64,000 bases of DNA from Microbotryomycetes sp. JL201 (Eukaryota; Basidiomycota; Microbotryomycetes). The translations under genes and the position numbers were made by a program. The notes under the pieces are model-generated. The model had not been told where the DNA came from and searched no databases. It worked only from the letters and a program-made list of their open reading frames with translations. Position 1 is the stretch's first letter, and each line of letters opens with the position of its first letter. This document shows positions 1 through 64,000 of this stretch, in pieces. Where the stretch lies: positions 124,001 to 188,000 of the forward strand of contig JAQYUZ010000014.1 of the NCBI GenBank assembly GCA_033819885.1, written 5' to 3'.

Positions 1-30
1 AAGCCAGCCACCGAAGTGGCTCTGATGTAG

Positions 31-390
31 GCGCTAGATCTCCCGGCCGTTTGCCTGTTCAAAGTTGACATGCCCTGCACAAACAGCAACACGATTCAAA
101 TCTGGTCGTACGAAAACACGAAAGTCATGCCCGCATTCGTCAAGATTCTCAAAGTAAGTTGCCCTCGCCCGATGCAGCGCCTTTGACGCTCATGTCTCTG
201 ATCCCCGCTGACTACTCTGCCTGTCCAGGTCTTGTATTCGAAGGACGTCTTGTCTGATCAAGCTATCATTTACTGGCATGGCAAAGGCGCAAAGCCTCAG
301 GCCAAGCAGCATTTCTTGACGGCAGCATTGCCTTTGGTCAATTTCCTGAGAGCGCAAGAGGATGACAGTGACGACGATGATGATGAATAA
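31..390 (+). CDS. eIF5-mimic (5MP/BZW-like) protein, C-terminal W2 domain, partial
   Basis: This is the 3' end of a gene that starts outside the window. An exon at 31-153 follows an intron tail ending in TAG. A GT-AG intron fills 154-228, and the last exon is 229-390. The joined protein runs through MPAFVKILKVLYSKDVLSDQ, then AIIYWHGKGAKPQAKQHFL, and ends in an acidic tail (DDSDDDDE). This is the W2/MIF4G-like C-terminus shared by eIF5, eIF2B-epsilon and the eIF5-mimic proteins. The spacing fits the 5MP/BZW type best: KVLY-KDVLS, then W, then a short basic stretch and an acidic end. Family members bind eIF2 and eIF3 and affect start-codon stringency. The N-terminal repeats are missing from view, so the exact paralogue is inferred. 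Confidence 0.7.
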
Positions 391-484
391 CTCTACGTTC
401 CTTTGTACGCTTGATGCATTTTCTAGAGGGACTTTTCCCGTTGCATAATCATGCTTGGCATTTCATCGTCGGCCCTTTTGGGAC

Positions 485-3019
485 ATGGGCGCGGAGGGCA
501 CGTCCGGCGAGACGGACGTGTTGAGCTCGCCGCCGCGCCCAGCGATCGATGCAAGGCCGACTGGCTCGTCGACGTCGTCACCCGTTTCTCCACGTCGTCC
601 GCGCCTGTCCCTCGGCACGCGCTTTGACGCTCCCCCACTTGAACCTCCTTCCGCCGCACAACACGGCGCATCACCACGACCATCGTCCCGGTCCACTTCA
701 GGGGGTGGTTCGAACAGACATCGCCATTCCGACGCCATCACGAGCGCACTCGAACTATTGAAAGTGCTCGCGGGCGAAACGAGCGCGCCGGCCGGTCCTG
801 TACCCGTCCAGGTTGGAATTGTCAAATGCCTAGAAGCCGCAGGATGGCAACATCAGTCAACCACAGATGGAGTGCGCATCTTTACGAAAGCGCCAGACCA
901 CGAACTGCAGCATCAACATCAAGGCGGTGGCGCAAACGGCGGACGATCAGACAAGGCCATGACGGTACGAACGACAACGACGACAGATGCGCTTACTCAG
1001 GGCGTCGGAAGGCAAGCCGGCATCCGGAAAGATGAAGATTTGCCTTGGATCAGGGGAGAGGCGTTCGTTCAAGGGTCCTGGGATCCGCATGACGTCGCAC
1101 ACACGATTCTGAACCAGAGCGCAAGGGCTTTGTGGGATCCGAGGTTTGATGCGATTGGTTCAGACACTGTCGAGTTTCTGTCAGAGACCGACATCTTGTG
1201 GTCGATGCTCGTTCGAGGCGAGCTCGGTTCCGATAGAGAAGGCGCGCTCGTGTCGACGATCGACCTCGACAAACGAAACAAGACGGCGTACGTTGCGAGC
1301 GTGTCTGTCGACGATCCGTTACTCATCAGACAGGCACCTCGCACGACTATTCACTTGAACGGATGGTGCTTGAGAAGCTTGCCGCGCGCGCCAGCATTCG
1401 AGCAACCGCCACCGACAGCAAACGAAGAAGATTCGCCAGCGACGCCGTCGAGGCCGGGTCACCGCCGACTGAAATCAAGTTTGAGCATCAAAAACACTGG
1501 TCTCATGTCACCTTCGTACCTCCCCCCACCGTTGCCTGCAATGGACGGCCTGTCCTACTTTCCGACGACGACGACAACCAACCTGGTCCGTCAAAACTCG
1601 ACAGGAGCAGACTCGGCCCATCAAGACGAGAACAAGTACAAGGACATCGATCCACTTGACTTTCCTCAATTTGCAGTGCCAAAGACACGCGCGTCACTGC
1701 CAAACTCGAACCCACCGGCAAGGATTGGGGGGCCTGATGATGGGCCTGGACTGCACGTCAGTTTCGTCACGCACGTCAGTCCAGGTTTTAACTTGTCTCA
1801 GACGATGGTCAACCACTTGTCTATGCATTTGCCGCTGTTGATCGCTTCGATTGGACGATATCTTGGCGTGAGAGGCTTTGCACCTTGGGTTCAGAGACTG
1901 CCGAAACGAGACGGTCTCGTCGTGTTGGACGAACAGTACGAGCCTCTTGAAGGGACATACCGACTCGTTTTTCGAGTTGACGGAGCCGATGACGGACCAG
2001 ACACGAAGATCAGGTTTCATGGGAGCGGCTTTGGCAAAGGTCGATTCGAGATTGTTGTTGAGAACAACATTGATGACTGGTCAGCTTATTTGAAAGCCTT
2101 TGCGTGCATTCTGCTACCTTAATGGCTAACGTTGCTCGGTTTATCCAACAGGGAACTTTTGTACGATGTCGAGCCGCATGTCAAACCGGAAACTGTCTAT
2201 GTAGACGAGCACGACGAGCAGCACGACGAGCAGCACGACGGTAGCAGTCCTGTCGAAGTCCAACAAGCTGAGCAGAGACCTCAGCCACCGAGAAGGAGGA
2301 AAACGTCCATGTCGGTCAAAGCTTCGCCGTTGACTGTAACGACAAGCTTGTCTTCGGCGAACGCTGTCGTCGCTGCCACTGCCGCCGATGGTACAAGCGT
2401 CAACGTGCCACCGCCAGACATGGCGTCACCTTTATCGCCGACGAGCTTCGTTACGTCGAGCACGGCCAGTCCTCCTCGAGTGGACCCGGCAGCGCTACCA
2501 GGACCTCTAGGAGCTTGCACTCTCGTCATTCCTCGTCACTCGAGCACTCGTTTCCATCCGATAACTGTTACCATATCAAGAAATTCGACGACAGACAATT
2601 TGACACCTTTGGACAGGCTACAAAGTGTTCATGAAACATTGGGACCGGCGATCAGATCTACCTGTTTGACAAGTTTGTCAAACTTTGGAGCTTCTTCATT
2701 GTTTGATTCGGTCGAAGACATGTTGGAGGCGAAATCAGACAAGAGTGACAAGATGGCAAGATTGAGGTTGAAAGCTGCTTCGGACATTTTGAAGCAAGTC
2801 AGGTACAACCAAGAAAAGTTGATGGAGAAGAGGGGCAAAGGGTATGTCGAAAAGTTGGCTAGCGAGTTGGCAAATGATGTGGGTCATCATCATCATCACC
2901 GACATCGACAACTCATCGGAGTTCAGGACGTGGTCACTTTGCCTGTCGACGTGAAGAGCAGGATGAACAGGTCGAACAACGAAGGCAGTCTTGGTTTGTC
3001 AGGTACAACGCAGACTTGA
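485..3019 (+). CDS. START-like lipid-binding domain protein
   Basis: There are two exons, 485-2103 and 2152-3019, joined by a 48-nt intron with branch GCTAAC; the product is 828 aa. The ATG at 485 (MGAEGTSGETD) is the first in frame. Residues about 1-110 are Ser/Pro-rich. Residues about 120-320 hold a START-type (DUF3074-like) fold: GVRIFTKAPD, then ESFVQG-type text reading RGEAFVQGSWDP, ALWDPRFDAIGSDTVEFLS and TAYVASVSVDDPL. A second conserved block includes VSFVTHVSPGFNLSQTMVNH. The C-terminal third is low complexity with a His run (about 2884-2899) and acidic/His repeats. A lipid-binding role is known for the family; ligand and location cannot be read here. The join preserves frame (KAFA then ELLYDVE). 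Confidence 0.7.
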
Positions 3020-3244
3020 ACGAGTAGACAATCCAATGTAGATACGCCTCCATGTGTTGTTTCTATGCTTATTTGCCCGCAACATACTCGCAGCTTGACT
3101 GCGAGCGCGACAGACAGCAAACTTGGTTTATTCCATGTCCACAACGCTCACACAAGCATGTGCTCGGGAGTCAAGAATGTTTTCGCGTGTACAAGACCTC
3201 TCTAAGATGTCACAGGGAAACAGTCACGTTCGTGGGTACGCGGT

Positions 3245-4362
3245 TTAGATTGCCTCTGCAAAAAGAGAGAACAGGACAGGAGTAAGTAAACCCCCCGGAC
3301 TGAGAGCAGCTTGACCAGTACGCACCTTGCAGGCTGGCGTTGAGCCTGTTGACTCGGGATGCGACCGACAAGTCGACCGTCTTGTCGCCAAAGTCGACGA
3401 CCAAGCCGCCCTGAACAGACTCGTTGACCTTGTTTTCGAAGACGAGCGTCTTGCCTGATGAAGCGAGCTGAGAAGACTTGAGTGAGTCTTCGAGGCGCTT
3501 TTGCAAGTCCTTTTCCAGTGGGGCGGCGGTCGTGATCGTGACCTTGACCTCGCCGCGGTGAGCCGACATGATCTCAAGGAAGTCCTCGATCGTCTTGTCA
3601 GTTTGATACAAGCGACCGTTCTCGGCGAGCACCTCGAACAAGTTCTTTGTCAACTCTGACGACGCGCCCTTCGAGCCGGCCTTTTTGAGGAGCTCTTCGA
3701 TGCCCTTTGAGCGATCTGCGCTCGTCAAGACGGGGTTGGCAAGGAACTCTTGAACCTTTGCATCGGCTTTGATTGCCGAGTGAAGGGCCTTGAGGTCAGA
3801 CTCGACGGCCTTGAGGGCGCTGAGGCGAATGAATGCGCGATCAATGTGCTGCAGGCGCAACAAGACACGCGCAGGACCAGGGCACTCACTCCTTCTTGGC
3901 TGCGGCGGTGAACAAGGCGCCTGCATATTTGCCCGACAAGCCTGTGAGATTGTGTCGTCAGCTTGCGGTCAATCGAGTCCCAAGCTTGACGATCTCAAGC
4001 TGACCGTTGAGCTGAATTGGGGGCAGCTGAGGAGCAGGCGCAGCCTTTTAGTACAAGTACAGGTCGACACAAGAACCGTTTCTGTCGTCTACTTACTGTG
4101 GCTGAAGCCGACGAGGTGGCATAGGTGCGCACCTGGCGTGATGCTTGACGACTGTGACGAGAGGCCAAGGAATGTCAGTCAGCTGTAACTCCGATCAGAC
4201 CAGTGATAGAAAAGAGGAACGGCAGTTGCACGTGCACGCAAGCGGTGCTGGCGGACGGCTGCAACCCAGGGCAAACGAGCAAGACGACGCGCGCGCGCAG
4301 TCGGCGCACCAGGGCGCGGCGCTGGAAAGCTTGCGTGCAGCGGGTGCGAAGGCGCAAGCCAT
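3245..4362 (-). CDS. ATP5: Mitochondrial ATP synthase subunit 5 (OSCP)
   Basis: The oligomycin-sensitivity-conferring subunit ties the F1 head to the peripheral stalk of F1Fo-ATP synthase in the inner mitochondrial membrane. Six exons fit in phase: 4310-4362, 4097-4151, 4005-4044, 3890-3941, 3326-3819 and 3245-3255, giving 234 aa. The start makes a good presequence (MACAFAPAARKLSSAAPCRQ, rich in Ala/Arg/Ser without acids), then RTYATSS. The mature part has the signatures PPIQLNGLSGKYAGALFTAA, KGIEELL and GGLVVDFGDKTVDLSV. The last coding exon is only 11 nt and supplies the family ending LQEAI. The first exon and its 158-nt intron are inferred from phase and targeting character; the rest is firm. 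It diverges from the eIF3c gene. Confidence 0.85.
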
Positions 4363-5223
4363 CGGCCAAGCTGTGTGCGCCGTCTGCCCGCCGAGCTGGC
4401 GAGCCGTCCGCCGTCCGCGTTTGCGTCGCGGGTCCGGTCGGGCGCGGCGAGCGGACGACGACGCTGCTGCACAAGACCAACCATGCACCGGGAGAACGGC
4501 AGGCCCACGCTCTGTGTCACCAAACGTACGCGAAGTTCATGGCGGGCCCGTGATTGCTTGAGTCAATGTGCTGGCACCAGCGTGCTGTGTGTGCACGTAT
4601 TCTTTTCAGAATAGGAGGCTTGCTCAGCTTGCGAGGGACCAGGCTTCTACGAAATAAAGTCATGTTATTGAGCATCCATGTCTTTCAGTGCATTGCAATC
4701 TCGGCTGTGTCAACACGCAGAGGTTGCGCGCGCTTTTGTGCGGTGCGTTGCGCCCGCTCAGCTCTTGGACCACAACCGACAAACGTGAGTCTGCTCGGCC
4801 AGCACCGACACCTGCTACGATCGTGACCCGTCGAGGCTGGCTGCGACCTTGTGCATCGACGTTTCGAACGCGTTGTCGACTGCCCGTCGCGCGAGCCAGA
4901 AAATTGGCGCGCGCCCGGAAGGCCGTGACAGCCGCACCCACGCGAATGCCGACATTCCCCAGATCACCGGTCGTTCTTGAATTGTCTTTGGCTGGCCTGC
5001 TTGGGCGGTAGCGAGCTCGTGCGGGGCAGTCACGCGGCCGTCGCCTTTCAAAAAGGACGCGCCCGCGCGCGCTCAAATGTGACATTGTCGCATGCTCATG
5101 CCTTTGTGCACACGCTTACTCGTGCTCGTCGCCATACTTTATACTCGATCAATGCTTGCGGTGTTTCTGGCCCCGCGTGCGGTGCGCTGACGCTCTTGTG
5201 CTACCGGTCCTCCTCGCCTGCAG
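4363..5223. promoter_or_regulatory. Divergent promoter region between ATP5 and NIP1
   Basis: This 861-bp gap separates the starts of two strongly expressed housekeeping genes (ATP synthase OSCP and eIF3c). It is GC-rich with many short spurious reading frames on both strands, none of which looks like a protein. A TATA-like ATACTTTATACTCG lies about 80 nt before the eIF3c start, near 5136-5149. I see no RNA gene. Confidence 0.4.
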
Positions 5224-8200
5224 ATGTCGTCCTTCTTTCGCAGCGTCAGCGACTCTGACTCGTCCTCGTCAGACGAAGAAGAAGAGTTGCTCTCTGGGTC
5301 AGACTCTGACTCGGGTTTGGACGCCGCAAAGAAGACGACGACGACCGCAAAGAAGAGCAGGTTCGCCGCGTCATCGGGCTCGGGCTCGGACGACTCGGAT
5401 GATTCCGATTCTGACAACAGCGATTCGGACTCGGACTCGGATGACGATAAGGCCGATCAAGAAGTCAAGAAACCAGCAGGCTCGCGCTTCTTGAAGACGG
5501 CAGACAGCGACGACAGCGACAGCGACGACGAGCGCACCAAGGTCGTCAAATCGGCAAAGAGCAAACGTGTGGACGAGATTGACGCGTCAATCAAGGCTAT
5601 AGACAACGCGTCCAAGATCAATGATTGGTCGGCCATCTCCAGCGGTAGGTTGTCGTCCGCGTGACCAAGTCGGTTTCCGGTTCGTCTTTCTGACATCTCC
5701 CGTTCAATGCTCGATAGAGTTCGACAAACTCGGCCGACTCGTCGCACGCCAGGCGACTGTCGCAGAGCCAGTGCCTGCGTCGTTCATTAAAGCGCTCGCA
5801 TCTCTCGATGACACGCTCGCAGCCGCACAAGGATCCAAGAAAAAGATGAATGCGACGAATGCAAAGGCACTCAACAGCATGAAGCAAAAGCTCAAAAAGA
5901 CCCAACGCGAGCACGAGGACAGCATCAGGAGGTATAAAGAGGTGCGTTTTCAGCGGTTGTTCGCTTCCGCGCTTGTTCACTGACAATGTACACATTGACG
6001 TCAAAAAGGACCCTGAAGGATTTGAAAGGGCACAGCAGGCTGCCGAAGCACCTCTGCCCCCGAAAGCAGCCAAGACAACGACAACTGTCGCCGCTGCCGC
6101 TGCTGCTGAGCAGGAAGATGATGACAGCTTCCAAACTGTCGGCAGCAAAGGCAAAGCCATTGCCATCTCTACAGAAGGTATTTACAAGGCTCTTGCTCAG
6201 GTTCTTGAGGCCCGCGGACGCAAGGTTCGTTCTGATGTTTGAAGTTGAGATCGACTCGCAACGCTCACTCCGCTTCCACCAGAACACGGATCGCGGCGAG
6301 CAGATCAAAATCCTCGAGAAGTTGCTCGGCGTGGCCAACACTCCGTACCAGCGTATCCGGGTCTTGCTGTCGCTCATCGCATCGTTGCTCGATTACAACC
6401 CCTCCACCAATACACACATGCCGCTCGACTCATGGGCGTCTGCTCGAGAGCATCTCGACGCCATCATGAATATCCTCGTCGAAGAACGTCAGTTTGCCGT
6501 CCGCGAGGACGCGCCCGACTACGACGATCAAGTCGAGCGTGCACCCAGCGACGCCGAACCGGTCGTGGTCGTCCGTGGCAGCATTGTCGCACTCGTGGAT
6601 CGCTTGGATGACGAGTTCACCAAGAGCTTGCAAAACATCGACCCGCACACGGGCGAATACATCGAGCGGCTCAAAGACGAGAAGTCGATTTACGCGACGA
6701 TCGTTAAGGCTCAGATTCACTACGAGAAGGAACAAGGCCGGTCAGATCTGACGGCGACAGACTCAGAAAAGAACAGGGAACATCTCGACCGCATCGTCAT
6801 GCGCCGGTTGGAGCACGTCTACTGCAAACCTGATGCCGTCACACAGGCCCTCGAGGCTGCATTGCCGTCGTTGGCTTCGCAATCTTCGATCTGGCCTTCG
6901 CAAGTCGGCACGTCGGCCGGATCGTCGCACGCAATCAACCTTGTCCGCGCGCTGTGTGTGCACTTGTACAAGACGGACGCGTCGCTGCTCCGCACGCGTG
7001 CCATGCTGTCGCACATCTACCACTATGCTTTGCACGACAACTACTACACGGCCCGTGACATGCTCCTCATGTCCCACTTGCAAGACACGATTGGCGGCGC
7101 TGATGTCGGTACGCAAATTTTGTACAATCGCACCGTCGTTCAAGTCGGCTTGTGTGCGTTCCGCCTCGGTCTCATTCGCGAAGCTCAATCAACATTACAA
7201 GAGATCTTTGCGACGCAGCGCGTCAAGGAATTGCTCGCCCAGGGCGTACAGGCTCAACGGTACTCTGTTCTGACGCCCGAGCAAGAACGCATTGAGCGAC
7301 AACGCCAATTGCCATTCCACATGCACATCAATTTGGAGCTGCTCGAAGTGGCGTATCTCGTCTCGTCCATGTTGCTGGAGGTGCCATTGATGGCCCAGGC
7401 CGGCAGTGACCCCGAGATGAAGAAACGCGTGGTATCGAGGACATTCAGGCGGATGCTCGACTACGCCAATAGGCAAGTGTTCACCGGTCCGCCCGAGAAC
7501 AAGCGCGACCACGTCATGCAGGCGACCAAGGCTTTGCAGCAATGTGATTGGCAGAAATGTATCGAGTTGGTGCACTCGATCAAGGTTTGGAACTTGATGC
7601 CAAAGGAAAAGGCCGTCAAGGACATGTTGGCCAAGTGAGTCTCCGGCCCCTTCTCTTTCAGACTCGGAGGTGCACCAGATCATGCTCTTACGCGCTTTGC
7701 ACAGCAAAATTCAAGAGGAAGGCCTCCGGACGTATGTGTTCACATACGCGCCATTTTACAAGACGCTGTCGCTCGAGCATCTCGCCGACACGTTCTCGTT
7801 GCCATTGTCGACGGCCACGTCCCTCGTTTCAAAGATGATTTGGAACGAAGAGATTGACGCGTCGCTTGATCAAGTCTCTCGCGTTGTCGTCCTTCAGTCG
7901 ACGGAATTGTCGAGCTTGCAGCGATTGGCTCTGCAATTGGCAGACAAGGCCAGCCAGATGGCAGACACGTCAGAGAGGTATCTTGACTCGAAGCTCAACA
8001 ATGGCGAGCAAAGGGCTGAGGGCGTCAGAACTGAGAGGGGAGAAAGGGAAGGCGGACGCGAGAGGCGAGGTGGCGCACCTCGAGGTCGCGGTGGTAAGTC
8101 TGAAGTGCTCGAAAAAGTCTTGTTCGAGAGCAATGCTGACTATGTGCCGTTGATGTGGTACAGGATCGAGAGGACGAGGAGGCGCCGCACGGCAGTTCAA

Positions 8201-8234
8201 TACGAGTAGTTTGGGCAGGGCTGTCAAGGCTTGA
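5224..8234 (+). CDS. NIP1: Translation initiation factor eIF3 subunit c
   Basis: Core subunit of eIF3, which organises the 43S preinitiation complex in the cytoplasm. Six exons fit in phase: 5224-5644, 5718-5941, 6009-6224, 6283-7634, 7705-8093 and 8164-8234, giving 890 aa, the usual length. The N-terminus is the typical acidic Ser/Asp tract (MSSFFRSVSDSDSSSSDEEE). Further on are WSAISSEFDKLGRLVARQ, TDRGEQIKILEKLLGVANTP and the C-terminal PCI region (KIQEEGLRTYVFTYAPFY, then LPLSTATSLVSKMIWNEEID). The protein ends in an RGG-type tail (GRGGAARQFNTSSLGRAVKA). The fourth intron takes a late acceptor at 7704 that restores KIQEEGLRTY; an earlier CAG would shift the frame. Confidence 0.95.
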
Positions 8235-9199
8235 GCACTGTGTTTTCGTGATAGATTCGAGGCTCAAAGGCTTTGTAACTTTGATGTGTTTTCAAAGCAT
8301 TCCTTAAAGTCTCTTTTTCTGAACGCGAAGAATCCATTAAATTGGAAACGACCTTTTTTAGCGCGCAGCGCGTCCACGATTCGGGTCAGGAAACTAACGA
8401 ACGATTCCATGAAAACGAGGACAGTCGATATTTTCTCCAAAAGCAGAAGTTCAACGTACAGGACACGCCGATGAACGTTCTAGAACGTCAAAACAGCGAG
8501 AACCGGACGTCCGTTCATTCACCCGTCAGTTCGTCGGGTTTGGTCTGGCTGGCGAGGGTGTCTCGCTTTGAACGACGTCCCCCAGAAAGGGTTCTTGCAG
8601 CAGGAAACTCGACGCAGTCTGCTTGGAAGAAAACGAGGGCGCGATTTCCCGTTCATAGTCGTTGCGTACTGAGAGGAACGCTTGCGGTATCACGCCACCA
8701 AGAGAAACAGATTGTGGCTCTTGCGAGCGAGAGATTGGGCTCCAGAGCTCAGTTATACGTCATCAGCAGTACCAAAAATTGCCATCAAGAGGTCCGGATG
8801 CACTCTTGCGAGCGAACTGCAATTAAACGAAAGCCCTACCACCAGACAAACTTGCTCCACTTGGCGCCCCTTTCGTGACTCGCGGACGGACTCACCCTTT
8901 TGCAGCTCAGGAAACAGTCGAAGTTGTGACAAATTACGCACAAGACATCTTCTGATCACAAATGTAGGAAATTTCTCCCTGCACATTCTCGATTCGGGGT
9001 ACAAGCTCGACCGAGCCTTCCGACCGTTGCACACTGCCCACGGCGCAAAGCTTGAATTAAATACTGAGAGCACAGCCGGATAGGATTTCAAGGTTCCAAC
9101 ATTGTCTAAACGGTTTCGAACAATACAGCCATATACTCTGTGAAGACATAGGTCGCATTGAGAAAGACGAATCGAGGTCGAGAGCTATCATTGTTTCTC
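8235..9199. other. Unexplained 965-bp convergent intergenic region
   Basis: The eIF3c gene ends on the left and the CHRD gene on the right, so this is a tail-to-tail gap, far longer than other convergent gaps here (about 50-300 bp). Composition is less GC-rich than the genes. Open frames of 178 aa (+, 8342-8878), 133 aa (+, 8682-9083) and 112 aa (-, 8753-9091) exist. The first and third lack an ATG at their left boundary, and none shows a recognisable domain. A perfect heat-shock-type element lies at 8473-8485. I see no tRNA, repeat or transposon signature. Confidence 0.5.
8473..8485. promoter_or_regulatory. Candidate heat-shock element
   Basis: Three alternating units, GAA-nn-TTC-nn-GAA (GAACGTTCTAGAA), match the HSF trimer-binding consensus exactly. 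It sits inside the convergent gap rather than upstream of a known gene, so any target is unknown. A 13-bp match with four free bases can arise by chance in 64 kb, though it is uncommon. Confidence 0.3.
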
Positions 9200-10099
9200 T
9201 CAGTAGACTGTGCCAGTCAAATCTAGTTGGCCACGAATGGCACCGGCAGGGAACGCTGCTGTGTGAGAATCTGTGAAGAATGCTGGCGGGTTGGCCTCGA
9301 TTTGTGAGAGAGAAAAGCCGGTGGCCGTGTCCTCTGTGAGATTTGTTGTCAACTTTCAGTTGTCCATTACTTTCGAGCTAACACAGGCAGAACTTACGGC
9401 CGTCAGGTCCGTTGAGTCCTGTGGTGAACGGTCCTTGCATGCAACCGACCGAGACTCGGCGACCAAACGTGTCCAAAGGCGCGTCGGACGTGGGGTTAGG
9501 GAACGCGAGACGGGGAGGGCCAGCACGGCCGAAAGGAGCCTCGTGGATATGGGTTGCTGTCTTTGCGGGCGAAGAGTCTGCACACAGAAATCCGTCCATC
9601 TGTGAGCCTCAAACAAGAAAAAAAAAGCAGGGGCTTCGCTCACAATTGCCGGACAGATAGACGCTGTAAAGAGATCCTTGTGTAAGTCACAGGCAGCATG
9701 CGGGTTTACACCAAACTGTCTCACGTGATGTTCTGCACGACATCGACCAGACGATTAGCGGGCGTTTTTCAAGAGGTAGTGCCAACGTGAAGCCAGACTC
9801 ACCCAGCAGATGATCTCGTCAGGAGCGTAAATGCCGTATTGGAACCATCCGTAGGCTCCAGCTTCTCCAGGCACGGCAGTCTGGTTATTGTTGATGACCT
9901 GGTCGGGCGTAGCGTAGGCCTTGTAGGTTGAAGTGAATTGGAAAGGGCCGTTCGAAAGTCCCTTGTCCCATCCGGACCACTCTTCGTCGTGCCATGTCTC
10001 TTCAACTTCCTTGCCGTGGTCGTCGTACTTTTTGCCGTCGTTCATGGGCAGAGCGAGCGCCAGAGGCAAGAGAGTGGCGGCAAGGGCGAAAGCTTTCAT
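9200..10099 (-). CDS. Secreted CHRD-domain protein
   Basis: Five exons fit in phase: 9803-10099, 9725-9732 (8 nt), 9644-9663 (20 nt), 9398-9577 and 9200-9333, giving 212 aa. The ATG at 10099 begins a clear signal peptide (MKAFALAATLLPLALALP). The middle and end carry a CHRD domain: YSSPAKTATHIHEAPFGRAG, then SVGCMQGPFTTG, and the family ending NPPAFFTDSHTAAFPAGAI plus RGQL. CHRD domains are secreted beta folds named after chordin; their role in fungi is poorly known. The two tiny exons encode NIT and VYLSGN, and skipping either breaks the frame into the CHRD block. There is one N-glycosylation-type NNQT. A cell-wall or extracellular place is inferred from the signal peptide. Confidence 0.8.
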
Positions 10100-10839
10100 C
10101 GTAAGCGTGTTGTAGGTTCAGAAAGATTCAAGTGAGTTCGACGATTTGTGAAGGAAAGAAGAGAGGGAGAAGAGATCAGGGTTGACTGCAGGCAATCGAG
10201 TGAGCTCCAAGCCCAAGACAAACGGCCCGGTGCGGGCACAGCATGACAGCTATAAAGTCTTGGCCCTGTGCACCTTGAAGGGCCTTGCCTTGTTCATTCA
10301 ACATGCTCGAACCGCCGACCAGCAGCTTCCCCTTGTAGAGAGGTCGTTCGATGGGTGAGCGCGTTTCCAAGGCTTTGCCAAGCACAACGCAGGATCTCGA
10401 CACCTTCTTTTATAGATCAGTCTTCGCAACAAGGACGAACGGATAGCAGAAAAGTTCATCGATACTTTGCTTGCATGTGATGTCCATTTTGTGCAATTGA
10501 TTTGCTCCTGGCTGACAACCCTGCTCGAAAAGAGATGGTCGTCCTTTCGCCAAGACCACGTTGGGGCCAAAGGCTGGGCGCCGTCGATCGACTCGGACAA
10601 GCAGCAATAATGTGATGACGCACTAGCAGGCGCTGAGTCAGCACATCGGGACACAGCCCGGCCGATCGAACAATCTGCATCCCGGCCGGACTGCGATCTC
10701 TTAATGAAGTCGCAGCAGAATTGAGAGCAGGCTTGCGCGATAAGCTAAGCCGAAGGTGAGATGAGCAGACAGTATGACGAAAGGAATATACTGCAAAAAG
10801 ACAATGCTATGCTACAAATGGGACTACGCTCGCAGAGCT
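10100..10839. promoter_or_regulatory. Upstream region of the CHRD gene
   Basis: This 740-bp gap lies between the start of the CHRD gene (transcribed leftward) and the end of the next leftward gene. A perfect TATAAAAG on the minus strand is at 10407-10414, about 310 nt before the CHRD start codon, and a purine-rich stretch lies at 10150-10180. The open frames in it (up to 118 aa) look spurious. No RNA gene seen. Confidence 0.3.
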
Positions 10840-12366
10840 TCAGCCAGCAGTATCAAACTTGGCGCTTGTGTCTCGGGGAGTCAGCAACGCGTCCGCGTCT
10901 TCGCCAGTCCAAGATCCGTTGGGAACAGGATCTGGCAAAGCTTTGCTGTCCACATGAGGCGTCACAGCGTCATTCAGTTCTGACGCTTGCGGCAGACTCG
11001 GCGACGGTGCCTCCATTTCTTCTGTCGGCGTCAGGTCGGACCTTGGCGTCGGCGCCTGCACCTCGCCGATTTTTGCCTCTTGGACGATTTGAGCCACTTC
11101 GATATCACCAGAGGCCGACGTCGATAGCGGTCCAGTGGCAGAATCTTCTCTCTCGAGGGCGCCGAGCATGTCTCCGGTCCCCGTCGTACCCACGGTTCGA
11201 ATACTTGGTGCAACACCCACGCTCCTTCCGATAGCAGCACTCCAAGTACTCGTGCCTCCGAGGCTTTCGTCGCTGGCTCGCCGACTGCCTGCCAACACTC
11301 TGACGCTCGCGTCTTCGTCTGCGCCCGGACCGTCTCCTTCTCGTTTCCATGCGCGCAATGCATTCAGTCCTCCTCCTTGCCATGTACCCCCCGAGTGTGC
11401 TCCCAAATTTGACGGCGTGCCGGTGGCTGAGCCAGCTTCTCTCCGCTCGTGGCGTGAGATTGATGGAGCAAATGAAGATGATGCAAGAGTGAGCATTGAT
11501 GCATTGTCAGGCGGCGGTGATGCTGGATGAGGATTGTTGCGAGGGTGTGCTTGAGTGTGCCGCGGCACCTTGGTAATGTCCGCGCCTTGCTCGGTCGTAC
11601 TCGTGCCAGATGATATTGCGCCGAGGTTCGGCTGCCCAGAAAGTTGAGGCGACGCCGAGGTCAGATCGAACGTAATGCCCGGCCCGCTAGGGTTGCCCGA
11701 TGGTTGTGTGGCAGAGGGCACGCCGGCCGAGGCCGACATGAGTGGCTGTGTGGCGGTCGAAGGCTGATACAACGATCCTGCGCCAGTGCCAGGCACGACC
11801 GCGATCCTGTTTGCGCCCCCGGCTGCCGCTGCTCCTGCCGAATCAATTGACAATGTTGTCGGTTTGGTGGATGCGTATGACTTGAAAGTCCCGTGCGTCG
11901 GCGCCAAAGAGGCGTTGCTCGCAGAGTCATCCGTCCTAGAAATTACGGAAGACGCTGCGTGCGATGAGGGCGAAATGGGCCTGACTGACGCATCCGTGTC
12001 TGCGCCCGACAATGCCGACAGCCTCGAGAGCGAGTATTCGTCGTCAAACGTGTCTGCGAGGCTCGTGCCACCGCTCAGCTCGCCCGTGCCGCTGCGCGCG
12101 CGCCTCGACGCAGGAGGCAGAGGTTGGGACTGTGACGACGTGTGTGACCTCGAATAATCCGGCTCGTCGTAATGCAGTGCGCTGCCATAGGATGTGGCCC
12201 TCGTTGTTGCCGCTGCAGATGGTCGGCGCGCCGGCTCGGCTTGCTTCGGCTTGGCCTGCTTGTTCCCGCCAGACAGGAACCGCGAGATTGACCTCAGCAG
12301 ACGTTTCTGCGCTCCTCCGGCAGGCTGTCGTGTTCCACCCTGCGGCGCGGCGGCGAGTGTCGCCAT
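10840..12366 (-). CDS. Ser/Pro/Ala-rich protein of unknown function
   Basis: A single uninterrupted frame of 508 aa from the ATG at 12366; the frame opens further upstream, but no earlier ATG gives a sensible start. The N-terminus is basic (QKRLLRSISRFLSGGNKQAK), followed by long Ser/Thr/Pro/Gly-rich stretches, scattered RRPS/RRAS-type phosphosite-like motifs and an acidic C-terminal part. I recognise no domain. Disorder and basic/Ser motifs suggest a regulatory or cytoskeleton-associated protein, but this is only inference. It lies head-to-tail behind the kinesin gene. Being intronless over 1.5 kb is unusual in this window. Confidence 0.65.
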   Translation of the reverse strand: MATLAAAPQGGTRQPAGGAQKRLLRSISRFLSGGNKQAKPKQAEPARRPSAAATTRATSYGSALHYDEPDYSRSHTSSQSQPLPPASRRARSGTGELSGGTSLADTFDDEYSLSRLSALSGADTDASVRPISPSSHAASSVISRTDDSASNASLAPTHGTFKSYASTKPTTLSIDSAGAAAAGGANRIAVVPGTGAGSLYQPSTATQPLMSASAGVPSATQPSGNPSGPGITFDLTSASPQLSGQPNLGAISSGTSTTEQGADITKVPRHTQAHPRNNPHPASPPPDNASMLTLASSSFAPSISRHERREAGSATGTPSNLGAHSGGTWQGGGLNALRAWKREGDGPGADEDASVRVLAGSRRASDESLGGTSTWSAAIGRSVGVAPSIRTVGTTGTGDMLGALEREDSATGPLSTSASGDIEVAQIVQEAKIGEVQAPTPRSDLTPTEEMEAPSPSLPQASELNDAVTPHVDSKALPDPVPNGSWTGEDADALLTPRDTSAKFDTAG

Positions 12367-12609
12367 GAATGTGGGGGAAGGCGAGTTCGGCTCCGAGAGC
12401 ACACAGTGCGATGTGACTACAGACTGCGAGTACCGCCTCGAGACGATTCTGGCGTCCGTTGAGGAGTGTACAAACTGAAAGCGTCCCTGGTCCGGTGAGA
12501 AACCGCTGACAGTCGGGACTGTTTCGAAAGATGCTTTGTTTTTACACAAGAAGAAAGTAATGCACTGCTTGCGAATATGGAAGAGAATCATCACCACGAC
12601 ATCTCGGTA

Positions 12610-15600
12610 TCACGCTTTTGATGGCGTCGTCAGCCGCGCAAAGAAGCTGCTCGTCCGCTTGGCGTCGATCGAGCTGCGAGACAGTTAGTTTCAGTGCACT
12701 AACGCGATATATGACTATGGAATGGCGCCAACTCACGTTGGCTCTGGATCTGCTCCGCCGCCACGAAGCGGCTTGGCAATCCGCCCAAAGTTGAGACTGC
12801 TGTTGAGCGCTGGTCGGCTTTGTTCTGTAAACGAGGTTCGAGAATCAGCCGATTGAGCAGGCCGCGTCTCTTCACATTAACACAAAGACCCACCTTTGGC
12901 CTGCTCGAGCCTCTCCCGCACAGCTTGCAACCGCGCTTCAAATTTGGCGTTCTGCGCGTTGAGCTTCTCTTGCGCATCTTGCAAAAGCGTCTCCAGATTT
13001 TGAATGCGCTCGTTGCGTGTGATCAGTTTGCGCTCGGCGATGGCAACGTCTTTCTTGAGCGTCGTATTTTGCTCGACAAGCTGTTTCTGGACGAGCGTCA
13101 ATTGGTCCAAGTTGCGAGTCAAAAAGTCCATCTTGCGCTGCTGAGCTTTCGGATTCGAGTTGCGCAAAACGTTTTTGTACTGCTCCTGCGTCTCGTCCAA
13201 GGAAATCTCCAATTCGACAACCTTTTCACACCGGTTTTGCAAATCGCGCATCAGACTCTTTTTCATCGTATCAAACTCGGCCAACTGGGCAGCCATCGTC
13301 TTGCGCACGCGCTCCATATCCTTGGCACTCTCAGCCAAACTCTTGCCGCCTTCGACGCCTGCGGCTGTAATCTTGAATGCGCGTTCCAGTTCAGCGTGAG
13401 AACTCCTCAGAGAGTCGAGGGCAGTTGAAACTGTCTTTGATTCCTGTGCTTTGAGCTCCAGTTGCTGCTTGAGGTCGCTGATCTCGTTCAACGCCGTGTC
13501 CAACTTGAGCGCATATTGCGCTTCTAGCTTGTCCTGCGAGCGTGTCAGCGCTTGGGCCTGTCTGCTGGAAAAACAATGCATATTTACCTTCATGCTTTGC
13601 CACTGGGCAGAGTCGCGATCGGCATCCCGGTCATCGTGAACGGCATTATCTGCGGCGGAGCATACGTGAGCCCACACAAGAGACAATTGCCATCGTACGC
13701 GAGCTCACCCAGCAGTGCCTCGTACTCTGTCTCCAGTGTCGCTAACCTCGCCTCGAGCTCTTCTTTCCGCCGTTGCAAAATCTCGTTAGACTCTTGAACC
13801 TGCTTTGACCGAGTTTGCTGCTCTCGAACCATCATGTGGCTATCTTCCAGCTGTCTCCGTAATCTTGTGACGTCTTCCGGAGACAATCTGCCATCGGCGA
13901 GGGCTGTATCGAGGTGGGCTAACGAAGCTCGCATCTCTGCTTCCTTCTCCGATACCTCTCCCTTTGAAGGCTACGCTTGAGCAGGAGATAAGACAGGCAG
14001 GCGTATGAGCAACTTACTGCATCAAGTCCGGCGAGCAAGGCTGCCACCTTTTCAGCCTTCTTTTTCTCCTTTGTCTCTTGCTCTGCTGATTGCTGAGACA
14101 CCTTTATGTCGTTCATCGATTTCTAGCGGGCCCGTTCACAATCAGCACGAGATAACACCTGGGCCACACCCAACGAGCTGACCTTGATCTCTTCCAGCTC
14201 TTGCGTCAATTCTGAATTTTGCTCCCTCAGCGCGTCCGTGGTGATGGCGGCCTCTTTCGATTCGTATACGAGCCTCTCGAGCTGAAGTCGCAGATCGGAC
14301 AGTTCTCCTTGCATAGATTTGTTCTCGGTCGACGCCGTCGACTCTGCTTCTTTAAGTGTGCCCAACTCTTCGCGCAACTCTCGAACGAGTTTCTCCTGCG
14401 CCAGCGATTGTGATTCCTGAGGTCGGGGAATCAAGTGAGTACGGCGTTAGCAAAAATGGGACCACTGGACTGACAGCCTTGGCCAATTGGTCCTGCAAAT
14501 CGTTCTCTCGCCTGAGCCAATCTTCGCGCTCATCCTTGTCGATCGGCGTCATCGGCCTGCTAGCGTCACCCTCTGTCACTCTGTCAAGCAGAGCAAGCCT
14601 CGGTGTTGAAGCACCAGATCCAGATTGTTGTTTGCTCATCGCGCTCGCAGCCGGCGGAGCCAGCTTTTCGAGTTCACCCGGTGCAAGTCCCAATGCTTTC
14701 TCCATCGAAGCCCATTGTTCTTTGTCGACCGAACCTCCGCTTCGCCAAATGTTGACCTCGTTCTCCAACAGCTGAATGTAGGCGCCAGCGTTGGCGTGAT
14801 CTCTTAGCGCTTTTTTGAGCAATGCTTTGAGCTCGGCTGGCGATAGTTCGGCATTGACTCTCGCCTTATTCTTGATCGACTTTGCCCTCATACCGAAGCG
14901 CAAAGTAGATAGCGTTTCAGACTCGTTGTAAGACGAAGGTGAACAGTTGATGATGAGTGTTGTCCGCGAGTTGCCGCCGAGAGACTCTTGCAGGATGCGC
15001 GTTAATTTGGAGTCACGATATGGGATGTGCGAGGACTAGAATTTTTCACAGAAGGTCAGCAGCGGTCTGTGCGTATCGCGCACGCTGTGCAGTCTGCCGG
15101 GACAAACTTTGCCGTCTGTGAGCGCGTTGATGACCATTCCGAGCGCGCTCAAGCTCTTGTTGATCTTTTTGGCCTCTTCTAGAGTCTGCCCAGACGCGCC
15201 CGTCTTGCCAACTTTCTCGCTACCTGCCAAGTCGACCAAGTACAACATGCCCGTCTTTTGCGTGCCCGATTCGGTGTTGCGGGACTGAATTGTTATGACA
15301 AAGACCGAGTGAGATCGAGACGACTCGGCGTTCATGTCTGTGCCCGTCAGAATGTCATTCATTTTCGTGGAACGAGATCCGGGGTATGTCTCAACGCACT
15401 AGTGGAGGAGACTGCTCGTGAGTTTGCACCCTGCCTCATGATCTCATACACCTCGTTCGAGCTGCTGACGTAAAATTCGCTTAGATCCTTGACGTATACG
15501 CCCCTTTGTTTGTCCTCGTGTACGGGCAAATTGTCATTGTCGGCTGCAAGACACCAGGCTGTGTCAACGCGCTTGCCCTTGAAATGACGTTGACGCGTCG

Positions 15601-16396
15601 CAGAATGCTCACGCGCAAGTAGATCCCGAATGCGTTCCATGTAGATTTCCATGTATGACACCTTGACGAGGTATTCGATACTGGCCGGTGAGCTCATGAT
15701 GCTTGCAAAGATCTGTTCCGTGATACGCGGTATGATGCCTTTGAGCTCATTGTCGTCGATGTTTGGACCCTGTTGGCGGTTCCATGTGCACGGTGGTCAG
15801 CGCCAAAAGCCTGGTGGCGGAATGGGTCGTAGCTCGGAACTCGCCATCATGGTGTGCGATTTGCCAGAGCCGGTTTGGCCGTACGCAAAAACTGTACCGT
15901 TGTACCCGTTCATGACATCTGTTGTTTGGAAATGCACGTTGTGTCATCATCACAGACAAGTGTTTCAAATGTTGGCAGAGTGCCGCTTGCCGTCGACGAT
16001 GCCCTTTACGCCAAATTCGAACACTTCGACCTGCTTTGTGTCCATTTGAAAGACCTTGTCGAAGGTGAAACCTTGTGCGTCTGGGCCTTTCATCATGTCT
16101 TGAGACTTTAGCTTGACGTTTGTGCCATCTGGATCGATCTGAACGATGAATTCGCCGCCTGTCTCGCGCAGCTCGAGCGCGTTTGGGGGCCGAAACCTGT
16201 TATGAGCACCGAACAGGGTCAGATGCACGCGCCACGGAGAGCGTCGACGGCCGGTGTGACAGCGGTCCGAGCATTGGATAGACCCGAAGGCTGACCTGCA
16301 CACAACCTTGATATTGTTTGAAGCCTGCGACGGGCATCGCAGTGTGTCAGATGAGCTTCTTTCGCGCCAGACTTGACAATGTCGACGACGTACCAT
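12610..16396 (-). CDS. Kinesin-1 heavy chain (conventional kinesin)
   Basis: Plus-end microtubule motor for vesicle and organelle transport. Fifteen exons fit in phase and give 952 aa: 16394-16396, 16296-16324, 15991-16196, 15845-15918, 15613-15769, 15400-15543, 15108-15337, 14475-15035, 14183-14416, 14018-14122, 13709-13970, 13588-13649, 12894-13533, 12737-12824 and 12610-12673. The motor has [14 protein letters not shown]-loop [10 protein letters not shown], switch [10 protein letters not shown] and switch [11 protein letters not shown] long coiled coil follows. The tail keeps the autoinhibitory [11 protein letters not shown] motif, typical of kinesin-1. Exon 1 is just the ATG, joined to GCT to give MASNNIK. 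Two introns, 15919-15990 and 15770-15844, start with GC (GCAAGC, GCGAGT) and restore [11 protein letters not shown] and [13 protein letters not shown]. Confidence 0.93.
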
Positions 16397-17183
16397 GTTT
16401 GTGCAAGCGTGTTGGGTCCGCGACGGTGATCGTTCAACGACACTCGCACACAGCCGTCGCCGCTAGTCAGACCGCCCAAAGTTCCGTGTGTGCGCTTCGC
16501 GCTTGTGTCTATGTCGTCAGTGACAGAGCTGGAGACTGAGTGTGTCAAAGTGGGCCGGAGCGACGATCGCCAGCCTCGGCGCACGGTTCGCAGCGAAATT
16601 TCAGGGGTCTGACGCTTGTTCAAGCAAGGCACACAGGCTTGAAAGTTCCGAAACCGATCTGAGTTTGATTTCGGATCTGCCTCAAAAGGGACAAAGAATA
16701 GACAAAATTGCGGTGGGGATGCGCATGAAAGGCGCCTGCGAACGCCGTGGACTTGCTCCCTCTCGCCTCCAGACCACATACACTTGGTCAGGGTGCCTCC
16801 GTCCCTCTCACTGGCCGGGCCATGATGCTGGGTATGCCCAGCGTCAACCCAGAGGTAAGCTGGCGACGGCGGAGATCACCTGACCCGGCGACCACAGCAT
16901 CACCTCGGCGCGGCTTGACCTCAGTTGACTTGACTGACGTCTCGGTCAACTACAGACTCTGGAATCATGGAAAGCTCACCTGCGCTCGAAAGTCGTCATT
17001 GTCGTCGTCGTCTTGCTCTTGAGCCCAAAGGCTCAGCTCGGCGGCGATGAGGGTCGGCAGGGATCGCAACACCCGCCGCTCACCCTCGCCCGACGTCTAC
17101 CTCCAGATCCAACACCGAATTTGGCAAGGTGGATCACCGCACACGGCGCTCCGAGCGACCTTGCCAGCAAAGACCTGCCTGTG
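16397..17183. promoter_or_regulatory. Divergent region between kinesin and RING-ligase genes
   Basis: A 787-bp gap between two divergent starts. The RING gene may start further left: its frame stays open back to 17013 without an ATG, and an ATG in another frame near 16965 could head an extra exon. I cannot settle this. No other feature seen. Confidence 0.35.
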
Positions 17184-18741
17184 ATGGCCGCTTCGGATTC
17201 GGTCTCGGCATACACGGCACGGCCTACGGCGAGGTACTCGAGCGAGTTCACTACTGGACAGGTCAACACGGACGCACAAGGACCTTGCCCAACCCCGACC
17301 TTGTCGGAACCACCGAGCCAGCCGCGAGCACTCTCGCCAGATCCAAAATCAGCGCCACACTCGGCGGACGTGAACGATAAGCTCCCACGCCCTGCGCAAC
17401 GGACTGTAGATTGTCCAATCGATTTTCGGGGCCGACCTGTTTGTGGCAACGCTACGCGCACGCCCTCTTCGCTTGCCAAACGGTCTTCAGAGCTCGCTGA
17501 CGCCAGTGAACAGCTGGCGCGTGCGATCCTGTCATCTCTATCGTCTGTGCGCATCACACTCTCGCCTTTCACCTTATTCTGTCTACTGTTTACCCTGCTC
17601 AGCGGCGTCCATCTAGCCGCACTCGTTCTAGAAGATTCGGTTCTGCGTGTTCAGATGGCCAATCCGCTTCCGCCAGATTTTGCCCGCGGCGACACCTGGA
17701 CAAAGCGCATCACCCGGTTGCAGTGGCGTGTCAACTTGCTTACTCAGCATTTTGCCCTGCAACTCTTGTTGTGCGGCGTCTTGGCAAGCATCTCTGGCTG
17801 GTGCCTGTTTGAAAGCGCTGCAGAAGTTGATCCGGCTAACAATTGGGCGGACGTGCCGTTCGGTCGATGGCTCTTGTCTACCATCGACGACTCTGACGTC
17901 GTGTTGCGCACCCGCAACGGGCCTTACCGAACGCTGCTAGCGATCGAGGTCAGCAGCCGGTAACACGGCGCGTGACGGATCGACACTGACTATTTACCTT
18001 ATCACAGTCTCTCTCGGCGCTCGTAGCGCTGCTTCAACCTTGCAAGCACTTTTTGCCGACGTCGATCCTGCCGTCCTCGGTTCCGCCGCCACTAGCGCTG
18101 CTCACTTCGCACGAGCCTGCGCTGGCAGTTCGGGTCGACAGCTGCTGGCTCGTGTCGCACCTCGTCGAGATGACGCTATCGCTCATGACGTTGGCTCAGC
18201 TGCTTGTACTTGGCGTCAAATTGTGTTCAATCTCGCCATTCAAGGTTGCGCCACACTTGATCTTCCACGCTGCTAGAGGTCGCCTCATTGCCATCTCAAA
18301 CATCAGGATGTCAATGAACAGGACAGTCGATTGCTTGAGAACCGTGTTTCAAGTGTTTCCAGACTCATCAAATATCGACGAGAAGGCCGAAGATGAGGAA
18401 TGGGTATGCACGATCTGCTTTGAAGGAGACAAGTCGGTGACGGGAGAGATGACAACCGTAGCGCGGTGTCGTTTGCCTTGCGGGCACAAGTGTATGTGTA
18501 TTTTCTTTTTACGGGCGAACTCACGAGAGGTTTGATCGTTGATGCGCTCTGCGCAGACCACGCTGGCTGTTTGACTAAATGGCTCGGATTCCAATCTTTC
18601 TGTCCAATTTGTCACAAGGCGGTCGCAGACGAGTCGGATCACGCAAGACGGGCAGCTTCGCTTGCAGAGCCGCCTCCATTGATCGACATGTCGGACGTGT
18701 ACCCTGGTCGAGCGCCACAACGTCGACACGTACTGTCATGA
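17184..18741 (+). CDS. Multi-span membrane RING-H2 ubiquitin ligase
   Basis: Three exons, 17184-17948, 18008-18491 and 18557-18741, give 477 aa from the first in-frame ATG (MAASDSVSAY). The first 150 residues are polar. Hydrophobic segments follow: LSPFTLFCLLFTLLSGVHLA, FALQLLLCGVLASISGWCLF, LSALVALL and LVEMTLSLMTLAQLLVLGVK. Next comes a RING-H2 finger: CTICFE, then CRLPCGHKYHAGCLTKWLGF, then CPICHK. The intron splits the finger between HK and YH, and the join restores the Cys/His pattern. Membrane spans followed by a cytosolic RING resemble Hrd1/gp78 ER-associated degradation ligases, but I would not assign orthology. The N-terminus may lack an upstream exon. Confidence 0.78.
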
Positions 18742-19006
18742 TTACGTGTTGTGCGTTAGGTTCTGACTATTGAATGCTCTTCATTGTTGTAGTATTACGT
18801 CATCATGTGTCAGCAATTCGTCTTCGCCCTTCGCGGGGCAAAGCCGAAGAGTCGAGGCCCACGCTCCTCATTCACACGCGGTGTTTTAGGCTGCTCCTTC
18901 TAGCTGCAGTCGCTCGTAACTTTCGCGCTCTCACTCTTACTTGAACATTTCATCAATCCCGTTGCCTCCTCCTCCGTCGACGAGCTCAGCTGACCCGCCC
19001 CACACG

Positions 19007-19894
19007 ATGCCGACCACGCGTAATATCGGCACGCCGGGTGCTGCCAATGACAAGATAGGCGGTGTGCCCGAATTCCACTACTACGACTTTGCCTCCAAAG
19101 GTCGAGGTGAAGTTATCAGGCTCTTTTTCGAGGATGCTGGTATCGCTTTCGTCGACGTCCGCTACGGCTTCGACGAGTGGAACTCGAAATCTGTCGAAGA
19201 ACGTTCTCAAGTCAAGTGAGCATGCACACTTATTTTCTTCCTCGGGCCTAGCACCTTGCTGCTCGCTCCAAGTAGACTATGGACATTGATACATATGTTT
19301 GATCGCCCAGTCCCGCCGGAACGGTCCCGTTCGTCTTGCTCAACGGCAAAGTGCTAGCCCAATCCTATGCGCTGCTTCGATACTTTGCTCGTCAACTTGG
19401 GACGTACGACGGAAAAGATTCCGAGGCCATGTATTTCGTCGATAGGATCACTGATATCACGGCAGATTGGAGGAGTCGCTTTGTCGATGCGCATTTCGAG
19501 GCTTCGCCAAACGGATTAAACCCTGCCGATACTCCGAAAGCTGTCAAGAACCACAAAGAGTTCCTCATGCCTAGGTTCGTCAGAGCGATCGAAAAACTGT
19601 TGGCGACGTCCAAATATTCAAAGCAAGGCCCTTACGTCATTGGCGCGGACATTACGTGCAAGTCCTGTCGATGATTCCTTCTCAAGCACCAAACTTTAGC
19701 TGACCTCGGGACGTATTACGTCTGAAGACGCTGACATCACATTATGGCAAATGTATCATGACGAGCGCGAGCTCGGCGGTCCTGTCAAAGACTTGATCGC
19801 TCGAGAGTGTCCCACGCTTCAAAAATTACTCAACGAGTTTGAAAGTCGTCCTCAGCTCAAGGATTACTGGTCATCGGATCGTTATTACAACTAG
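19007..19894 (+). CDS. Glutathione S-transferase (sigma-like)
   Basis: Conjugates glutathione to electrophiles in the cytosol. Exons 19007-19215, 19311-19657 and 19728-19894 give 240 aa. The thioredoxin-like N-domain begins FHYYDFASKGRGEVIRLFFE, where the Tyr pair provides the usual catalytic Tyr. VPFVLLNGKVLAQSYALLRY is the G-site cis-Pro and Ser loop. The all-helical C-domain includes GPYVIGADITYADITLWQMY. The second intron (19658-19727) starts GCAAGT rather than GT; only this reading restores ITYADITLWQ. ATG choice: the ORF opens upstream but MPTTRNIG is in good context close to the domain. Confidence 0.9.
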
Positions 19895-19973
19895 TCGCGC
19901 TGCCCAAATTTGAAGTATGTTTCCGATCGTGTCTCAATTTTTGCAATTCAACATGGCGTGTCAGAAACTTGTT

Positions 19974-21234
19974 CTACAAATCGTCGTTGCGACCCATCCC
20001 CACTTGAACTTGATCTCGTCCACCCGCTTCGTCTTCGGGACCCGTCTTGCCATGTTTTTTCTCAAAGTCTGCTGCGAGCAAAGCTGCGCCGACAGTCGAT
20101 GAGAATTGCGTGGCGATGCCGACGACGGGAATTAACCCCAGGGCGATTGAAGCCGCTCCAAACCTGGAACGAGAGCCGAATGTGTCAACTCGTTGGCGTT
20201 CGCAAGACCTGCTCTGAGGGAGAACAAGAGGACTGACGAAGTATAAGCGCCTTTGCGCTCTTGGACGAATCGCGCGCGCTCGGATTTGTCTAATTGTTTG
20301 AGCTCAAAGTATCGGGCGTGATATGATCTGAATGATTGCTGCGTGATCAGCTGTACTGCGAATACGCTCTTTCGGTGCTGGCTCACGGTCCAGCGCGCTG
20401 TCCATTGTAACTGCAGAAGCATTCGAAGGTGAGCAACCCAAGTGGAACTCAGCCCTTGAACATGCTCACTCACAACAAGAAGAATGCTGTGCCGACACCG
20501 GGAATAAAGTTCAAAGGCAGTGTGATGAGGTATCGCCACAATCCTTCAGTCGAAAAGCGCTTTGAAATGGGTTTGAGGAGTGATTTGCCAAGAGTAACTT
20601 GTCCTCCACTCTTTGTCAAGGAACGTCCTTGCTGAACGAGTTCCGAGTGTCCCTTTTGAACGAGCGTAGCATCGAAAATCTTTTCGGTCGCACCGGGCAT
20701 GATCATTGATCTGACGAGGAACGAGCTGACGAGGTACGACTCGGCCAAGACGAGCGGAATGGCGGCGATGAAGGCTGTGCGACGGACAGAGCGAGGGAGA
20801 GTATGGCGCAGCAACGCAGACGAAGAGTCAGCGGCCACGTTTTGCAACACTTTGGGTTGCACGCCTTTCGTCCGTGTCAATTTTGACAGCACTGGCACTC
20901 GGCGAAGGACTCGGAACAAGATGGAACGAAGTCGCCTACATAGTGGGCCGGTCACGAGGGCGAGTACTGCAACTTGAGGTAGATACGTCACCACGAACAG
21001 GGCGACTGTTGTAATGGCGGACCACATGGCAGACTTGTACAGAGCTGGTCTGACACCATTGAGCAATCGAGGGTTGCGCAGCAAGTAAATGATGCCATAA
21101 ATTGGGTACAAGTATCCGCCAGATTTGACGGCCTCGCTCGCAAACCCGCCGACAGACTTGACATCATCCTTGGCAATACGCTGAATCTTGTCCAACTCTT
21201 TGCGTGTTCGCGTCTGCTTTTGGTCGGCCGACAT
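19974..21234 (-). CDS. RRT8/outer-spore-wall-type membrane protein
   Basis: Four exons in phase, 20474-21234, 20387-20410 (24 nt), 20238-20327 and 19974-20163, give 354 aa. It resembles the Lds1/Lds2/Rrt8 family of lipid-droplet and spore-wall-linked membrane proteins: hydrophobic segments near YPIYGIIYLL, SAITTVALFVVTYLPQVAVL and TAFIAAIPLVLAESYLVSSF, then LPLNFIPGVGTAFFLFYNGQ, RAGPSYHARYFELKQLD and an EI24-like SIALGLIPVVGIATQFSSTV. The 24-nt exon supplies YNGQRAGP, and its inclusion is needed for frame and similarity. The role in this fungus is unknown; sterol or lipid handling is a family-level guess. Confidence 0.75.
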
Positions 21235-21354
21235 TGTTCAGTCTGAAGAGAGCGAGACACGACGTGACGTCGCGAGTCGGAGCGATCACTTAGCGACTGC
21301 GCAATGAACAGGAGGCCTGATCACGTGAGTGGACTCGCGCCTTGTTTTGGCAGC

Positions 21355-22378
21355 ATGAATCTTGCGCGGTACAAACAGTGGACTCTACAGCATCGAAATG
21401 CACTGCCGGCTACGAGAGGACTCGTGTCGACGGCATCGACAGAGGTGTGACCGACGTGGCGCCCAACTTTCTTTGGGCTTCCACTAATACGTAGCCATGT
21501 GAGCATTTCCCTTTGCGCGCGACCCAAATCACGCACTGACAAATAGTGGCTGGCAGGGTTCTCTCTGTTGGCGATCAGATTCCTTCTGGTACGAATCGGC
21601 TCGTTATCCCACGCCCGGCAGTTATTTGTCAGCGGCATCTTGTCGAGCTCGCTGGCGCATTGTTGTGCATCTCGCACACCACCTTTACTGATTGAGTGTT
21701 TTACTCTGCCACAGGCGAGTTTGCGACGATCGAGTACACGCCCGAGCTCGAGGCGGTCGAGGCGTGCGGTGTTCCTGGCAAGGTCACGACAGACTCGTGG
21801 AAGGGCAAGAAGGTCGTCCTCGTTGGTATTCCGTAAGTCGTATGAAAGCATCAAGCCATACCTTGTGCTGACGGCTCCTCGTAATTAGCGGAGGTGCGCT
21901 TTGCTTGTTCGGTCACACGGCAAGAAATATCAACAGCTAATTGTACACCTCCTCATAGCTTTCACTCCTACCTGCACAGGTGAGTTATATGGGTAAGACT
22001 CGTCCTGCCACCTTGGATGCTGATCAAACTGCATCGACATTTGCAGCCAACCACATTCCACCATACCTCGAAAAGATTGACCAGCTCAAGGCAAAGGGCG
22101 TAGACCAAGTCTACGTCATCGCCAGCAACGATGTATTTGTCATGTCGGCCTTTGTCCGAGCGCTCAAGACGGCAGACAAGATTGGCGGGCTCGCAGACTC
22201 GAACCTGACTTGGCTCGAAAAGGCTGGCCTTGTGCAGGATTTGTCGGCAGTTGGATTCGGCAAACGTGCTTCCCGCTTCGCCCTCGTCATCGACGATTTG
22301 AAGGTGACGTATGTTGGCGTCGAGGAGGGACGTGGTGTCGAAGTCTCGGGTGTCGATGCAGTTCTTGCCAAGCTCTGA
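21355..22378 (+). CDS. Type II (Prx5-like) peroxiredoxin, probably mitochondrial
   Basis: Thiol peroxidase that reduces H2O2 and alkyl peroxides. The proposed seven exons total 203 aa: 21355-21444, 21495-21498, 21547-21588, 21715-21832, 21889-21893, 21959-21979 and 22047-22378. The first exon is a basic presequence (MNLARYKQWTLQHRNALPAT). Then come SVGDQIPSGEFATIEYTPEL, KKVVLVGIPGAFTPTCTANH with the peroxidatic Cys in PTCT, and VYVIASNDVFVMSAFVRAL. The 5-nt exon CGGAG encodes the Gly of IPGAF; without it the catalytic loop is out of frame. The 4-nt exon CCAT near the N-terminus is less certain and rests on phase alone. Five of the introns are 48-127 nt GT-AG. Confidence 0.85.
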
Positions 22379-22585
22379 GCTGTGAAGAGACAGAAAGATA
22401 GCATTGTTTTGCTCGTGTCGATGTAGATGTCGTCGCTTCAATGCCTAAAGTTATCATGTCAATCGGAAACGCGCAAAAAACTTATCTGCTGGCTTTGACA
22501 CAAGCAATTGCGATACAACAAACAATTCTACGATATCGTCTAGTTTTGCGAATTCCACATGAACCCAAACGCATGCACTGCACCC

Positions 22586-23164
22586 TCACTTTTTCTCCAA
22601 AGCGTCCAACTCTTGCTGAACTTTTTGTTTTTGCCTTTCGACAATGTCCAACTGCTTTTCCAACTTTTCGATGTACTCTTGTTGCGACAAGGTGGTTACC
22701 GGACTGATTTGGTGTACCTTTCTTTTGACCCAATTGGAAGCAGATGCAAACAGTCTGTCAGACTGCTCAGAAAACGTCGGTCTCGGCTTGTTATCAAACT
22801 CGTGAGTGGCTTGAACTTTTTCGCTCAAGGATTGTCGGATAGGATCGTTCGTTAATGTAGGTGGTGTAACTGTTGTAGAAGGGTCAAGCCTTTGTTGCTG
22901 CTTGTTTTGTTGTTGTTCGACGTTTGCCAAGACTTTGATCCTCAACAAACTCGCTTCGTTGACGATGCCTTGAAACACCAGACAGCCGAGCCCGAGCGTG
23001 AACCCGGCTTTGATGCTGCCTCTTGTTCCCCTGACAAAGCTGTGAAACACCGTGCCACCTGAGAGACCTGCTACGAAACTTGGTGCCAAATTGTGAGTGT
23101 GCAGTTGTAAAGTGGTTGGCGGACTGTGGTCGAGTGGTGATTTGTGCAAGTCAAAAGCCACCAT
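22586..23164 (-). CDS. Small Tim17-like membrane protein with C-terminal coiled coil
   Basis: One intronless frame of 192 aa from the ATG at 23164 (MVAFDLHKSP). A Gly-rich hydrophobic stretch, LSGGTVFHSFVRGTRGSIKA then GFTLGLGCLVFQGIVNEASL, resembles the last membrane helices of Tim17/22/23-type proteins. A Gln-rich linker follows, and the C-terminus is a strong coiled coil (EYIEKLEKQLDIVERQKQKV). A mitochondrial membrane place is a guess from that similarity. It diverges from the IPMK gene over about 512 bp. Confidence 0.6.
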   Translation of the reverse strand: MVAFDLHKSPLDHSPPTTLQLHTHNLAPSFVAGLSGGTVFHSFVRGTRGSIKAGFTLGLGCLVFQGIVNEASLLRIKVLANVEQQQNKQQQRLDPSTTVTPPTLTNDPIRQSLSEKVQATHEFDNKPRPTFSEQSDRLFASASNWVKRKVHQISPVTTLSQQEYIEKLEKQLDIVERQKQKVQQELDALEKK

Positions 23165-23676
23165 TGTCGGCCTGATGAGGTATTCTCTCAAACCTGGTGC
23201 ATTTCGATTGCGCGTTGCGGAGCGGAGGATCAGTTGACGAGTGGCGATGGACAGACGGACCAGAGACCAGATGGCCGAGCGGACTCACTGAAAAACGTGA
23301 ATGAGAACATGCCGACGTTGACTGCCGTGCTGAACGCAGCGGGCATCGCTGGTATGTTTCTGATGATGCCAGTTGCTGAACCAGCAACGGCTCCGACGGC
23401 GGCTGACGATTCTCGTCAGCGCTTTGTTTTTCCTTTCCTTGAGAACTACAGGATGCAGAGATCCAACGCACTAAATGCTGCCGTGTCTTTGATGACTGTC
23501 AATGGCGCTGTCCGAAGTGTGTGGTCGACGAGCGTGCGACTGCTGTCATGTGGACGAGACGAGCCAGTAACAGGCTGCTGCCCTCCCATTGTTACCCCTG
23601 AAGGCGCGCGAATGTGCGAAATGGTGTGCAGCTGACTGAGAGGAGCGTGAAAGCGAGAGTTTAACCACCCGCCAAC
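23165..23676. promoter_or_regulatory. Divergent region before the IPMK gene
   Basis: Intergenic 512 bp between two divergent starts. It contains most of a 163-aa plus-strand frame (23144-23635) that overlaps the minus-strand start and shows no domain; I take it as spurious. No other signal recognised. Confidence 0.35.
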
Positions 23677-24931
23677 ATGTCGACGCTCAAACCGCGATTT
23701 GCCCAAGTTGGCGGGCACGAGGCGACCGTGACGCTCATGTCTGACGATTCCAGCATTGTCAACAAGCCGGCGACGCAGTCAGAGCTTGATTGGTACACTG
23801 TGACGGCGCCAGAGCTCGGCGGGATTCTCGGTGAATGGACGCCAGAATTCTACGGCAAGCTCACACTCCAAGGAAAACTCGCCCAGGACGATGATGCGCC
23901 TCAGCAGCAGCAAGATAGCAACGGAGACGAACCGACGCCAGAGGTCAGTCTGTACGCCAGTGGACGAGCAGACGACGCACGGGGCGCCACATTGGCTCGT
24001 CAAACCCTGTGTCGCATCATGTGAGCACACAGTTCGCTAACGCTTGTCTCCACTGCCAGATGATTGTGCTCGAGAACTTGACCTACCGGTTCAACAAGCC
24101 GAACGTGCTCGATATCAAACTGGGCACGCAGCTGTACGACGAACATGCGAGCGAAGAAAAGAAGCAAAGGATGGCGAAAGCGGCTCAGGAGACGACGAGT
24201 GCACAGACGGGTGTCAGGCTGACAGGTTTTCAGGCAAGTCTGCAACAGCTTTCAGCCACAGTCGACAGACAACCTCTGAACGCAGCTGTAATCTGTTCCA
24301 GGTTTGGTGCTCAGAATCGCAACATTACCACATTACGTCAAAATCTTTGGGAAAATCTATCAAAGTCGATCAATTGCATGACGGTTTTCTGCACTTTTTC
24401 GATCCACCGTCATCACCGTTTCCGCCTTCACTCGCCTCGGCCAAATCGAACCCTGAAACACTGCCGGGACAGTACTACATTCCTGTACTCAAGGCAATCG
24501 TCAAACGGTTGGACGAGATGGTTCAATTGTTGGACAAGCTCGAGATCAGAGTCAGAGGATCGTCATTGCTCATCGTCGTTGAAGGTGACCCAGAGACTCT
24601 CAAGTCGACGATGGAACGCATGACCAATGACTACATGACCTCGAACGATGTTACGCCTCAAATCACGAGCGCGCAAGACCAAAAAAATCAACGATCCGAA
24701 AACAACGAGGTCGATGACGATGACGACGATGACGAGGCCGACTCCTCTGATATCGAAGACGAGCATGGCAACGTTAAACCTTCGGCGTTGATACCGTTCG
24801 ACATCAAGTGGATTGATTTCGCTCACGCCAGGCTGGCCAGAGGCGAAGGACCGGATGAGGGATTGATTCTCGGAGTAAAAACGACAAGACAACATTTGCA
24901 AAAAATCATCGAGCGTTTAGAAATCTCATGA
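23677..24931 (+). CDS. ARG82: Inositol polyphosphate multikinase
   Basis: Phosphorylates inositol tris- and tetrakisphosphates in the nucleus and cytosol, feeding inositol pyrophosphate and transcription control. Exons 23677-23943, 24060-24233 and 24302-24931 give 356 aa. The IPK signature PxxxDxKLG appears as PNVLDIKLGTQLYDE. Further on are GVRLTGFQVWCSES, GKSIKVDQLHDGF, the SSLL motif (RGSSLLIVVEG) and the C-terminal IPFDIKWIDFAHARL with the catalytic Asp. An acidic run at 24710-24760 (DDDDDDDEADSSDIEDE) sits in the insert typical of fungal IPMK. The second intron (24234-24301) starts GCAAGT; that reading alone joins TGFQ to VWCSES in frame. Confidence 0.92.
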
Positions 24932-25181
24932 CACGACATGTATCTATTTACACCTTTTATCCTTTTTAGAAATTTGATTTATGCTCATCTGTTTTCTTGT
25001 CACGCCACGTTCAAGCTGAGGGAATCTCGATGCAGTGCTACAAATCATACCTTCTACGAAAGACACAAATTGAGAAAGTGTTTACATATCAACGTGACCT
25101 AGCGAACGCACAAGGCCATCGTGCATCGCAAGTCTACGCGACCACGAGAATGAAAGTGTATCCAAAAGTGGAGGGGCTTTC

Positions 25182-26678
25182 TCATTGCCTGTTGACAGCC
25201 TGCAGCGGCAAGTGCGTGAAAGAAGGTTGGGCGGCCCGTTGGTCTCCTCCCATGGGACCATACACATTGTGATCCTGAGCTTCCCTCCGTTCCCTCTCTT
25301 CAATGGCGGACCAAGGCGTTTGACCTTGACCGTTGAGCATCCCTGGTTGTTGCTGCTGTACCAAAGAGTTTGTTCTTGATGGAACCATCATGATTGATGA
25401 ATGGCCAATGTCACCTTTGCTGGGTCTTTTGCCGCCGTAATTGACCCCGTCATCGTACTCTGGGTTGAATTGACTTGGCGCATCCGCATACGGCCCGACA
25501 TCTCCATCGACTGTGGCTTCTACCAGACCACCTCTCCTGACTCTGACGACTTCGAATGCTCCATCGTTGCTACCGTCGTCGCCTGCGAGAGCAGCACGAG
25601 CTTTTTGTTCTAGCAAGATTTGAGGATAGAGCGCACGAGCTCGCATGTAGACAATGTACAATGCAAGGACAGTCATGAGTGCCGTTAAAAACAAGACTGA
25701 CAGACTGATTTTGCGTTGTTTCTGACAACCATAAAATGAGTCAGCGCGTCTGGTTTGCGAGTATCGTGCATGTGCCGTAACGTACATTGACCGTTGCTTG
25801 GTCTTCGGTCGCATCAGTCTCGCCAAACATGACGCCGAGATAGACGATGGCGAGTTGCTTTGGAAGGGTAATGATGACGGCCAGACTGTATTTGAGGATG
25901 CCAACGCCGATCGTGCTTTGCATCGCCGTCACGACCTGAACACCAGGGCCAAGTCAGCACATGAAGAGTATTCTCACCCTGTTCGGGAACGTACATGACC
26001 AGGTATCGCGCTAAAGCGAACTACGACCAGGATCCACAGGCCACCCTCCCTCATCATTCGCGCGACGCAGGCGTAAAAGATTGATTTTTGCTCAATTTTT
26101 GCGGCTTTTGCAGAGAAAAAGTACTTGAACATGATGTAGCACGCCATTTCACCTAGGAACGTTCCTGCCGAGACTATTGCGAAACCGATCCACAAACCCC
26201 AAATCAAGCCGACAACGAGGATGACAACTTCGTGACCGCCGAGAGGTGGGAAGCTGAGGATGACGAGGACGGCGATTGGGATGGCCCAGCTGGCCGGTGT
26301 GTCGATAATGTCTTGCTTCCGAGGTTCGAACCATCGTACGATCGGGTCTTGATAGATGGCGAGCAAGATCAAAGCTGCTGTCAAGATGATGGCCAGGATC
26401 CAATAGACTGTCGGTTGTTCAAGCACAGCACGCGGTCAGTAAATCTTTGTAGGCGGACGCCACTTGTGATTGGGCTCCACACGAGTTGGTCCCGGTCGTT
26501 GATACGCGTTGCAGTGCTGTGCTTTGGCGATACAGGGTGTTGACTTACTCCAATACTTTCTTCTGAAGCTGTTTTTGATTGATTTCTTCCAGTCGTGGTG
26601 TCTGACGAACGATCCGAGCTCCTTTGAAGCATCTCGCGCCTCTCGCCATTCGCCGGCGACACTTGCTTGCAGTCCCAT
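25182..26678 (-). CDS. TVP38: TVP38/TMEM64-family (VTT-domain) Golgi membrane protein
   Basis: Four exons, 26549-26678, 25995-26407, 25786-25935 and 25182-25721, give 410 aa. After a 43-residue cytosolic start come hydrophobic spans (IYWILAIILTAALILLAIY; WAIPIAVLVILSFPPLGGHE). The VTT/SNARE-associated domain has FPPLGGHEVVILVVGLIWG, GTFLGEMACYIMFKYFF and RFSAIPGHVVTAMQSTIGVG. A last span (SLSVLFLTALMTVLALYIVY) precedes a 150-residue Gln/Pro-rich tail not essential to the family. Members handle lipid scrambling or membrane trafficking. The RFSAIPGH|VVTA join confirms the second intron. Confidence 0.88.
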
Positions 26679-27108
26679 GTTGGCGTTATGTCGGTCTTTG
26701 TTGGTTGCGTGTGTGCGAGGGCGCGTCAATACCGGACAAGCTGGTCAAGGCTGGCTCAGTTTGCTGCGGGAGGCTGGCACAGCACCGCGACGCAGCTTGC
26801 GACAGATGCGCAGAGCGAGCACAAGCCAGGCACAGACTGCCGCACACTATTCTGTGTTGCGCGTTGCCGATGAGCTGGCGCCGATGCTGTGAAGGGACAG
26901 TGAGAGCGCACAGCCGCTGCGTCTCTCGTCGCGACGCGTCCTGCGCCTCTTCAGGCGGTGCACTGTACAAATCCAGTATCAAAGCTGCGCGCTACCGGCA
27001 ACTCCCGTCGAGAAATGTACACATAAAGAGAAATCAAAGTGTCTGTCATACAAAGTATTCGTGTAATCGTGAACAAGTTGGCACGGCGCACAGCGCGCGT
27101 ACGCGCAT
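26679..27108. promoter_or_regulatory. Upstream region of TVP38
   Basis: Gap of 430 bp ahead of the TVP38 start and after the end of the small leftward gene. Several open frames up to about 200 aa cross it on the plus strand but have no domain and overlap real exons. Nothing else seen. Confidence 0.3.
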
Positions 27109-27588
27109 TCAAGCCGTCGCCCCGAGCCTCGCCTTGAGGTGTTGCTCCCGCTCGTGTACGGCAGCCAGCATCCTATCCAACTCGTCGAGCTCAGCCTGCT
27201 TGGCTTCGACCGAGCGGCGCCTGCCCGCGTCGTCAGCGCAATTCTCGAGCTCAGGCCCCTCGGGTCCGCGTATAGGCATCCGGAACGCACTTGTTCTGCA
27301 CTTGAGCCTCCAATGATGCTGTAGCTCCCACGTGGCTCACACTCGATTGCGCCGCCGCCGTGTCTAGCCTGACTATGTCGACGAGCTGGTCGGTGCTGCA
27401 GAGACCGAATCAGCTAAGCACGCTACGCTACGGAACATGTCTAGCCTGAGCGACAGCCACAGCTCATGAAACACGTGTAAGAGCGACGACCGCCTCATCT
27501 GCTCTGCAAAAAGGATAGTCGTCGGCCACGCAGACTTACTGTTGCGACGAGTCAGTCCCAAGTTCAACACCCAGGCTGCCGTTGCCAT
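27109..27588 (-). CDS. Small protein of unknown function with C-terminal coiled coil
   Basis: Predicted by joining four exons in phase: 27540-27588, 27491-27503 (13 nt), 27302-27395 and 27109-27258, giving 101 aa. The start is MATAAWVLNLGLTRRNKQMR; the middle is RTDQLVDIVRLDTAAAQSSV; the end is a coiled-coil stretch, RRSVEAKQAELDELDRMLAA then VHEREQHLKARLGATA. I do not recognise it. The length and Ala-rich, Arg-containing N-terminus would fit a small mitochondrial or assembly-factor protein, but this is weak. All splice sites are GT-AG and every phase closes, which supports the model. It lies head-to-tail behind glyoxalase I. Confidence 0.5.
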
Positions 27589-27793
27589 TCAAGATAGACC
27601 CTCGCAAATCAAGCCGAGACATGATCGAACGTCGTCGACACAATCGGGTCAGGCGATAGCGGGTCAGATCACCTTTTTCCGGCAATGTGGCGCCCAAAGG
27701 AGGTTTCGCGTTAATTTACTGCCGCCTTGTCGAGCCGTCGAAAGATACACAAACACACACTGCTTCTTTTCAATCTAAGCTCTATCGACAAAT

Positions 27794-28542
27794 CTACCAT
27801 CGCTTCTGGGGCAGAAGCTCGATCCAGTAACCATCGGGATCGAGAATGAAGGCGCTTTTTGCGTGATGAATCAGTTCCTGTAGAGAGATTCAATGAGAAT
27901 TGTCACGACTCACATGTGGCGCATGCGACCTTCCTCTGGGCGCTTTTTGAACTTGACACCGAGGCTGTCGTACCTCTTGCACGCCTCTTCGACGTCATCC
28001 ACAGACAGCGCAATGTGGCCGAACCCTTTGGAAGCGTCATCGTTGCCGGAGCAGTAACTGAAATCCTTGTCGTCTTCAGTACCCTTGTTCCAGCAAAGTT
28101 CGAGGATTCCGGATCGCTCAAACATCTTTTGAGCCTTTTCTTCCTTTGACAAGCTTTCTTGACCCTCGAGAGGGAATGCCATGAAGTAGTTGACGAAAGA
28201 GCCGCCATCCATCTCGTGAATCAGCTCCATACCAATGATCTGTCAGAGAGACATTCCAGCTTGATGTCAGAGCATTTGTCCCTGGGCCAGGCAAGACTCA
28301 CGCGTTGGTAAAAGTCGAGAGAGACCTGGCGGCAGAGAGGGTTCAGTAGCCACCAAGGATACTTTTGGACTGCTGCCATCTCACCTTAGGGTCTTTGACT
28401 GCACGCGTGAACGAGCGGGACGGAGGTGTGGGACCGATGATGTCAGACGACGCCCAACCTGTCTTCATGCAAGCCTATGATCCGGACGAGCAAGGCAACA
28501 CTCACTGCGAAACATGGTGTGATTAAACTGGACGGGCGCCAT
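27794..28542 (-). CDS. GLO1: Glyoxalase I (lactoylglutathione lyase)
   Basis: Isomerises the methylglyoxal-glutathione hemithioacetal to S-lactoylglutathione. Five exons, 28506-28542, 28385-28398 (14 nt), 28302-28325 (24 nt), 27914-28239 and 27794-27854, give 153 aa, the length of a single-domain monomer. Metal-site and family blocks: FNHTMFRIKDPKVSLDFYQR, GILELCWNKGTE, GFGHIALSVDDVEEACKRY and RHIAFILDPDGYWIELLPQ (the His, Glu, His, Glu metal ligands lie in these). The 14-nt exon gives IKDPK. A longer reading of exon 2 from an ATG at about 28469 is possible but loses NHTMFR. The last acceptor is a non-obvious AAAAAG at 27855, needed for AFILDPDGYW. Confidence 0.92.
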
Positions 28543-28808
28543 AGTGTTTTGGAGTGTGGTGAAGCCTGAGAGAACCCTGCGCTCGAAGGCTAGTGACTGG
28601 CGAGACCCCTGTTTCCGGTCAAGTAGATTGGTTTTCATCATGAACGTCGCGGGAAAACTGAGCTTATGAATGTAAAACCCCTCGAGCAGTGGCGTCTATT
28701 TTTCGTAGCAAGGTATTTGCTTTGCACGTGACGACGGGCACGGCCCGCCCGCCGCCCTCTCTTTCGAGCGCGTCCATCCCCGGCCAAGCCGATTCGAAGC
28801 GGGCGGAG

Positions 28809-31800
28809 ATGGACGACGATGGGGTGACGAGCCCTGGTGGAGGGCTATCAGCGGGGACGAGTGCGGCACCAAAGCGTGTCACGGTCAAGCGCAGCCAGCG
28901 CGCGGTCAGTCTCAACTCTTCCACATACGAGCTCACTCGATTGACTCATTCCGTCGTCGAACGCAGTGCGTGCAATGTCGCAAGTTGAAAAAGACTGTCC
29001 GTCTGTGCCGGCTCGCCTTGCCAATCCGATGTGCATGCTCAGTGGCTGATTTGTTTGGTGGTCTGAGCCGAGCAGTGCGTTCCCGACACAGAGGGTACAG
29101 GCGTTCCGTGTTTGCGATGCAAAAAGAACGGAACTCAATGCGTCTTTGACAAGCCAGCGAGCAGCGTCGTTGAGGACGAGTACGCACTTATATTGCCTGC
29201 GCGGCAGACGTAACGGGCTCGGGCCACATCTAACCGCCATGATGTCTGCAGGGGGTTAAGCAGGCTCAGCACAATAGAAGCAACGCTCGCAACACAAGAA
29301 CGCAGACTTGACACGATCGTGTCCTCGATCGGTCAAATCACGGGCAAGTGTCAAGTTTGTGCTTTGCTTGAATTGTTCTCTGAGCTGACCTGAGAGAGGG
29401 CTCCCTGCGAGCAGCAAACCTGCACGAAGTGCTCGGATGGATCAGGTCAAATGCCATGGGAGGACCAGCGACGCCTCACTCTCACGACGCTATGCATCAG
29501 GCCTTGTTCAACCCGAGCTTGAGCGGAGCGGCTGCTCTGAATCCGCCACAGGTTGCGACGAATGCTCCGCTGCCAGTGCCCAATCCGCCGTCGCTCCCGA
29601 TCTTCTCGGCGTCAATCCTGCACCCGGCTTCGACGTCAAAACAGTCAGACTCTGCATCGCCAGCTGGCTCGACGAGCCGATTAGACGCCTTGGCCCACCT
29701 GGCAGCTTCGCCAGACTCGAGCCACGCCCCAGGCAGCGGCCAGGTGGACAGATTTGCGTCCCGCTTGCACGCGCCAATCCAAGCCCTAGCAGATGCAGCC
29801 GACCAGCTGCAGCAGAGTGGCGGCGATGACACAGCAGCGGCGAGCGAACCAAAATACAAGCCAGGCCCGATCAGCCAAGCAGAAGAGCGTCCGAAGAAGC
29901 GGGCGCGCATGGCTATGGGTGCAGCAGCACTCGCAGCCATCACGCCTTCGGACCGGCCACTCGACGTCGTCAGCAAAGGGATCATCACGGACAGGCAGGC
30001 TCGCTCACTCGTTTTGCTGTGGCTCAAGGAACTGCAACCTTTCTGCTCCATCATTGACCCCGAAACACCCTACAACACGCTGCGCTCAAACACGTTCAGG
30101 TTCAACGTACTCTTGTACACGGCTTTGCGTGCCCAGACGGGCAACAACGTTCCCTCGAAAGAGTTGATTGCCGTTGCAGAGCAAGTCCGGGACGCGGTTC
30201 GACACGTTATCTTTGACACGGCCCCGCAGCTTGAGACAATCCAAGCTCTGGCCATTTTGGCATGCTATCACGACGAGCCGTACACTTTGTCAGGGCACGC
30301 ACTGCGCTTGGCTTTGTCGGTTCGGTTCGAGACAACGTTTGAGTTACTGGAAGAACACGGATGGGACAAGGCGGACGACAGGGCCAGACACCTGACGTCT
30401 CAACTCCGATTGTGGTTGTACCTTGTCTTTCTCGAGTTCAAGCACACCCGCAGCACAGGTCGATTGATCCTACTGCGGCAAGAAGACGTCGATTTTTTGG
30501 ACGAGAACGCCGATAGACTTTTGACGCTGCCGCACTCGATACCCGATGACAGGCGCACGGTGGCCAATCTCAAGCTGACTTTTGTCGAAAGGCGCATTTT
30601 GCTTAAAGCAAGGACGTTCACTGTGGATGACGACATACCGGCGCGCGTGGCGTTCTTTAACCAGACGAGGGATCTACTCTTGGCGAGACATCAGACGTAC
30701 GATGCCAAACTTGGCGAGTCGAAGCAGGACCACATTGAGCGTATAAACTCCTTCCTGACGAAATTTCCTATCGCAGCCGAAGTGTACCGTTCGAGCATGG
30801 ACTGGCGGCGAAGGAGTCAGATGCGACATTACACCGAGTCGATCATGTTTCTCGCGGCAAACACGTTCGGTCAACTCTTGTTTGAGCGCAGAAATGACCC
30901 CGAAATACGTCAGATCGCCCAAGATGCTCTCGTTGCCGCTCAGACCACCGTCAGGGTCGTGTTGCACTCCCCTGCCTATGTCGCCAGCGTCAAATTCTGC
31001 GGATATCTGTTCAGGGTTGACATTGTGTTTGCCGCACTGTTGATGCTCAAATTGGCGAGAATTTTCCCGAGCGTCGTTTTGCCGGCCGATGTCAATGCAG
31101 ACCTGTCGCAGCTGGTCGAGCTACTGAGCGAGACAGCGGGATCGCAGCGTTTCTCATCAATTCTGAGGTGCGAATCTTCTGTTACATGTGTGCCTTGAGA
31201 TATGTGTACCGATCTCCATTCTACCCACAGGCATGCCAAGGATCAGTATCTCGCCTCCATCTCCGGCTCGTCTCCAGCACTTATGGCCAACGTTCAACCA
31301 CAGCAACAAGCTCAGACGATGGAGCAATCAATATTTTCTCCGTCTGCTTTTGAGATGCCTACTCATGCCTCGACATCTACGGCAACCGGTGACGTTCCAC
31401 CCATCTTGCCACCTTGGCTAGCTTCTCAACTTGATCCGCCATCAACCTCTTCATCTCGACAACAACAACGACAACTTCAACAACAACAACAACAACAACA
31501 ACAAACAGACCAAACACGTTATCAACCACATTCGCAACAAAATCACTCCCCGAACGTTCTGACACCAGACTTTTTCGACGTTGCTGGTCCGGCGACAACA
31601 GCTTCTTTGGATTCTTCAACCTCACCGCTCGCTGCACATCTTGGACCAAACCAGAACCAACAGGTATACCAACAGCAGCAGCAGCAGCAGCAACAACAAC
31701 AACAACAACAACAAGTTATTTCAATGTCCAACGTGACTACTGCAGCTCTACTTCCAGGTGAATTAGACATTGATTGGACAAGTCTGCCAAGAGAATTCTT

Positions 31801-31903
31801 GTTGGGCAATCTAGAGTCGACGACAGACTTGTTGGACGGGAACTGGTTGACGAACGGTTTGTTCAACGGTATGGGAGGGGGAGGATTTGACGACGGGTCA
31901 TGA
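28809..31903 (+). CDS. Zn2Cys6 fungal transcription factor with poly-Q tail
   Basis: Six exons in phase, 28809-28904, 28967-28996, 29076-29179, 29252-29343, 29415-31167 and 31231-31903, give 915 aa. The binuclear zinc cluster is assembled from three exons: CVQCRKLKKTC, then VPDTEGTGVPCLRCKKNGTQ and the last Cys (C-x2-C-x6-C...C-x2-C-x6-C). A short coiled-coil linker follows (LSTIEATLATQERRLDTIVS). The middle region (about residues 290-640) looks like a fungal MHR: ARSLVLLWLKELQPFCSIID, ALRLALSVRFETTFELLEE. The C-terminus has two poly-Gln tracts and a possible activation region (LDIDWTSLPREFLLGNLEST). The fourth intron (29344-29414) starts GCAAGT. It diverges from GLO1 by 266 bp. Targets unknown. 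Confidence 0.85.
31460..31504 (+). repeat. CAA-type trinucleotide repeat (poly-Gln) in the zinc-cluster factor
   Basis: A tract of mostly CAA codons coding for Gln, broken by a few Arg/Leu codons. It lies in the C-terminal region and is likely length-variable between strains. Confidence 0.85.
31671..31714 (+). repeat. CAG/CAA trinucleotide repeat (poly-Gln), second tract
   Basis: Begins as CAG codons and continues as CAA codons, giving about 15 Gln in a row in the same protein. Confidence 0.85.
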
Positions 31904-31910
31904 GTTTGAT

Positions 31911-31929
31911 TGAGAGAGAGAGAGAGAGA
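31911..31929. repeat. (GA)n microsatellite
   Basis: A short pure GA run in the 141-bp convergent gap after the zinc-cluster factor stop and before the topoisomerase stop. Confidence 0.8.
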
Positions 31930-32044
31930 AAAGTTGCATTGTACAACAAAACCATTATAGAAACAATCCAGGAACAGCGGGAAAAGAAGCGAAACGTGTT
32001 GACGAGCGACACAACCAGCCTTGCCGCTGGCCTCGCGGCGTAAA

Positions 32045-35000
32045 TCACCACTCGAAATCGGCTTCTGCACTCTCTTGAGCCCAAACAAACTTTTCGTACA
32101 AGGTCTTACTGAAGACTTTGTTGATCGGTACGTCGTACTTTTTGCACCAAGCGACAGATATGCGAGGATCCTGAAACGCGATCAACCAGAAAGTTTAGCT
32201 CGAGGAACGGGTGTTTGGGCGAGAAAGAAAGGAAAAACTGGCAACGTAAGAGCAAAGATGCAAGACTTACGATATAATTAATCTTTGAAGTGCTCAAAGC
32301 GATTTCTTTGCCTTCGTCTTTGTCTGTCGCGTTCGTCTTTGCCACTTTGATCCTCTCGTCCAACTTTTCGATCTGAGCTTTCAACTTTGAAGGATCCGTC
32401 TCGTTTGCTTCGTACTTCATCTTTCGTTCGTGAGCCAGTTTCTTGGCCAAGTCGTCCGCAGCTTTTAGTCGTTCTTTTAGTTCAGAATCCTTCATCGGCT
32501 TTTCGTTTTCTTCTTGCAACTTTTGATTCTCCTTGTCAAATTTTTTACGAATCTTTTCACGTTCGCGCTCGACGAGGTCGTGTTCGTGCTCGACGATCCA
32601 CTCGTCCTCCAAGTCTGATTCGTCTTCACCGTACAATCTGACGCGAGCGCGCGCAAACGTGTTAGCAACAAGTCGTCAAGAGCGAGCGGCAGTTGACGAG
32701 ACGAAATCTCACTTTTTGTACTTTTTGTCCTGCTTGATCAACGACTTGCGTAATTTCATCCTCTGGTACTTGAGGTCACGAATCTTGTCCGTCATTTTCT
32801 CCATCGCAGCGGCGTGACCTTTCGACACTGCACGTTGATGGTTGCACAAAATGGCAACCATGCGATTGGCGCGGTTGTAGAACAAAAGTTTGTCGGCAAC
32901 GGACGCGTCGGCAGGCGTGTCTTTCAGTTGCTGTGCAAACGTCCAAGACGCGTTATAAGTACGGAACACCTTGGCGGTCAGTCCGTCCATGTACGATGTC
33001 AGGTATTTGTTGAGTGTGCTCGTCTGTTCACATGACGACGGCAACAGCGGCACAATCTGGTCAGTCATCATTTGGCGAACGAGGCGAACCAACACCCTCA
33101 GACGTACGTTCAACCTGTCAAACAGCATGTCACCAACGTCTTTAGGCTCTTTCTTGAAGATCTTGAGGTTCTTGAAGATTTGCTCATCGACTTCGACTTC
33201 ATTGTAAAACCTGATAGAATCTTTGCCCAAAAAGTCAAATGTAACTTTGGTCGGGGGCGTCAACGTTACATGCTCGTAGCGCAATGAGCAGCAGCCGACA
33301 GTGTCGGCCTCGTCGTCGCCCTTTTCATTGCCAGCTCGCAAAGCAAAGCGGTCAATCAAGTACATGGCTGTAGCTCGTTGACGGGTCGCCATCTCCTTGT
33401 CCTTCAAGTCACGCGTGTAGTCACGACGGATGCGGTCAATGTGTTGCTACAGAAAGCATTCCGTGTTGTCACTCAGTCACACAACCAAACCGACGCGACA
33501 CAGAAGACTGACCTTGAGCGCACGAGCTTTTTCAAACTTTTTAAAGTCGCTCTGACCCTTGAGTGAAGAGCCGGCGGCCAAAAACACGTATTTGACATTG
33601 TTGTTGACATTTTCCTTCCACGTGGCGAGCCATGTGACTTTGTCGTCGTGCACAATGTCGCCCCATTGGTGGCCGGCAGGCGGTTCTGGCACCTTGACGC
33701 CTTTGCCGATATTGATCGTGATCTGCTCCGGCCGAACACGAGTCTACATTATTGGAGAGAACATGTCCGCTGCTCAGTCTGGAATTGGTCCACCCATCGA
33801 TCAAGCGCACGAACCTTGAGCATGCCCGTCTTTGGATGTTGGCCGCGACCCCTGAACAAGCCCGGTGGTTCGATCCTGAAGTTGCCAACTTTTTCTTTGC
33901 GTCCATCGAGCAAGCACCACTTGAATGGTTCTTCAATCTCGTCCCGAGCCGCCTTGTTGGCCTTCTTTTGTGCGGCCGTCAAAGATTTCTTCTTTTCCTT
34001 TTCGGTCTCCAGGTAGGCAAAGATGGGAGTAAAGTCGCATTTTCCATAGTCTTTGATGCGAGTGCCGTCGAGCTGTGATCCGGACAAAGCATCAGCGGAC
34101 CGCGCAATAAGCTTTGTAGAAGCATTTTGTGCGACTGACGGGAGGATGAACCTCAAGGACCTTTTTGAAACTACTGAAAAAGTTGTCGACGAATGTCGGG
34201 TTTTTGACATAGTCGGTTTCGAGAAGAGCGGCGTAGAATGAAGCGACTTCTTCAGCCTCGGGAGGCAACGTGACGGGTTTGCCTGTTGCGTCCGCTGTCA
34301 GCGCACACACTTTTGGACGAAATAACAGAGTCGCGAGCCTCACCATCGTACTTCATCTTGACGCCGTGCGGCTCGTATTCCGGAGGGAACAGCACACCGT
34401 TATGCTCGAGCGTCTTCCACTGGTGATAGCGACGCGAGGTGGACCAATGTACCGTATTAATCAGCGGTGAACACGGTGATAGAGGGCGAAGGGGGCAATG
34501 ACTGACCTTTGTCTCATTGTTCTGATCGTGCTCCCACCATTTGTACGTGTCCGTGCCCGATTCTGAGCCAGCGTCCTCATCTTCTTCCTTTTTAGCTTTG
34601 CCCTTGCCCTTGCTCTTTGACGAGACGGCGGCTTTCTGAGGCGTCGACGCGTTAGATTCTGTTTTTACCTTTTTCGCAGCAGGTTTTTTGGCTTTTGCTG
34701 CAGGCGCCTTCTTCCTCTTTGCAGCAGCTGCGCGTTTCGCGAGTGGCTCATCCGCCTCACTGTCACTGTCTTGATCTGATGGCTCTGGAGTGAGCTCGGC
34801 CATGTCCGAGTCTTCGTCCGAGACATAGTCAGTTTTTTTGCGTTGGGCAGGCTTTGAAGACGAGGACGAAGACGAGGTTTTCGAGGCGCGCTTGGCGGAC
34901 GTGGTCGGCTGCTTTTTCTTGTTCTTGCCGGCAGCAGCAGCTGCTTTCTGAGCGAGCGGTTTGTCGTCCTCTGATGACGAGTCGTTGGCATCTTGGTCCA

Positions 35001-35606
35001 TTTTTTGGTCGACCTTGTCTACGAGTTGGCCGACTTTTTGTTCAAGCTCGGCTTCCTTTTCGAGTTGCTGCTTGACCTGTTGTTGTTTGACGTCGCTGTC
35101 ATCGCGGCCGTTTGAGTGGCCATTATTGAGCCTGTCTACGAGAGGCTTGTCGTCTTCGCTGTCGTCCTCGTCCGAGCCTGTGGTGAAGATTGCGAGTTTA
35201 CGTGCAGAGTCACGTGGTGCGATCCCGTTCGTTTCTGTCGCTCCGGTCAAGTCGACCGGCGGTGGCAAGGGTGCGTTTGCCGCTTTGATCGCGTCGAGCG
35301 AGTCTGTGCGAGGGAGCGCATCAGATGCGGGCGCGACGTTGGCGTTTGCAGTAGAAGCCTGCGGCTGCTGTTCGGCCTTGACGCGCTTGAGCTGTAGGAC
35401 GCGACAGAGACCGACGTCAGCTCGACGGACGATGACAGTATGACAGACTTTTCTGTCGCGCGTGTGCGATCGCAGGGTGCGGTGCGCGGGCCGTGTGCCA
35501 GGGGTGGGTCGTGACTTGCCAATGGCGCGTCGTCGTCACTCGACGCTTCATCGTCGCTCGCCGCCTGAATCACGCGCTTTTTGTACTTTTTGTCGTCGCC
35601 GGCCAT
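32045..35606 (-). CDS. TOP1: DNA topoisomerase I (type IB)
   Basis: Relaxes supercoils in the nucleus through a 3'-phosphotyrosine intermediate. Ten exons by my joins, roughly 950 aa. The N-terminus ([20 protein letters not shown]) is a long charged Lys/Ser/Asp region with nuclear-localisation-like basic runs. The core starts at [20 protein letters not shown] and [20 protein letters not shown]. Then come [51 protein letters not shown], a charged linker coiled coil, and the catalytic Tyr in TSKINYIDPRI. It ends [16 protein letters not shown] and DFEW. Intron 1 (35392-35519, 128 nt) begins GCAAGT; no GT site gives a matching phase there. The other eight introns are GT-AG. Confidence 0.95.
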
Positions 35607-35889
35607 TGTCCAGCGCGCGGTGAGTTTCTGGGGCAGGCTACCAGACGGCGGGAGAAGCGAGGCGTGCACAACAAGGCAGGAAACAGAGCTCAACTCGACC
35701 GCAAACCGGCGCTTTTCGGTCGGCGCCCGCTTCCTCCTGACGCATCCACCAGACCAAAACCCATCCAGTCAGTCTTCCCGCACACCCCGTCCGAGCTATC
35801 TTTCGCTGACTAAAAGCTCTCGTGAGCAGTGTCGACCCAATACAGAGGTACGTCGCCTCGTCCGCCCGCCCGCGCTCCCCATCCACCAC

Positions 35890-36324
35890 ATGCACCTTCC
35901 CACGCCAGTACAACTCAAGGGTGTCGATGGCGCATACCTGACAATCTTCATTACCCCCGTCTGCAGATCCGTGGGCCAAGCGGGAGGCATGGCGCAAGGT
36001 GAGCGTCCCACCACAAGCCTGTATCGCGCCCGCTCGCTGCACCGCTGACTCTTGCTCACAAACAGTCACCCATCTTCCAAACGAGACACATGTCAGTAGC
36101 CCTAGCACCCACGCTTGATTCACCGTTCGACGCTCGCTCACCGACACACACACACACTCATTGCACGCGCTTGCCGTTCGCGCATCTGCAGGTTCCGCAA
36201 CTTGTTCCCAGGATTCGGTATTGCAGTCGTTGCCTTCACGGCATACGTTGCCTACGACGAGACGATCAACAGGGCGCACAAGGCCGTACAGGCCGCAAAG
36301 GAGGGCGACAATTCCACTCACTAG
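35890..36324 (+). CDS. Mitochondrial complex I subunit B12 (NDUFB3 homologue)
   Basis: Accessory single-span subunit of NADH:ubiquinone oxidoreductase in the membrane arm. Four tiny exons, 35890-35920, 35967-35998, 36066-36091 and 36192-36324, give 73 aa. The protein reads MHLPTPVQLKDPWAKREAWR, then KSPIFQTRHMFRNLFPGFGI and AVVAFTAYVAYDETI, matching the family's DPWAKREAWR and NLFPGFGIA signatures. The ATG was picked as the only upstream start that enters DPWAK in frame; the 46-nt first intron has a CCTGAC branch. The gene diverges from TOP1 by 283 bp. Confidence 0.85.
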
Positions 36325-36514
36325 CACGATCGCCAACGTGATAGACATCTTGTGCAGCAGTAAGAGGGAGACCACGGCCCCTCTAAACCTTGTAACAACA
36401 CTTGAGCCGCAGTTTCCATTTCTCTTGCCTCTCTCTCTCTCGTCCTCATTCTGAGCGTTCTCGCAAACAAGACTACAACAACATTGAAAGCCACTCGCAA
36501 ATCATCCATCGAGC

Positions 36515-36805
36515 TTACCCGCCCTTTGATTTTCTTCTCGCACCCCCTCTGCCACGCCCGCTCGTGCTCGTCACAGTCTTTGCCTTTTTCGCGGCAGGTT
36601 GAACCGTGTTCGGCACAACAACGTCGTCGTCATCGTCACTGATCACGAGCAAGTCTGGAGCAGGTTTCCGTTTCGTACTCGTTGTCGAATGGACTCCAGC
36701 GCTAGATGTACCCTTCAGAGAAGCTGCAACGGCCGACTGTTCGCTCGGCTTTGTCGATTTCTTGTCTGCGGACAAAGACGCTGTCGAAGTAGACACTTCC
36801 TTTGC

Positions 36806-36862
<57 letters not shown>

Positions 36863-36871
36863 ATTCTGTGT

Positions 36872-36915
<44 letters not shown>

Positions 36916-39900
36916 GCTGCTGCTGTGCCAAACTAGCGACCAAAGCAGCCTGAGCTGCTTTCCTAGTCGCCAGAGGGTCAAACTTGCTAACGAATCCAAT
37001 TCTCGCAGCCGTGATCGTCCTCCTGTAATCTTTGGCAGCGACGCTCAAACCGACGCAAGACGTTTCGAAATCAAAGTTTGCTTGAACGCCTCGACGTGTA
37101 CCTCCGTGACCACTAACGGTCGCGCTAGGGTGAGCTGAATGAGGATGAGAACTGAGGCTGTGATAATTGCTGTTGTTGTTGATCCCCGCTGTGACGGCAG
37201 CATTTGTAGTAACAGAAGCAGACGGAACCATCAACGTGTTGTTGGTCGTGCTTGGTTGAACCGTTGTCGATGTCGTCGTACCTCCAACTCCCGGCAAAGG
37301 TGTATTTGTACCAGACGACTTTGACGACATGACGTCAAAAGCGGTAAATTTGGGTACGACTTCTACAACCTTGGCCTCGAAAACTGAAACGTCGATCGGA
37401 CCCACATTCAACCTCGATTGGAAAGGCTCGATCGTTGACGTCGAGCTGCCTGACGGGTACGTTGACGCTTCTGAACATTCAAGGAGCTCCCAAGGGTTGA
37501 CATGGAAGGATCCATGAACGCCAGGCAAAGTTGACCGACCAAACAATCGGGTCAAACGAGAGACGGTACTGTCGGGCAAGTTCTCGACTTGAAGCTCGTC
37601 CGTGATAAGAGAGTACAATGGAGGGACGACAACCGAGCCATCGTTGATCGTGAACAGTATACATGCGGTCGTGTCGAGCAAGATTGATGTCAAATCGGAT
37701 TCGATCCAACACTGTTTCGACAAGGACTGATGACACTTCATTCTCAGTGCTGCCCTCTTGTGCTCGGTCACGCTCGATCGTGCAAGTTGAGCGAGAACGT
37801 GACTCACAATGGCGAGTTTGACGCACGCGACCAGATTCTCGACGAGCAAGTCGCCGAGGCCAGCTACGAATTTGGAGTCGGTACAGCGCAAGGCAATCGA
37901 CAACAAGTGACAGCAATGCAAAACAGTGTTGTTGTGCACGCCATCCTTTCTCGACGTTGAGACAAGCAGTGCATCGAGGCGCCGCCTGATCGACGACAGC
38001 AATTGCCTGAGGGCGTCCGTTCGACATGTCGCAGAAACGGATTGCAACATCGTGTTGAGCACGCGACCCACGCATCGCAAAGTCGTCAGCGGCTGAGATT
38101 GTGATTGCTCGTCGTTAGCTGCCGGTTCAGTCAACGATGTGAACGCATCTGCTAATCGTCCAAACGCGACGCTGACGAGCTGCGATCCGGTATCGCGTTT
38201 TTCGTCAGCGCACATGCTCAGAAGTTCAATGAAAGCAAACGCGGCTTGCCTCGTTCGACGCATCGCCGTGATAACACTTGACGACTTGTTCACCGAGATA
38301 CGTGTGTCCTTTACCGGAACACACTCGATCTAAGAAGTGACTCGACAGAGTGTGCAGGGCGTCTGCCTTGCTCTCGTCTGACAGCGAGCTGTCAAGTCTT
38401 AGTCGTTCGAGACAAGCTTGGACTTCGATTTTTGAGACGGACAATCGCCACATGGTCAAGCCCGACAAGAACGTGTCCCAATCTTCAGTCGAGACGAGAC
38501 TGGCAGGAGAAGCTGCAAGATCAAGGTCACTGTGATTAGCCTTGAAAGTTGACAAGCGACTGCGACATACCAGTGCTGCCGTCTTTCAAGGCTAGCAAGA
38601 CGGCCGCCAACAATTTCGGTCTGAACGTCGCAATCGCGGGGATTGAAAGCACCAAAGGACTGTCAAGCATGTTTGTTGCCAACTCTTGGGGTCGCTTGCT
38701 CGCTTCGGCCTGGAAACGTTCACAGTTCATGACGTTCATCGTCAACAATGCAACATTGCGCCTCTGTTCGAGTGTGTTGAGCGTCGCAGAGCTTGCAAAT
38801 ACATCTTGGTGAATGACGAGGAGCGAAAGACATTGGGCCATGTCTGAAAAGGACGATTGGGAGAATAATGGCGTCCTACGACTGATAGATCGATGTTTGA
38901 GGACGAGGTTGGTGGGAGTCAACACGTCAATCGTAGATGCAATGTCTGCATCCGTCGCCAGCAATGCAAACAAAGTCGTGATCGTGTTGAGCGCCTGCAT
39001 CAAGACGTGGTCGACCTGAGCGTGTTCTTTGCCGTTTCCATCGGAACCGACGCCGGCTAGCACGACGACGCCGACGAGCTGGCTCAATAATATCTTCCAA
39101 GCTGGCATGATGACGAGCGCGAGCAAGACCGAAGCCGACAACGTTTGGTCGTTGACTAGGTCAGCTAGCAAAGCCGCCAAGGCTGTCGACACTGGCCCTC
39201 CAAACATAGTCACCAACGTCGAGCTCGATAACGCCGAGACCCACTTGCCAATCTGCGGCTCGAGACCACCCGCGAGGCGATCATTGACCTCGCGTAGGAA
39301 GGCTTCAGCTGCGTGAAGGGGAATGTGGGACAGCAGGCGAACGACAGACTCGAACGCGTTGGCGCCCCAGGCTTCGTGATTGTGGTACCGATACCACAAG
39401 CGAGTACCAAGCTGGGCGATGGCATGCGGTGAGTGGTCGACTGCAAGACGCTGCACTTCGGGCAATGTCGCGGGAAGACCCTGTGTTTGGGGCTGTGTGG
39501 ACGATAGAGACTGAGACGAGACAGAACGTTAGCAAGAGGGACGGTACAGCTGATCTCTCCAGAAGACTCACGAGCAGCACTTCTTGACAATCCTGCTCGA
39601 CAAGCTCAGTCGAGGCTTGGTCCAGATGCCCTTCAGTGGCTAGTTGACGTAACAGAGACAGCATGCGCCTGTCGGCTGCAGACGAGCCCTTGTTACTCTT
39701 GTGCACGTCAAGCAGAGCTGTCGCAAGCAGCCTCAAGCCGTCCATCGCTGACCAGACGTCTCCGTGGGCAACGCAGGCGTCAAACACCTGAGACAAGACG
39801 GGCGGAGACGGTCGGGCTTCGAGTACGAGAACGAGAAACTAAAGTCGCACGGAGAGATCAGTGCCGTGCCACATCGATCTTAACTCAATAGTCCTACCTT

Positions 39901-42618
39901 TTGCAAACCGACAAAGTCGCCACAGCGTAGAAAAACCTCCGATAGGAGCGCAAAATCTTCACGAGACATTTCGAGAGTGCCGTCGACGGCAGATTTTGAA
40001 ATTTTGGCAACGCCTTGCAAAATGAACTTGCGCGTTACCGGCAAGTGAAAACCTTGCTGAGAAAGATCGTCAAGCTTGTAGAACAAGCTCGCGCAGTCTT
40101 CGCCGTCGAGGCGCAAATCGTCGGGCAAAGGCGGCAGACCAATCAAGGTCGGCACATGTCGGGAAATGTCCTGTACCAGATCCTGAATTGCTGCGTCTAG
40201 CAGAGCTCGAACGGGAAAGTTGGACCGCAGTGCAACGCGTCGACGGGCTTGTAAGGGTCCGGCGTCTTCTTGCAGAGCTACTGTCCGGAGCAAGCTTACG
40301 TGCAAAGACGGCTGGAGGAAAGGTCAAGTCAGACAAGAAGTTGGAACGCCGGCAAACAGTCCACGAACAGTTTTCTTGCGCGACAACTCTGTCTCGCCGC
40401 GAGCGATCATCCTTTGCAGATACAATGAGAAGCTCAGGACGTCAACGCGGATGAGTTCCTCAAAGAGCAACCTGATATCGTCGTCCTTGCCGCGCCTACA
40501 GCCGCCACTTGTCGCTTGCTTGTCGATCCAGTCAATGAAGGCGCTCTCAACTACATCCGTCCTACTCGAGCTCTGGCTGCTGTCGAGCGCTCTCTCTCCT
40601 TTCTCCACTTTGAGTAGGCTCGCGACCGCGTACCTTCGATGTGCTCCGTGACGATCCGCTGTCGTGGCCCATGAAAACATCATAGGCAGTTCGACATGCA
40701 AAGGTCGCTTTCGCCGCCGCTTGTGAAATAAGTTTTTGTGACAAGAGGTCAACGACATTGGAAATGCGATTTCATCGAGCGTGTGAATCGTGTCGAGGTC
40801 GTCTGGTTCCGTGCTGTCTTCATCTTCGGTGCTCTTGCTTGCCGCCACGTTTCGGTCTTGCAAGTCGCAGAGCTCCCTCTTGATCGTGCGTTTCAATGCT
40901 GGTTCTTCAAGCTCGAGCAAAGCTTTTTCTATTGTGCTTGCAGACGCGTGCCACAGAGGGGATGAGACGAATGCGTCTGGCAGTGACAGAAAGATGGTCC
41001 GAACGAGAACGACGATTGATGAAGTCATTGACGCTGTGAGCGTTGATTGCAGCGAGGACGAGTTTAACTGTAAAACCATGAAAAGATGGTGAGCGGTTGC
41101 GCGTGTTATCGAGTCAACGACGACTCGCCTCTGCCAGTCTGACGAGACTACAAGCTACGAGTCGGCCAGCGAGCGGCTCGAACGCGAAAAATTCGCCGAC
41201 AAATTCTTCCGCCAAGAAGAGCGCAAAGGGCAGCTGAGCAACATTGCTCGTCTGCACCTGCTTGATGATGAAACGCAGAAAAGCGTCGCCTTCGATCAAC
41301 TGTTCTTCATATAGCATTTCCAGCAGTCTCAGTCTGAGGACAGGCGAGATTGAATCAGCTTGCTGCGCCTTCCTGAAGGCTTCATGATGACTGACGACCA
41401 AGAAAAGCGCGATGTCCACTCGGCCCTCAGACTGGCGTCCGTCATTATGGCTCGTTTCTCTAATCCTATACGACGAGCAGGTATTGTTGACATGGTAGCA
41501 GACGCCCCCGACTTTGAGCTGGCGTCGATGCTGATCTCTGCGAGTTGCTTGGACACGAACTGAAGCAATGCAGAGGTCCATTCGCGTTCGAAATTGGCCG
41601 TGATAGCGGCGGCCGAGTGCGATTGACCGCTGGCCGCCTTCATGCGGACTTGATGTTGCTGCAGATCAGCGGACAGATGAGCCACTGAGTGCTTTGCGGA
41701 GCAGCACGAAGCACATGCACATACAATCTCACTTGCGCCCGACGCCCTGATGAACCATGCGGCGCGGGTCAGTGGCACATTGCGCTTGTACATGTTTTCA
41801 AGCAACGATGTGTCTTTGAGGCTGCCCGACACGTTTGGGATCAATGGGTATAGTTTGGAGAGCGGTACTGTGCTGTTTGCAAGGTCGTTGAACCACAGTT
41901 CTCGCTTGTGGTCAGAGAGCATGGCTCGTTTCGGGAGCTTGAAAGCAAAAGACCTGTGCAACAGCAGAGAGGAGGTCAGCCCTTTTGTCATGAGACAGCG
42001 ATGTGATGTCAAACTGACTCGAATGAAGGCAGGTTCTGACGCTGGCGGGCCAAGACGGCGTCGCAGAGTTGTGACAGATTGCTGAGAATGTTTGATGTCT
42101 TGAGCTTTTCATAGATGAGCTGATGGGCCGAGAACGTCTCGGTCTGTGTGCGTTGTAGCATGTTTCAGCAATTGTGCGCTTTGCGGTGGCGTACATGAAC
42201 TGACGGGCACCACCACTCGGGACGGGTACCCGCTCTTGACGGCCTGCTCCGTCAGTTGATCCTCGTCTTGGCCGTCGCAGGTGGGGTAGAACTGAGGGTA
42301 GCTGATGCTGTCCTGCGCCGCCGCTGCTGCGATCGCGCTGTTGTCGCTGTCGGGTGCTGCTCCTGCCGTTGCCGCTGGCAACCTCGCCAGCCACGGCGCT
42401 CTCCACGACGGCGGCGCGAGATGGTACCTGTGCAGCCCATTCTGTGAGAGAATGTCATCGAGCGCAGACGGCGCAAACGTGTGCGACGTATTGCTCAAGC
42501 CGGTCGTCGAGGATGACACGGCGTGCGTTCCACTGCCTGGCGTCGCTGCACTACTGTGCAACGAGGGCGACGGCCCTGGTGGCAGTCGTTTGCCACCTGG
42601 CCGCGCGCTCGATGCCAT
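36515..42618 (-). CDS. SRB8: Mediator complex subunit 12 (SRB8) with poly-Q C-terminus
   Basis: Part of the CDK8 kinase module of Mediator, which regulates RNA polymerase II. The span holds about 13 short introns and roughly 1,750 codons. N-terminal signatures: YPQFYPTCDGQDEDQLTEQ, FSAHQLIYEKLKTSNILSNL, then the Med12 block FAFKLPKRAMLSDHKRELWF, NDLANSTVPLSKLYPLIPN and NVPLTRAAWFIRASGASEI. The middle has the helical Med12-LCEWAV-type text (SPVLRLRLLEMLYEEQLIEG; GKGHTYLGEQVVKCYHG). The C-terminus has two poly-Gln tracts and a basic GRGRGGARRKSKGG end. The intron at 38180-38249 starts GCAAGC. Start at 42618 (MASSARPGGK) is the first ATG in frame; several internal exon borders are not individually checked. 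Confidence 0.88.
36808..36926 (-). repeat. Two adjacent poly-Gln codon repeats in MED12
   Basis: On the coding strand, a run of mainly CAA codons (about 36869-36915) is followed, after a QTQNQ break, by a run of CAG codons (about 36808-36858). Together they give about 40 Gln. Different codons in the two halves point to separate expansions. Confidence 0.9.
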
Positions 42619-42810
42619 ACGCCCGGCCGCTGTGGCAGGAACGAGTGCCACCGGCCGATCAAACCCGCAGCAGTTTTGTGCCGAGAGATAATCCTTTCCG
42701 TCCGCCTGAACTATTGGACTTTTACACACCGCCCCTCACCGTTTGTCCTCGATTGTTCTTGACCACATTCACCTGACCGCTAGTCACTCGTTTCTTTGCC
42801 TCGGCATACG

Positions 42811-45270
42811 ATGATCGGCTCTTTGCCGTTCGTAGCCACCGTCGCGCTCGTGGCCGCCGTGGCGACAGGTCCGGCCCTCGCAGCTCGCCACGATCAGCAG
42901 CAGGCCTCGTTCGGTCGCTCACCAGGATTGCACAGGTTCCACAAGCGCATGCAGGACGTCTCTGGTCTCGACGGCGTTGTCAACCACGAGTGAGTCTCGT
43001 CGAACGCGCCCGTGTGCGCACAGGCCTCGCGCCTCGCGCATCCCCTTACAATCGCATGCAGCGTCACACGCGCGCTCGACCAAACGAAACAAGCGCGTCA
43101 AGTGGGTGCTGGCGTGCCTAGCATGTCCCCCTGCGACATGGCTGTCCCGTTTGACGCGCTTTTCTTTCGACGCGACTGGCTTCGCGCGGACGCTCCTTGC
43201 GCTAAATGGAGCGCACCGCCGCCGCTTCCACCGGCGAGGAATGCTATACTCTCGCGCTCGGAGCCCAGCATGCTCACCGATGGTCTCTTCCAACAAACAG
43301 CTTTCTCGTAAATGACCGTGCACGCGTCTCGAAAAAATTCACATCCGCCCAGGCAAACTACAAATTCAACTCGGCGCACGAGCCAGCGTCGGCCATCCGG
43401 AAGCGGCACGAGTCGCTCCTCGACAAGGCCAGGCAACTCGAGAAGCGTGCACCTGCAAATTCGAAGGGATCGGTCGAGCTGACAGACTACTGTGAGCGGC
43501 GAACCTGTCAAGAGTTCCGGTCACGTGACCTAACCTACCGTTGCAAACAGTCTCGGGCGGCCACGATGCCATGTATTTCGGGCCAGCATCAATCGGCACG
43601 CCACCACAATCATTCGATATGGTATTTGACACGGGCTCGGCCGACGTGTGGGTACCGGCGCCAAACAGCAAATCCCAACACAAGAAATTCAGCGTCGCCG
43701 CGTCGTCTTCGATCGAGACATCCACTGCAGAGTGGGACATCCGGTATGGAACAGGCGAGTCGCGGGGATTCTTGGCTCGAGATGTCGTCACTATCGGCGG
43801 ATACAAGATCGACCAACAAATCTTTGCTCTGGCGAACCAATCCGCACCTGTACTCGAGGCCTTGCCGTCCGACGGCGTTGTCGGACTCGGATTCAGTACG
43901 ATCGCAACTTCGGGCGCACCGACTCCGTTCGAAAACTTGATCTCTAGCAAAGCCGTCCAGAACCCGTACTTTGGCTTCCATTTGCAGCGCGCTCGTGACT
44001 TGACCTCGAAGTCGAGCGGCCAGATTGGTGGCGGTGAATTATGCATCGGTTGCATGGACAACTCGAAATTCTCGGGATCGATCAACTGGGTCAAAGTTTC
44101 CAACCCGGGATACTGGGAAGTGCCGAGCGATGGAGTCGCCATCGACGGCGATGTCTTGTCTGGCACATCATTCAGTGCCGCTATTGACACTGGCACAACG
44201 TGAGCATGCTTCTCTCTGTGACTTTACTCCTGCGGGGCCTGACCGAATTGTCGTCAGTTTGATCTACATTCCGCGTTCGGCGGCGCAAGCCATGTACTCT
44301 AAGATTGGAGGCAAGGAGCGAGGAAATGGCGAATGGACAGTGCCCTGCGCCTCGACGTTCTCTAGCATCGCACTCTCGTTCGGCGGGCAGCAATATCAAA
44401 TGCCGCTGGCGGACGTGTTCCTTGGCTGTCAGTGCGAACTTTGGAGGTTTTCGAGGCGGTTGACTGACAGGCTACTGCAGACGCCAGCGCAGGAGACACT
44501 GAAAACTGTATACTCGGCATCCTTGGCATTGACCAGTACGACGCTGATGGCAACGTCGTTGCCATTGTCGGAGACTTGTTCCTAAAGGCTGTCTATTCTG
44601 TGTTTTCCTACTCTCAAAACGGCTCGCCGGCAGTCGGATTCGGCGCCTCGTCAGCATCGAAATCCAACACGCCTACCAAGGCGGCAAGCGGAGCTTCCTC
44701 GGCGGCAGCAACATCAACCAGCGTCTTCAAGGCGACGGGAGTCGCAAACGTAGAAACGGTGCCTGTTGCTTCCGCTTCCGCATTCAAGCCCACAGCGGCA
44801 CCAGCGGCAACGAGCGCAGCCTTTTCAGCTTCTGGAAGCAAAAGCGGAAAGCACACGTCTGCTTCGGAGAGCGAAGACGACAGTCTGAGCTCGGCTTCAA
44901 GCTCGTTTGATGGTGCGGTCGTGGCTGGGTGAGCTGCATAGGCAGAGACTGTTCTATCTACTTCGACTGACAGAGTCTGAATTCGAACGACGAATATAGT
45001 GGCTTCACGTTCACCGTGTTTTCAACACATGGCGATGATCTCGAAGCCGTGACGCCAACCTCGACCATGTCTTCCGCCACAGTGTCGTCTTCTTCGCTCG
45101 ATTCGCTCGTCACCGAAGTGGTCACGGCAACATCTGATCCCAACGCCGAAGCTGCTTCGGCCGAAGCGACAAACGACAGTCTCCCGATGTCGAGCGGTAC
45201 GTCCTTGACGAGCTCGGCAACGTTTGCGCTTGCCTGCCTCGTCGCATCAATCGTTGCTCTCCTGTCATAG
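42811..45270 (+). CDS. Secreted, probably GPI-anchored pepsin-type aspartic protease
   Basis: A1-family endoprotease of the yapsin type at the cell surface. The start MIGSLPFVATVALVAAVATG is a signal peptide. A propeptide follows with a dibasic region ending ARQLEKRAP. The catalytic domain begins GHDAMYFGPASIGTPPQSFD; the active-site Asp motifs are FDTGSADVW and IDTGTTLIY, and the flap is IRYGTGESRGFL. After the second lobe (GILGIDQYDADGNVVAIVGD) comes a long Ser/Ala/Thr-rich stalk and a C-terminal hydrophobic tail (TFALACLVASIVALLS) fitting a GPI signal. Clear introns fall at about 42990-43061, 43492-43551, 44201-44258, 44429-44480 and 44930-45000. The propeptide region (43107-43355) has an unresolved exon join. 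Confidence 0.88.
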
Positions 45271-45734
45271 ACGCGACGCGCCGGGGAAGGGTATCTGGGA
45301 TACCCTCCCACCTCTCTCGGCTCCCCTTTCGAGCTCGTACCTGGTTCTGGTAATCTGTTTGGTGCGGACAGTCGGCTGGGGAGGCACAGAAACAGACACT
45401 TTGTTTTGTACACTCATTTATCTATTCAGGACAGCAGCAGAGCGCTGCATCATTGCATTTCGATTTCATCGTTGATCATGAGCGGCGCCCCGAGGGTAGC
45501 TTGAGCGCGAAAGTCCCATTGGGTTATATTCTGCTCCGTGGTGCACCGCATCCGCCCGACAAAGACAACTGCCATGACTTTTTGGCAGGTGTCGTCAGCG
45601 TCGGGCGCTCGGGCCTCTGCCTCTTGCGCTTCTACACTGCACCCTCTGTTCGACTCGAACTCATCTGGCGTACGGTCGACGACCCAGATAGCTCATTCGA
45701 TTCGTTCATCGTCACTTGTGTTCTGAGAGCAACG
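45271..45734. other. Intergenic region between protease and RPN9
   Basis: A 464-bp gap between two rightward genes. Just after the protease stop, an 8-bp inverted repeat with a 3-nt loop (AGGGTATC-TGG-GATACCCT, 45288-45306) could fold in the 3' UTR. The RPN9 frame stays open upstream to 45453, but no in-frame ATG precedes the one at 45735, so this is 5' UTR and promoter. Confidence 0.4.
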
Positions 45735-47523
45735 ATGGACGTTGACAGTGATCCTCAAACGTACCTGGCTCAAGCCCTCAGCAGCAATAGTTTGCCCGCA
45801 GAGCTCAAGCCGTACTATGAAGCTTTTCAAAGGTTCTACTCTCACAAGTGAGCTTGTTTTGTACACAAGGTCGGCGAGCGATTGTGTGAAAGACGACGAG
45901 GCGCTTGCGTCAACCTCGTCGGGCGAACGAACAAGGTCGAGACTGCTACGCAGCGAGCAAGTCTCGCCGATGCTGCAGCTGAACCATCTCGAAGATCCAC
46001 CCATCCGTCTGTCGAAGGGCGAGAGCGCAACAAGGCTCGCAGTGGTGGCCTCGCTTCGCGTCACATGGAAACGACTTGGCCAGAAAACGCTTCAGTGTTC
46101 CATGTCACTTACTAACCGTCTGTCTGACGCGTACTCTTCACTCCAGGCTGTGGTTTCAGCTGACAAGCACGATCGAGGCCTTCTTGCAATCGCCTGCCTC
46201 TGGACCGTATCAGATCGAGCTCTTTGAATCTTTCATCAAAGACTTTGCAAACAAACTCAATCAACTCAAATTGGTGCACATTGGAATAACTGTCGCACGG
46301 CAATTCAACGGTAAGCGCCCCACGATCTCGAGGGTCAAGGTGACCAGCTCTGACAGCGTCTCGTGATGCAGATGGCACAAAAGCCTTAGAGTTCTTGGAA
46401 AAGCTGGCAGAGAAAGTCGACGGGCCAAACACAAAGGAGGCGTACGTGCTCGCGACGATCGAGTCGGCCTACTTTAAACTGTTGCTCGGTGACAATGAAG
46501 CGACGAAAGCATCAATGGACAAGTGTGAAAAGATCCTCGACACTCTCGACAGCGTCGATTTGATCGTCCACGCCAGCTTTTACCGCGTGTCGGGAGACTA
46601 TTACAAGGTAAGTTGGGGTAGAAGGCCACGCAATCATACTGAAACTGACGCAGCAGCTCTTGACATTGCTCCGCCAGGCCAAAGCCGAGTACGCAAACTA
46701 TTACAAAAATTCGTTGTTGTACCTTGCGTGCGTCAATGTCGACAAGGACCTGACGCACGAAGAGCGAGTGCAACGGGCACACGATCTTGGTCTGTCCGCG
46801 TTGCTTGGGGACATTTACAATTTCGGAGAGCTGGTACGTCTGAATTGCCCGTGCGGCGGCAACTTTATAGCTGACGTGTCGAACCCGGCGTTCCAGTTGA
46901 TGCATCCGATTCTCGAAGCACTGGACGGCACCGAGCACCAGTCGATCAAAGAATTGCTGTTCGCTTTCAACTCTGGTGACATTACCAAGTTTGAGAGTCT
47001 CGTTCCGACTTTGTCACGAGAGGCGAGTCCCGCATCACGAGTGCATTTGCTGATTGGTGACTTACACCGTCTCCTTGGTGCAGCCCATCTTGACTGAGAA
47101 TTATGCATTCCTGCGACAAAAAATTTGCTTGATGGCATTGATCGAGTCCGTGTTCAAAAGGCCGACAAACGATCGAGTCCTGCCGTTCTCCGTCATTGCC
47201 AACGACGCTCGCGTGCCTGTGGACGAAGTCGAACATTTGCTGATGAAAGCTCTATCGTCAGTCTCGTCGTCGTGCTAACCGTATGTTTCCACGTTTACTG
47301 ATACGGATCATGCGGGCGTTTCGTTTCAACCGACAGCTTGAAGCTCATCAAAGGTACGATTGACCAAGTGTCCTCATCAACGTCAATCTCTTGGGTTCAA
47401 CCAAGAGTTTTGGACAGGATGCAGATCGGAGGTTTGAGGGACAGGTTAGCAGGTTGGAGTGACAAGGTGTCTGCTGTTGGAGATTTCGCACAGCAGCAAG
47501 CACCAGAATTGTTTGCTCAATAG
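45735..47523 (+). CDS. RPN9: 26S proteasome lid subunit RPN9 (PSMD13)
   Basis: PCI-domain subunit of the 19S regulatory lid. The protein starts MDVDSDPQTYLAQALSSNSL and follows PSMD13 throughout: AFQRFYSHKLWFQLTSTIEA, DGTKALEFLEKLAEKV, AEYANYYKNSLLYLACVNVD, LSALLGDIYNFGELLMHPIL, NSGDITKFESLVP, then the PCI winged helix (RPILTENYAFLRQKICLMAL; DEVEHLLMKALSSLKLIKGT). It ends SWVQPRVLDRMQIGGLRDRL. Six further introns are short GT-AG. The first intron (45848-46146) is 299 nt, far above the usual 45-80; it keeps a long open frame but no matching PSMD13 sequence. Confidence 0.93.
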
Positions 47524-47660
47524 AGGAAACGGCTGCGATGCAATGCATGACATTTTGACGAGCGTGGCGAATCAGATTCGTTTAAAGTGCAATTCGGATA
47601 TGACCATACTTTCGCGCTCGGGCCTCTCTTGGGTTGTTTGACTTCCGGCCCGTTGCTGCG

Positions 47661-50600
47661 ATGCCGACAGTCCAGGCAGCCGCGCCTAGTGTGCGACCCA
47701 AGTTCAAGACGAGGTAAGTTTGTGCGCGTACCCAGAAAATAGCATCGTCCGGGCGCTGTGCGTGTGTTTTGGAGACGGCCGAAAAAGGACGCAACTGCTC
47801 GGCGACGGCTTGAAACGCATACGCGAGCTAGCTGCCGAGCATGGACATCAGTTCTGCCTTTGAGCTACCGCGTCTGCACGCGCATGCTATCTATGGCTGG
47901 CTTGGCAGTGTGTCGCGTCTTGTGGATCACAAAAAAGCTGGGTTGGATCATTGTGGCTGACTGTGCTGCCGTGCACATCACCTCGCGCAGCTTCAAATCT
48001 GTCAAGACGTATGACCCGGTGCACACTGGAGGCAAAGTCGCCCTCTCCGGTGACGGATCATGGCTCGTCTCTACTTTGAACGACCAGGCGTTGGTGACTG
48101 AGCTCGCAACAGGCGAGCGTATCAAAAAGCTCACAGGAGTATGTTGAGTAGGTCGCAAGCTGAGCTTCGAGCTGACGCGGCCCTCTTACAGGACACGTCC
48201 GAGGTGTCTACGCTCGCCGTCACTCCCTCGCCACCGTCACCACTCGATGGCGGCTTCCTGCTCACGTGCAACAAATCACTCGCGTTGCAACTATACTCGT
48301 TGCCGTCTCTGGAACTGCACAGGACAATTGCAAAAGCTCATGACGCTCCCATCATTACGTGCTGTGCAGACCCGACAGGCACGTTGTTCGCCACCGGTTC
48401 GGCAGACGGCGTCGTCAAAGTGTGGGACGCTCAGCACGCACACTGTACGCACGTCTTTAAAGGTCACGGTGGAGTTATTTCGGCCCTCGTATTTGACATT
48501 GGCAACGACGGACAGCGTGCCAGACTCGTTTCTGGCGCAGACGACTGCCGGATCCGTGTGTGGGACCTGCGGAGTCGAGAGTGCGTTCACGTGCTTGAAG
48601 GGCACGTCAGCGTCGTCAGAGGGTTGGACGTCACATCAGACGGCAAGTTGCTCGTCAGCGGAGGAAGAGACAAGGTCGTCAACGTATGGGACATGGACAG
48701 AGGCGTTCTCAGAAAGACGATGCCAGTTTTCGAGACGCTCGAGACTGTTGGGTTGGTCGAAATACCAGCGCAGATTTCGGGCAGCAAGGGCAAAGAAAAG
48801 GAAGGGTCGACGAAAAGGGCTGTGTACACTGCTGGAGACAAGGGCGTAATCAGGCTCTGGGATTTGGCCACAGGACAAGAGACTCCGAGGGCAGACGATG
48901 ACGACAAGGCGCCTGAGGGCAAGGCGCACGAGATCACCGACGTCATGTGAGTTGCATCGCTCCCTGTTTTTGAAACAACTGCTGAAAGCGCCCACAGTCA
49001 TACGCCGGCTCAGGCGACTCTGACTGCTGTGCATGTTGATCTAAACATCATTGTGCGATCTTTGCCAGACTTGACCATCGCCCAACAAGTCATCGGGTTC
49101 AACGATGAGGTGATTGATTTGACGTACCTCACGTCGCCATCAGAGGACGAGCGCGTCGAGTCGCACTTGGCTGTAGCGACAAACTCGGACTTGATCCGAA
49201 TGTACGACTTGTCAAGATATCATGTCGATCTGCTCGCTGGACATCAAGACGTCGCCCTCAGTTTGGCGCGCACAACTGCAGGAGACGTACTCGTCTCTGG
49301 CTCAAAGGACAAGACGGCTCGCGTTTGGCAGTGCCGAGAAGGCGCTCAGAGGTGGGTGTGCACAGGGCTGGCACAAGGTCACGTCGAATCTGTCGGTGCC
49401 GTTGCCGTTTCAAAGAAAGAGTCCAACTTTTTCGTCACGGCGTCGCAAGATCGGACTGCCAAGGTTTGGGACCTGACTGAACTCATATCAGCCGGTGAAA
49501 CGGACACTACTCGACCTGTTAAGGCGTTGACGACACTCAAGATTCATGACAAGGACATCAACGCGCTAGACATTGCACCCAACGACAAGCTCCTCGCGTC
49601 AGGGTCTCAAGACCGCACGGCCAAGCTATTCAGCGTTCAGTATACGTCAAAGACAAAGTCTGCTCCTGCATCGGCCCAACTTGCCCTGCTCGGCGCGTTC
49701 AAAGGCCATAAACGAGGTGTCTGGACAGTCAAATTTTCTCCGACGGACCAATGTCTCGCTACCGGCTCGGGAGACCGCACCATCAGATTATGGAACTTGA
49801 CAGACTTTACTTGTATCAAAACGTTTGAAGGTCACTCGAACTCGGTACTGCGGGTCGACTTTTTGACGAGAGGAATGCAGTTGAGTTCGTGCGGCTCGGA
49901 CGGGTTGGTCAAGGTTTGGAATGTCAAGGACGAGAATTGCGTTGCCACGCTCGACAATCACGAAGACAAGGTATGTTCACGCAAATTTGTGTGGATGAGC
50001 GACGTATTGATAAGTTCTGTAGATCTGGGGCTTGACCGTGTCGAAAGACGAGAGCCGGATGGTGTCTGGAGGTGCGGATTCCGTCATTACAGTCTGGCAA
50101 GATGTGACGGAAGAGCAAGGACTCGAAAAGATAGCAGAGCGTGAAGAACAAGTCCTCATGTACGTAAAGGTTGTTCCTGGGGCATTTTGGAAAGCACTGA
50201 TGTGTGCATCAACGTTTTGACAGGGAGCAAGACTTTGAGAACTTTGTTCAAATCAAAGACTATACAAGCGCGATCCGACTTGCATTGACGATGAATCAAC
50301 CGAAACGTTTGTTGAGGCTGCTAACCGAAGTCCGACGCGCCTCTCTCGAAATGTCGGATTCGTTCACGGGCTCAGTCAACGTCGACAGTGTCATCAAGTC
50401 GTTGTCCACCGTCGACTTGCGACAGCTGCTGATGTACATCAAGGATTGGAACACGGTTGCAAGAACGGCGGAGATAGCTCAAGGCGTGCTACACGCTATC
50501 TTTAAATATCACTCGGTCGAGCACGTCCTTGAAGCCCTCGAACCTCCGAAGCCGTCAGAGGAGGATGAAGAGCGCGAGGAAGACAGCGATGAGGACGACG

Positions 50601-50827
50601 ATGACGCTATGGACGGTGGCAAGCAGAGACGACGACCGAAGCGCAAGCCGGTCGAGATGAAAGCTGGCGAATTGTTGCAGGCCTTGATACCCTATACAGA
50701 GCGACACATGAACAGGGCAGACAAGCTCGTCAGAGAATCATTCATCGTCGAGCATTTGCTAAGTCAGATGGTTGGGTTCGAAGACTTTGACGATGTCGAG
50801 ATGCTCGATGACAAGGCTGGGCGATAG
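47661..50827 (+). CDS. UTP13: U3 snoRNP protein UTP13 (TBL3), WD40 repeats
   Basis: Component of the UTP-B part of the small-subunit processome; acts in nucleolar 18S rRNA maturation. The start MPTVQAAAPSVRPKFKTS is joined by a 277-nt intron (47714-47990) to FKSVKTYDPVHTGGKVALSG, as in TBL3. About a dozen WD repeats follow, e.g. GTLFATGSADGVVKVWDA, LVSGADDCRIRVWDLRSREC, LLVSGGRDKVVNVWDM, ASGSQDRTAKLF and ATGSGDRTIRLWNL. The C-terminal Utp13 helical domain reads EQDFENFVQIKDYTSAIRLA through ALIPYTERHMNRADKLVRES, with an acidic insert. Other introns are short GT-AG. It converges on RPR2. Confidence 0.94.
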
Positions 50828-51133
50828 TATTGCAGATTTCTGGTTCCGTCATTGTTGTAACACATCGTATCCGAACTTTGTCTATCTCGTGTCACGCTCG
50901 ACCGGCCCCGCTTACCCAAAAGAGCGCGCTTGCATGAACAAGTTGCGAATGGGCTATCGTCTGATCCTGCATAGTGGAACTCCAACCAGAGGCTGTTCCA
51001 GGTTGAGCTTTGTGATGCTGCGATCGCTTCCGAGGCCAAATTCTCTGAGCGAATTTTTGGGCATCGATGAGAGGGGACACCTCCGGTTCGACCAGCGCAC
51101 AGACATTCGTAGACAGCCGATTCTGCCGTCAAG
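50828..51133. other. Convergent intergenic region, UTP13/RPR2
   Basis: A 306-bp tail-to-tail gap. No gene, repeat or RNA signature recognised. Confidence 0.4.
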
Positions 51134-52076
51134 CTAGCGCTCCAAGTATTTGATCTGGTCACCCGCGACAACAACGTGACCCGATTGTTGGAAGAAGACT
51201 GGTCGTTTCCTGGCGGCACGACGCTCTTTCCGGTCGGTCCTTGATGGTTTCCGCTTCGAGTTGATCGTCGAAGCGATCGTCCTTGTGTTGGAATTTGAAG
51301 ACTCTAGCTCTGTCGCGTCGGACCACGCAGGTGTCTCTGGTGGCGCAGGAACTTTTCTTCGAGAGTGGCAGTTCGAGCAGTCGATGTTTACGACGTGCCG
51401 ATGAGGTCCGTTACCTACAGAATCGTTGTCAACTCAAGACATTGATCCCCAATGTGCACGCACGCTTGTTGCGCACTACGGCGGTCACCCCCGGCACGAG
51501 AATGGCGTTGCAGGTTTTGCACATTGTCCTTTTGACGTTTGGGTCCCTGCTCGCCAGCTCAAGTTAAGCCATGGTAGTCTCGGCGCGAAATGTCTGAAAG
51601 ACTTGCATTCTCAGTGTAGCCTTCTTGCCTACATCCTTCATGTTCTTGATCAAAGACTGGCTGAGCAGGACATGCGCCGACTTGTGTCTTTCTGTAGGAA
51701 AAGTAGGAGCTTGAAGGGCATTCGGGTCGTCAAATCCCTGTCCACTTGGTGCAAATTCCAATGCAGGCTGCGTGTTCCCATTCTCAGTGTTACAGAGCGA
51801 TGCGTAATCGCGTGCGGGTCCGTCCACGTCCATCGATGCGTGCCCGGCGTCCGAACGAGGTTGCGTCGGCACCAACAGATCTAGTGTTGCAAATTTGTCG
51901 ACAACATGTCCATCTGTGTGCGAGCTTTGTCGCCTGCGCTTGGTCGGCCGCTCGTCGATGCCATTGGCGAGCAGCGCAGACACCTGATACATGTATGACA
52001 GTCTTTGAAGAATGTCTCTTTGTGGTACAGGCGTGGTTGCCGTCGGTGTGGCTGCAGTGCGCTGCTTCTTGGCCAT
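51134..52076 (-). CDS. RPR2: RNase P protein subunit RPR2
   Basis: Rpr2/Rpp21/SNM1-family zinc protein of RNase P, which trims tRNA 5' leaders in the nucleus. Exons 51603-52076, 51464-51557 and 51134-51414 give 282 aa. The start is MAKKQRTAATPTATTPVPQR. The N-terminal helix reads DILQRLSYMYQVSALLAN, with a KRRR motif soon after. Family core: LSQSLIKNMKDVGKKATLRM, then SRDPNVKRTMCKTCNAILVP and VVNIDCSNCHSRRKVP; the four Cys of CKTC and CSNC are the zinc ligands. A long insert between helix and core and a basic C-terminal tail enlarge it beyond the usual size. SNM1 is a possible alternative, but VKRTMCKTCNAILVPG fits Rpr2. Confidence 0.85.
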
Positions 52077-52515
52077 GTCGCACAAACTTGATGAAAGACA
52101 AACAACACCAGTTTTTGAATGTTTTTCCCCAAAACCTCCGAGGCGTATAAATTCACTGTCTATGATATCTCTTGGGCAGTCATCTCCGTCTTCAATACAG
52201 ACACGCATTTCGCGTCCGCCACCCGCCAACTCGGCGAGCCACGTGTAGCTCACGAGGACCGCTGCGTCACTTTCGAAGCCTTCGCTTCAATGGAAGGTTG
52301 GCTATGGCGAGACTGGGGCTTTTCTTCTCCCCGGGAAGGGCCTAGGTTATCCCAAAAACGCCAGGGGCAACATCATTTTACGATTGCAGATTGACAGATT
52401 TTCAAACTCGACGCTTTCCCATAGCACATCCGTATAGGCCATTGTACACGACGAACTTTCCGAGCTACACTACACTGGTTCCCATGTCAGACAGACAAGT
52501 CCCAAATGTGGATAC
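52077..52515. other. Intergenic region before RPR2
   Basis: A 439-bp gap between the RPR2 start and the permease stop, both leftward. It should hold the RPR2 promoter. No distinct element recognised. Confidence 0.35.
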
Positions 52516-54673
52516 TCAGGTCGAGACCTGGTCCGTCAAGACCTTTCGGATCTCGTGTCTCGATGGGCGCTCCTTTAAATCTCCATCGTCCTTCTCATCA
52601 GCCGACAAGATCGCACTTGCATCAACGCCAGGCTCTCTCTGCACTTCGGAGAGAGCTTCGGCCCTTGGACCTAGACAAGAACTTCAGTTAGATTTCTGCC
52701 GAAAGAAAACTTGTCCGGCCAAGAATGCGCAGGACCCACCTTTGAACCACTTTCGAGCCCAAAAGTACCACGAACCTAGCGTCCAGGCCAGCACAATGCC
52801 GACACAAACCGGAGCGTAATTCAGTGACTGTGAATCAACCGGATTCACAGTCGGCAAGCAAAAGACGACTACAAGGAACGTGATGTAGGCGCAGGTGATT
52901 GAGCCAACGATCGGAGAAAATCGTCCGAGGTGGAAAGGTCCTCGGATACGCTGGAACCTCTGCCTGTTGAGCAGAAGAATGAAAACCGGCAGGCCATCTG
53001 ATTGCGAAATAGTCAGTGCCTGCAGGATGCGCTCTCAATACGAGTGGTGAACTTAAAAGAGATGTACAGGCCAATTGTAGAGATACTTGTTGCGGCAGCG
53101 TACGCCACACTCGAGCCTAGCGAAGGAAGTGCCAGCAGGAACGACAAGAACGCAGAGAACCAGATCGCCCGAACGGGGGATGACCACCTGTCGTCTACAT
53201 GGCTGAGGTATCGGGGAAGGGCCCCGTCTCGGGAGAAGGCATAGACCATGCGCGAGTTTGAGCAGAGACTGCACAGCCCACACAGGAACACACAGCAGAT
53301 GACGAATGAGAACGCGACGATGGCACCCGTTTCGCCGAAAACGTCCACAAAGATCTTGAGCACGGGTTGACCGTAGGGGTTGTCGATGGTAGCCTCCAGA
53401 TCTTGAATCGAGAACAAGTACGAACTAAGAAGGAAGAAGCCAAACACGGCTGACGCTCCCACCGAGGTCAGAACGCCGATCGGAGCGGCGTGAGCTGCAT
53501 TATGCGTCTCTTCAGACAAGTGCGCGCTGGCATCAAAACCTTCGGAGGCGTCAGCAAGCTTTTGAACGGGGGCCGGCCGGGAACTTACCCGTCAAAGTAA
53601 ATTGTGACAACAAGATGCCAACGACGGCAACATAAGCTGGCGATGCCCGAATAGACCAGCCCGGATCGCCCGTACCGTCGTAGAAGGTGCCGAAAACTTC
53701 CTTTGCGGTGCGGTGTGTCGGAGCTCTGGCTAACAATGCGATAGCTAGCGAACCAACTCCGAGCGAGTGAAAAGCGATGGAGAGACGGTTGAAGAAACCT
53801 AGGGTCTTGATACCGAAAGTATTGATCGTCGCGTGAACAACAAGCAGGGCCGCATAGATTCCGATCGTGATTCCTGGTGTCGGCTCGAATCCGTTGATCG
53901 AGGCCAGAGTTGAGATCAATCCAGCCTCTCCGAAAGTGATGCCGGTTGTGACGGCAACCTGTACATTTCAATGTCAACTCGAAGACAGGTCGGATTGCTT
54001 GCAAAGCTTGCCTGCCCCAGGAGGTTGAAGAAGCCGCAGGTGTACGAAGCAAACGGAGACCATGCAGGTGGCGCAAGCAATGCAGCCCAATGATAGGGCC
54101 CACCACTGGTCGGTACGGCTGAGACAACCTCAGCCATACTCGCGGCAACATGCCTGCATTCGTGCTTTCAGCATTCGCTGGAAATGACGCGTGACAACGT
54201 TGAACAACTCACAGCGTAAAGAAACTGCAAAACAGCCAGCCTCCGATCATAACACCGGGTCCACCAGTCGCCAAACCAAAGCTGAAGAGGGTCGTCAAGC
54301 CAGTGACAACTATTCCCGAGTTGTGACGGGGTCACATCGGTTCCAGATATCAAGGGCAAAGATAAGATTCGGCGAGGAGCGAAAGCGGGGTTTAGCGATT
54401 GTCGCTCTTGATGCGACAATTCTTACCTGAAATAATACTGAAAGACACCCCGAATGACTCGAGCACCGACCAGCCGCGCCTGAGTTCTAGGCGGGACCGT
54501 GATAGACGTCAGTGCTCCTGAAAGACGGTGCAGGCCAAATGGCGAGTGTTCCGCATATGCCTACCTTGCTTGTAGCCAAGTTGACCGAGCTTGTCAGCAT
54601 CTGCTGCCTCTCCGGTCCCCCGCTGATTGTGATGATGCTTCTCTGGATCAACATCAATCACTCCGGCCGGCAT
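52516..54673 (-). CDS. Amino acid/choline permease, APC superfamily (UGA4/HNM1-like)
   Basis: Twelve-span proton-coupled uptake protein of the plasma membrane. The start MPAGVIDVDPEKHHHNQRGT leads into DKLGQLGYKQELRRGWSVLE, then SFGVSFSIISVVTGLTTLFS and FGLATGGPGVMIGGWLFCSF, the TM1 Gly motif of the family. Further blocks: VVSAVPTSGGPYHWAALLAP, FDASAHLSEETHNAAHAAPI and NSRMVYAFSRDGALPRYLSH. The tail after the last span is acidic/polar. First exons are 54565-54673 and 54427-54486. The intron at 53959-54011 starts GCAAGC and restores LLGQVAVTTG. One late join near 52990-53030 is uncertain. Substrate cannot be told from sequence; GABA, choline or another amine are candidates. Confidence 0.87.
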
Positions 54674-54952
54674 GTTGTTCGATATGCACTGCGTGCGCTA
54701 TAGAAACTGTACTTGCTTGCTCTTTGGGACGTGTGTGCTTATCAGATGGAATGCGAGGCACACAAGGCGTTGAGCGACCGGTGAATGTCAGAGCCAAGGC
54801 GAACCCCGCACTTCGTTCGTTGTCTCAGCCGTCCCGAATTAGGGCGGCAGCTTATCTGCGCCAGAACGGTGGCGTAATAGCACCGTAAGCTTGTCCAAAA
54901 TCACGTTGGGATCCAAAAGCCTCAATCTATTGACTTTCGAAAGCAGTCTAGT

Positions 54953-56753
54953 ATGTTGAGAAGTAATTCGCAACAGGATCTCGTCGCCGGTCAGACATTG
55001 GCATGTAGACCGGGTTTCAATGTGATGCAGTCGTTCTCCGGCCGAGCACGATTCGCTGCTGTGTTTCGCCAGCAGTTCTGCCGGCATCGGTGAGCTTATT
55101 GGAAGCGCATGAATTCGCCTGAGGGTTGCGCTGTCATCTACTTGCCACTACTCGAGCGCCACACGGAATCCTTCCCAGCTGATCAACCCGCGGATGTACT
55201 CCGAGTGCACCTGATCTTCGACCCGACACTCGCAGTCACGTGCTTCTTGGAGCTCGAGAGTTTGCCAACGTGCAAGCCATCAAGTCGTGTCAATCGCCAG
55301 CAGGCGGTCCGAATCATGTCTGGACTTGTCCCAAAAAGCATGTCGTTCAGCTCTTTGTATGGACTCGTGCCGAACCAGCTGCGACCGGCAACTCCGCAAT
55401 CACAACACGCCGCTCAGCGCGATGTAGCAGCACTTCAAGGTGATGACAGCGGCGAGGCGGACACTCAGATCATCTCATCGAATGAAAGGACTGCGACGAC
55501 AGTACCTCATGCCACGACGCGATCTGCAACGATGACGGCACCACGGGTCCGTGAAGCAGAATTGCAACTAAGCGCCGATTGCCCGCACTGCTCTGGCGAG
55601 GTTGTTATCAAGGTACCAAAGTATATGATGCAGGCCATGGCACCTGCAGCCGGGCGCATGACGACGCCACAAGACGAGTTCGGGTACGGTCACGCTCATC
55701 ATCACCTTGTGGAGGACCGGCAGCAGCAGGCGGACACGATGCGGGAACGGGTCGTCAATCTTGCCGTCAAGGCTGCCACTGCGTTCAAAGAGTCTCGCGT
55801 CAGTCCTGAGCGGCAAGAGTAACAGGCCGAGTGTCTGACTTCAAAACTACAGCTGCCAGCATTGATCGCGGGCGTCATTCGCGCGACAATAGCGCTTGTG
55901 GTGTACCTCGATCAAACCTTCTCCATTCATCAGCGCCTCATCATGGTGTTTTGGATCGTGCTCGCAGACTTGCAGCGCATCGAACAAGAGGTTGGCTTGC
56001 TGCGCAATTCGGGCGACGCCATCAGCGTATTGTGGTCAGTCGGACGTTCCGAGCGTCTCGATGGTCCGCTGACTTTCTGGCAATAGGGAGGCCTTCGTCA
56101 AAGGGGCAATTGGCAAGCGTTGTCGGATCTCGGGTAGTACGAACAATACTGACATTGACAACTCATGAGCAGCACTTGGAAAACCTGAAAGAGGAACAAA
56201 TGCACGACAACAATTTGACCAGAACCAGCAGTATCGTGGATCAAACTTGGCCGGCTCGCCTTCGATGCCAAATCTCGGCGGACCCCCTGGGCCATCAGGA
56301 TACTTGCAGCCACCTTACACTTGGAGTGCAAGCGGTCAAGGAACAGGCACAGAAGACAACTACGACCACTCCGCCGGAATCTCGTCTTCCTCCGAATTTG
56401 AGACTAATTCAGTTAGCAGTCGCGCCAGCAACAGCAAAAACAGACCCAAAACGCTTCGAAGGATGCACAATTCTGTGCCATCGTTCCATAATGATGTTCC
56501 TGGCTCACGATCTGGCGCCTCGACGCCCGGCAGTCATCCTCAAGGTCACAGCTCGGCGAACGAGTTTTTTGAAATGTCGAACGCAGGAGGGATGAGACCG
56601 AGACTGGGTAGACAGCGAAGCCGCAGTGGACCTCACGATGGGACATCGACGAGAGATGATCCATCTAGGACTCCAACTGGCAGGGAACGAGGATGGGTCG
56701 CGAGCAGAGTGGCTGGCGTCGCTGGAGCAGTCTTGCCGGGCATGAGAGGATGA
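54953..56753 (+). CDS. Protein of unknown function with one hydrophobic segment
   Basis: Five exons close in phase: 54953-55089, 55261-55798, 55853-56034, 56087-56118 and 56173-56753, giving 489 aa. The N-terminal part is MLRSNSQQDLVAGQTLACRP; a later ATG at 55316 (MSGLVPKSMSFSSLYGLVPN) is a possible alternative start. A CPHC motif sits in LSADCPHCSGEVVIKVP. A hydrophobic segment, LPALIAGVIRATIALVVYLD then QTFSIHQRLIMVFWIVLADL, is followed by QRIEQEVGLLRNSGDAISVL. The last third is disordered and Ser/Gly/Arg-rich. I do not recognise the family. A single-CxxC plus membrane segment is all I can state. Confidence 0.6.
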
Positions 56754-56902
56754 ATCCTTCTAGTGATGATATCATGTATCGATATGAATGTACGAGTAGC
56801 CACTTGGCGCTGTGATTAATTTGTCCCGTTCGTCGCAGTCGGTCCGCAGTTGTCTTTTGGCCTCTGTCTGTCCTCCTCATCTTGTCATTCAACCGCGCGA
56901 GG

Positions 56903-57956
56903 ATGCCTGCGATCAACTACGAAGAAGATACGGAGTTCAACGAGGCGTTACGACGTCATGGTATCCTGCCGCCCAAGCAGCCAGCAGCCGGAGACGACGG
57001 CGATGCTGATGCAGCAAATGCCGATGCCTTACAAGCTCGACCTGATTCCCCGTCATTGTCGGACCTGGACGACTTGGACGATCTGGATATTAACGTTGAC
57101 GACAAGGTGCGACGTGACGAGCTCGAGCAACAGTTGGCTCAACGCAAGCGAGAGCAACAACAGTTGGACAGCAAACAAAAGTTTGGAAGGGTCTACCCGA
57201 TCTCTAAACCTGATTACAAGAGGGAAGTGACGGACGCATCTACGGAACAGCTGCCTGGCGAACCGGAAGACTGGGGCACGGGTGTCGTTTGCGTCTTGCA
57301 CAAGGACAGGCGAGTCTGACCTATCGTCTCTGTTCTCGGCCGGACTCTGACCAATCAAGACGACGCGAGCAGTGTGCCTGCGAGCAAGCAACTTATGCCC
57401 ATCATCAACGAGCTTGCCTCGTTGTATCCCGCCACCAAATTCGTCTCAATCGTATCTGATCAATGCATCGAAAATTATCCCGACAAGAATGTGCCTACAG
57501 TCATCGTGTACAGGAACGGAAAGATGATGGGTCAGGTTGTCGGCATTTCAGCTTACGGCGGCGAAAAGATGAAGTTGATAGGCAAGTCTTTGCACGCACA
57601 GTTGGATTCAAACGAAAAGTCAAACAAATGCTGATCACAATCGATTTGAATCCTTCACAGATGTCGAGAGATTCCTGTTCGCATTCAGGGGTATTGATTT
57701 TCACCTCAAAAAGGGTTACGACCAGCGGTCTTATGAATCGAGACAAAACGAAGCGCGAGACATGGCGTCGGCAGTCGGAGGCGACTTGTTGCAACCTCAG
57801 ACAAAATCGACGAGGACGCAAGAAAAGAAGCATGACGATGAAGACGAAAACGATGACAGCGAGGATGATCAGACGTTTGTGGGTGGAGGCAGGCGGAGTG
57901 GGATCAGGTCCAGCTCTCGCAAGATTGATTCAGACGATGACGAATTTGATTTGTGA
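56903..57956 (+). CDS. Phosducin-like protein 2 (PLP2-type)
   Basis: Thioredoxin-fold co-chaperone of the CCT chaperonin. Exons 56903-57309, 57370-57581 and 57661-57956 give 304 aa. Start MPAINYEEDTEFNEALRRHG; the N-terminal helical part has RRDELEQQLAQRKREQQQLD and FGRVYPISKPDYKREVTD. The fold reads DWGTGVVCVLHKDSSVPASK, LMPIINELASLYPATKFVSI, NVPTVIVYRNGKMMGQVVGI and DVERFLFAFRGIDFH. The tail is acidic (KHDDEDENDDSEDD). Both introns begin with GC: 57310-57369 (GCGAGT) and 57582-57660 (GCAAGT). Each is the only reading that keeps the fold in frame. It converges on PRCC with only 50 bp between stops. Confidence 0.88.
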
Positions 57957-58006
57957 TTGTTTTGACCACCCCAAGTAGTGCTTGCAACATGTTGTACCAG
58001 TCTTGA

Positions 58007-59456
58007 TCAGAAGCCTACGATTCGAGAGTGTCAGTCGAATACAACGCGTGCCCAGGACTCGCAACTGACCGTATTTGTTGCCTGCGCTTTTGCGGTTGGC
58101 CTTTGCCTGTGCGATTCTCTCTTCCAACTCTGCCCTGTTGGAATAAGCGTCCGCCAGCAGCGCCGACAATTGTCCTTTCGCCCGTGCTCGTCCCATGCCG
58201 ACCGCCGGCTGTTCCGCGTGTTAGCGAGAGATGGAGAGTGTCAATATTCACGGCCGCTCGAGCTCGATACCCAAGACTGACCACCTTGAGCCTTGCGAGA
58301 GCCTTTTCCTTTTCAGCCTCTGCCTCTGCTTGCCCAGGCCTGCCCAAAATGTCCGGTTTCTTTGCCCAAGCTTCCCTTGCTCTCTGCATCTCGTCAGTGA
58401 CGTCGACGATCCCACCCATCTTGTTGACTTCGCTGTCTTCGAAACCTTTCGGTACCTGAGCTGCTTGCTGTCGTTGTTGCTGTGCGAGAGCTTGCATCCA
58501 CTTGTCGTACGTCTCTTGGTCTTTGGCGACCCATTCTCCTGACGGTAATTGAGTAAAACCCGGGTAAGGGTCGTCGGCTGTTGGTTTCTTCGGCTCAGGG
58601 GGCTTGACTTCTGCGACTGTGGGTGCGGCCGAGAAGTTGTTTGACCCAACAGATACTGCTGCCGCGTTTATTGGTTTTTTCGTATTTGAAGATGCATCTG
58701 TGGATGCTACGGAACCTGTACAGTCTCAAGAGTGAGCCAAGTGACAACAGGATGAACATTCCACTGACCGATCCCGAAGAAATCGACTGCCGGCGTCCTG
58801 TGTTCCTCTTCGTCTTCTTCTGCAGCGTCTGTCGAAGCTGAAGCGACACTCGGCGCACTTGCTTTCGCTTTGCCCTTGTTGCTGACTTTATATGGTACAA
58901 ATGCCGTAGACGGCTCTGTGGCGCCTGCGCCCGAGCCTGCGTTCGATGTCGACGTTGATGGTGGCGGCAGTCCCATTGCGAGAGATGCTCCCGATGAATT
59001 GGCCCCTGCTCCGAGTGTGCTACCTGCTGGACGTGCGGGAGCGATGTTCTTGGGCTGAGGCAGCAAGGAGGCCAAGCCTCCTCCTCCGGTTGAGCTGCCA
59101 AGCTTGAGCTTCTTTTTGACTGGTTCGCGACTGTCGTCATCGCCTGCAGGTGACGTGGACGAGCTGGCGGCGCCTGGTGCGGGCAAGTCGAGCACCATCC
59201 TCAGCGGCGCTTTCTGTTTCTTGACCGCGGGTTTCGGCAGGCTAGGCGCGGCACCTGTCGAGCTTGTGCTTGGTGCTGGTGCCGATGTAGCTGCCGTCAT
59301 AGATGACCGCGGCGGCGGCAAGCTCATGGATGAGCTCGCGTTGGACGATGACGACTTTGACGCGGCGCCAGCGGACTGCTGCTGCTGAGGTGCGCTCTGA
59401 AAGTTGCTGTCATGCGCGTCGTCGTCGCTGTCCGAGCCGTAGCTGACGAGGGCCAT
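58007..59456 (-). CDS. PRCC-family nuclear protein
   Basis: PRCC proteins associate with spliceosome components; human PRCC is known as a mitotic checkpoint/splicing protein. Start MALVSYGSDSDDD matches the family N-terminus. The middle is Pro/Ser/Ala-rich with KKQKAPLRMVLDLPAPG. PRCC signature text: TAFVPYKVSNKGK, DDPYPGFTQLPSGEWVAKDQ and VNKMGGIVDVTDEMQRAREA. The C-terminus reads GQLSALLADAYSNRAELEER, then AKANRKSAGNKYGF, matching the family end. Three GT-AG introns, with a very short last exon (YG|F). It lies head-to-head with PRO3, 90 bp apart. Confidence 0.85.
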
Positions 59457-59546
59457 GTTTCGTAGCAAAGTGGAAAGCGAAAGCCAGCGCAGCGCGGCTC
59501 GAGTTTCAGCCGCAATCCCATTCTTAACAGTCGCACACCTGACGCC

Positions 59547-61150
59547 ATGGTGTACCAGCTGTGTGTTCTTGGATGTGGCACGATGGGTATCGCCGTCTTG
59601 TCAGGCGTGCTGGACAACTTGCGCGCGCCGAATCCACCGCGCGAGCACGACGACGACAGCCAGCCGTCGACGCCGATGGGCAGCATGATTCTGGACGCAA
59701 AGCCAGAGAGCTTGCCAGATAGGTCAGTCGAGCTTGTGTGCCCTGTGTCATCCTCCTTTGCTCGACGGACGAGCGATTGCAGTCGGCCGAAACGCTCGAG
59801 ACGGCTGCGAAGCCGTTGCTGCATGCCATCTTGGCACGCAGGCGGTAGACCTATTGCTCGCACGCAACGGACGGCTGAATCATCATCGCTCGAGCATACT
59901 CAGCATGACGAGCTGACTGGTCTGTCTTGGCCTTACCCCACATTCTCTCGCTGCTGCCGTTTTGACTCGGAAATTCTGGTGGCGTTGCCGTCGTTCATCG
60001 TCATGATCTACACACGGATACAGATTCGTAGCGACAGTCAACAGGATGGAAACAGTCAAGAAACTCCGGAAAACGTTTGCTCAGTTGGGCGGACTCGGTC
60101 CGACTGTCGACGTGCGACAAGCAGTCGACAATGTCAGGTCTGTGCAAGAGTCGGACGTCATCTTGTTGTGGCAAGTCATCAGCTCGAGGTCTTGCAGAAT
60201 TCAAAGTTGAACCGGCACCCTGTTCTAGTTGCAAACCCCAACTGGCAGCACACTTGTTGCTCGCGCCAGGCATGTCGGAAGCGCTCGAAGGCAAGCTGTT
60301 AATCTCAATCTTGGCCGGTACGACAATCAGTATGATGCGAGAATGGGTACCCGCTTCTTGCACCGTCGTCAGGAGCATGCCCAACACTCCTTCGAAGGCA
60401 AGACGACATCTGTCCGTGCACGCATTTTGAGCGTAGCTGACGAGCCGAAGATAACAACTTCAGATTCGAGAGGGCATGACGGTCGTTTCAACGCTCGATC
60501 CAACCAATTCGCGGACGCCGTTCTACAGGGATATTCTCATGGCATTATTCACACCGCTCGGCAAATGCCGCTTTATGGACGAAAAGGTAAGCCGCTTCGC
60601 GACCAAGCTCGTAGTACGGACCTGGGACGAATCTGAAAAATCTTCAATCTTGCGACTCAGCACTTTGATGCAGTGACAGCCGTTTGCGGATCAGGTCCGG
60701 CCTTTGTATGCCTCGTGCTCGAAGCGATAGCGGATGGCGGTGTCATGATGGGTTTGCCACGTAGCGAAGCGCTCGAGTTGGCCGCGCAAAGTCAGTGCTA
60801 CCCTACTCACCGTGCGCTGAAGAGCACACATGGCTGACGACACGAATGTAACAGCAATGCAAGGCGCAGCTCGCATGGTATTGCAAACGGGCATACACCC
60901 AGCTGCGCTGAAAGACAGCGTTACGAGTACGTTCAACCTTTGACCGCTTTCTGTATCGAGATACGAGTGATTGACAACATTTTTTGTGGTCCTTGTGACA
61001 GCTCCTGGAGGATGTACGATCGCGGGATTGCTCGCGCTCGAGGACGGACGAGTGCGTTCGACCGTCGCTAGGTGTATCCAGGCGACGACGATGCACGCCG
61101 CCGGTCTGGGTCAAACATCGGTCACAACAACATTGTCTAATGGCAAGTGA
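59547..61150 (+). CDS. PRO3: Pyrroline-5-carboxylate reductase
   Basis: Last step of proline synthesis, NADPH-dependent. Seven exons, 59547-59722, 60024-60170, 60229-60397, 60464-60586, 60661-60790, 60855-60926 and 61002-61150, give 321 aa. The Rossmann start is YQLCVLGCGTMGIAVLSGV. Family blocks: RFVATVNRMETVKKLRKTFA, ESDVILLCCKPQLAAHLLL, LLISILAGTTISMM, RSMPNTPSKIREGMTVVS, AVCGSGPAFVCLVLEAIADG and DSVTTPGGCTIAGLLALEDG. The first intron is 301 nt. The second and third (60171-60228, 60398-60463) start with GC (GCAAGT, GCAAGA) and restore LLCCKPQ and TPSKIREGM. It shares a 90-bp divergent promoter with PRCC. Confidence 0.94.
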
Positions 61151-61254
61151 AACTTTTTACGGCGTCCGGCGTGCCACAGGTCAGCGCGGCAAACACCAGC
61201 TCGGCACTTGAGGCTCTCGCCGTCAGTGCTTTGTTGTTATCAAATAGGTCTGGG

Positions 61255-61983
61255 TCAAGACAAATTGAGCGTGTCATCGAGGATGCGATTGATTTTTGAG
61301 CCATCAAAAGGAGGAATCCGCGACACTTGCTCCTGAGAGACAGCTGTTTGTTTCTCGGCAAATTGTTTGAGTGCCATGCCAAGGTCACTGGGCAGATGAG
61401 CGTGCGACTCTCAGCTTGGTCATCTGAACGTTGAGCGCCAGATCAAGGAACGTACAGCGGGTCTCTCACCACGATAGCCCATTTGTGACGTTCAAACTCG
61501 TCCGCTAGATCACTTTGATGAGAGTCCATGAGGGAAGAGTTGGGGACGATGACCAGGACTTTCTGCGTGCACGTGCCCACGTCGTCTTCTGAGTTCGAGA
61601 ACGATGACGGCCTGATGGCAGACAAGATTGATCCGGCGCCTTTTTGAGGTTTCAGGAAATTCGGATCAGATGGGCTGAACTGAGTCGTGCTCATGGGGGT
61701 CTGACGAACCTGCATGAGATATCACCAGCTGTGCCTGTGCGATGTGCTGTTCGATGTCGTCTGTAAAGTCGACGACGGTCACGTGCAAGGTCGCGCCGTC
61801 GACGTCAAGCGCCCGCCTCGTCTCCTTGTTTATTGTAAATCCGGCTGGTAGGTCGCTGTTGCCAACTTGTGCCAATAGGGACGTGACGTCGAGTGTGTGC
61901 AACAGGCGCAGACAGTCTGGCGAGAGCAAAGCGTGCACGAGCGGCGAGAACTCTGTCGACCCAACGGTCAACACAGCCTTCAT
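61255..61983 (-). CDS. ALG13: UDP-GlcNAc transferase subunit ALG13
   Basis: Catalytic half of the Alg13/Alg14 transferase that adds the second GlcNAc to dolichol-PP-GlcNAc on the ER surface. Exons 61710-61983, 61456-61639 and 61255-61387 give 196 aa, the usual length. Start MKAVLTVGSTEFSPLVHALL; donor-sugar block LVISHAGAGSILSAIRPSS; VLVIVPNSSLMDSHQSDLAD matches the family's VPN-LM-NHQ-ELA. The end is LDLGMALKQFAEKQTAVSQ. It converges on PRO3 and diverges from the next gene by 179 bp. Confidence 0.9.
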
Positions 61984-62162
61984 GGCGGCTGGAAGTCTGC
62001 GAGTGTCTGGTTTGAATGTCGGAATGAGGACAAGGCAGAGTCGCGCGCTCGAGTCTGACCTGATTCGAGGTTGAGCGACTGCGCACGGGCCTCCTTCCGG
62101 CCGTGTCTGTGCTCGCCGCCATGTCGAGCGAGACGCGTCAGTTTTGAGACTGTTTCGTGAAT

Positions 62163-64000
62163 ATGGGATCTGTGTGTGCTGATCTTCTGGCTGCTACATC
62201 GTCGACAGCCGTGGCGCCGTCGCGGTTCAAGTTCAAGCCAAAGCGCAAAACACCGGCCCAAGACAGACGCGAGCCATCAGCGACCCCGTCAGTCGACTCA
62301 ACAGCATTCTCTACGCCTGTCAACGCGGCTCGTGTCCTTCCTGATGCGGATGACGACGCAAATCGCACCAACGACTCGAGCGCGAACAACAACATTGGCC
62401 GTGTAGATGCAAATGGCAAACACGGAAGCAGTGGTCCAGCCCACTTGTCCACTGACGGTCCCATGAAGCCCCCACCGGTACCCAAGCCCGCAAAAGCTCA
62501 AGTTCGCAAGGCTCAGCCGTTCGCTCCAGGCGCTTCGTTTGGGTTGTCAGAAGCTTCATCGTCGGCTTCCCAGCAGGCATCGCAATCACAAACTCAATTG
62601 AGCACACTCGGATTATCAATTTTCACTCAGGAGTCCAACGCGACGCAAGACACGCAACCGAGTAGCCAACCTTCAGCCTCTGTACCGCCACCTTCGAGTT
62701 CACCACGAGCCAAATCATCCAACAAGCCATCAAGAACGGCAACGGCTGGAAAAGCTTTCACTGTTGGCGTCGCTCCTCCTCAAGCTAGTCCGACTAGGCC
62801 GTCCGCTGCTTTGTTGACCAGTTCGCCTGCACGAGCAAGTGCTTTGGAGATTCAGTCGGAGGATGGACCTGTTGCGGACGCCAGACCTGCAAGTCAAGCT
62901 GATTCCACTGTTCAGCAAAATCCTGCTGCTGCGAGTAAAAAAGTATCAAAGACGACAAAGCGAAAAGCGGCAGAATTGCAAACCAAAGTCGGCGAAGGCG
63001 ATCACTTGGAAGACGTCGAGACAGAGAACCATTCTACTTTGACAAAAACGACAAGAAAAGGTCGCGTTGACAAAGGCAAAGGCAAATCTGTGGATGAAAC
63101 GCCATTGCCGGCAACTGTCGAGGTTCCTTCCGCTGCAGAGCCAACGACCGAAGTAGCTGAACCGAAGAAGAAACGAGCGACTCGACGGCCTACAAAGGCT
63201 CAACTTGAAAACCAAAACCAGTCGCAGTCGTCAAACATGATGATGTCGCTGGCGATCGCAACTCAGGTGGTGGAAGGAGAAATCGATCGTGAAGAAGCAG
63301 AGAAGCGACAAGAAGAATTGCAACGACAACGACAAATGCCGAAGAAACGCGGCAGGCCAAAGAAGATTGCTGATGATACGGGGGCGGCGCAACCACCAAA
63401 AAAGAGAGGCAGACCCAAGAGAACGGTTGTCCCTGTTCAAGATGAGGAACCCGATGAGGGCGGGCGAGAGGAGGGCGAAGAAGGACCGGCGCCAGCAAAG
63501 TCTCGCAGGGCGAAGAGCAAGGCTCGCGAGAATTTGGCTGCCAACGCTGGAGCGGATGGTGGTGTCGAGAATGGAGCCGACAAGGACGCTGAGGTCTCAT
63601 CGGCGGACGACGAAAATGCTGACGACGATAACGTGCGAAGACGAGCCAGAGGTCCGGTTGCTGGTCGCGACGACGACAGTGATGATGAATTCCTCAGACG
63701 GCAGCAATCTACGCGTCGTCAAGTCCAGAGACGAGGTAACGCCAAGCGTGGCAAAACTTCAACTCTAGCCGACGAGACGGACGAACAAGAGCGCCAGGGG
63801 CAGCCCAGGCAGGCAGCGGGCGCACAGGACGGACATGACGCGTTTGATGAAGACCCCGATGGCGAGACGGCTTCAGAAAGCGAGATGCAGATCGACGGAC
63901 AGTCGCGAAAGAAGGAACGCGCCTACACTGTTCAAATGATTACCGTCGACCCAACGCAGACTACACTCGCGCAACTCGCGCACGCTCGGGATGACGTTGT
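62163..64000 (+). CDS. Basic, AT-hook-containing nuclear protein, possibly TFIIIB subunit BDP1, partial
   Basis: The frame is open from the ATG at 62163 (MGSVCADLLAATSS) through the right edge, at least 612 codons. Near the start is SRFKFKPKRKTPA, like the Arg/Lys-rich N-terminus of BDP1. Long Ser/Gln/Pro and Lys/Arg/Glu-rich stretches follow, with two AT-hook-like GRP cores (KKRGRPKKI and KKRGRPKRTV) near 63340-63425. The last visible text, AYTVQMITVDPTQTTLAQL, resembles the segment before the BDP1 SANT domain. The SANT domain itself would lie beyond the window, so the name is tentative; another AT-hook chromatin protein is possible. Confidence 0.6.
   Translation, partial: MGSVCADLLAATSSTAVAPSRFKFKPKRKTPAQDRREPSATPSVDSTAFSTPVNAARVLPDADDDANRTNDSSANNNIGRVDANGKHGSSGPAHLSTDGPMKPPPVPKPAKAQVRKAQPFAPGASFGLSEASSSASQQASQSQTQLSTLGLSIFTQESNATQDTQPSSQPSASVPPPSSSPRAKSSNKPSRTATAGKAFTVGVAPPQASPTRPSAALLTSSPARASALEIQSEDGPVADARPASQADSTVQQNPAAASKKVSKTTKRKAAELQTKVGEGDHLEDVETENHSTLTKTTRKGRVDKGKGKSVDETPLPATVEVPSAAEPTTEVAEPKKKRATRRPTKAQLENQNQSQSSNMMMSLAIATQVVEGEIDREEAEKRQEELQRQRQMPKKRGRPKKIADDTGAAQPPKKRGRPKRTVVPVQDEEPDEGGREEGEEGPAPAKSRRAKSKARENLAANAGADGGVENGADKDAEVSSADDENADDDNVRRRARGPVAGRDDDSDDEFLRRQQSTRRQVQRRGNAKRGKTSTLADETDEQERQGQPRQAAGAQDGHDAFDEDPDGETASESEMQIDGQSRKKERAYTVQMITVDPTQTTLAQLAHARDDV

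Follow-up and report, generated by a model that had tools for sequence, protein, structure and literature searches.

Introns opening with GC form a general, context-dependent class in the genome of Microbotryomycetes sp. JL201

We sought to understand why so many introns appear to open with GC in one 64-kb stretch of the Microbotryomycetes sp. JL201 genome (hereafter the window; positions are numbered from its first letter), given that Table 1 of PMC7072748 puts the mean GC-AG share in fungi at 1.009%. The original prediction, made from the letters of the window, had listed twelve such introns, estimated their share at near 10% and offered as causes either a relaxed donor choice, in U1 or 5' splice-site recognition, or selection for weak, regulated donors. 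Read on the coding strand, each of the twelve listed intervals has GC as its first two letters and AG as its last two. With the 15 non-GT donor dinucleotides given one common prior, a gene finder trained on the organism's own genome predicted 10 of the 12 exactly; a model allowing GT and GC donors only returned 11 exactly and kept the donor in all 12. The observation is confirmed.

The best alignments to solved structures (phmmer against the PDB) cover nine GC junctions and place a gap at none of them (slashes below mark the predicted exon-intron boundary). These junctions lie in genes for kinesin heavy chain (15919..15990, acg/GCAAGC, and 15770..15844, atg/GCGAGT, both on the minus strand), a glutathione S-transferase-like protein (19658..19727, plus strand, cgt/GCAAGT; the alignment has one gap, 8 residues upstream of the junction), an inositol polyphosphate multikinase-like protein (24234..24301, plus, cag/GCAAGT), the proteasome subunit Rpn9/PSMD13 (47023..47083, plus, gag/GCGAGT), a phosducin-like protein (PLP2a, 57310..57372, cag/GCGAGT, and PLP2b, 57582..57660, tag/GCAAGT, both plus) and pyrroline-5-carboxylate reductase (PRO3; 60171..60228, gtg/GCAAGT, and 60398..60463, aag/GCAAGA, both plus). 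Each was predicted by both models with the exception of PLP2b, exact in the GT/GC-only model, for which the 16-dinucleotide model prefers a CA decoy that lies 15 nt downstream and uses the same acceptor. For PLP2a the proposed donor stands and the proposed acceptor does not: 57372 (CAG), 3 nt further 3', is likelier than 57369 (GAG).

Frame and coding score are the basis for three further introns predicted by both models, in genes that carry the names given in the original prediction: a zinc-cluster transcription factor (29344..29414, plus, cgg/GCAAGT), a DNA topoisomerase I-like gene (TOP1; 35392..35519, minus, ttg/GCAAGT) and a MED12-like gene (38180..38249, minus, gag/GCAAGC). Both models also predict an intron in a gene originally named permease-like (53959..54011, minus, cag/GCAAGC), for which the phmmer search of the PDB gave no match. 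Three GC introns were absent from the earlier list, namely that of Rpn9, a second in the MED12-like gene (41068..41128, minus, gag/GCGAGT) and one in an unnamed gene (56113..56172, plus, ttg/GCAAGC), the latter two again predicted by both models. Two weak candidates were set aside: 51547..51606 (minus), called by both models in a low-scoring gene (score 4-6), was left out of the counts, and 63880..63959 (plus, GCGAGA), at the window end, was left out of the shares, being called by the GT/GC-only model alone (the 16-dinucleotide model instead places a GA donor at 63898). With GC at their start, AG at their end and a single reading frame across the junction, the GC introns are frame-joining and homology-supported features, and are probably spliced as such in vivo.

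The surplus extends beyond the window. Across a sample of 254 kb (the window and 19 other 10-kb stretches of the same genome, 190 kb), the equal-prior gene finder called 425 GT introns, 36 GC introns and 33 introns spread over the remaining 14 dinucleotides, each with at most 4. Counting only genes with a score of at least 15, the window holds 14 GC and 93 GT introns (14/107, 13%), and the other 19 stretches hold 22 and 332 (22/354, 6.2%, 95% CI 4.1-9.2), where the decoy mean is about 2 calls per dinucleotide; the share is thus higher in the window than in the rest of the sample (Fisher p = 0.037). The predicted share near 10% is reached in the window and is too high for the other loci, which nevertheless lie well above the fungal average of about 1%. 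When a model was trained with GT donors only, on the other loci, priors of 0.05 and 0.02 still yielded 12 GC introns for the window and lower priors yielded 9, 10 and 5, with decoys at no more than 2 each. GC-AG introns are a general trait of the JL201 genome, at about 6-8% of introns in 254 kb; roughly one intron in fifteen opens with GC rather than GT, and a GT-only annotation would mis-splice about that proportion. The surplus is described here from one genome, and any extension of it to a lineage is tentative.

Within the 254-kb sample, counting by motif alone gave no clear surplus of GC over decoys (GC 18, as against 49 for AC, CC and TC together, or 16 each). Over the whole assembly the same approach returned 1,289 GC matches against 1,970/3 = 657 for each decoy, which agrees only loosely with a GC surplus: relative to a backward-pattern control GC rises 2.2-fold, and motif counts are weak evidence because decoys rise 1.9-fold and GTAAGT only 1.5-fold.

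The GC donors are compensated elsewhere in the site. Relative to GT donors they are enriched in A at +3 (22/36 versus 118/425), A at +4 (35/36 versus 290/425) and G at -1 (27/36 versus 212/425), and nearly lack C at +3 (1/36 versus 94/425). The share of GC depends steeply on context, reaching 16/42 where positions +3 to +6 read AAGT, 10/68 for GAGT, 5/31 for AAGC, 2/61 for GAGC and 1/71 for CAGT; outside the AAGT, GAGT and AAGC contexts, GC is present in just 5 of 320 donors. Without G at -1 the share drops to 6/26 for AAGT and 1/48 for GAGT, and among G/GYRAGT donors 19 of 36 carry GC. The last figure, based on 36 donors, lies near the C:T composition of the introns themselves (C 0.291 and T 0.246 in GT-intron interiors, giving C/(C+T) = 0.54). 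The mean predicted energy of pairing to U1 is -4.8 kcal/mol for GC donors and -5.7 kcal/mol for GT donors; median intron length is 63.5 nt versus 64 nt, and CTGAC is the commonest branch motif in both.

JL201 GC-AG introns resemble the major-spliceosome kind in their AAGT-like remainder, AG acceptor, and GT-like branch site and length. U12-type donors are AT/GTATCC-like, whereas the 36 GC donors comprise seven hexamers, none with a TATCC-like remainder; a reading as U12 introns, like one as shifted GT donors, found no support.

We hold, at a probability of roughly 0.75, that the GC-AG introns are genuine, belong to the U2 spliceosome and are a general trait of the genome, served by machinery that looks ordinary in its examined 5' splice-site parts and tolerates either C or T at +2 in strong donors. 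A C at +2 would present a mismatch to U1; the site would still work because the rest of the donor (G at -1, A or G at +3, A at +4, G at +5 and T at +6) forms good pairs first with U1 and next with the ACAGAGA box of U6, with the CTGAC-like branch site and short intron (~64 nt) probably contributing. Donors would need to clear just a modest total strength, such that with a near-perfect remainder C and T at +2 become almost interchangeable and drift toward the C:T ratio of introns, and with a weaker remainder C at +2 is purged. The surplus would then reflect a less stringent demand for U at +2, with drift rather than regulation maintaining the GC donors. The suggestion of a relaxed donor choice is supported at +2 by the 6-8% share over 254 kb and by GC making up about half of G/GYRAGT. 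A bolder and quite tentative form is that the GU rule amounts here to a GY rule subject to a threshold on strength: in G/GNRAGU, C and U at +2 would be functionally equivalent and stand at neutral frequencies, some component of the spliceosome having ceased to proofread +2, and the frequent +3C donors would be a second footprint of the loosening. JL201 opens the near-universal GU of 5' splice sites to study as a graded trait in a small fungal genome, and the claim that +2 identity is neutral given a strong donor remainder is numerical and testable.

What might have loosened the reading of +2 is a separate matter. A trans-acting change (in Prp8, U1-70K, Prp28, a U1 variant or a U1/U6 modification), of which the GC surplus would be the footprint, is compatible with tolerance of +2 in strong donors and would be its cause; we consider such a change possible, though improbable. 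GC being as common as GT in G/GYRAGT exceeds what compensation alone would lead one to expect of a genome with 1% GC-AG, and +3C donors are frequent too. Against this, the pairing regions of both snRNAs are canonical: the one U1 gene found begins ATACTTACCT (C7:112439), and the U6 ACAGAGA box is likewise canonical; an altered U1 5' end is not supported. No second U1 was detected at E 0.001 beyond that one match (41 of 245 first-look candidates scored), leaving a variant U1 unsupported. METTL16-family, SNRNP27 and LUC7 genes are present, and in the predicted proteins the U1C finger, the SNRNP27 C-terminus and the product of the sole LUC7 gene found look ordinary when judged by eye, with no evident change. 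A review (PMC11732430) describes two classes of 5' splice site, U6-ACAGA-type and U5-loop-1-type; JL201 shares with that scheme donors rich in +4A and +5G and the same three genes, and departs from it in that its GC donors combine strength at -1G with strength in the intron part, instead of being strong on a single side.

Alternatively, a mutational or conversion bias to C might turn GT into GC in tolerant strong donors under normal splicing stringency, an account we likewise think doubtful. C exceeds T in intron interiors (0.29 against 0.25), and PMC3033335 reports common GC-AG introns in some G+C-rich algae: 39.6% in Aureococcus anophagefferens, 22.2% in Micromonas pusilla and 7.7% in Chlorella sp., these being the most G+C-rich of its 61 species (69.5% and 65.9% for the first two). 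JL201 has a GC-AG surplus in common with the three, but is a fungus whose sample is just ~54% G+C, and genomic and splice-site G+C correlate weakly among the fungi of PMC7072748 (r ~0.24). That source gives as a fungal outlier Meyerozyma guilliermondii, with ~6.67% major non-canonical sites, and both PMC8703528 and PMC5832005 cite Rep et al (2006) for GC-AG introns in euascomycetes, Neurospora among them. High-GC-AG lineages are known from algae; JL201 is a fungal case, at six to eight times the fungal average and with GC about equal to GT within G/GYRAGT, and in the open-licence literature that we drew on we claim no absence of others from print.

Maintenance of GC donors as weak, regulated sites (for intron retention or alternative 5' splicing), the other cause originally offered, fares worse and is in our judgment unlikely, even though a regulatory role has been proposed for GC-AG introns of human genes (PMC7242645). 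Retention would preserve the reading frame for only 1 of the 36 GC introns, as opposed to 41 of 425 GT introns; GC and GT donors overlap in predicted U1 pairing; and the GC introns do not differ from GT introns in length or position, nor is their phase remarkable.

That most GC donors are misread nearby GT donors or coding sequence is very improbable, given the ceiling of 4 calls per decoy dinucleotide and the gap-free PDB junctions. A GT-only model does find a legal path for each of the 28 genes in the sample that have a GC call, scoring lower in 27, and several GC calls of the GT/GC-only model, with odd donors and small score gains, are probably false. Among ten GC genes scanned outside the window, a Pfam domain spans the junction in seven (in one, just 3 residues from the domain start). 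The GT-only alternatives were inspected for nine of the ten, and every one of them loses or changes residues or breaks up the gene, in seven cases inside a Pfam domain or at its border.

Some dependence among donor positions may arise from the method, as Viterbi training of the donor columns reinforces the consensus that it has itself learned, and the finder's loss of weak donors also yields negative dependence. We do not claim avoidance of over-strong U1 pairing with +2C as its tuning, since a threshold on total strength, whether natural or imposed by the gene finder, would produce the same dependence. Near-perfect GT donors (G/GTRAGT) number 17, against a mean of 62.8 over 500 column shuffles, none of which gave so low a count, and the commonest GT donor hexamer is GTCAGT (70/425).

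To weigh donors independently of visual judgement, we wrote a gene finder combining a three-periodic fourth-order coding model, matrices for donor, branch site and acceptor, and intron lengths, solved by exact dynamic programming. The assembly holding the window (C6:124001-188000) comprises 17.15 Mb in 92 contigs. Its genes, intron density and the shortness of its introns point to a fungus, probably a basidiomycete; a 5.8S rRNA search yielded no match. Training used 254 kb (G+C ~54%), consisting of the window and 19 usable 10-kb stretches from contigs C1-C10 (L009, all N, was left out of an initial 20). Each of the 15 non-GT dinucleotides received an identical prior of 0.02, such that 14 serve as decoys for GC. 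Under this symmetric prior the converged introns comprised 425 GT, 36 GC and, for the 14 decoys combined, 33 (each at most 4), placing the GC share at 36/461 or 7.8% (Wilson interval 5.7–10.6). Counting only genes scoring at least 15, the window contains 93 GT, 14 GC and 2 other introns (GC share 14/107, 13.1%) and the other loci 332, 22 and 31 (22/354, 6.2%; 4.1–9.2); the two shares differ at p = 0.037, and richness in GC introns may be why the window was flagged. We report the share from the decoy-containing model rather than from a GT/GC-only model, because GC calls of the latter with odd remainders and small score gains are probably false. In the window, a model trained GT-only on the other loci still called GC introns, 12, 12, 9, 10 and 5 of them at priors of 0.05, 0.02, 0.01, 0.005 and 0.001, with each decoy at most 2; outside the window, over the same range of priors, GT-only training gave 22, 20, 18, 18 and 16 GC introns, with each decoy at most 5, 3, 2, 2 and 1.

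Motif counts, taken alone, are weak evidence. Across the whole assembly (donor hexamer, 20-50 nt, then CTGAC, with some stretches counted as N), the GCAAGT motif occurs 1,289 times, ~2-fold above the decoy mean (ACAAGT, CCAAGT and TCAAGT, 1,970 in total or 657 each), and GTAAGT 629 times; no clear GC surplus emerged by motif count in the 254-kb sample (GC 18, three decoys 49, GT 11). The rise over a backward control was 2.2-fold for GC, 1.9-fold for decoys and 1.5-fold for GT.

The original prediction had listed twelve GC-AG introns in the window. On its coding strand each has GC at the start and AG at the end, the remainders after GC being AAGT, AAGC, GAGT or AAGA; the symmetric-prior model reproduces ten exactly and the GT/GC-only model eleven. 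For the phosducin-like protein gene the agreement is partial: at its first GC intron (57310) the proposed donor holds and the model moves the 3′ end to a CAG ending at 57372, and at the second (57582-57660) the symmetric-prior model instead picks a CA decoy 15 nt downstream. The first of these introns ends in a tandem acceptor, GAGCAG (57367-57372), of which CAG is the more likely to be used because C precedes AG in 82% of learned acceptors. Well-scoring genes supplied further GC introns, in the MED12-like gene (41068-41128), the Rpn9 gene (47023-47083) and at 56113-56172; weak candidates at 51547-51606 and 63880-63959 were left out of the counts. Long glutamine tracts occur in the MED12-like protein (about 36515-37200, minus strand) and the zinc-cluster factor (about 31400-31750, plus strand), all four coordinates being approximate.

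We then searched PDB chains with the spliced proteins and inspected the top alignment for each. Every GC junction covered by a best alignment (9/9) is gap-free: two each in kinesin (E 1e-158), the phosducin-like protein and P5C reductase, and one each in GST (where a single gap lies 8 residues upstream), IPMK and Rpn9. The permease found no match among the PDB chains searched; the TOP1, MED12 and zinc-cluster junctions (gene names from the original prediction) rest on reading frame and coding score, and that at 56113 on the gene-finder calls. Outside the window, the GT/GC-only model placed a GC intron in 28 genes, with a GCRAGY donor in 21; ten of these 21, picked by eye, were scanned with Pfam. 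A domain crosses the GC junction in seven (ThuA, Put_Phosphatase, adh_short, 2-oxoacid_dh, Acyl-CoA_dh_N, HK and Ctr, the 2-oxoacid_dh junction falling just 3 residues past the domain start), and no domain crosses it in the other three. A GT-only model finds some path through all 28 genes, with a score drop in 27; in the nine of ten genes where GT-only alternatives were inspected, all nine lose or change residues or break the gene apart.

The hexamers of the 36 GC donors are GCAAGT (16), GCGAGT (10), GCAAGC (5), GCGAGC (2) and three singletons. GC donors exceed GT donors in A at +3 (22/36 vs 118/425, p = 9e-5), A at +4 (35/36 vs 290/425, p = 7e-5) and G at −1 (27/36 vs 212/425, p = 0.005) and rarely carry C at +3 (1/36 vs 94/425, p = 0.004); GC and GT introns are similar in length, branch motif and branch distance. 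These enrichments are the compensation already known for GC-AG introns, and the quantitative point of interest is the steep context dependence. By positions +3 to +6, the GC fraction is 16/42 for AAGT, 10/68 for GAGT, 5/31 for AAGC, 2/61 for GAGC and 1/71 for CAGT (5/320 in contexts outside the first three); with G at −1 it reaches 10/16 for AAGT and 9/20 for GAGT, against 6/26 and 1/48 without. Among G/GYRAGT donors (G at −1, then a strong donor with Y at +2), C occupies +2 in 19/36, or 17/35 under the GT-only-trained model; in GT intron interiors C (0.291) and T (0.246) stand at 54% C of C+T. Human GC donors amount to a few percent, best contexts included. The near-neutrality of +2 inside strong donors is what would interest specialists.

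The phenomenon itself is known, and the present genome adds a new case. In two surveys, the mean fungal GC-AG share is 1.009% (PMC7072748, Table 1), Meyerozyma guilliermondii has about 6.67% major non-canonical sites (PMC7072748), and the top GC-AG shares among 61 species, 39.6%, 22.2% and 7.7%, all belong to G+C-rich algae (PMC3033335). The present genome joins the high group at about 54% G+C.

We regard these introns as U2-type, C at +2 costing one U1 pair and being tolerated where the remaining positions match well. The mean predicted energy of pairing with U1 is −4.8 kcal/mol in GC donors vs −5.7 in GT donors, and GC donors therefore fall within the range accepted by the spliceosome. The donor threshold itself seems low, because many GT donors are weak (GTCAGT, GTGCGT, GTACGT); under such a threshold, near-perfect donors could lose T at +2 harmlessly. 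Selection for regulated donors, proposed originally, finds no support: in-frame retention would be possible for 1/36 GC introns vs 41/425 GT introns. The other proposal, a changed U1, is unsupported too: the sole U1 match, with 41 of 245 candidates scored, begins ATACTTACCTTG, the canonical pairing end, and the ACAGAGA box of U6 is canonical. That U1 snRNA (L001:1501-1678; E 3e-5) is strongly divergent beyond its 5′ end, hence its 31 bits, under the Rfam threshold of 69.5. The genome encodes a U1C zinc finger, one LUC7 gene, a METTL16-family gene and SNRNP27; compared by eye with known sequences, the predicted U1C, LUC7 and SNRNP27 appear ordinary. The presence of METTL16-family and SNRNP27 genes fits the donors' preference for A at +4, a link that a review (PMC11732430) reports in Saccharomycotina. 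A 67-nt GT-AG intron (length by our count) splits the U6 gene (L030, G000:C63:52479-52661) directly 3′ of ACAGAGAA; U6 introns are already known in fungi (Canzler et al, 2016, as cited in PMC5832005).

GT donors have features of their own. GTCAGT is their top hexamer (70/425, whole sample), and the 94 with C at +3 carry A at +4 in 89%, G at +5 in 100% and T at +6 in 83%; two examples in the window, at Rpn9 residue 343 and P5C reductase residue 236, lie inside gap-free PDB alignments. Such a frequency of C at +3 is unusual. Near-perfect G/GTRAGT donors number 17 in the 254 kb vs 62.8 expected from column shuffles, a scarcity that could be a threshold effect or reflect avoidance of over-strong U1 pairing.
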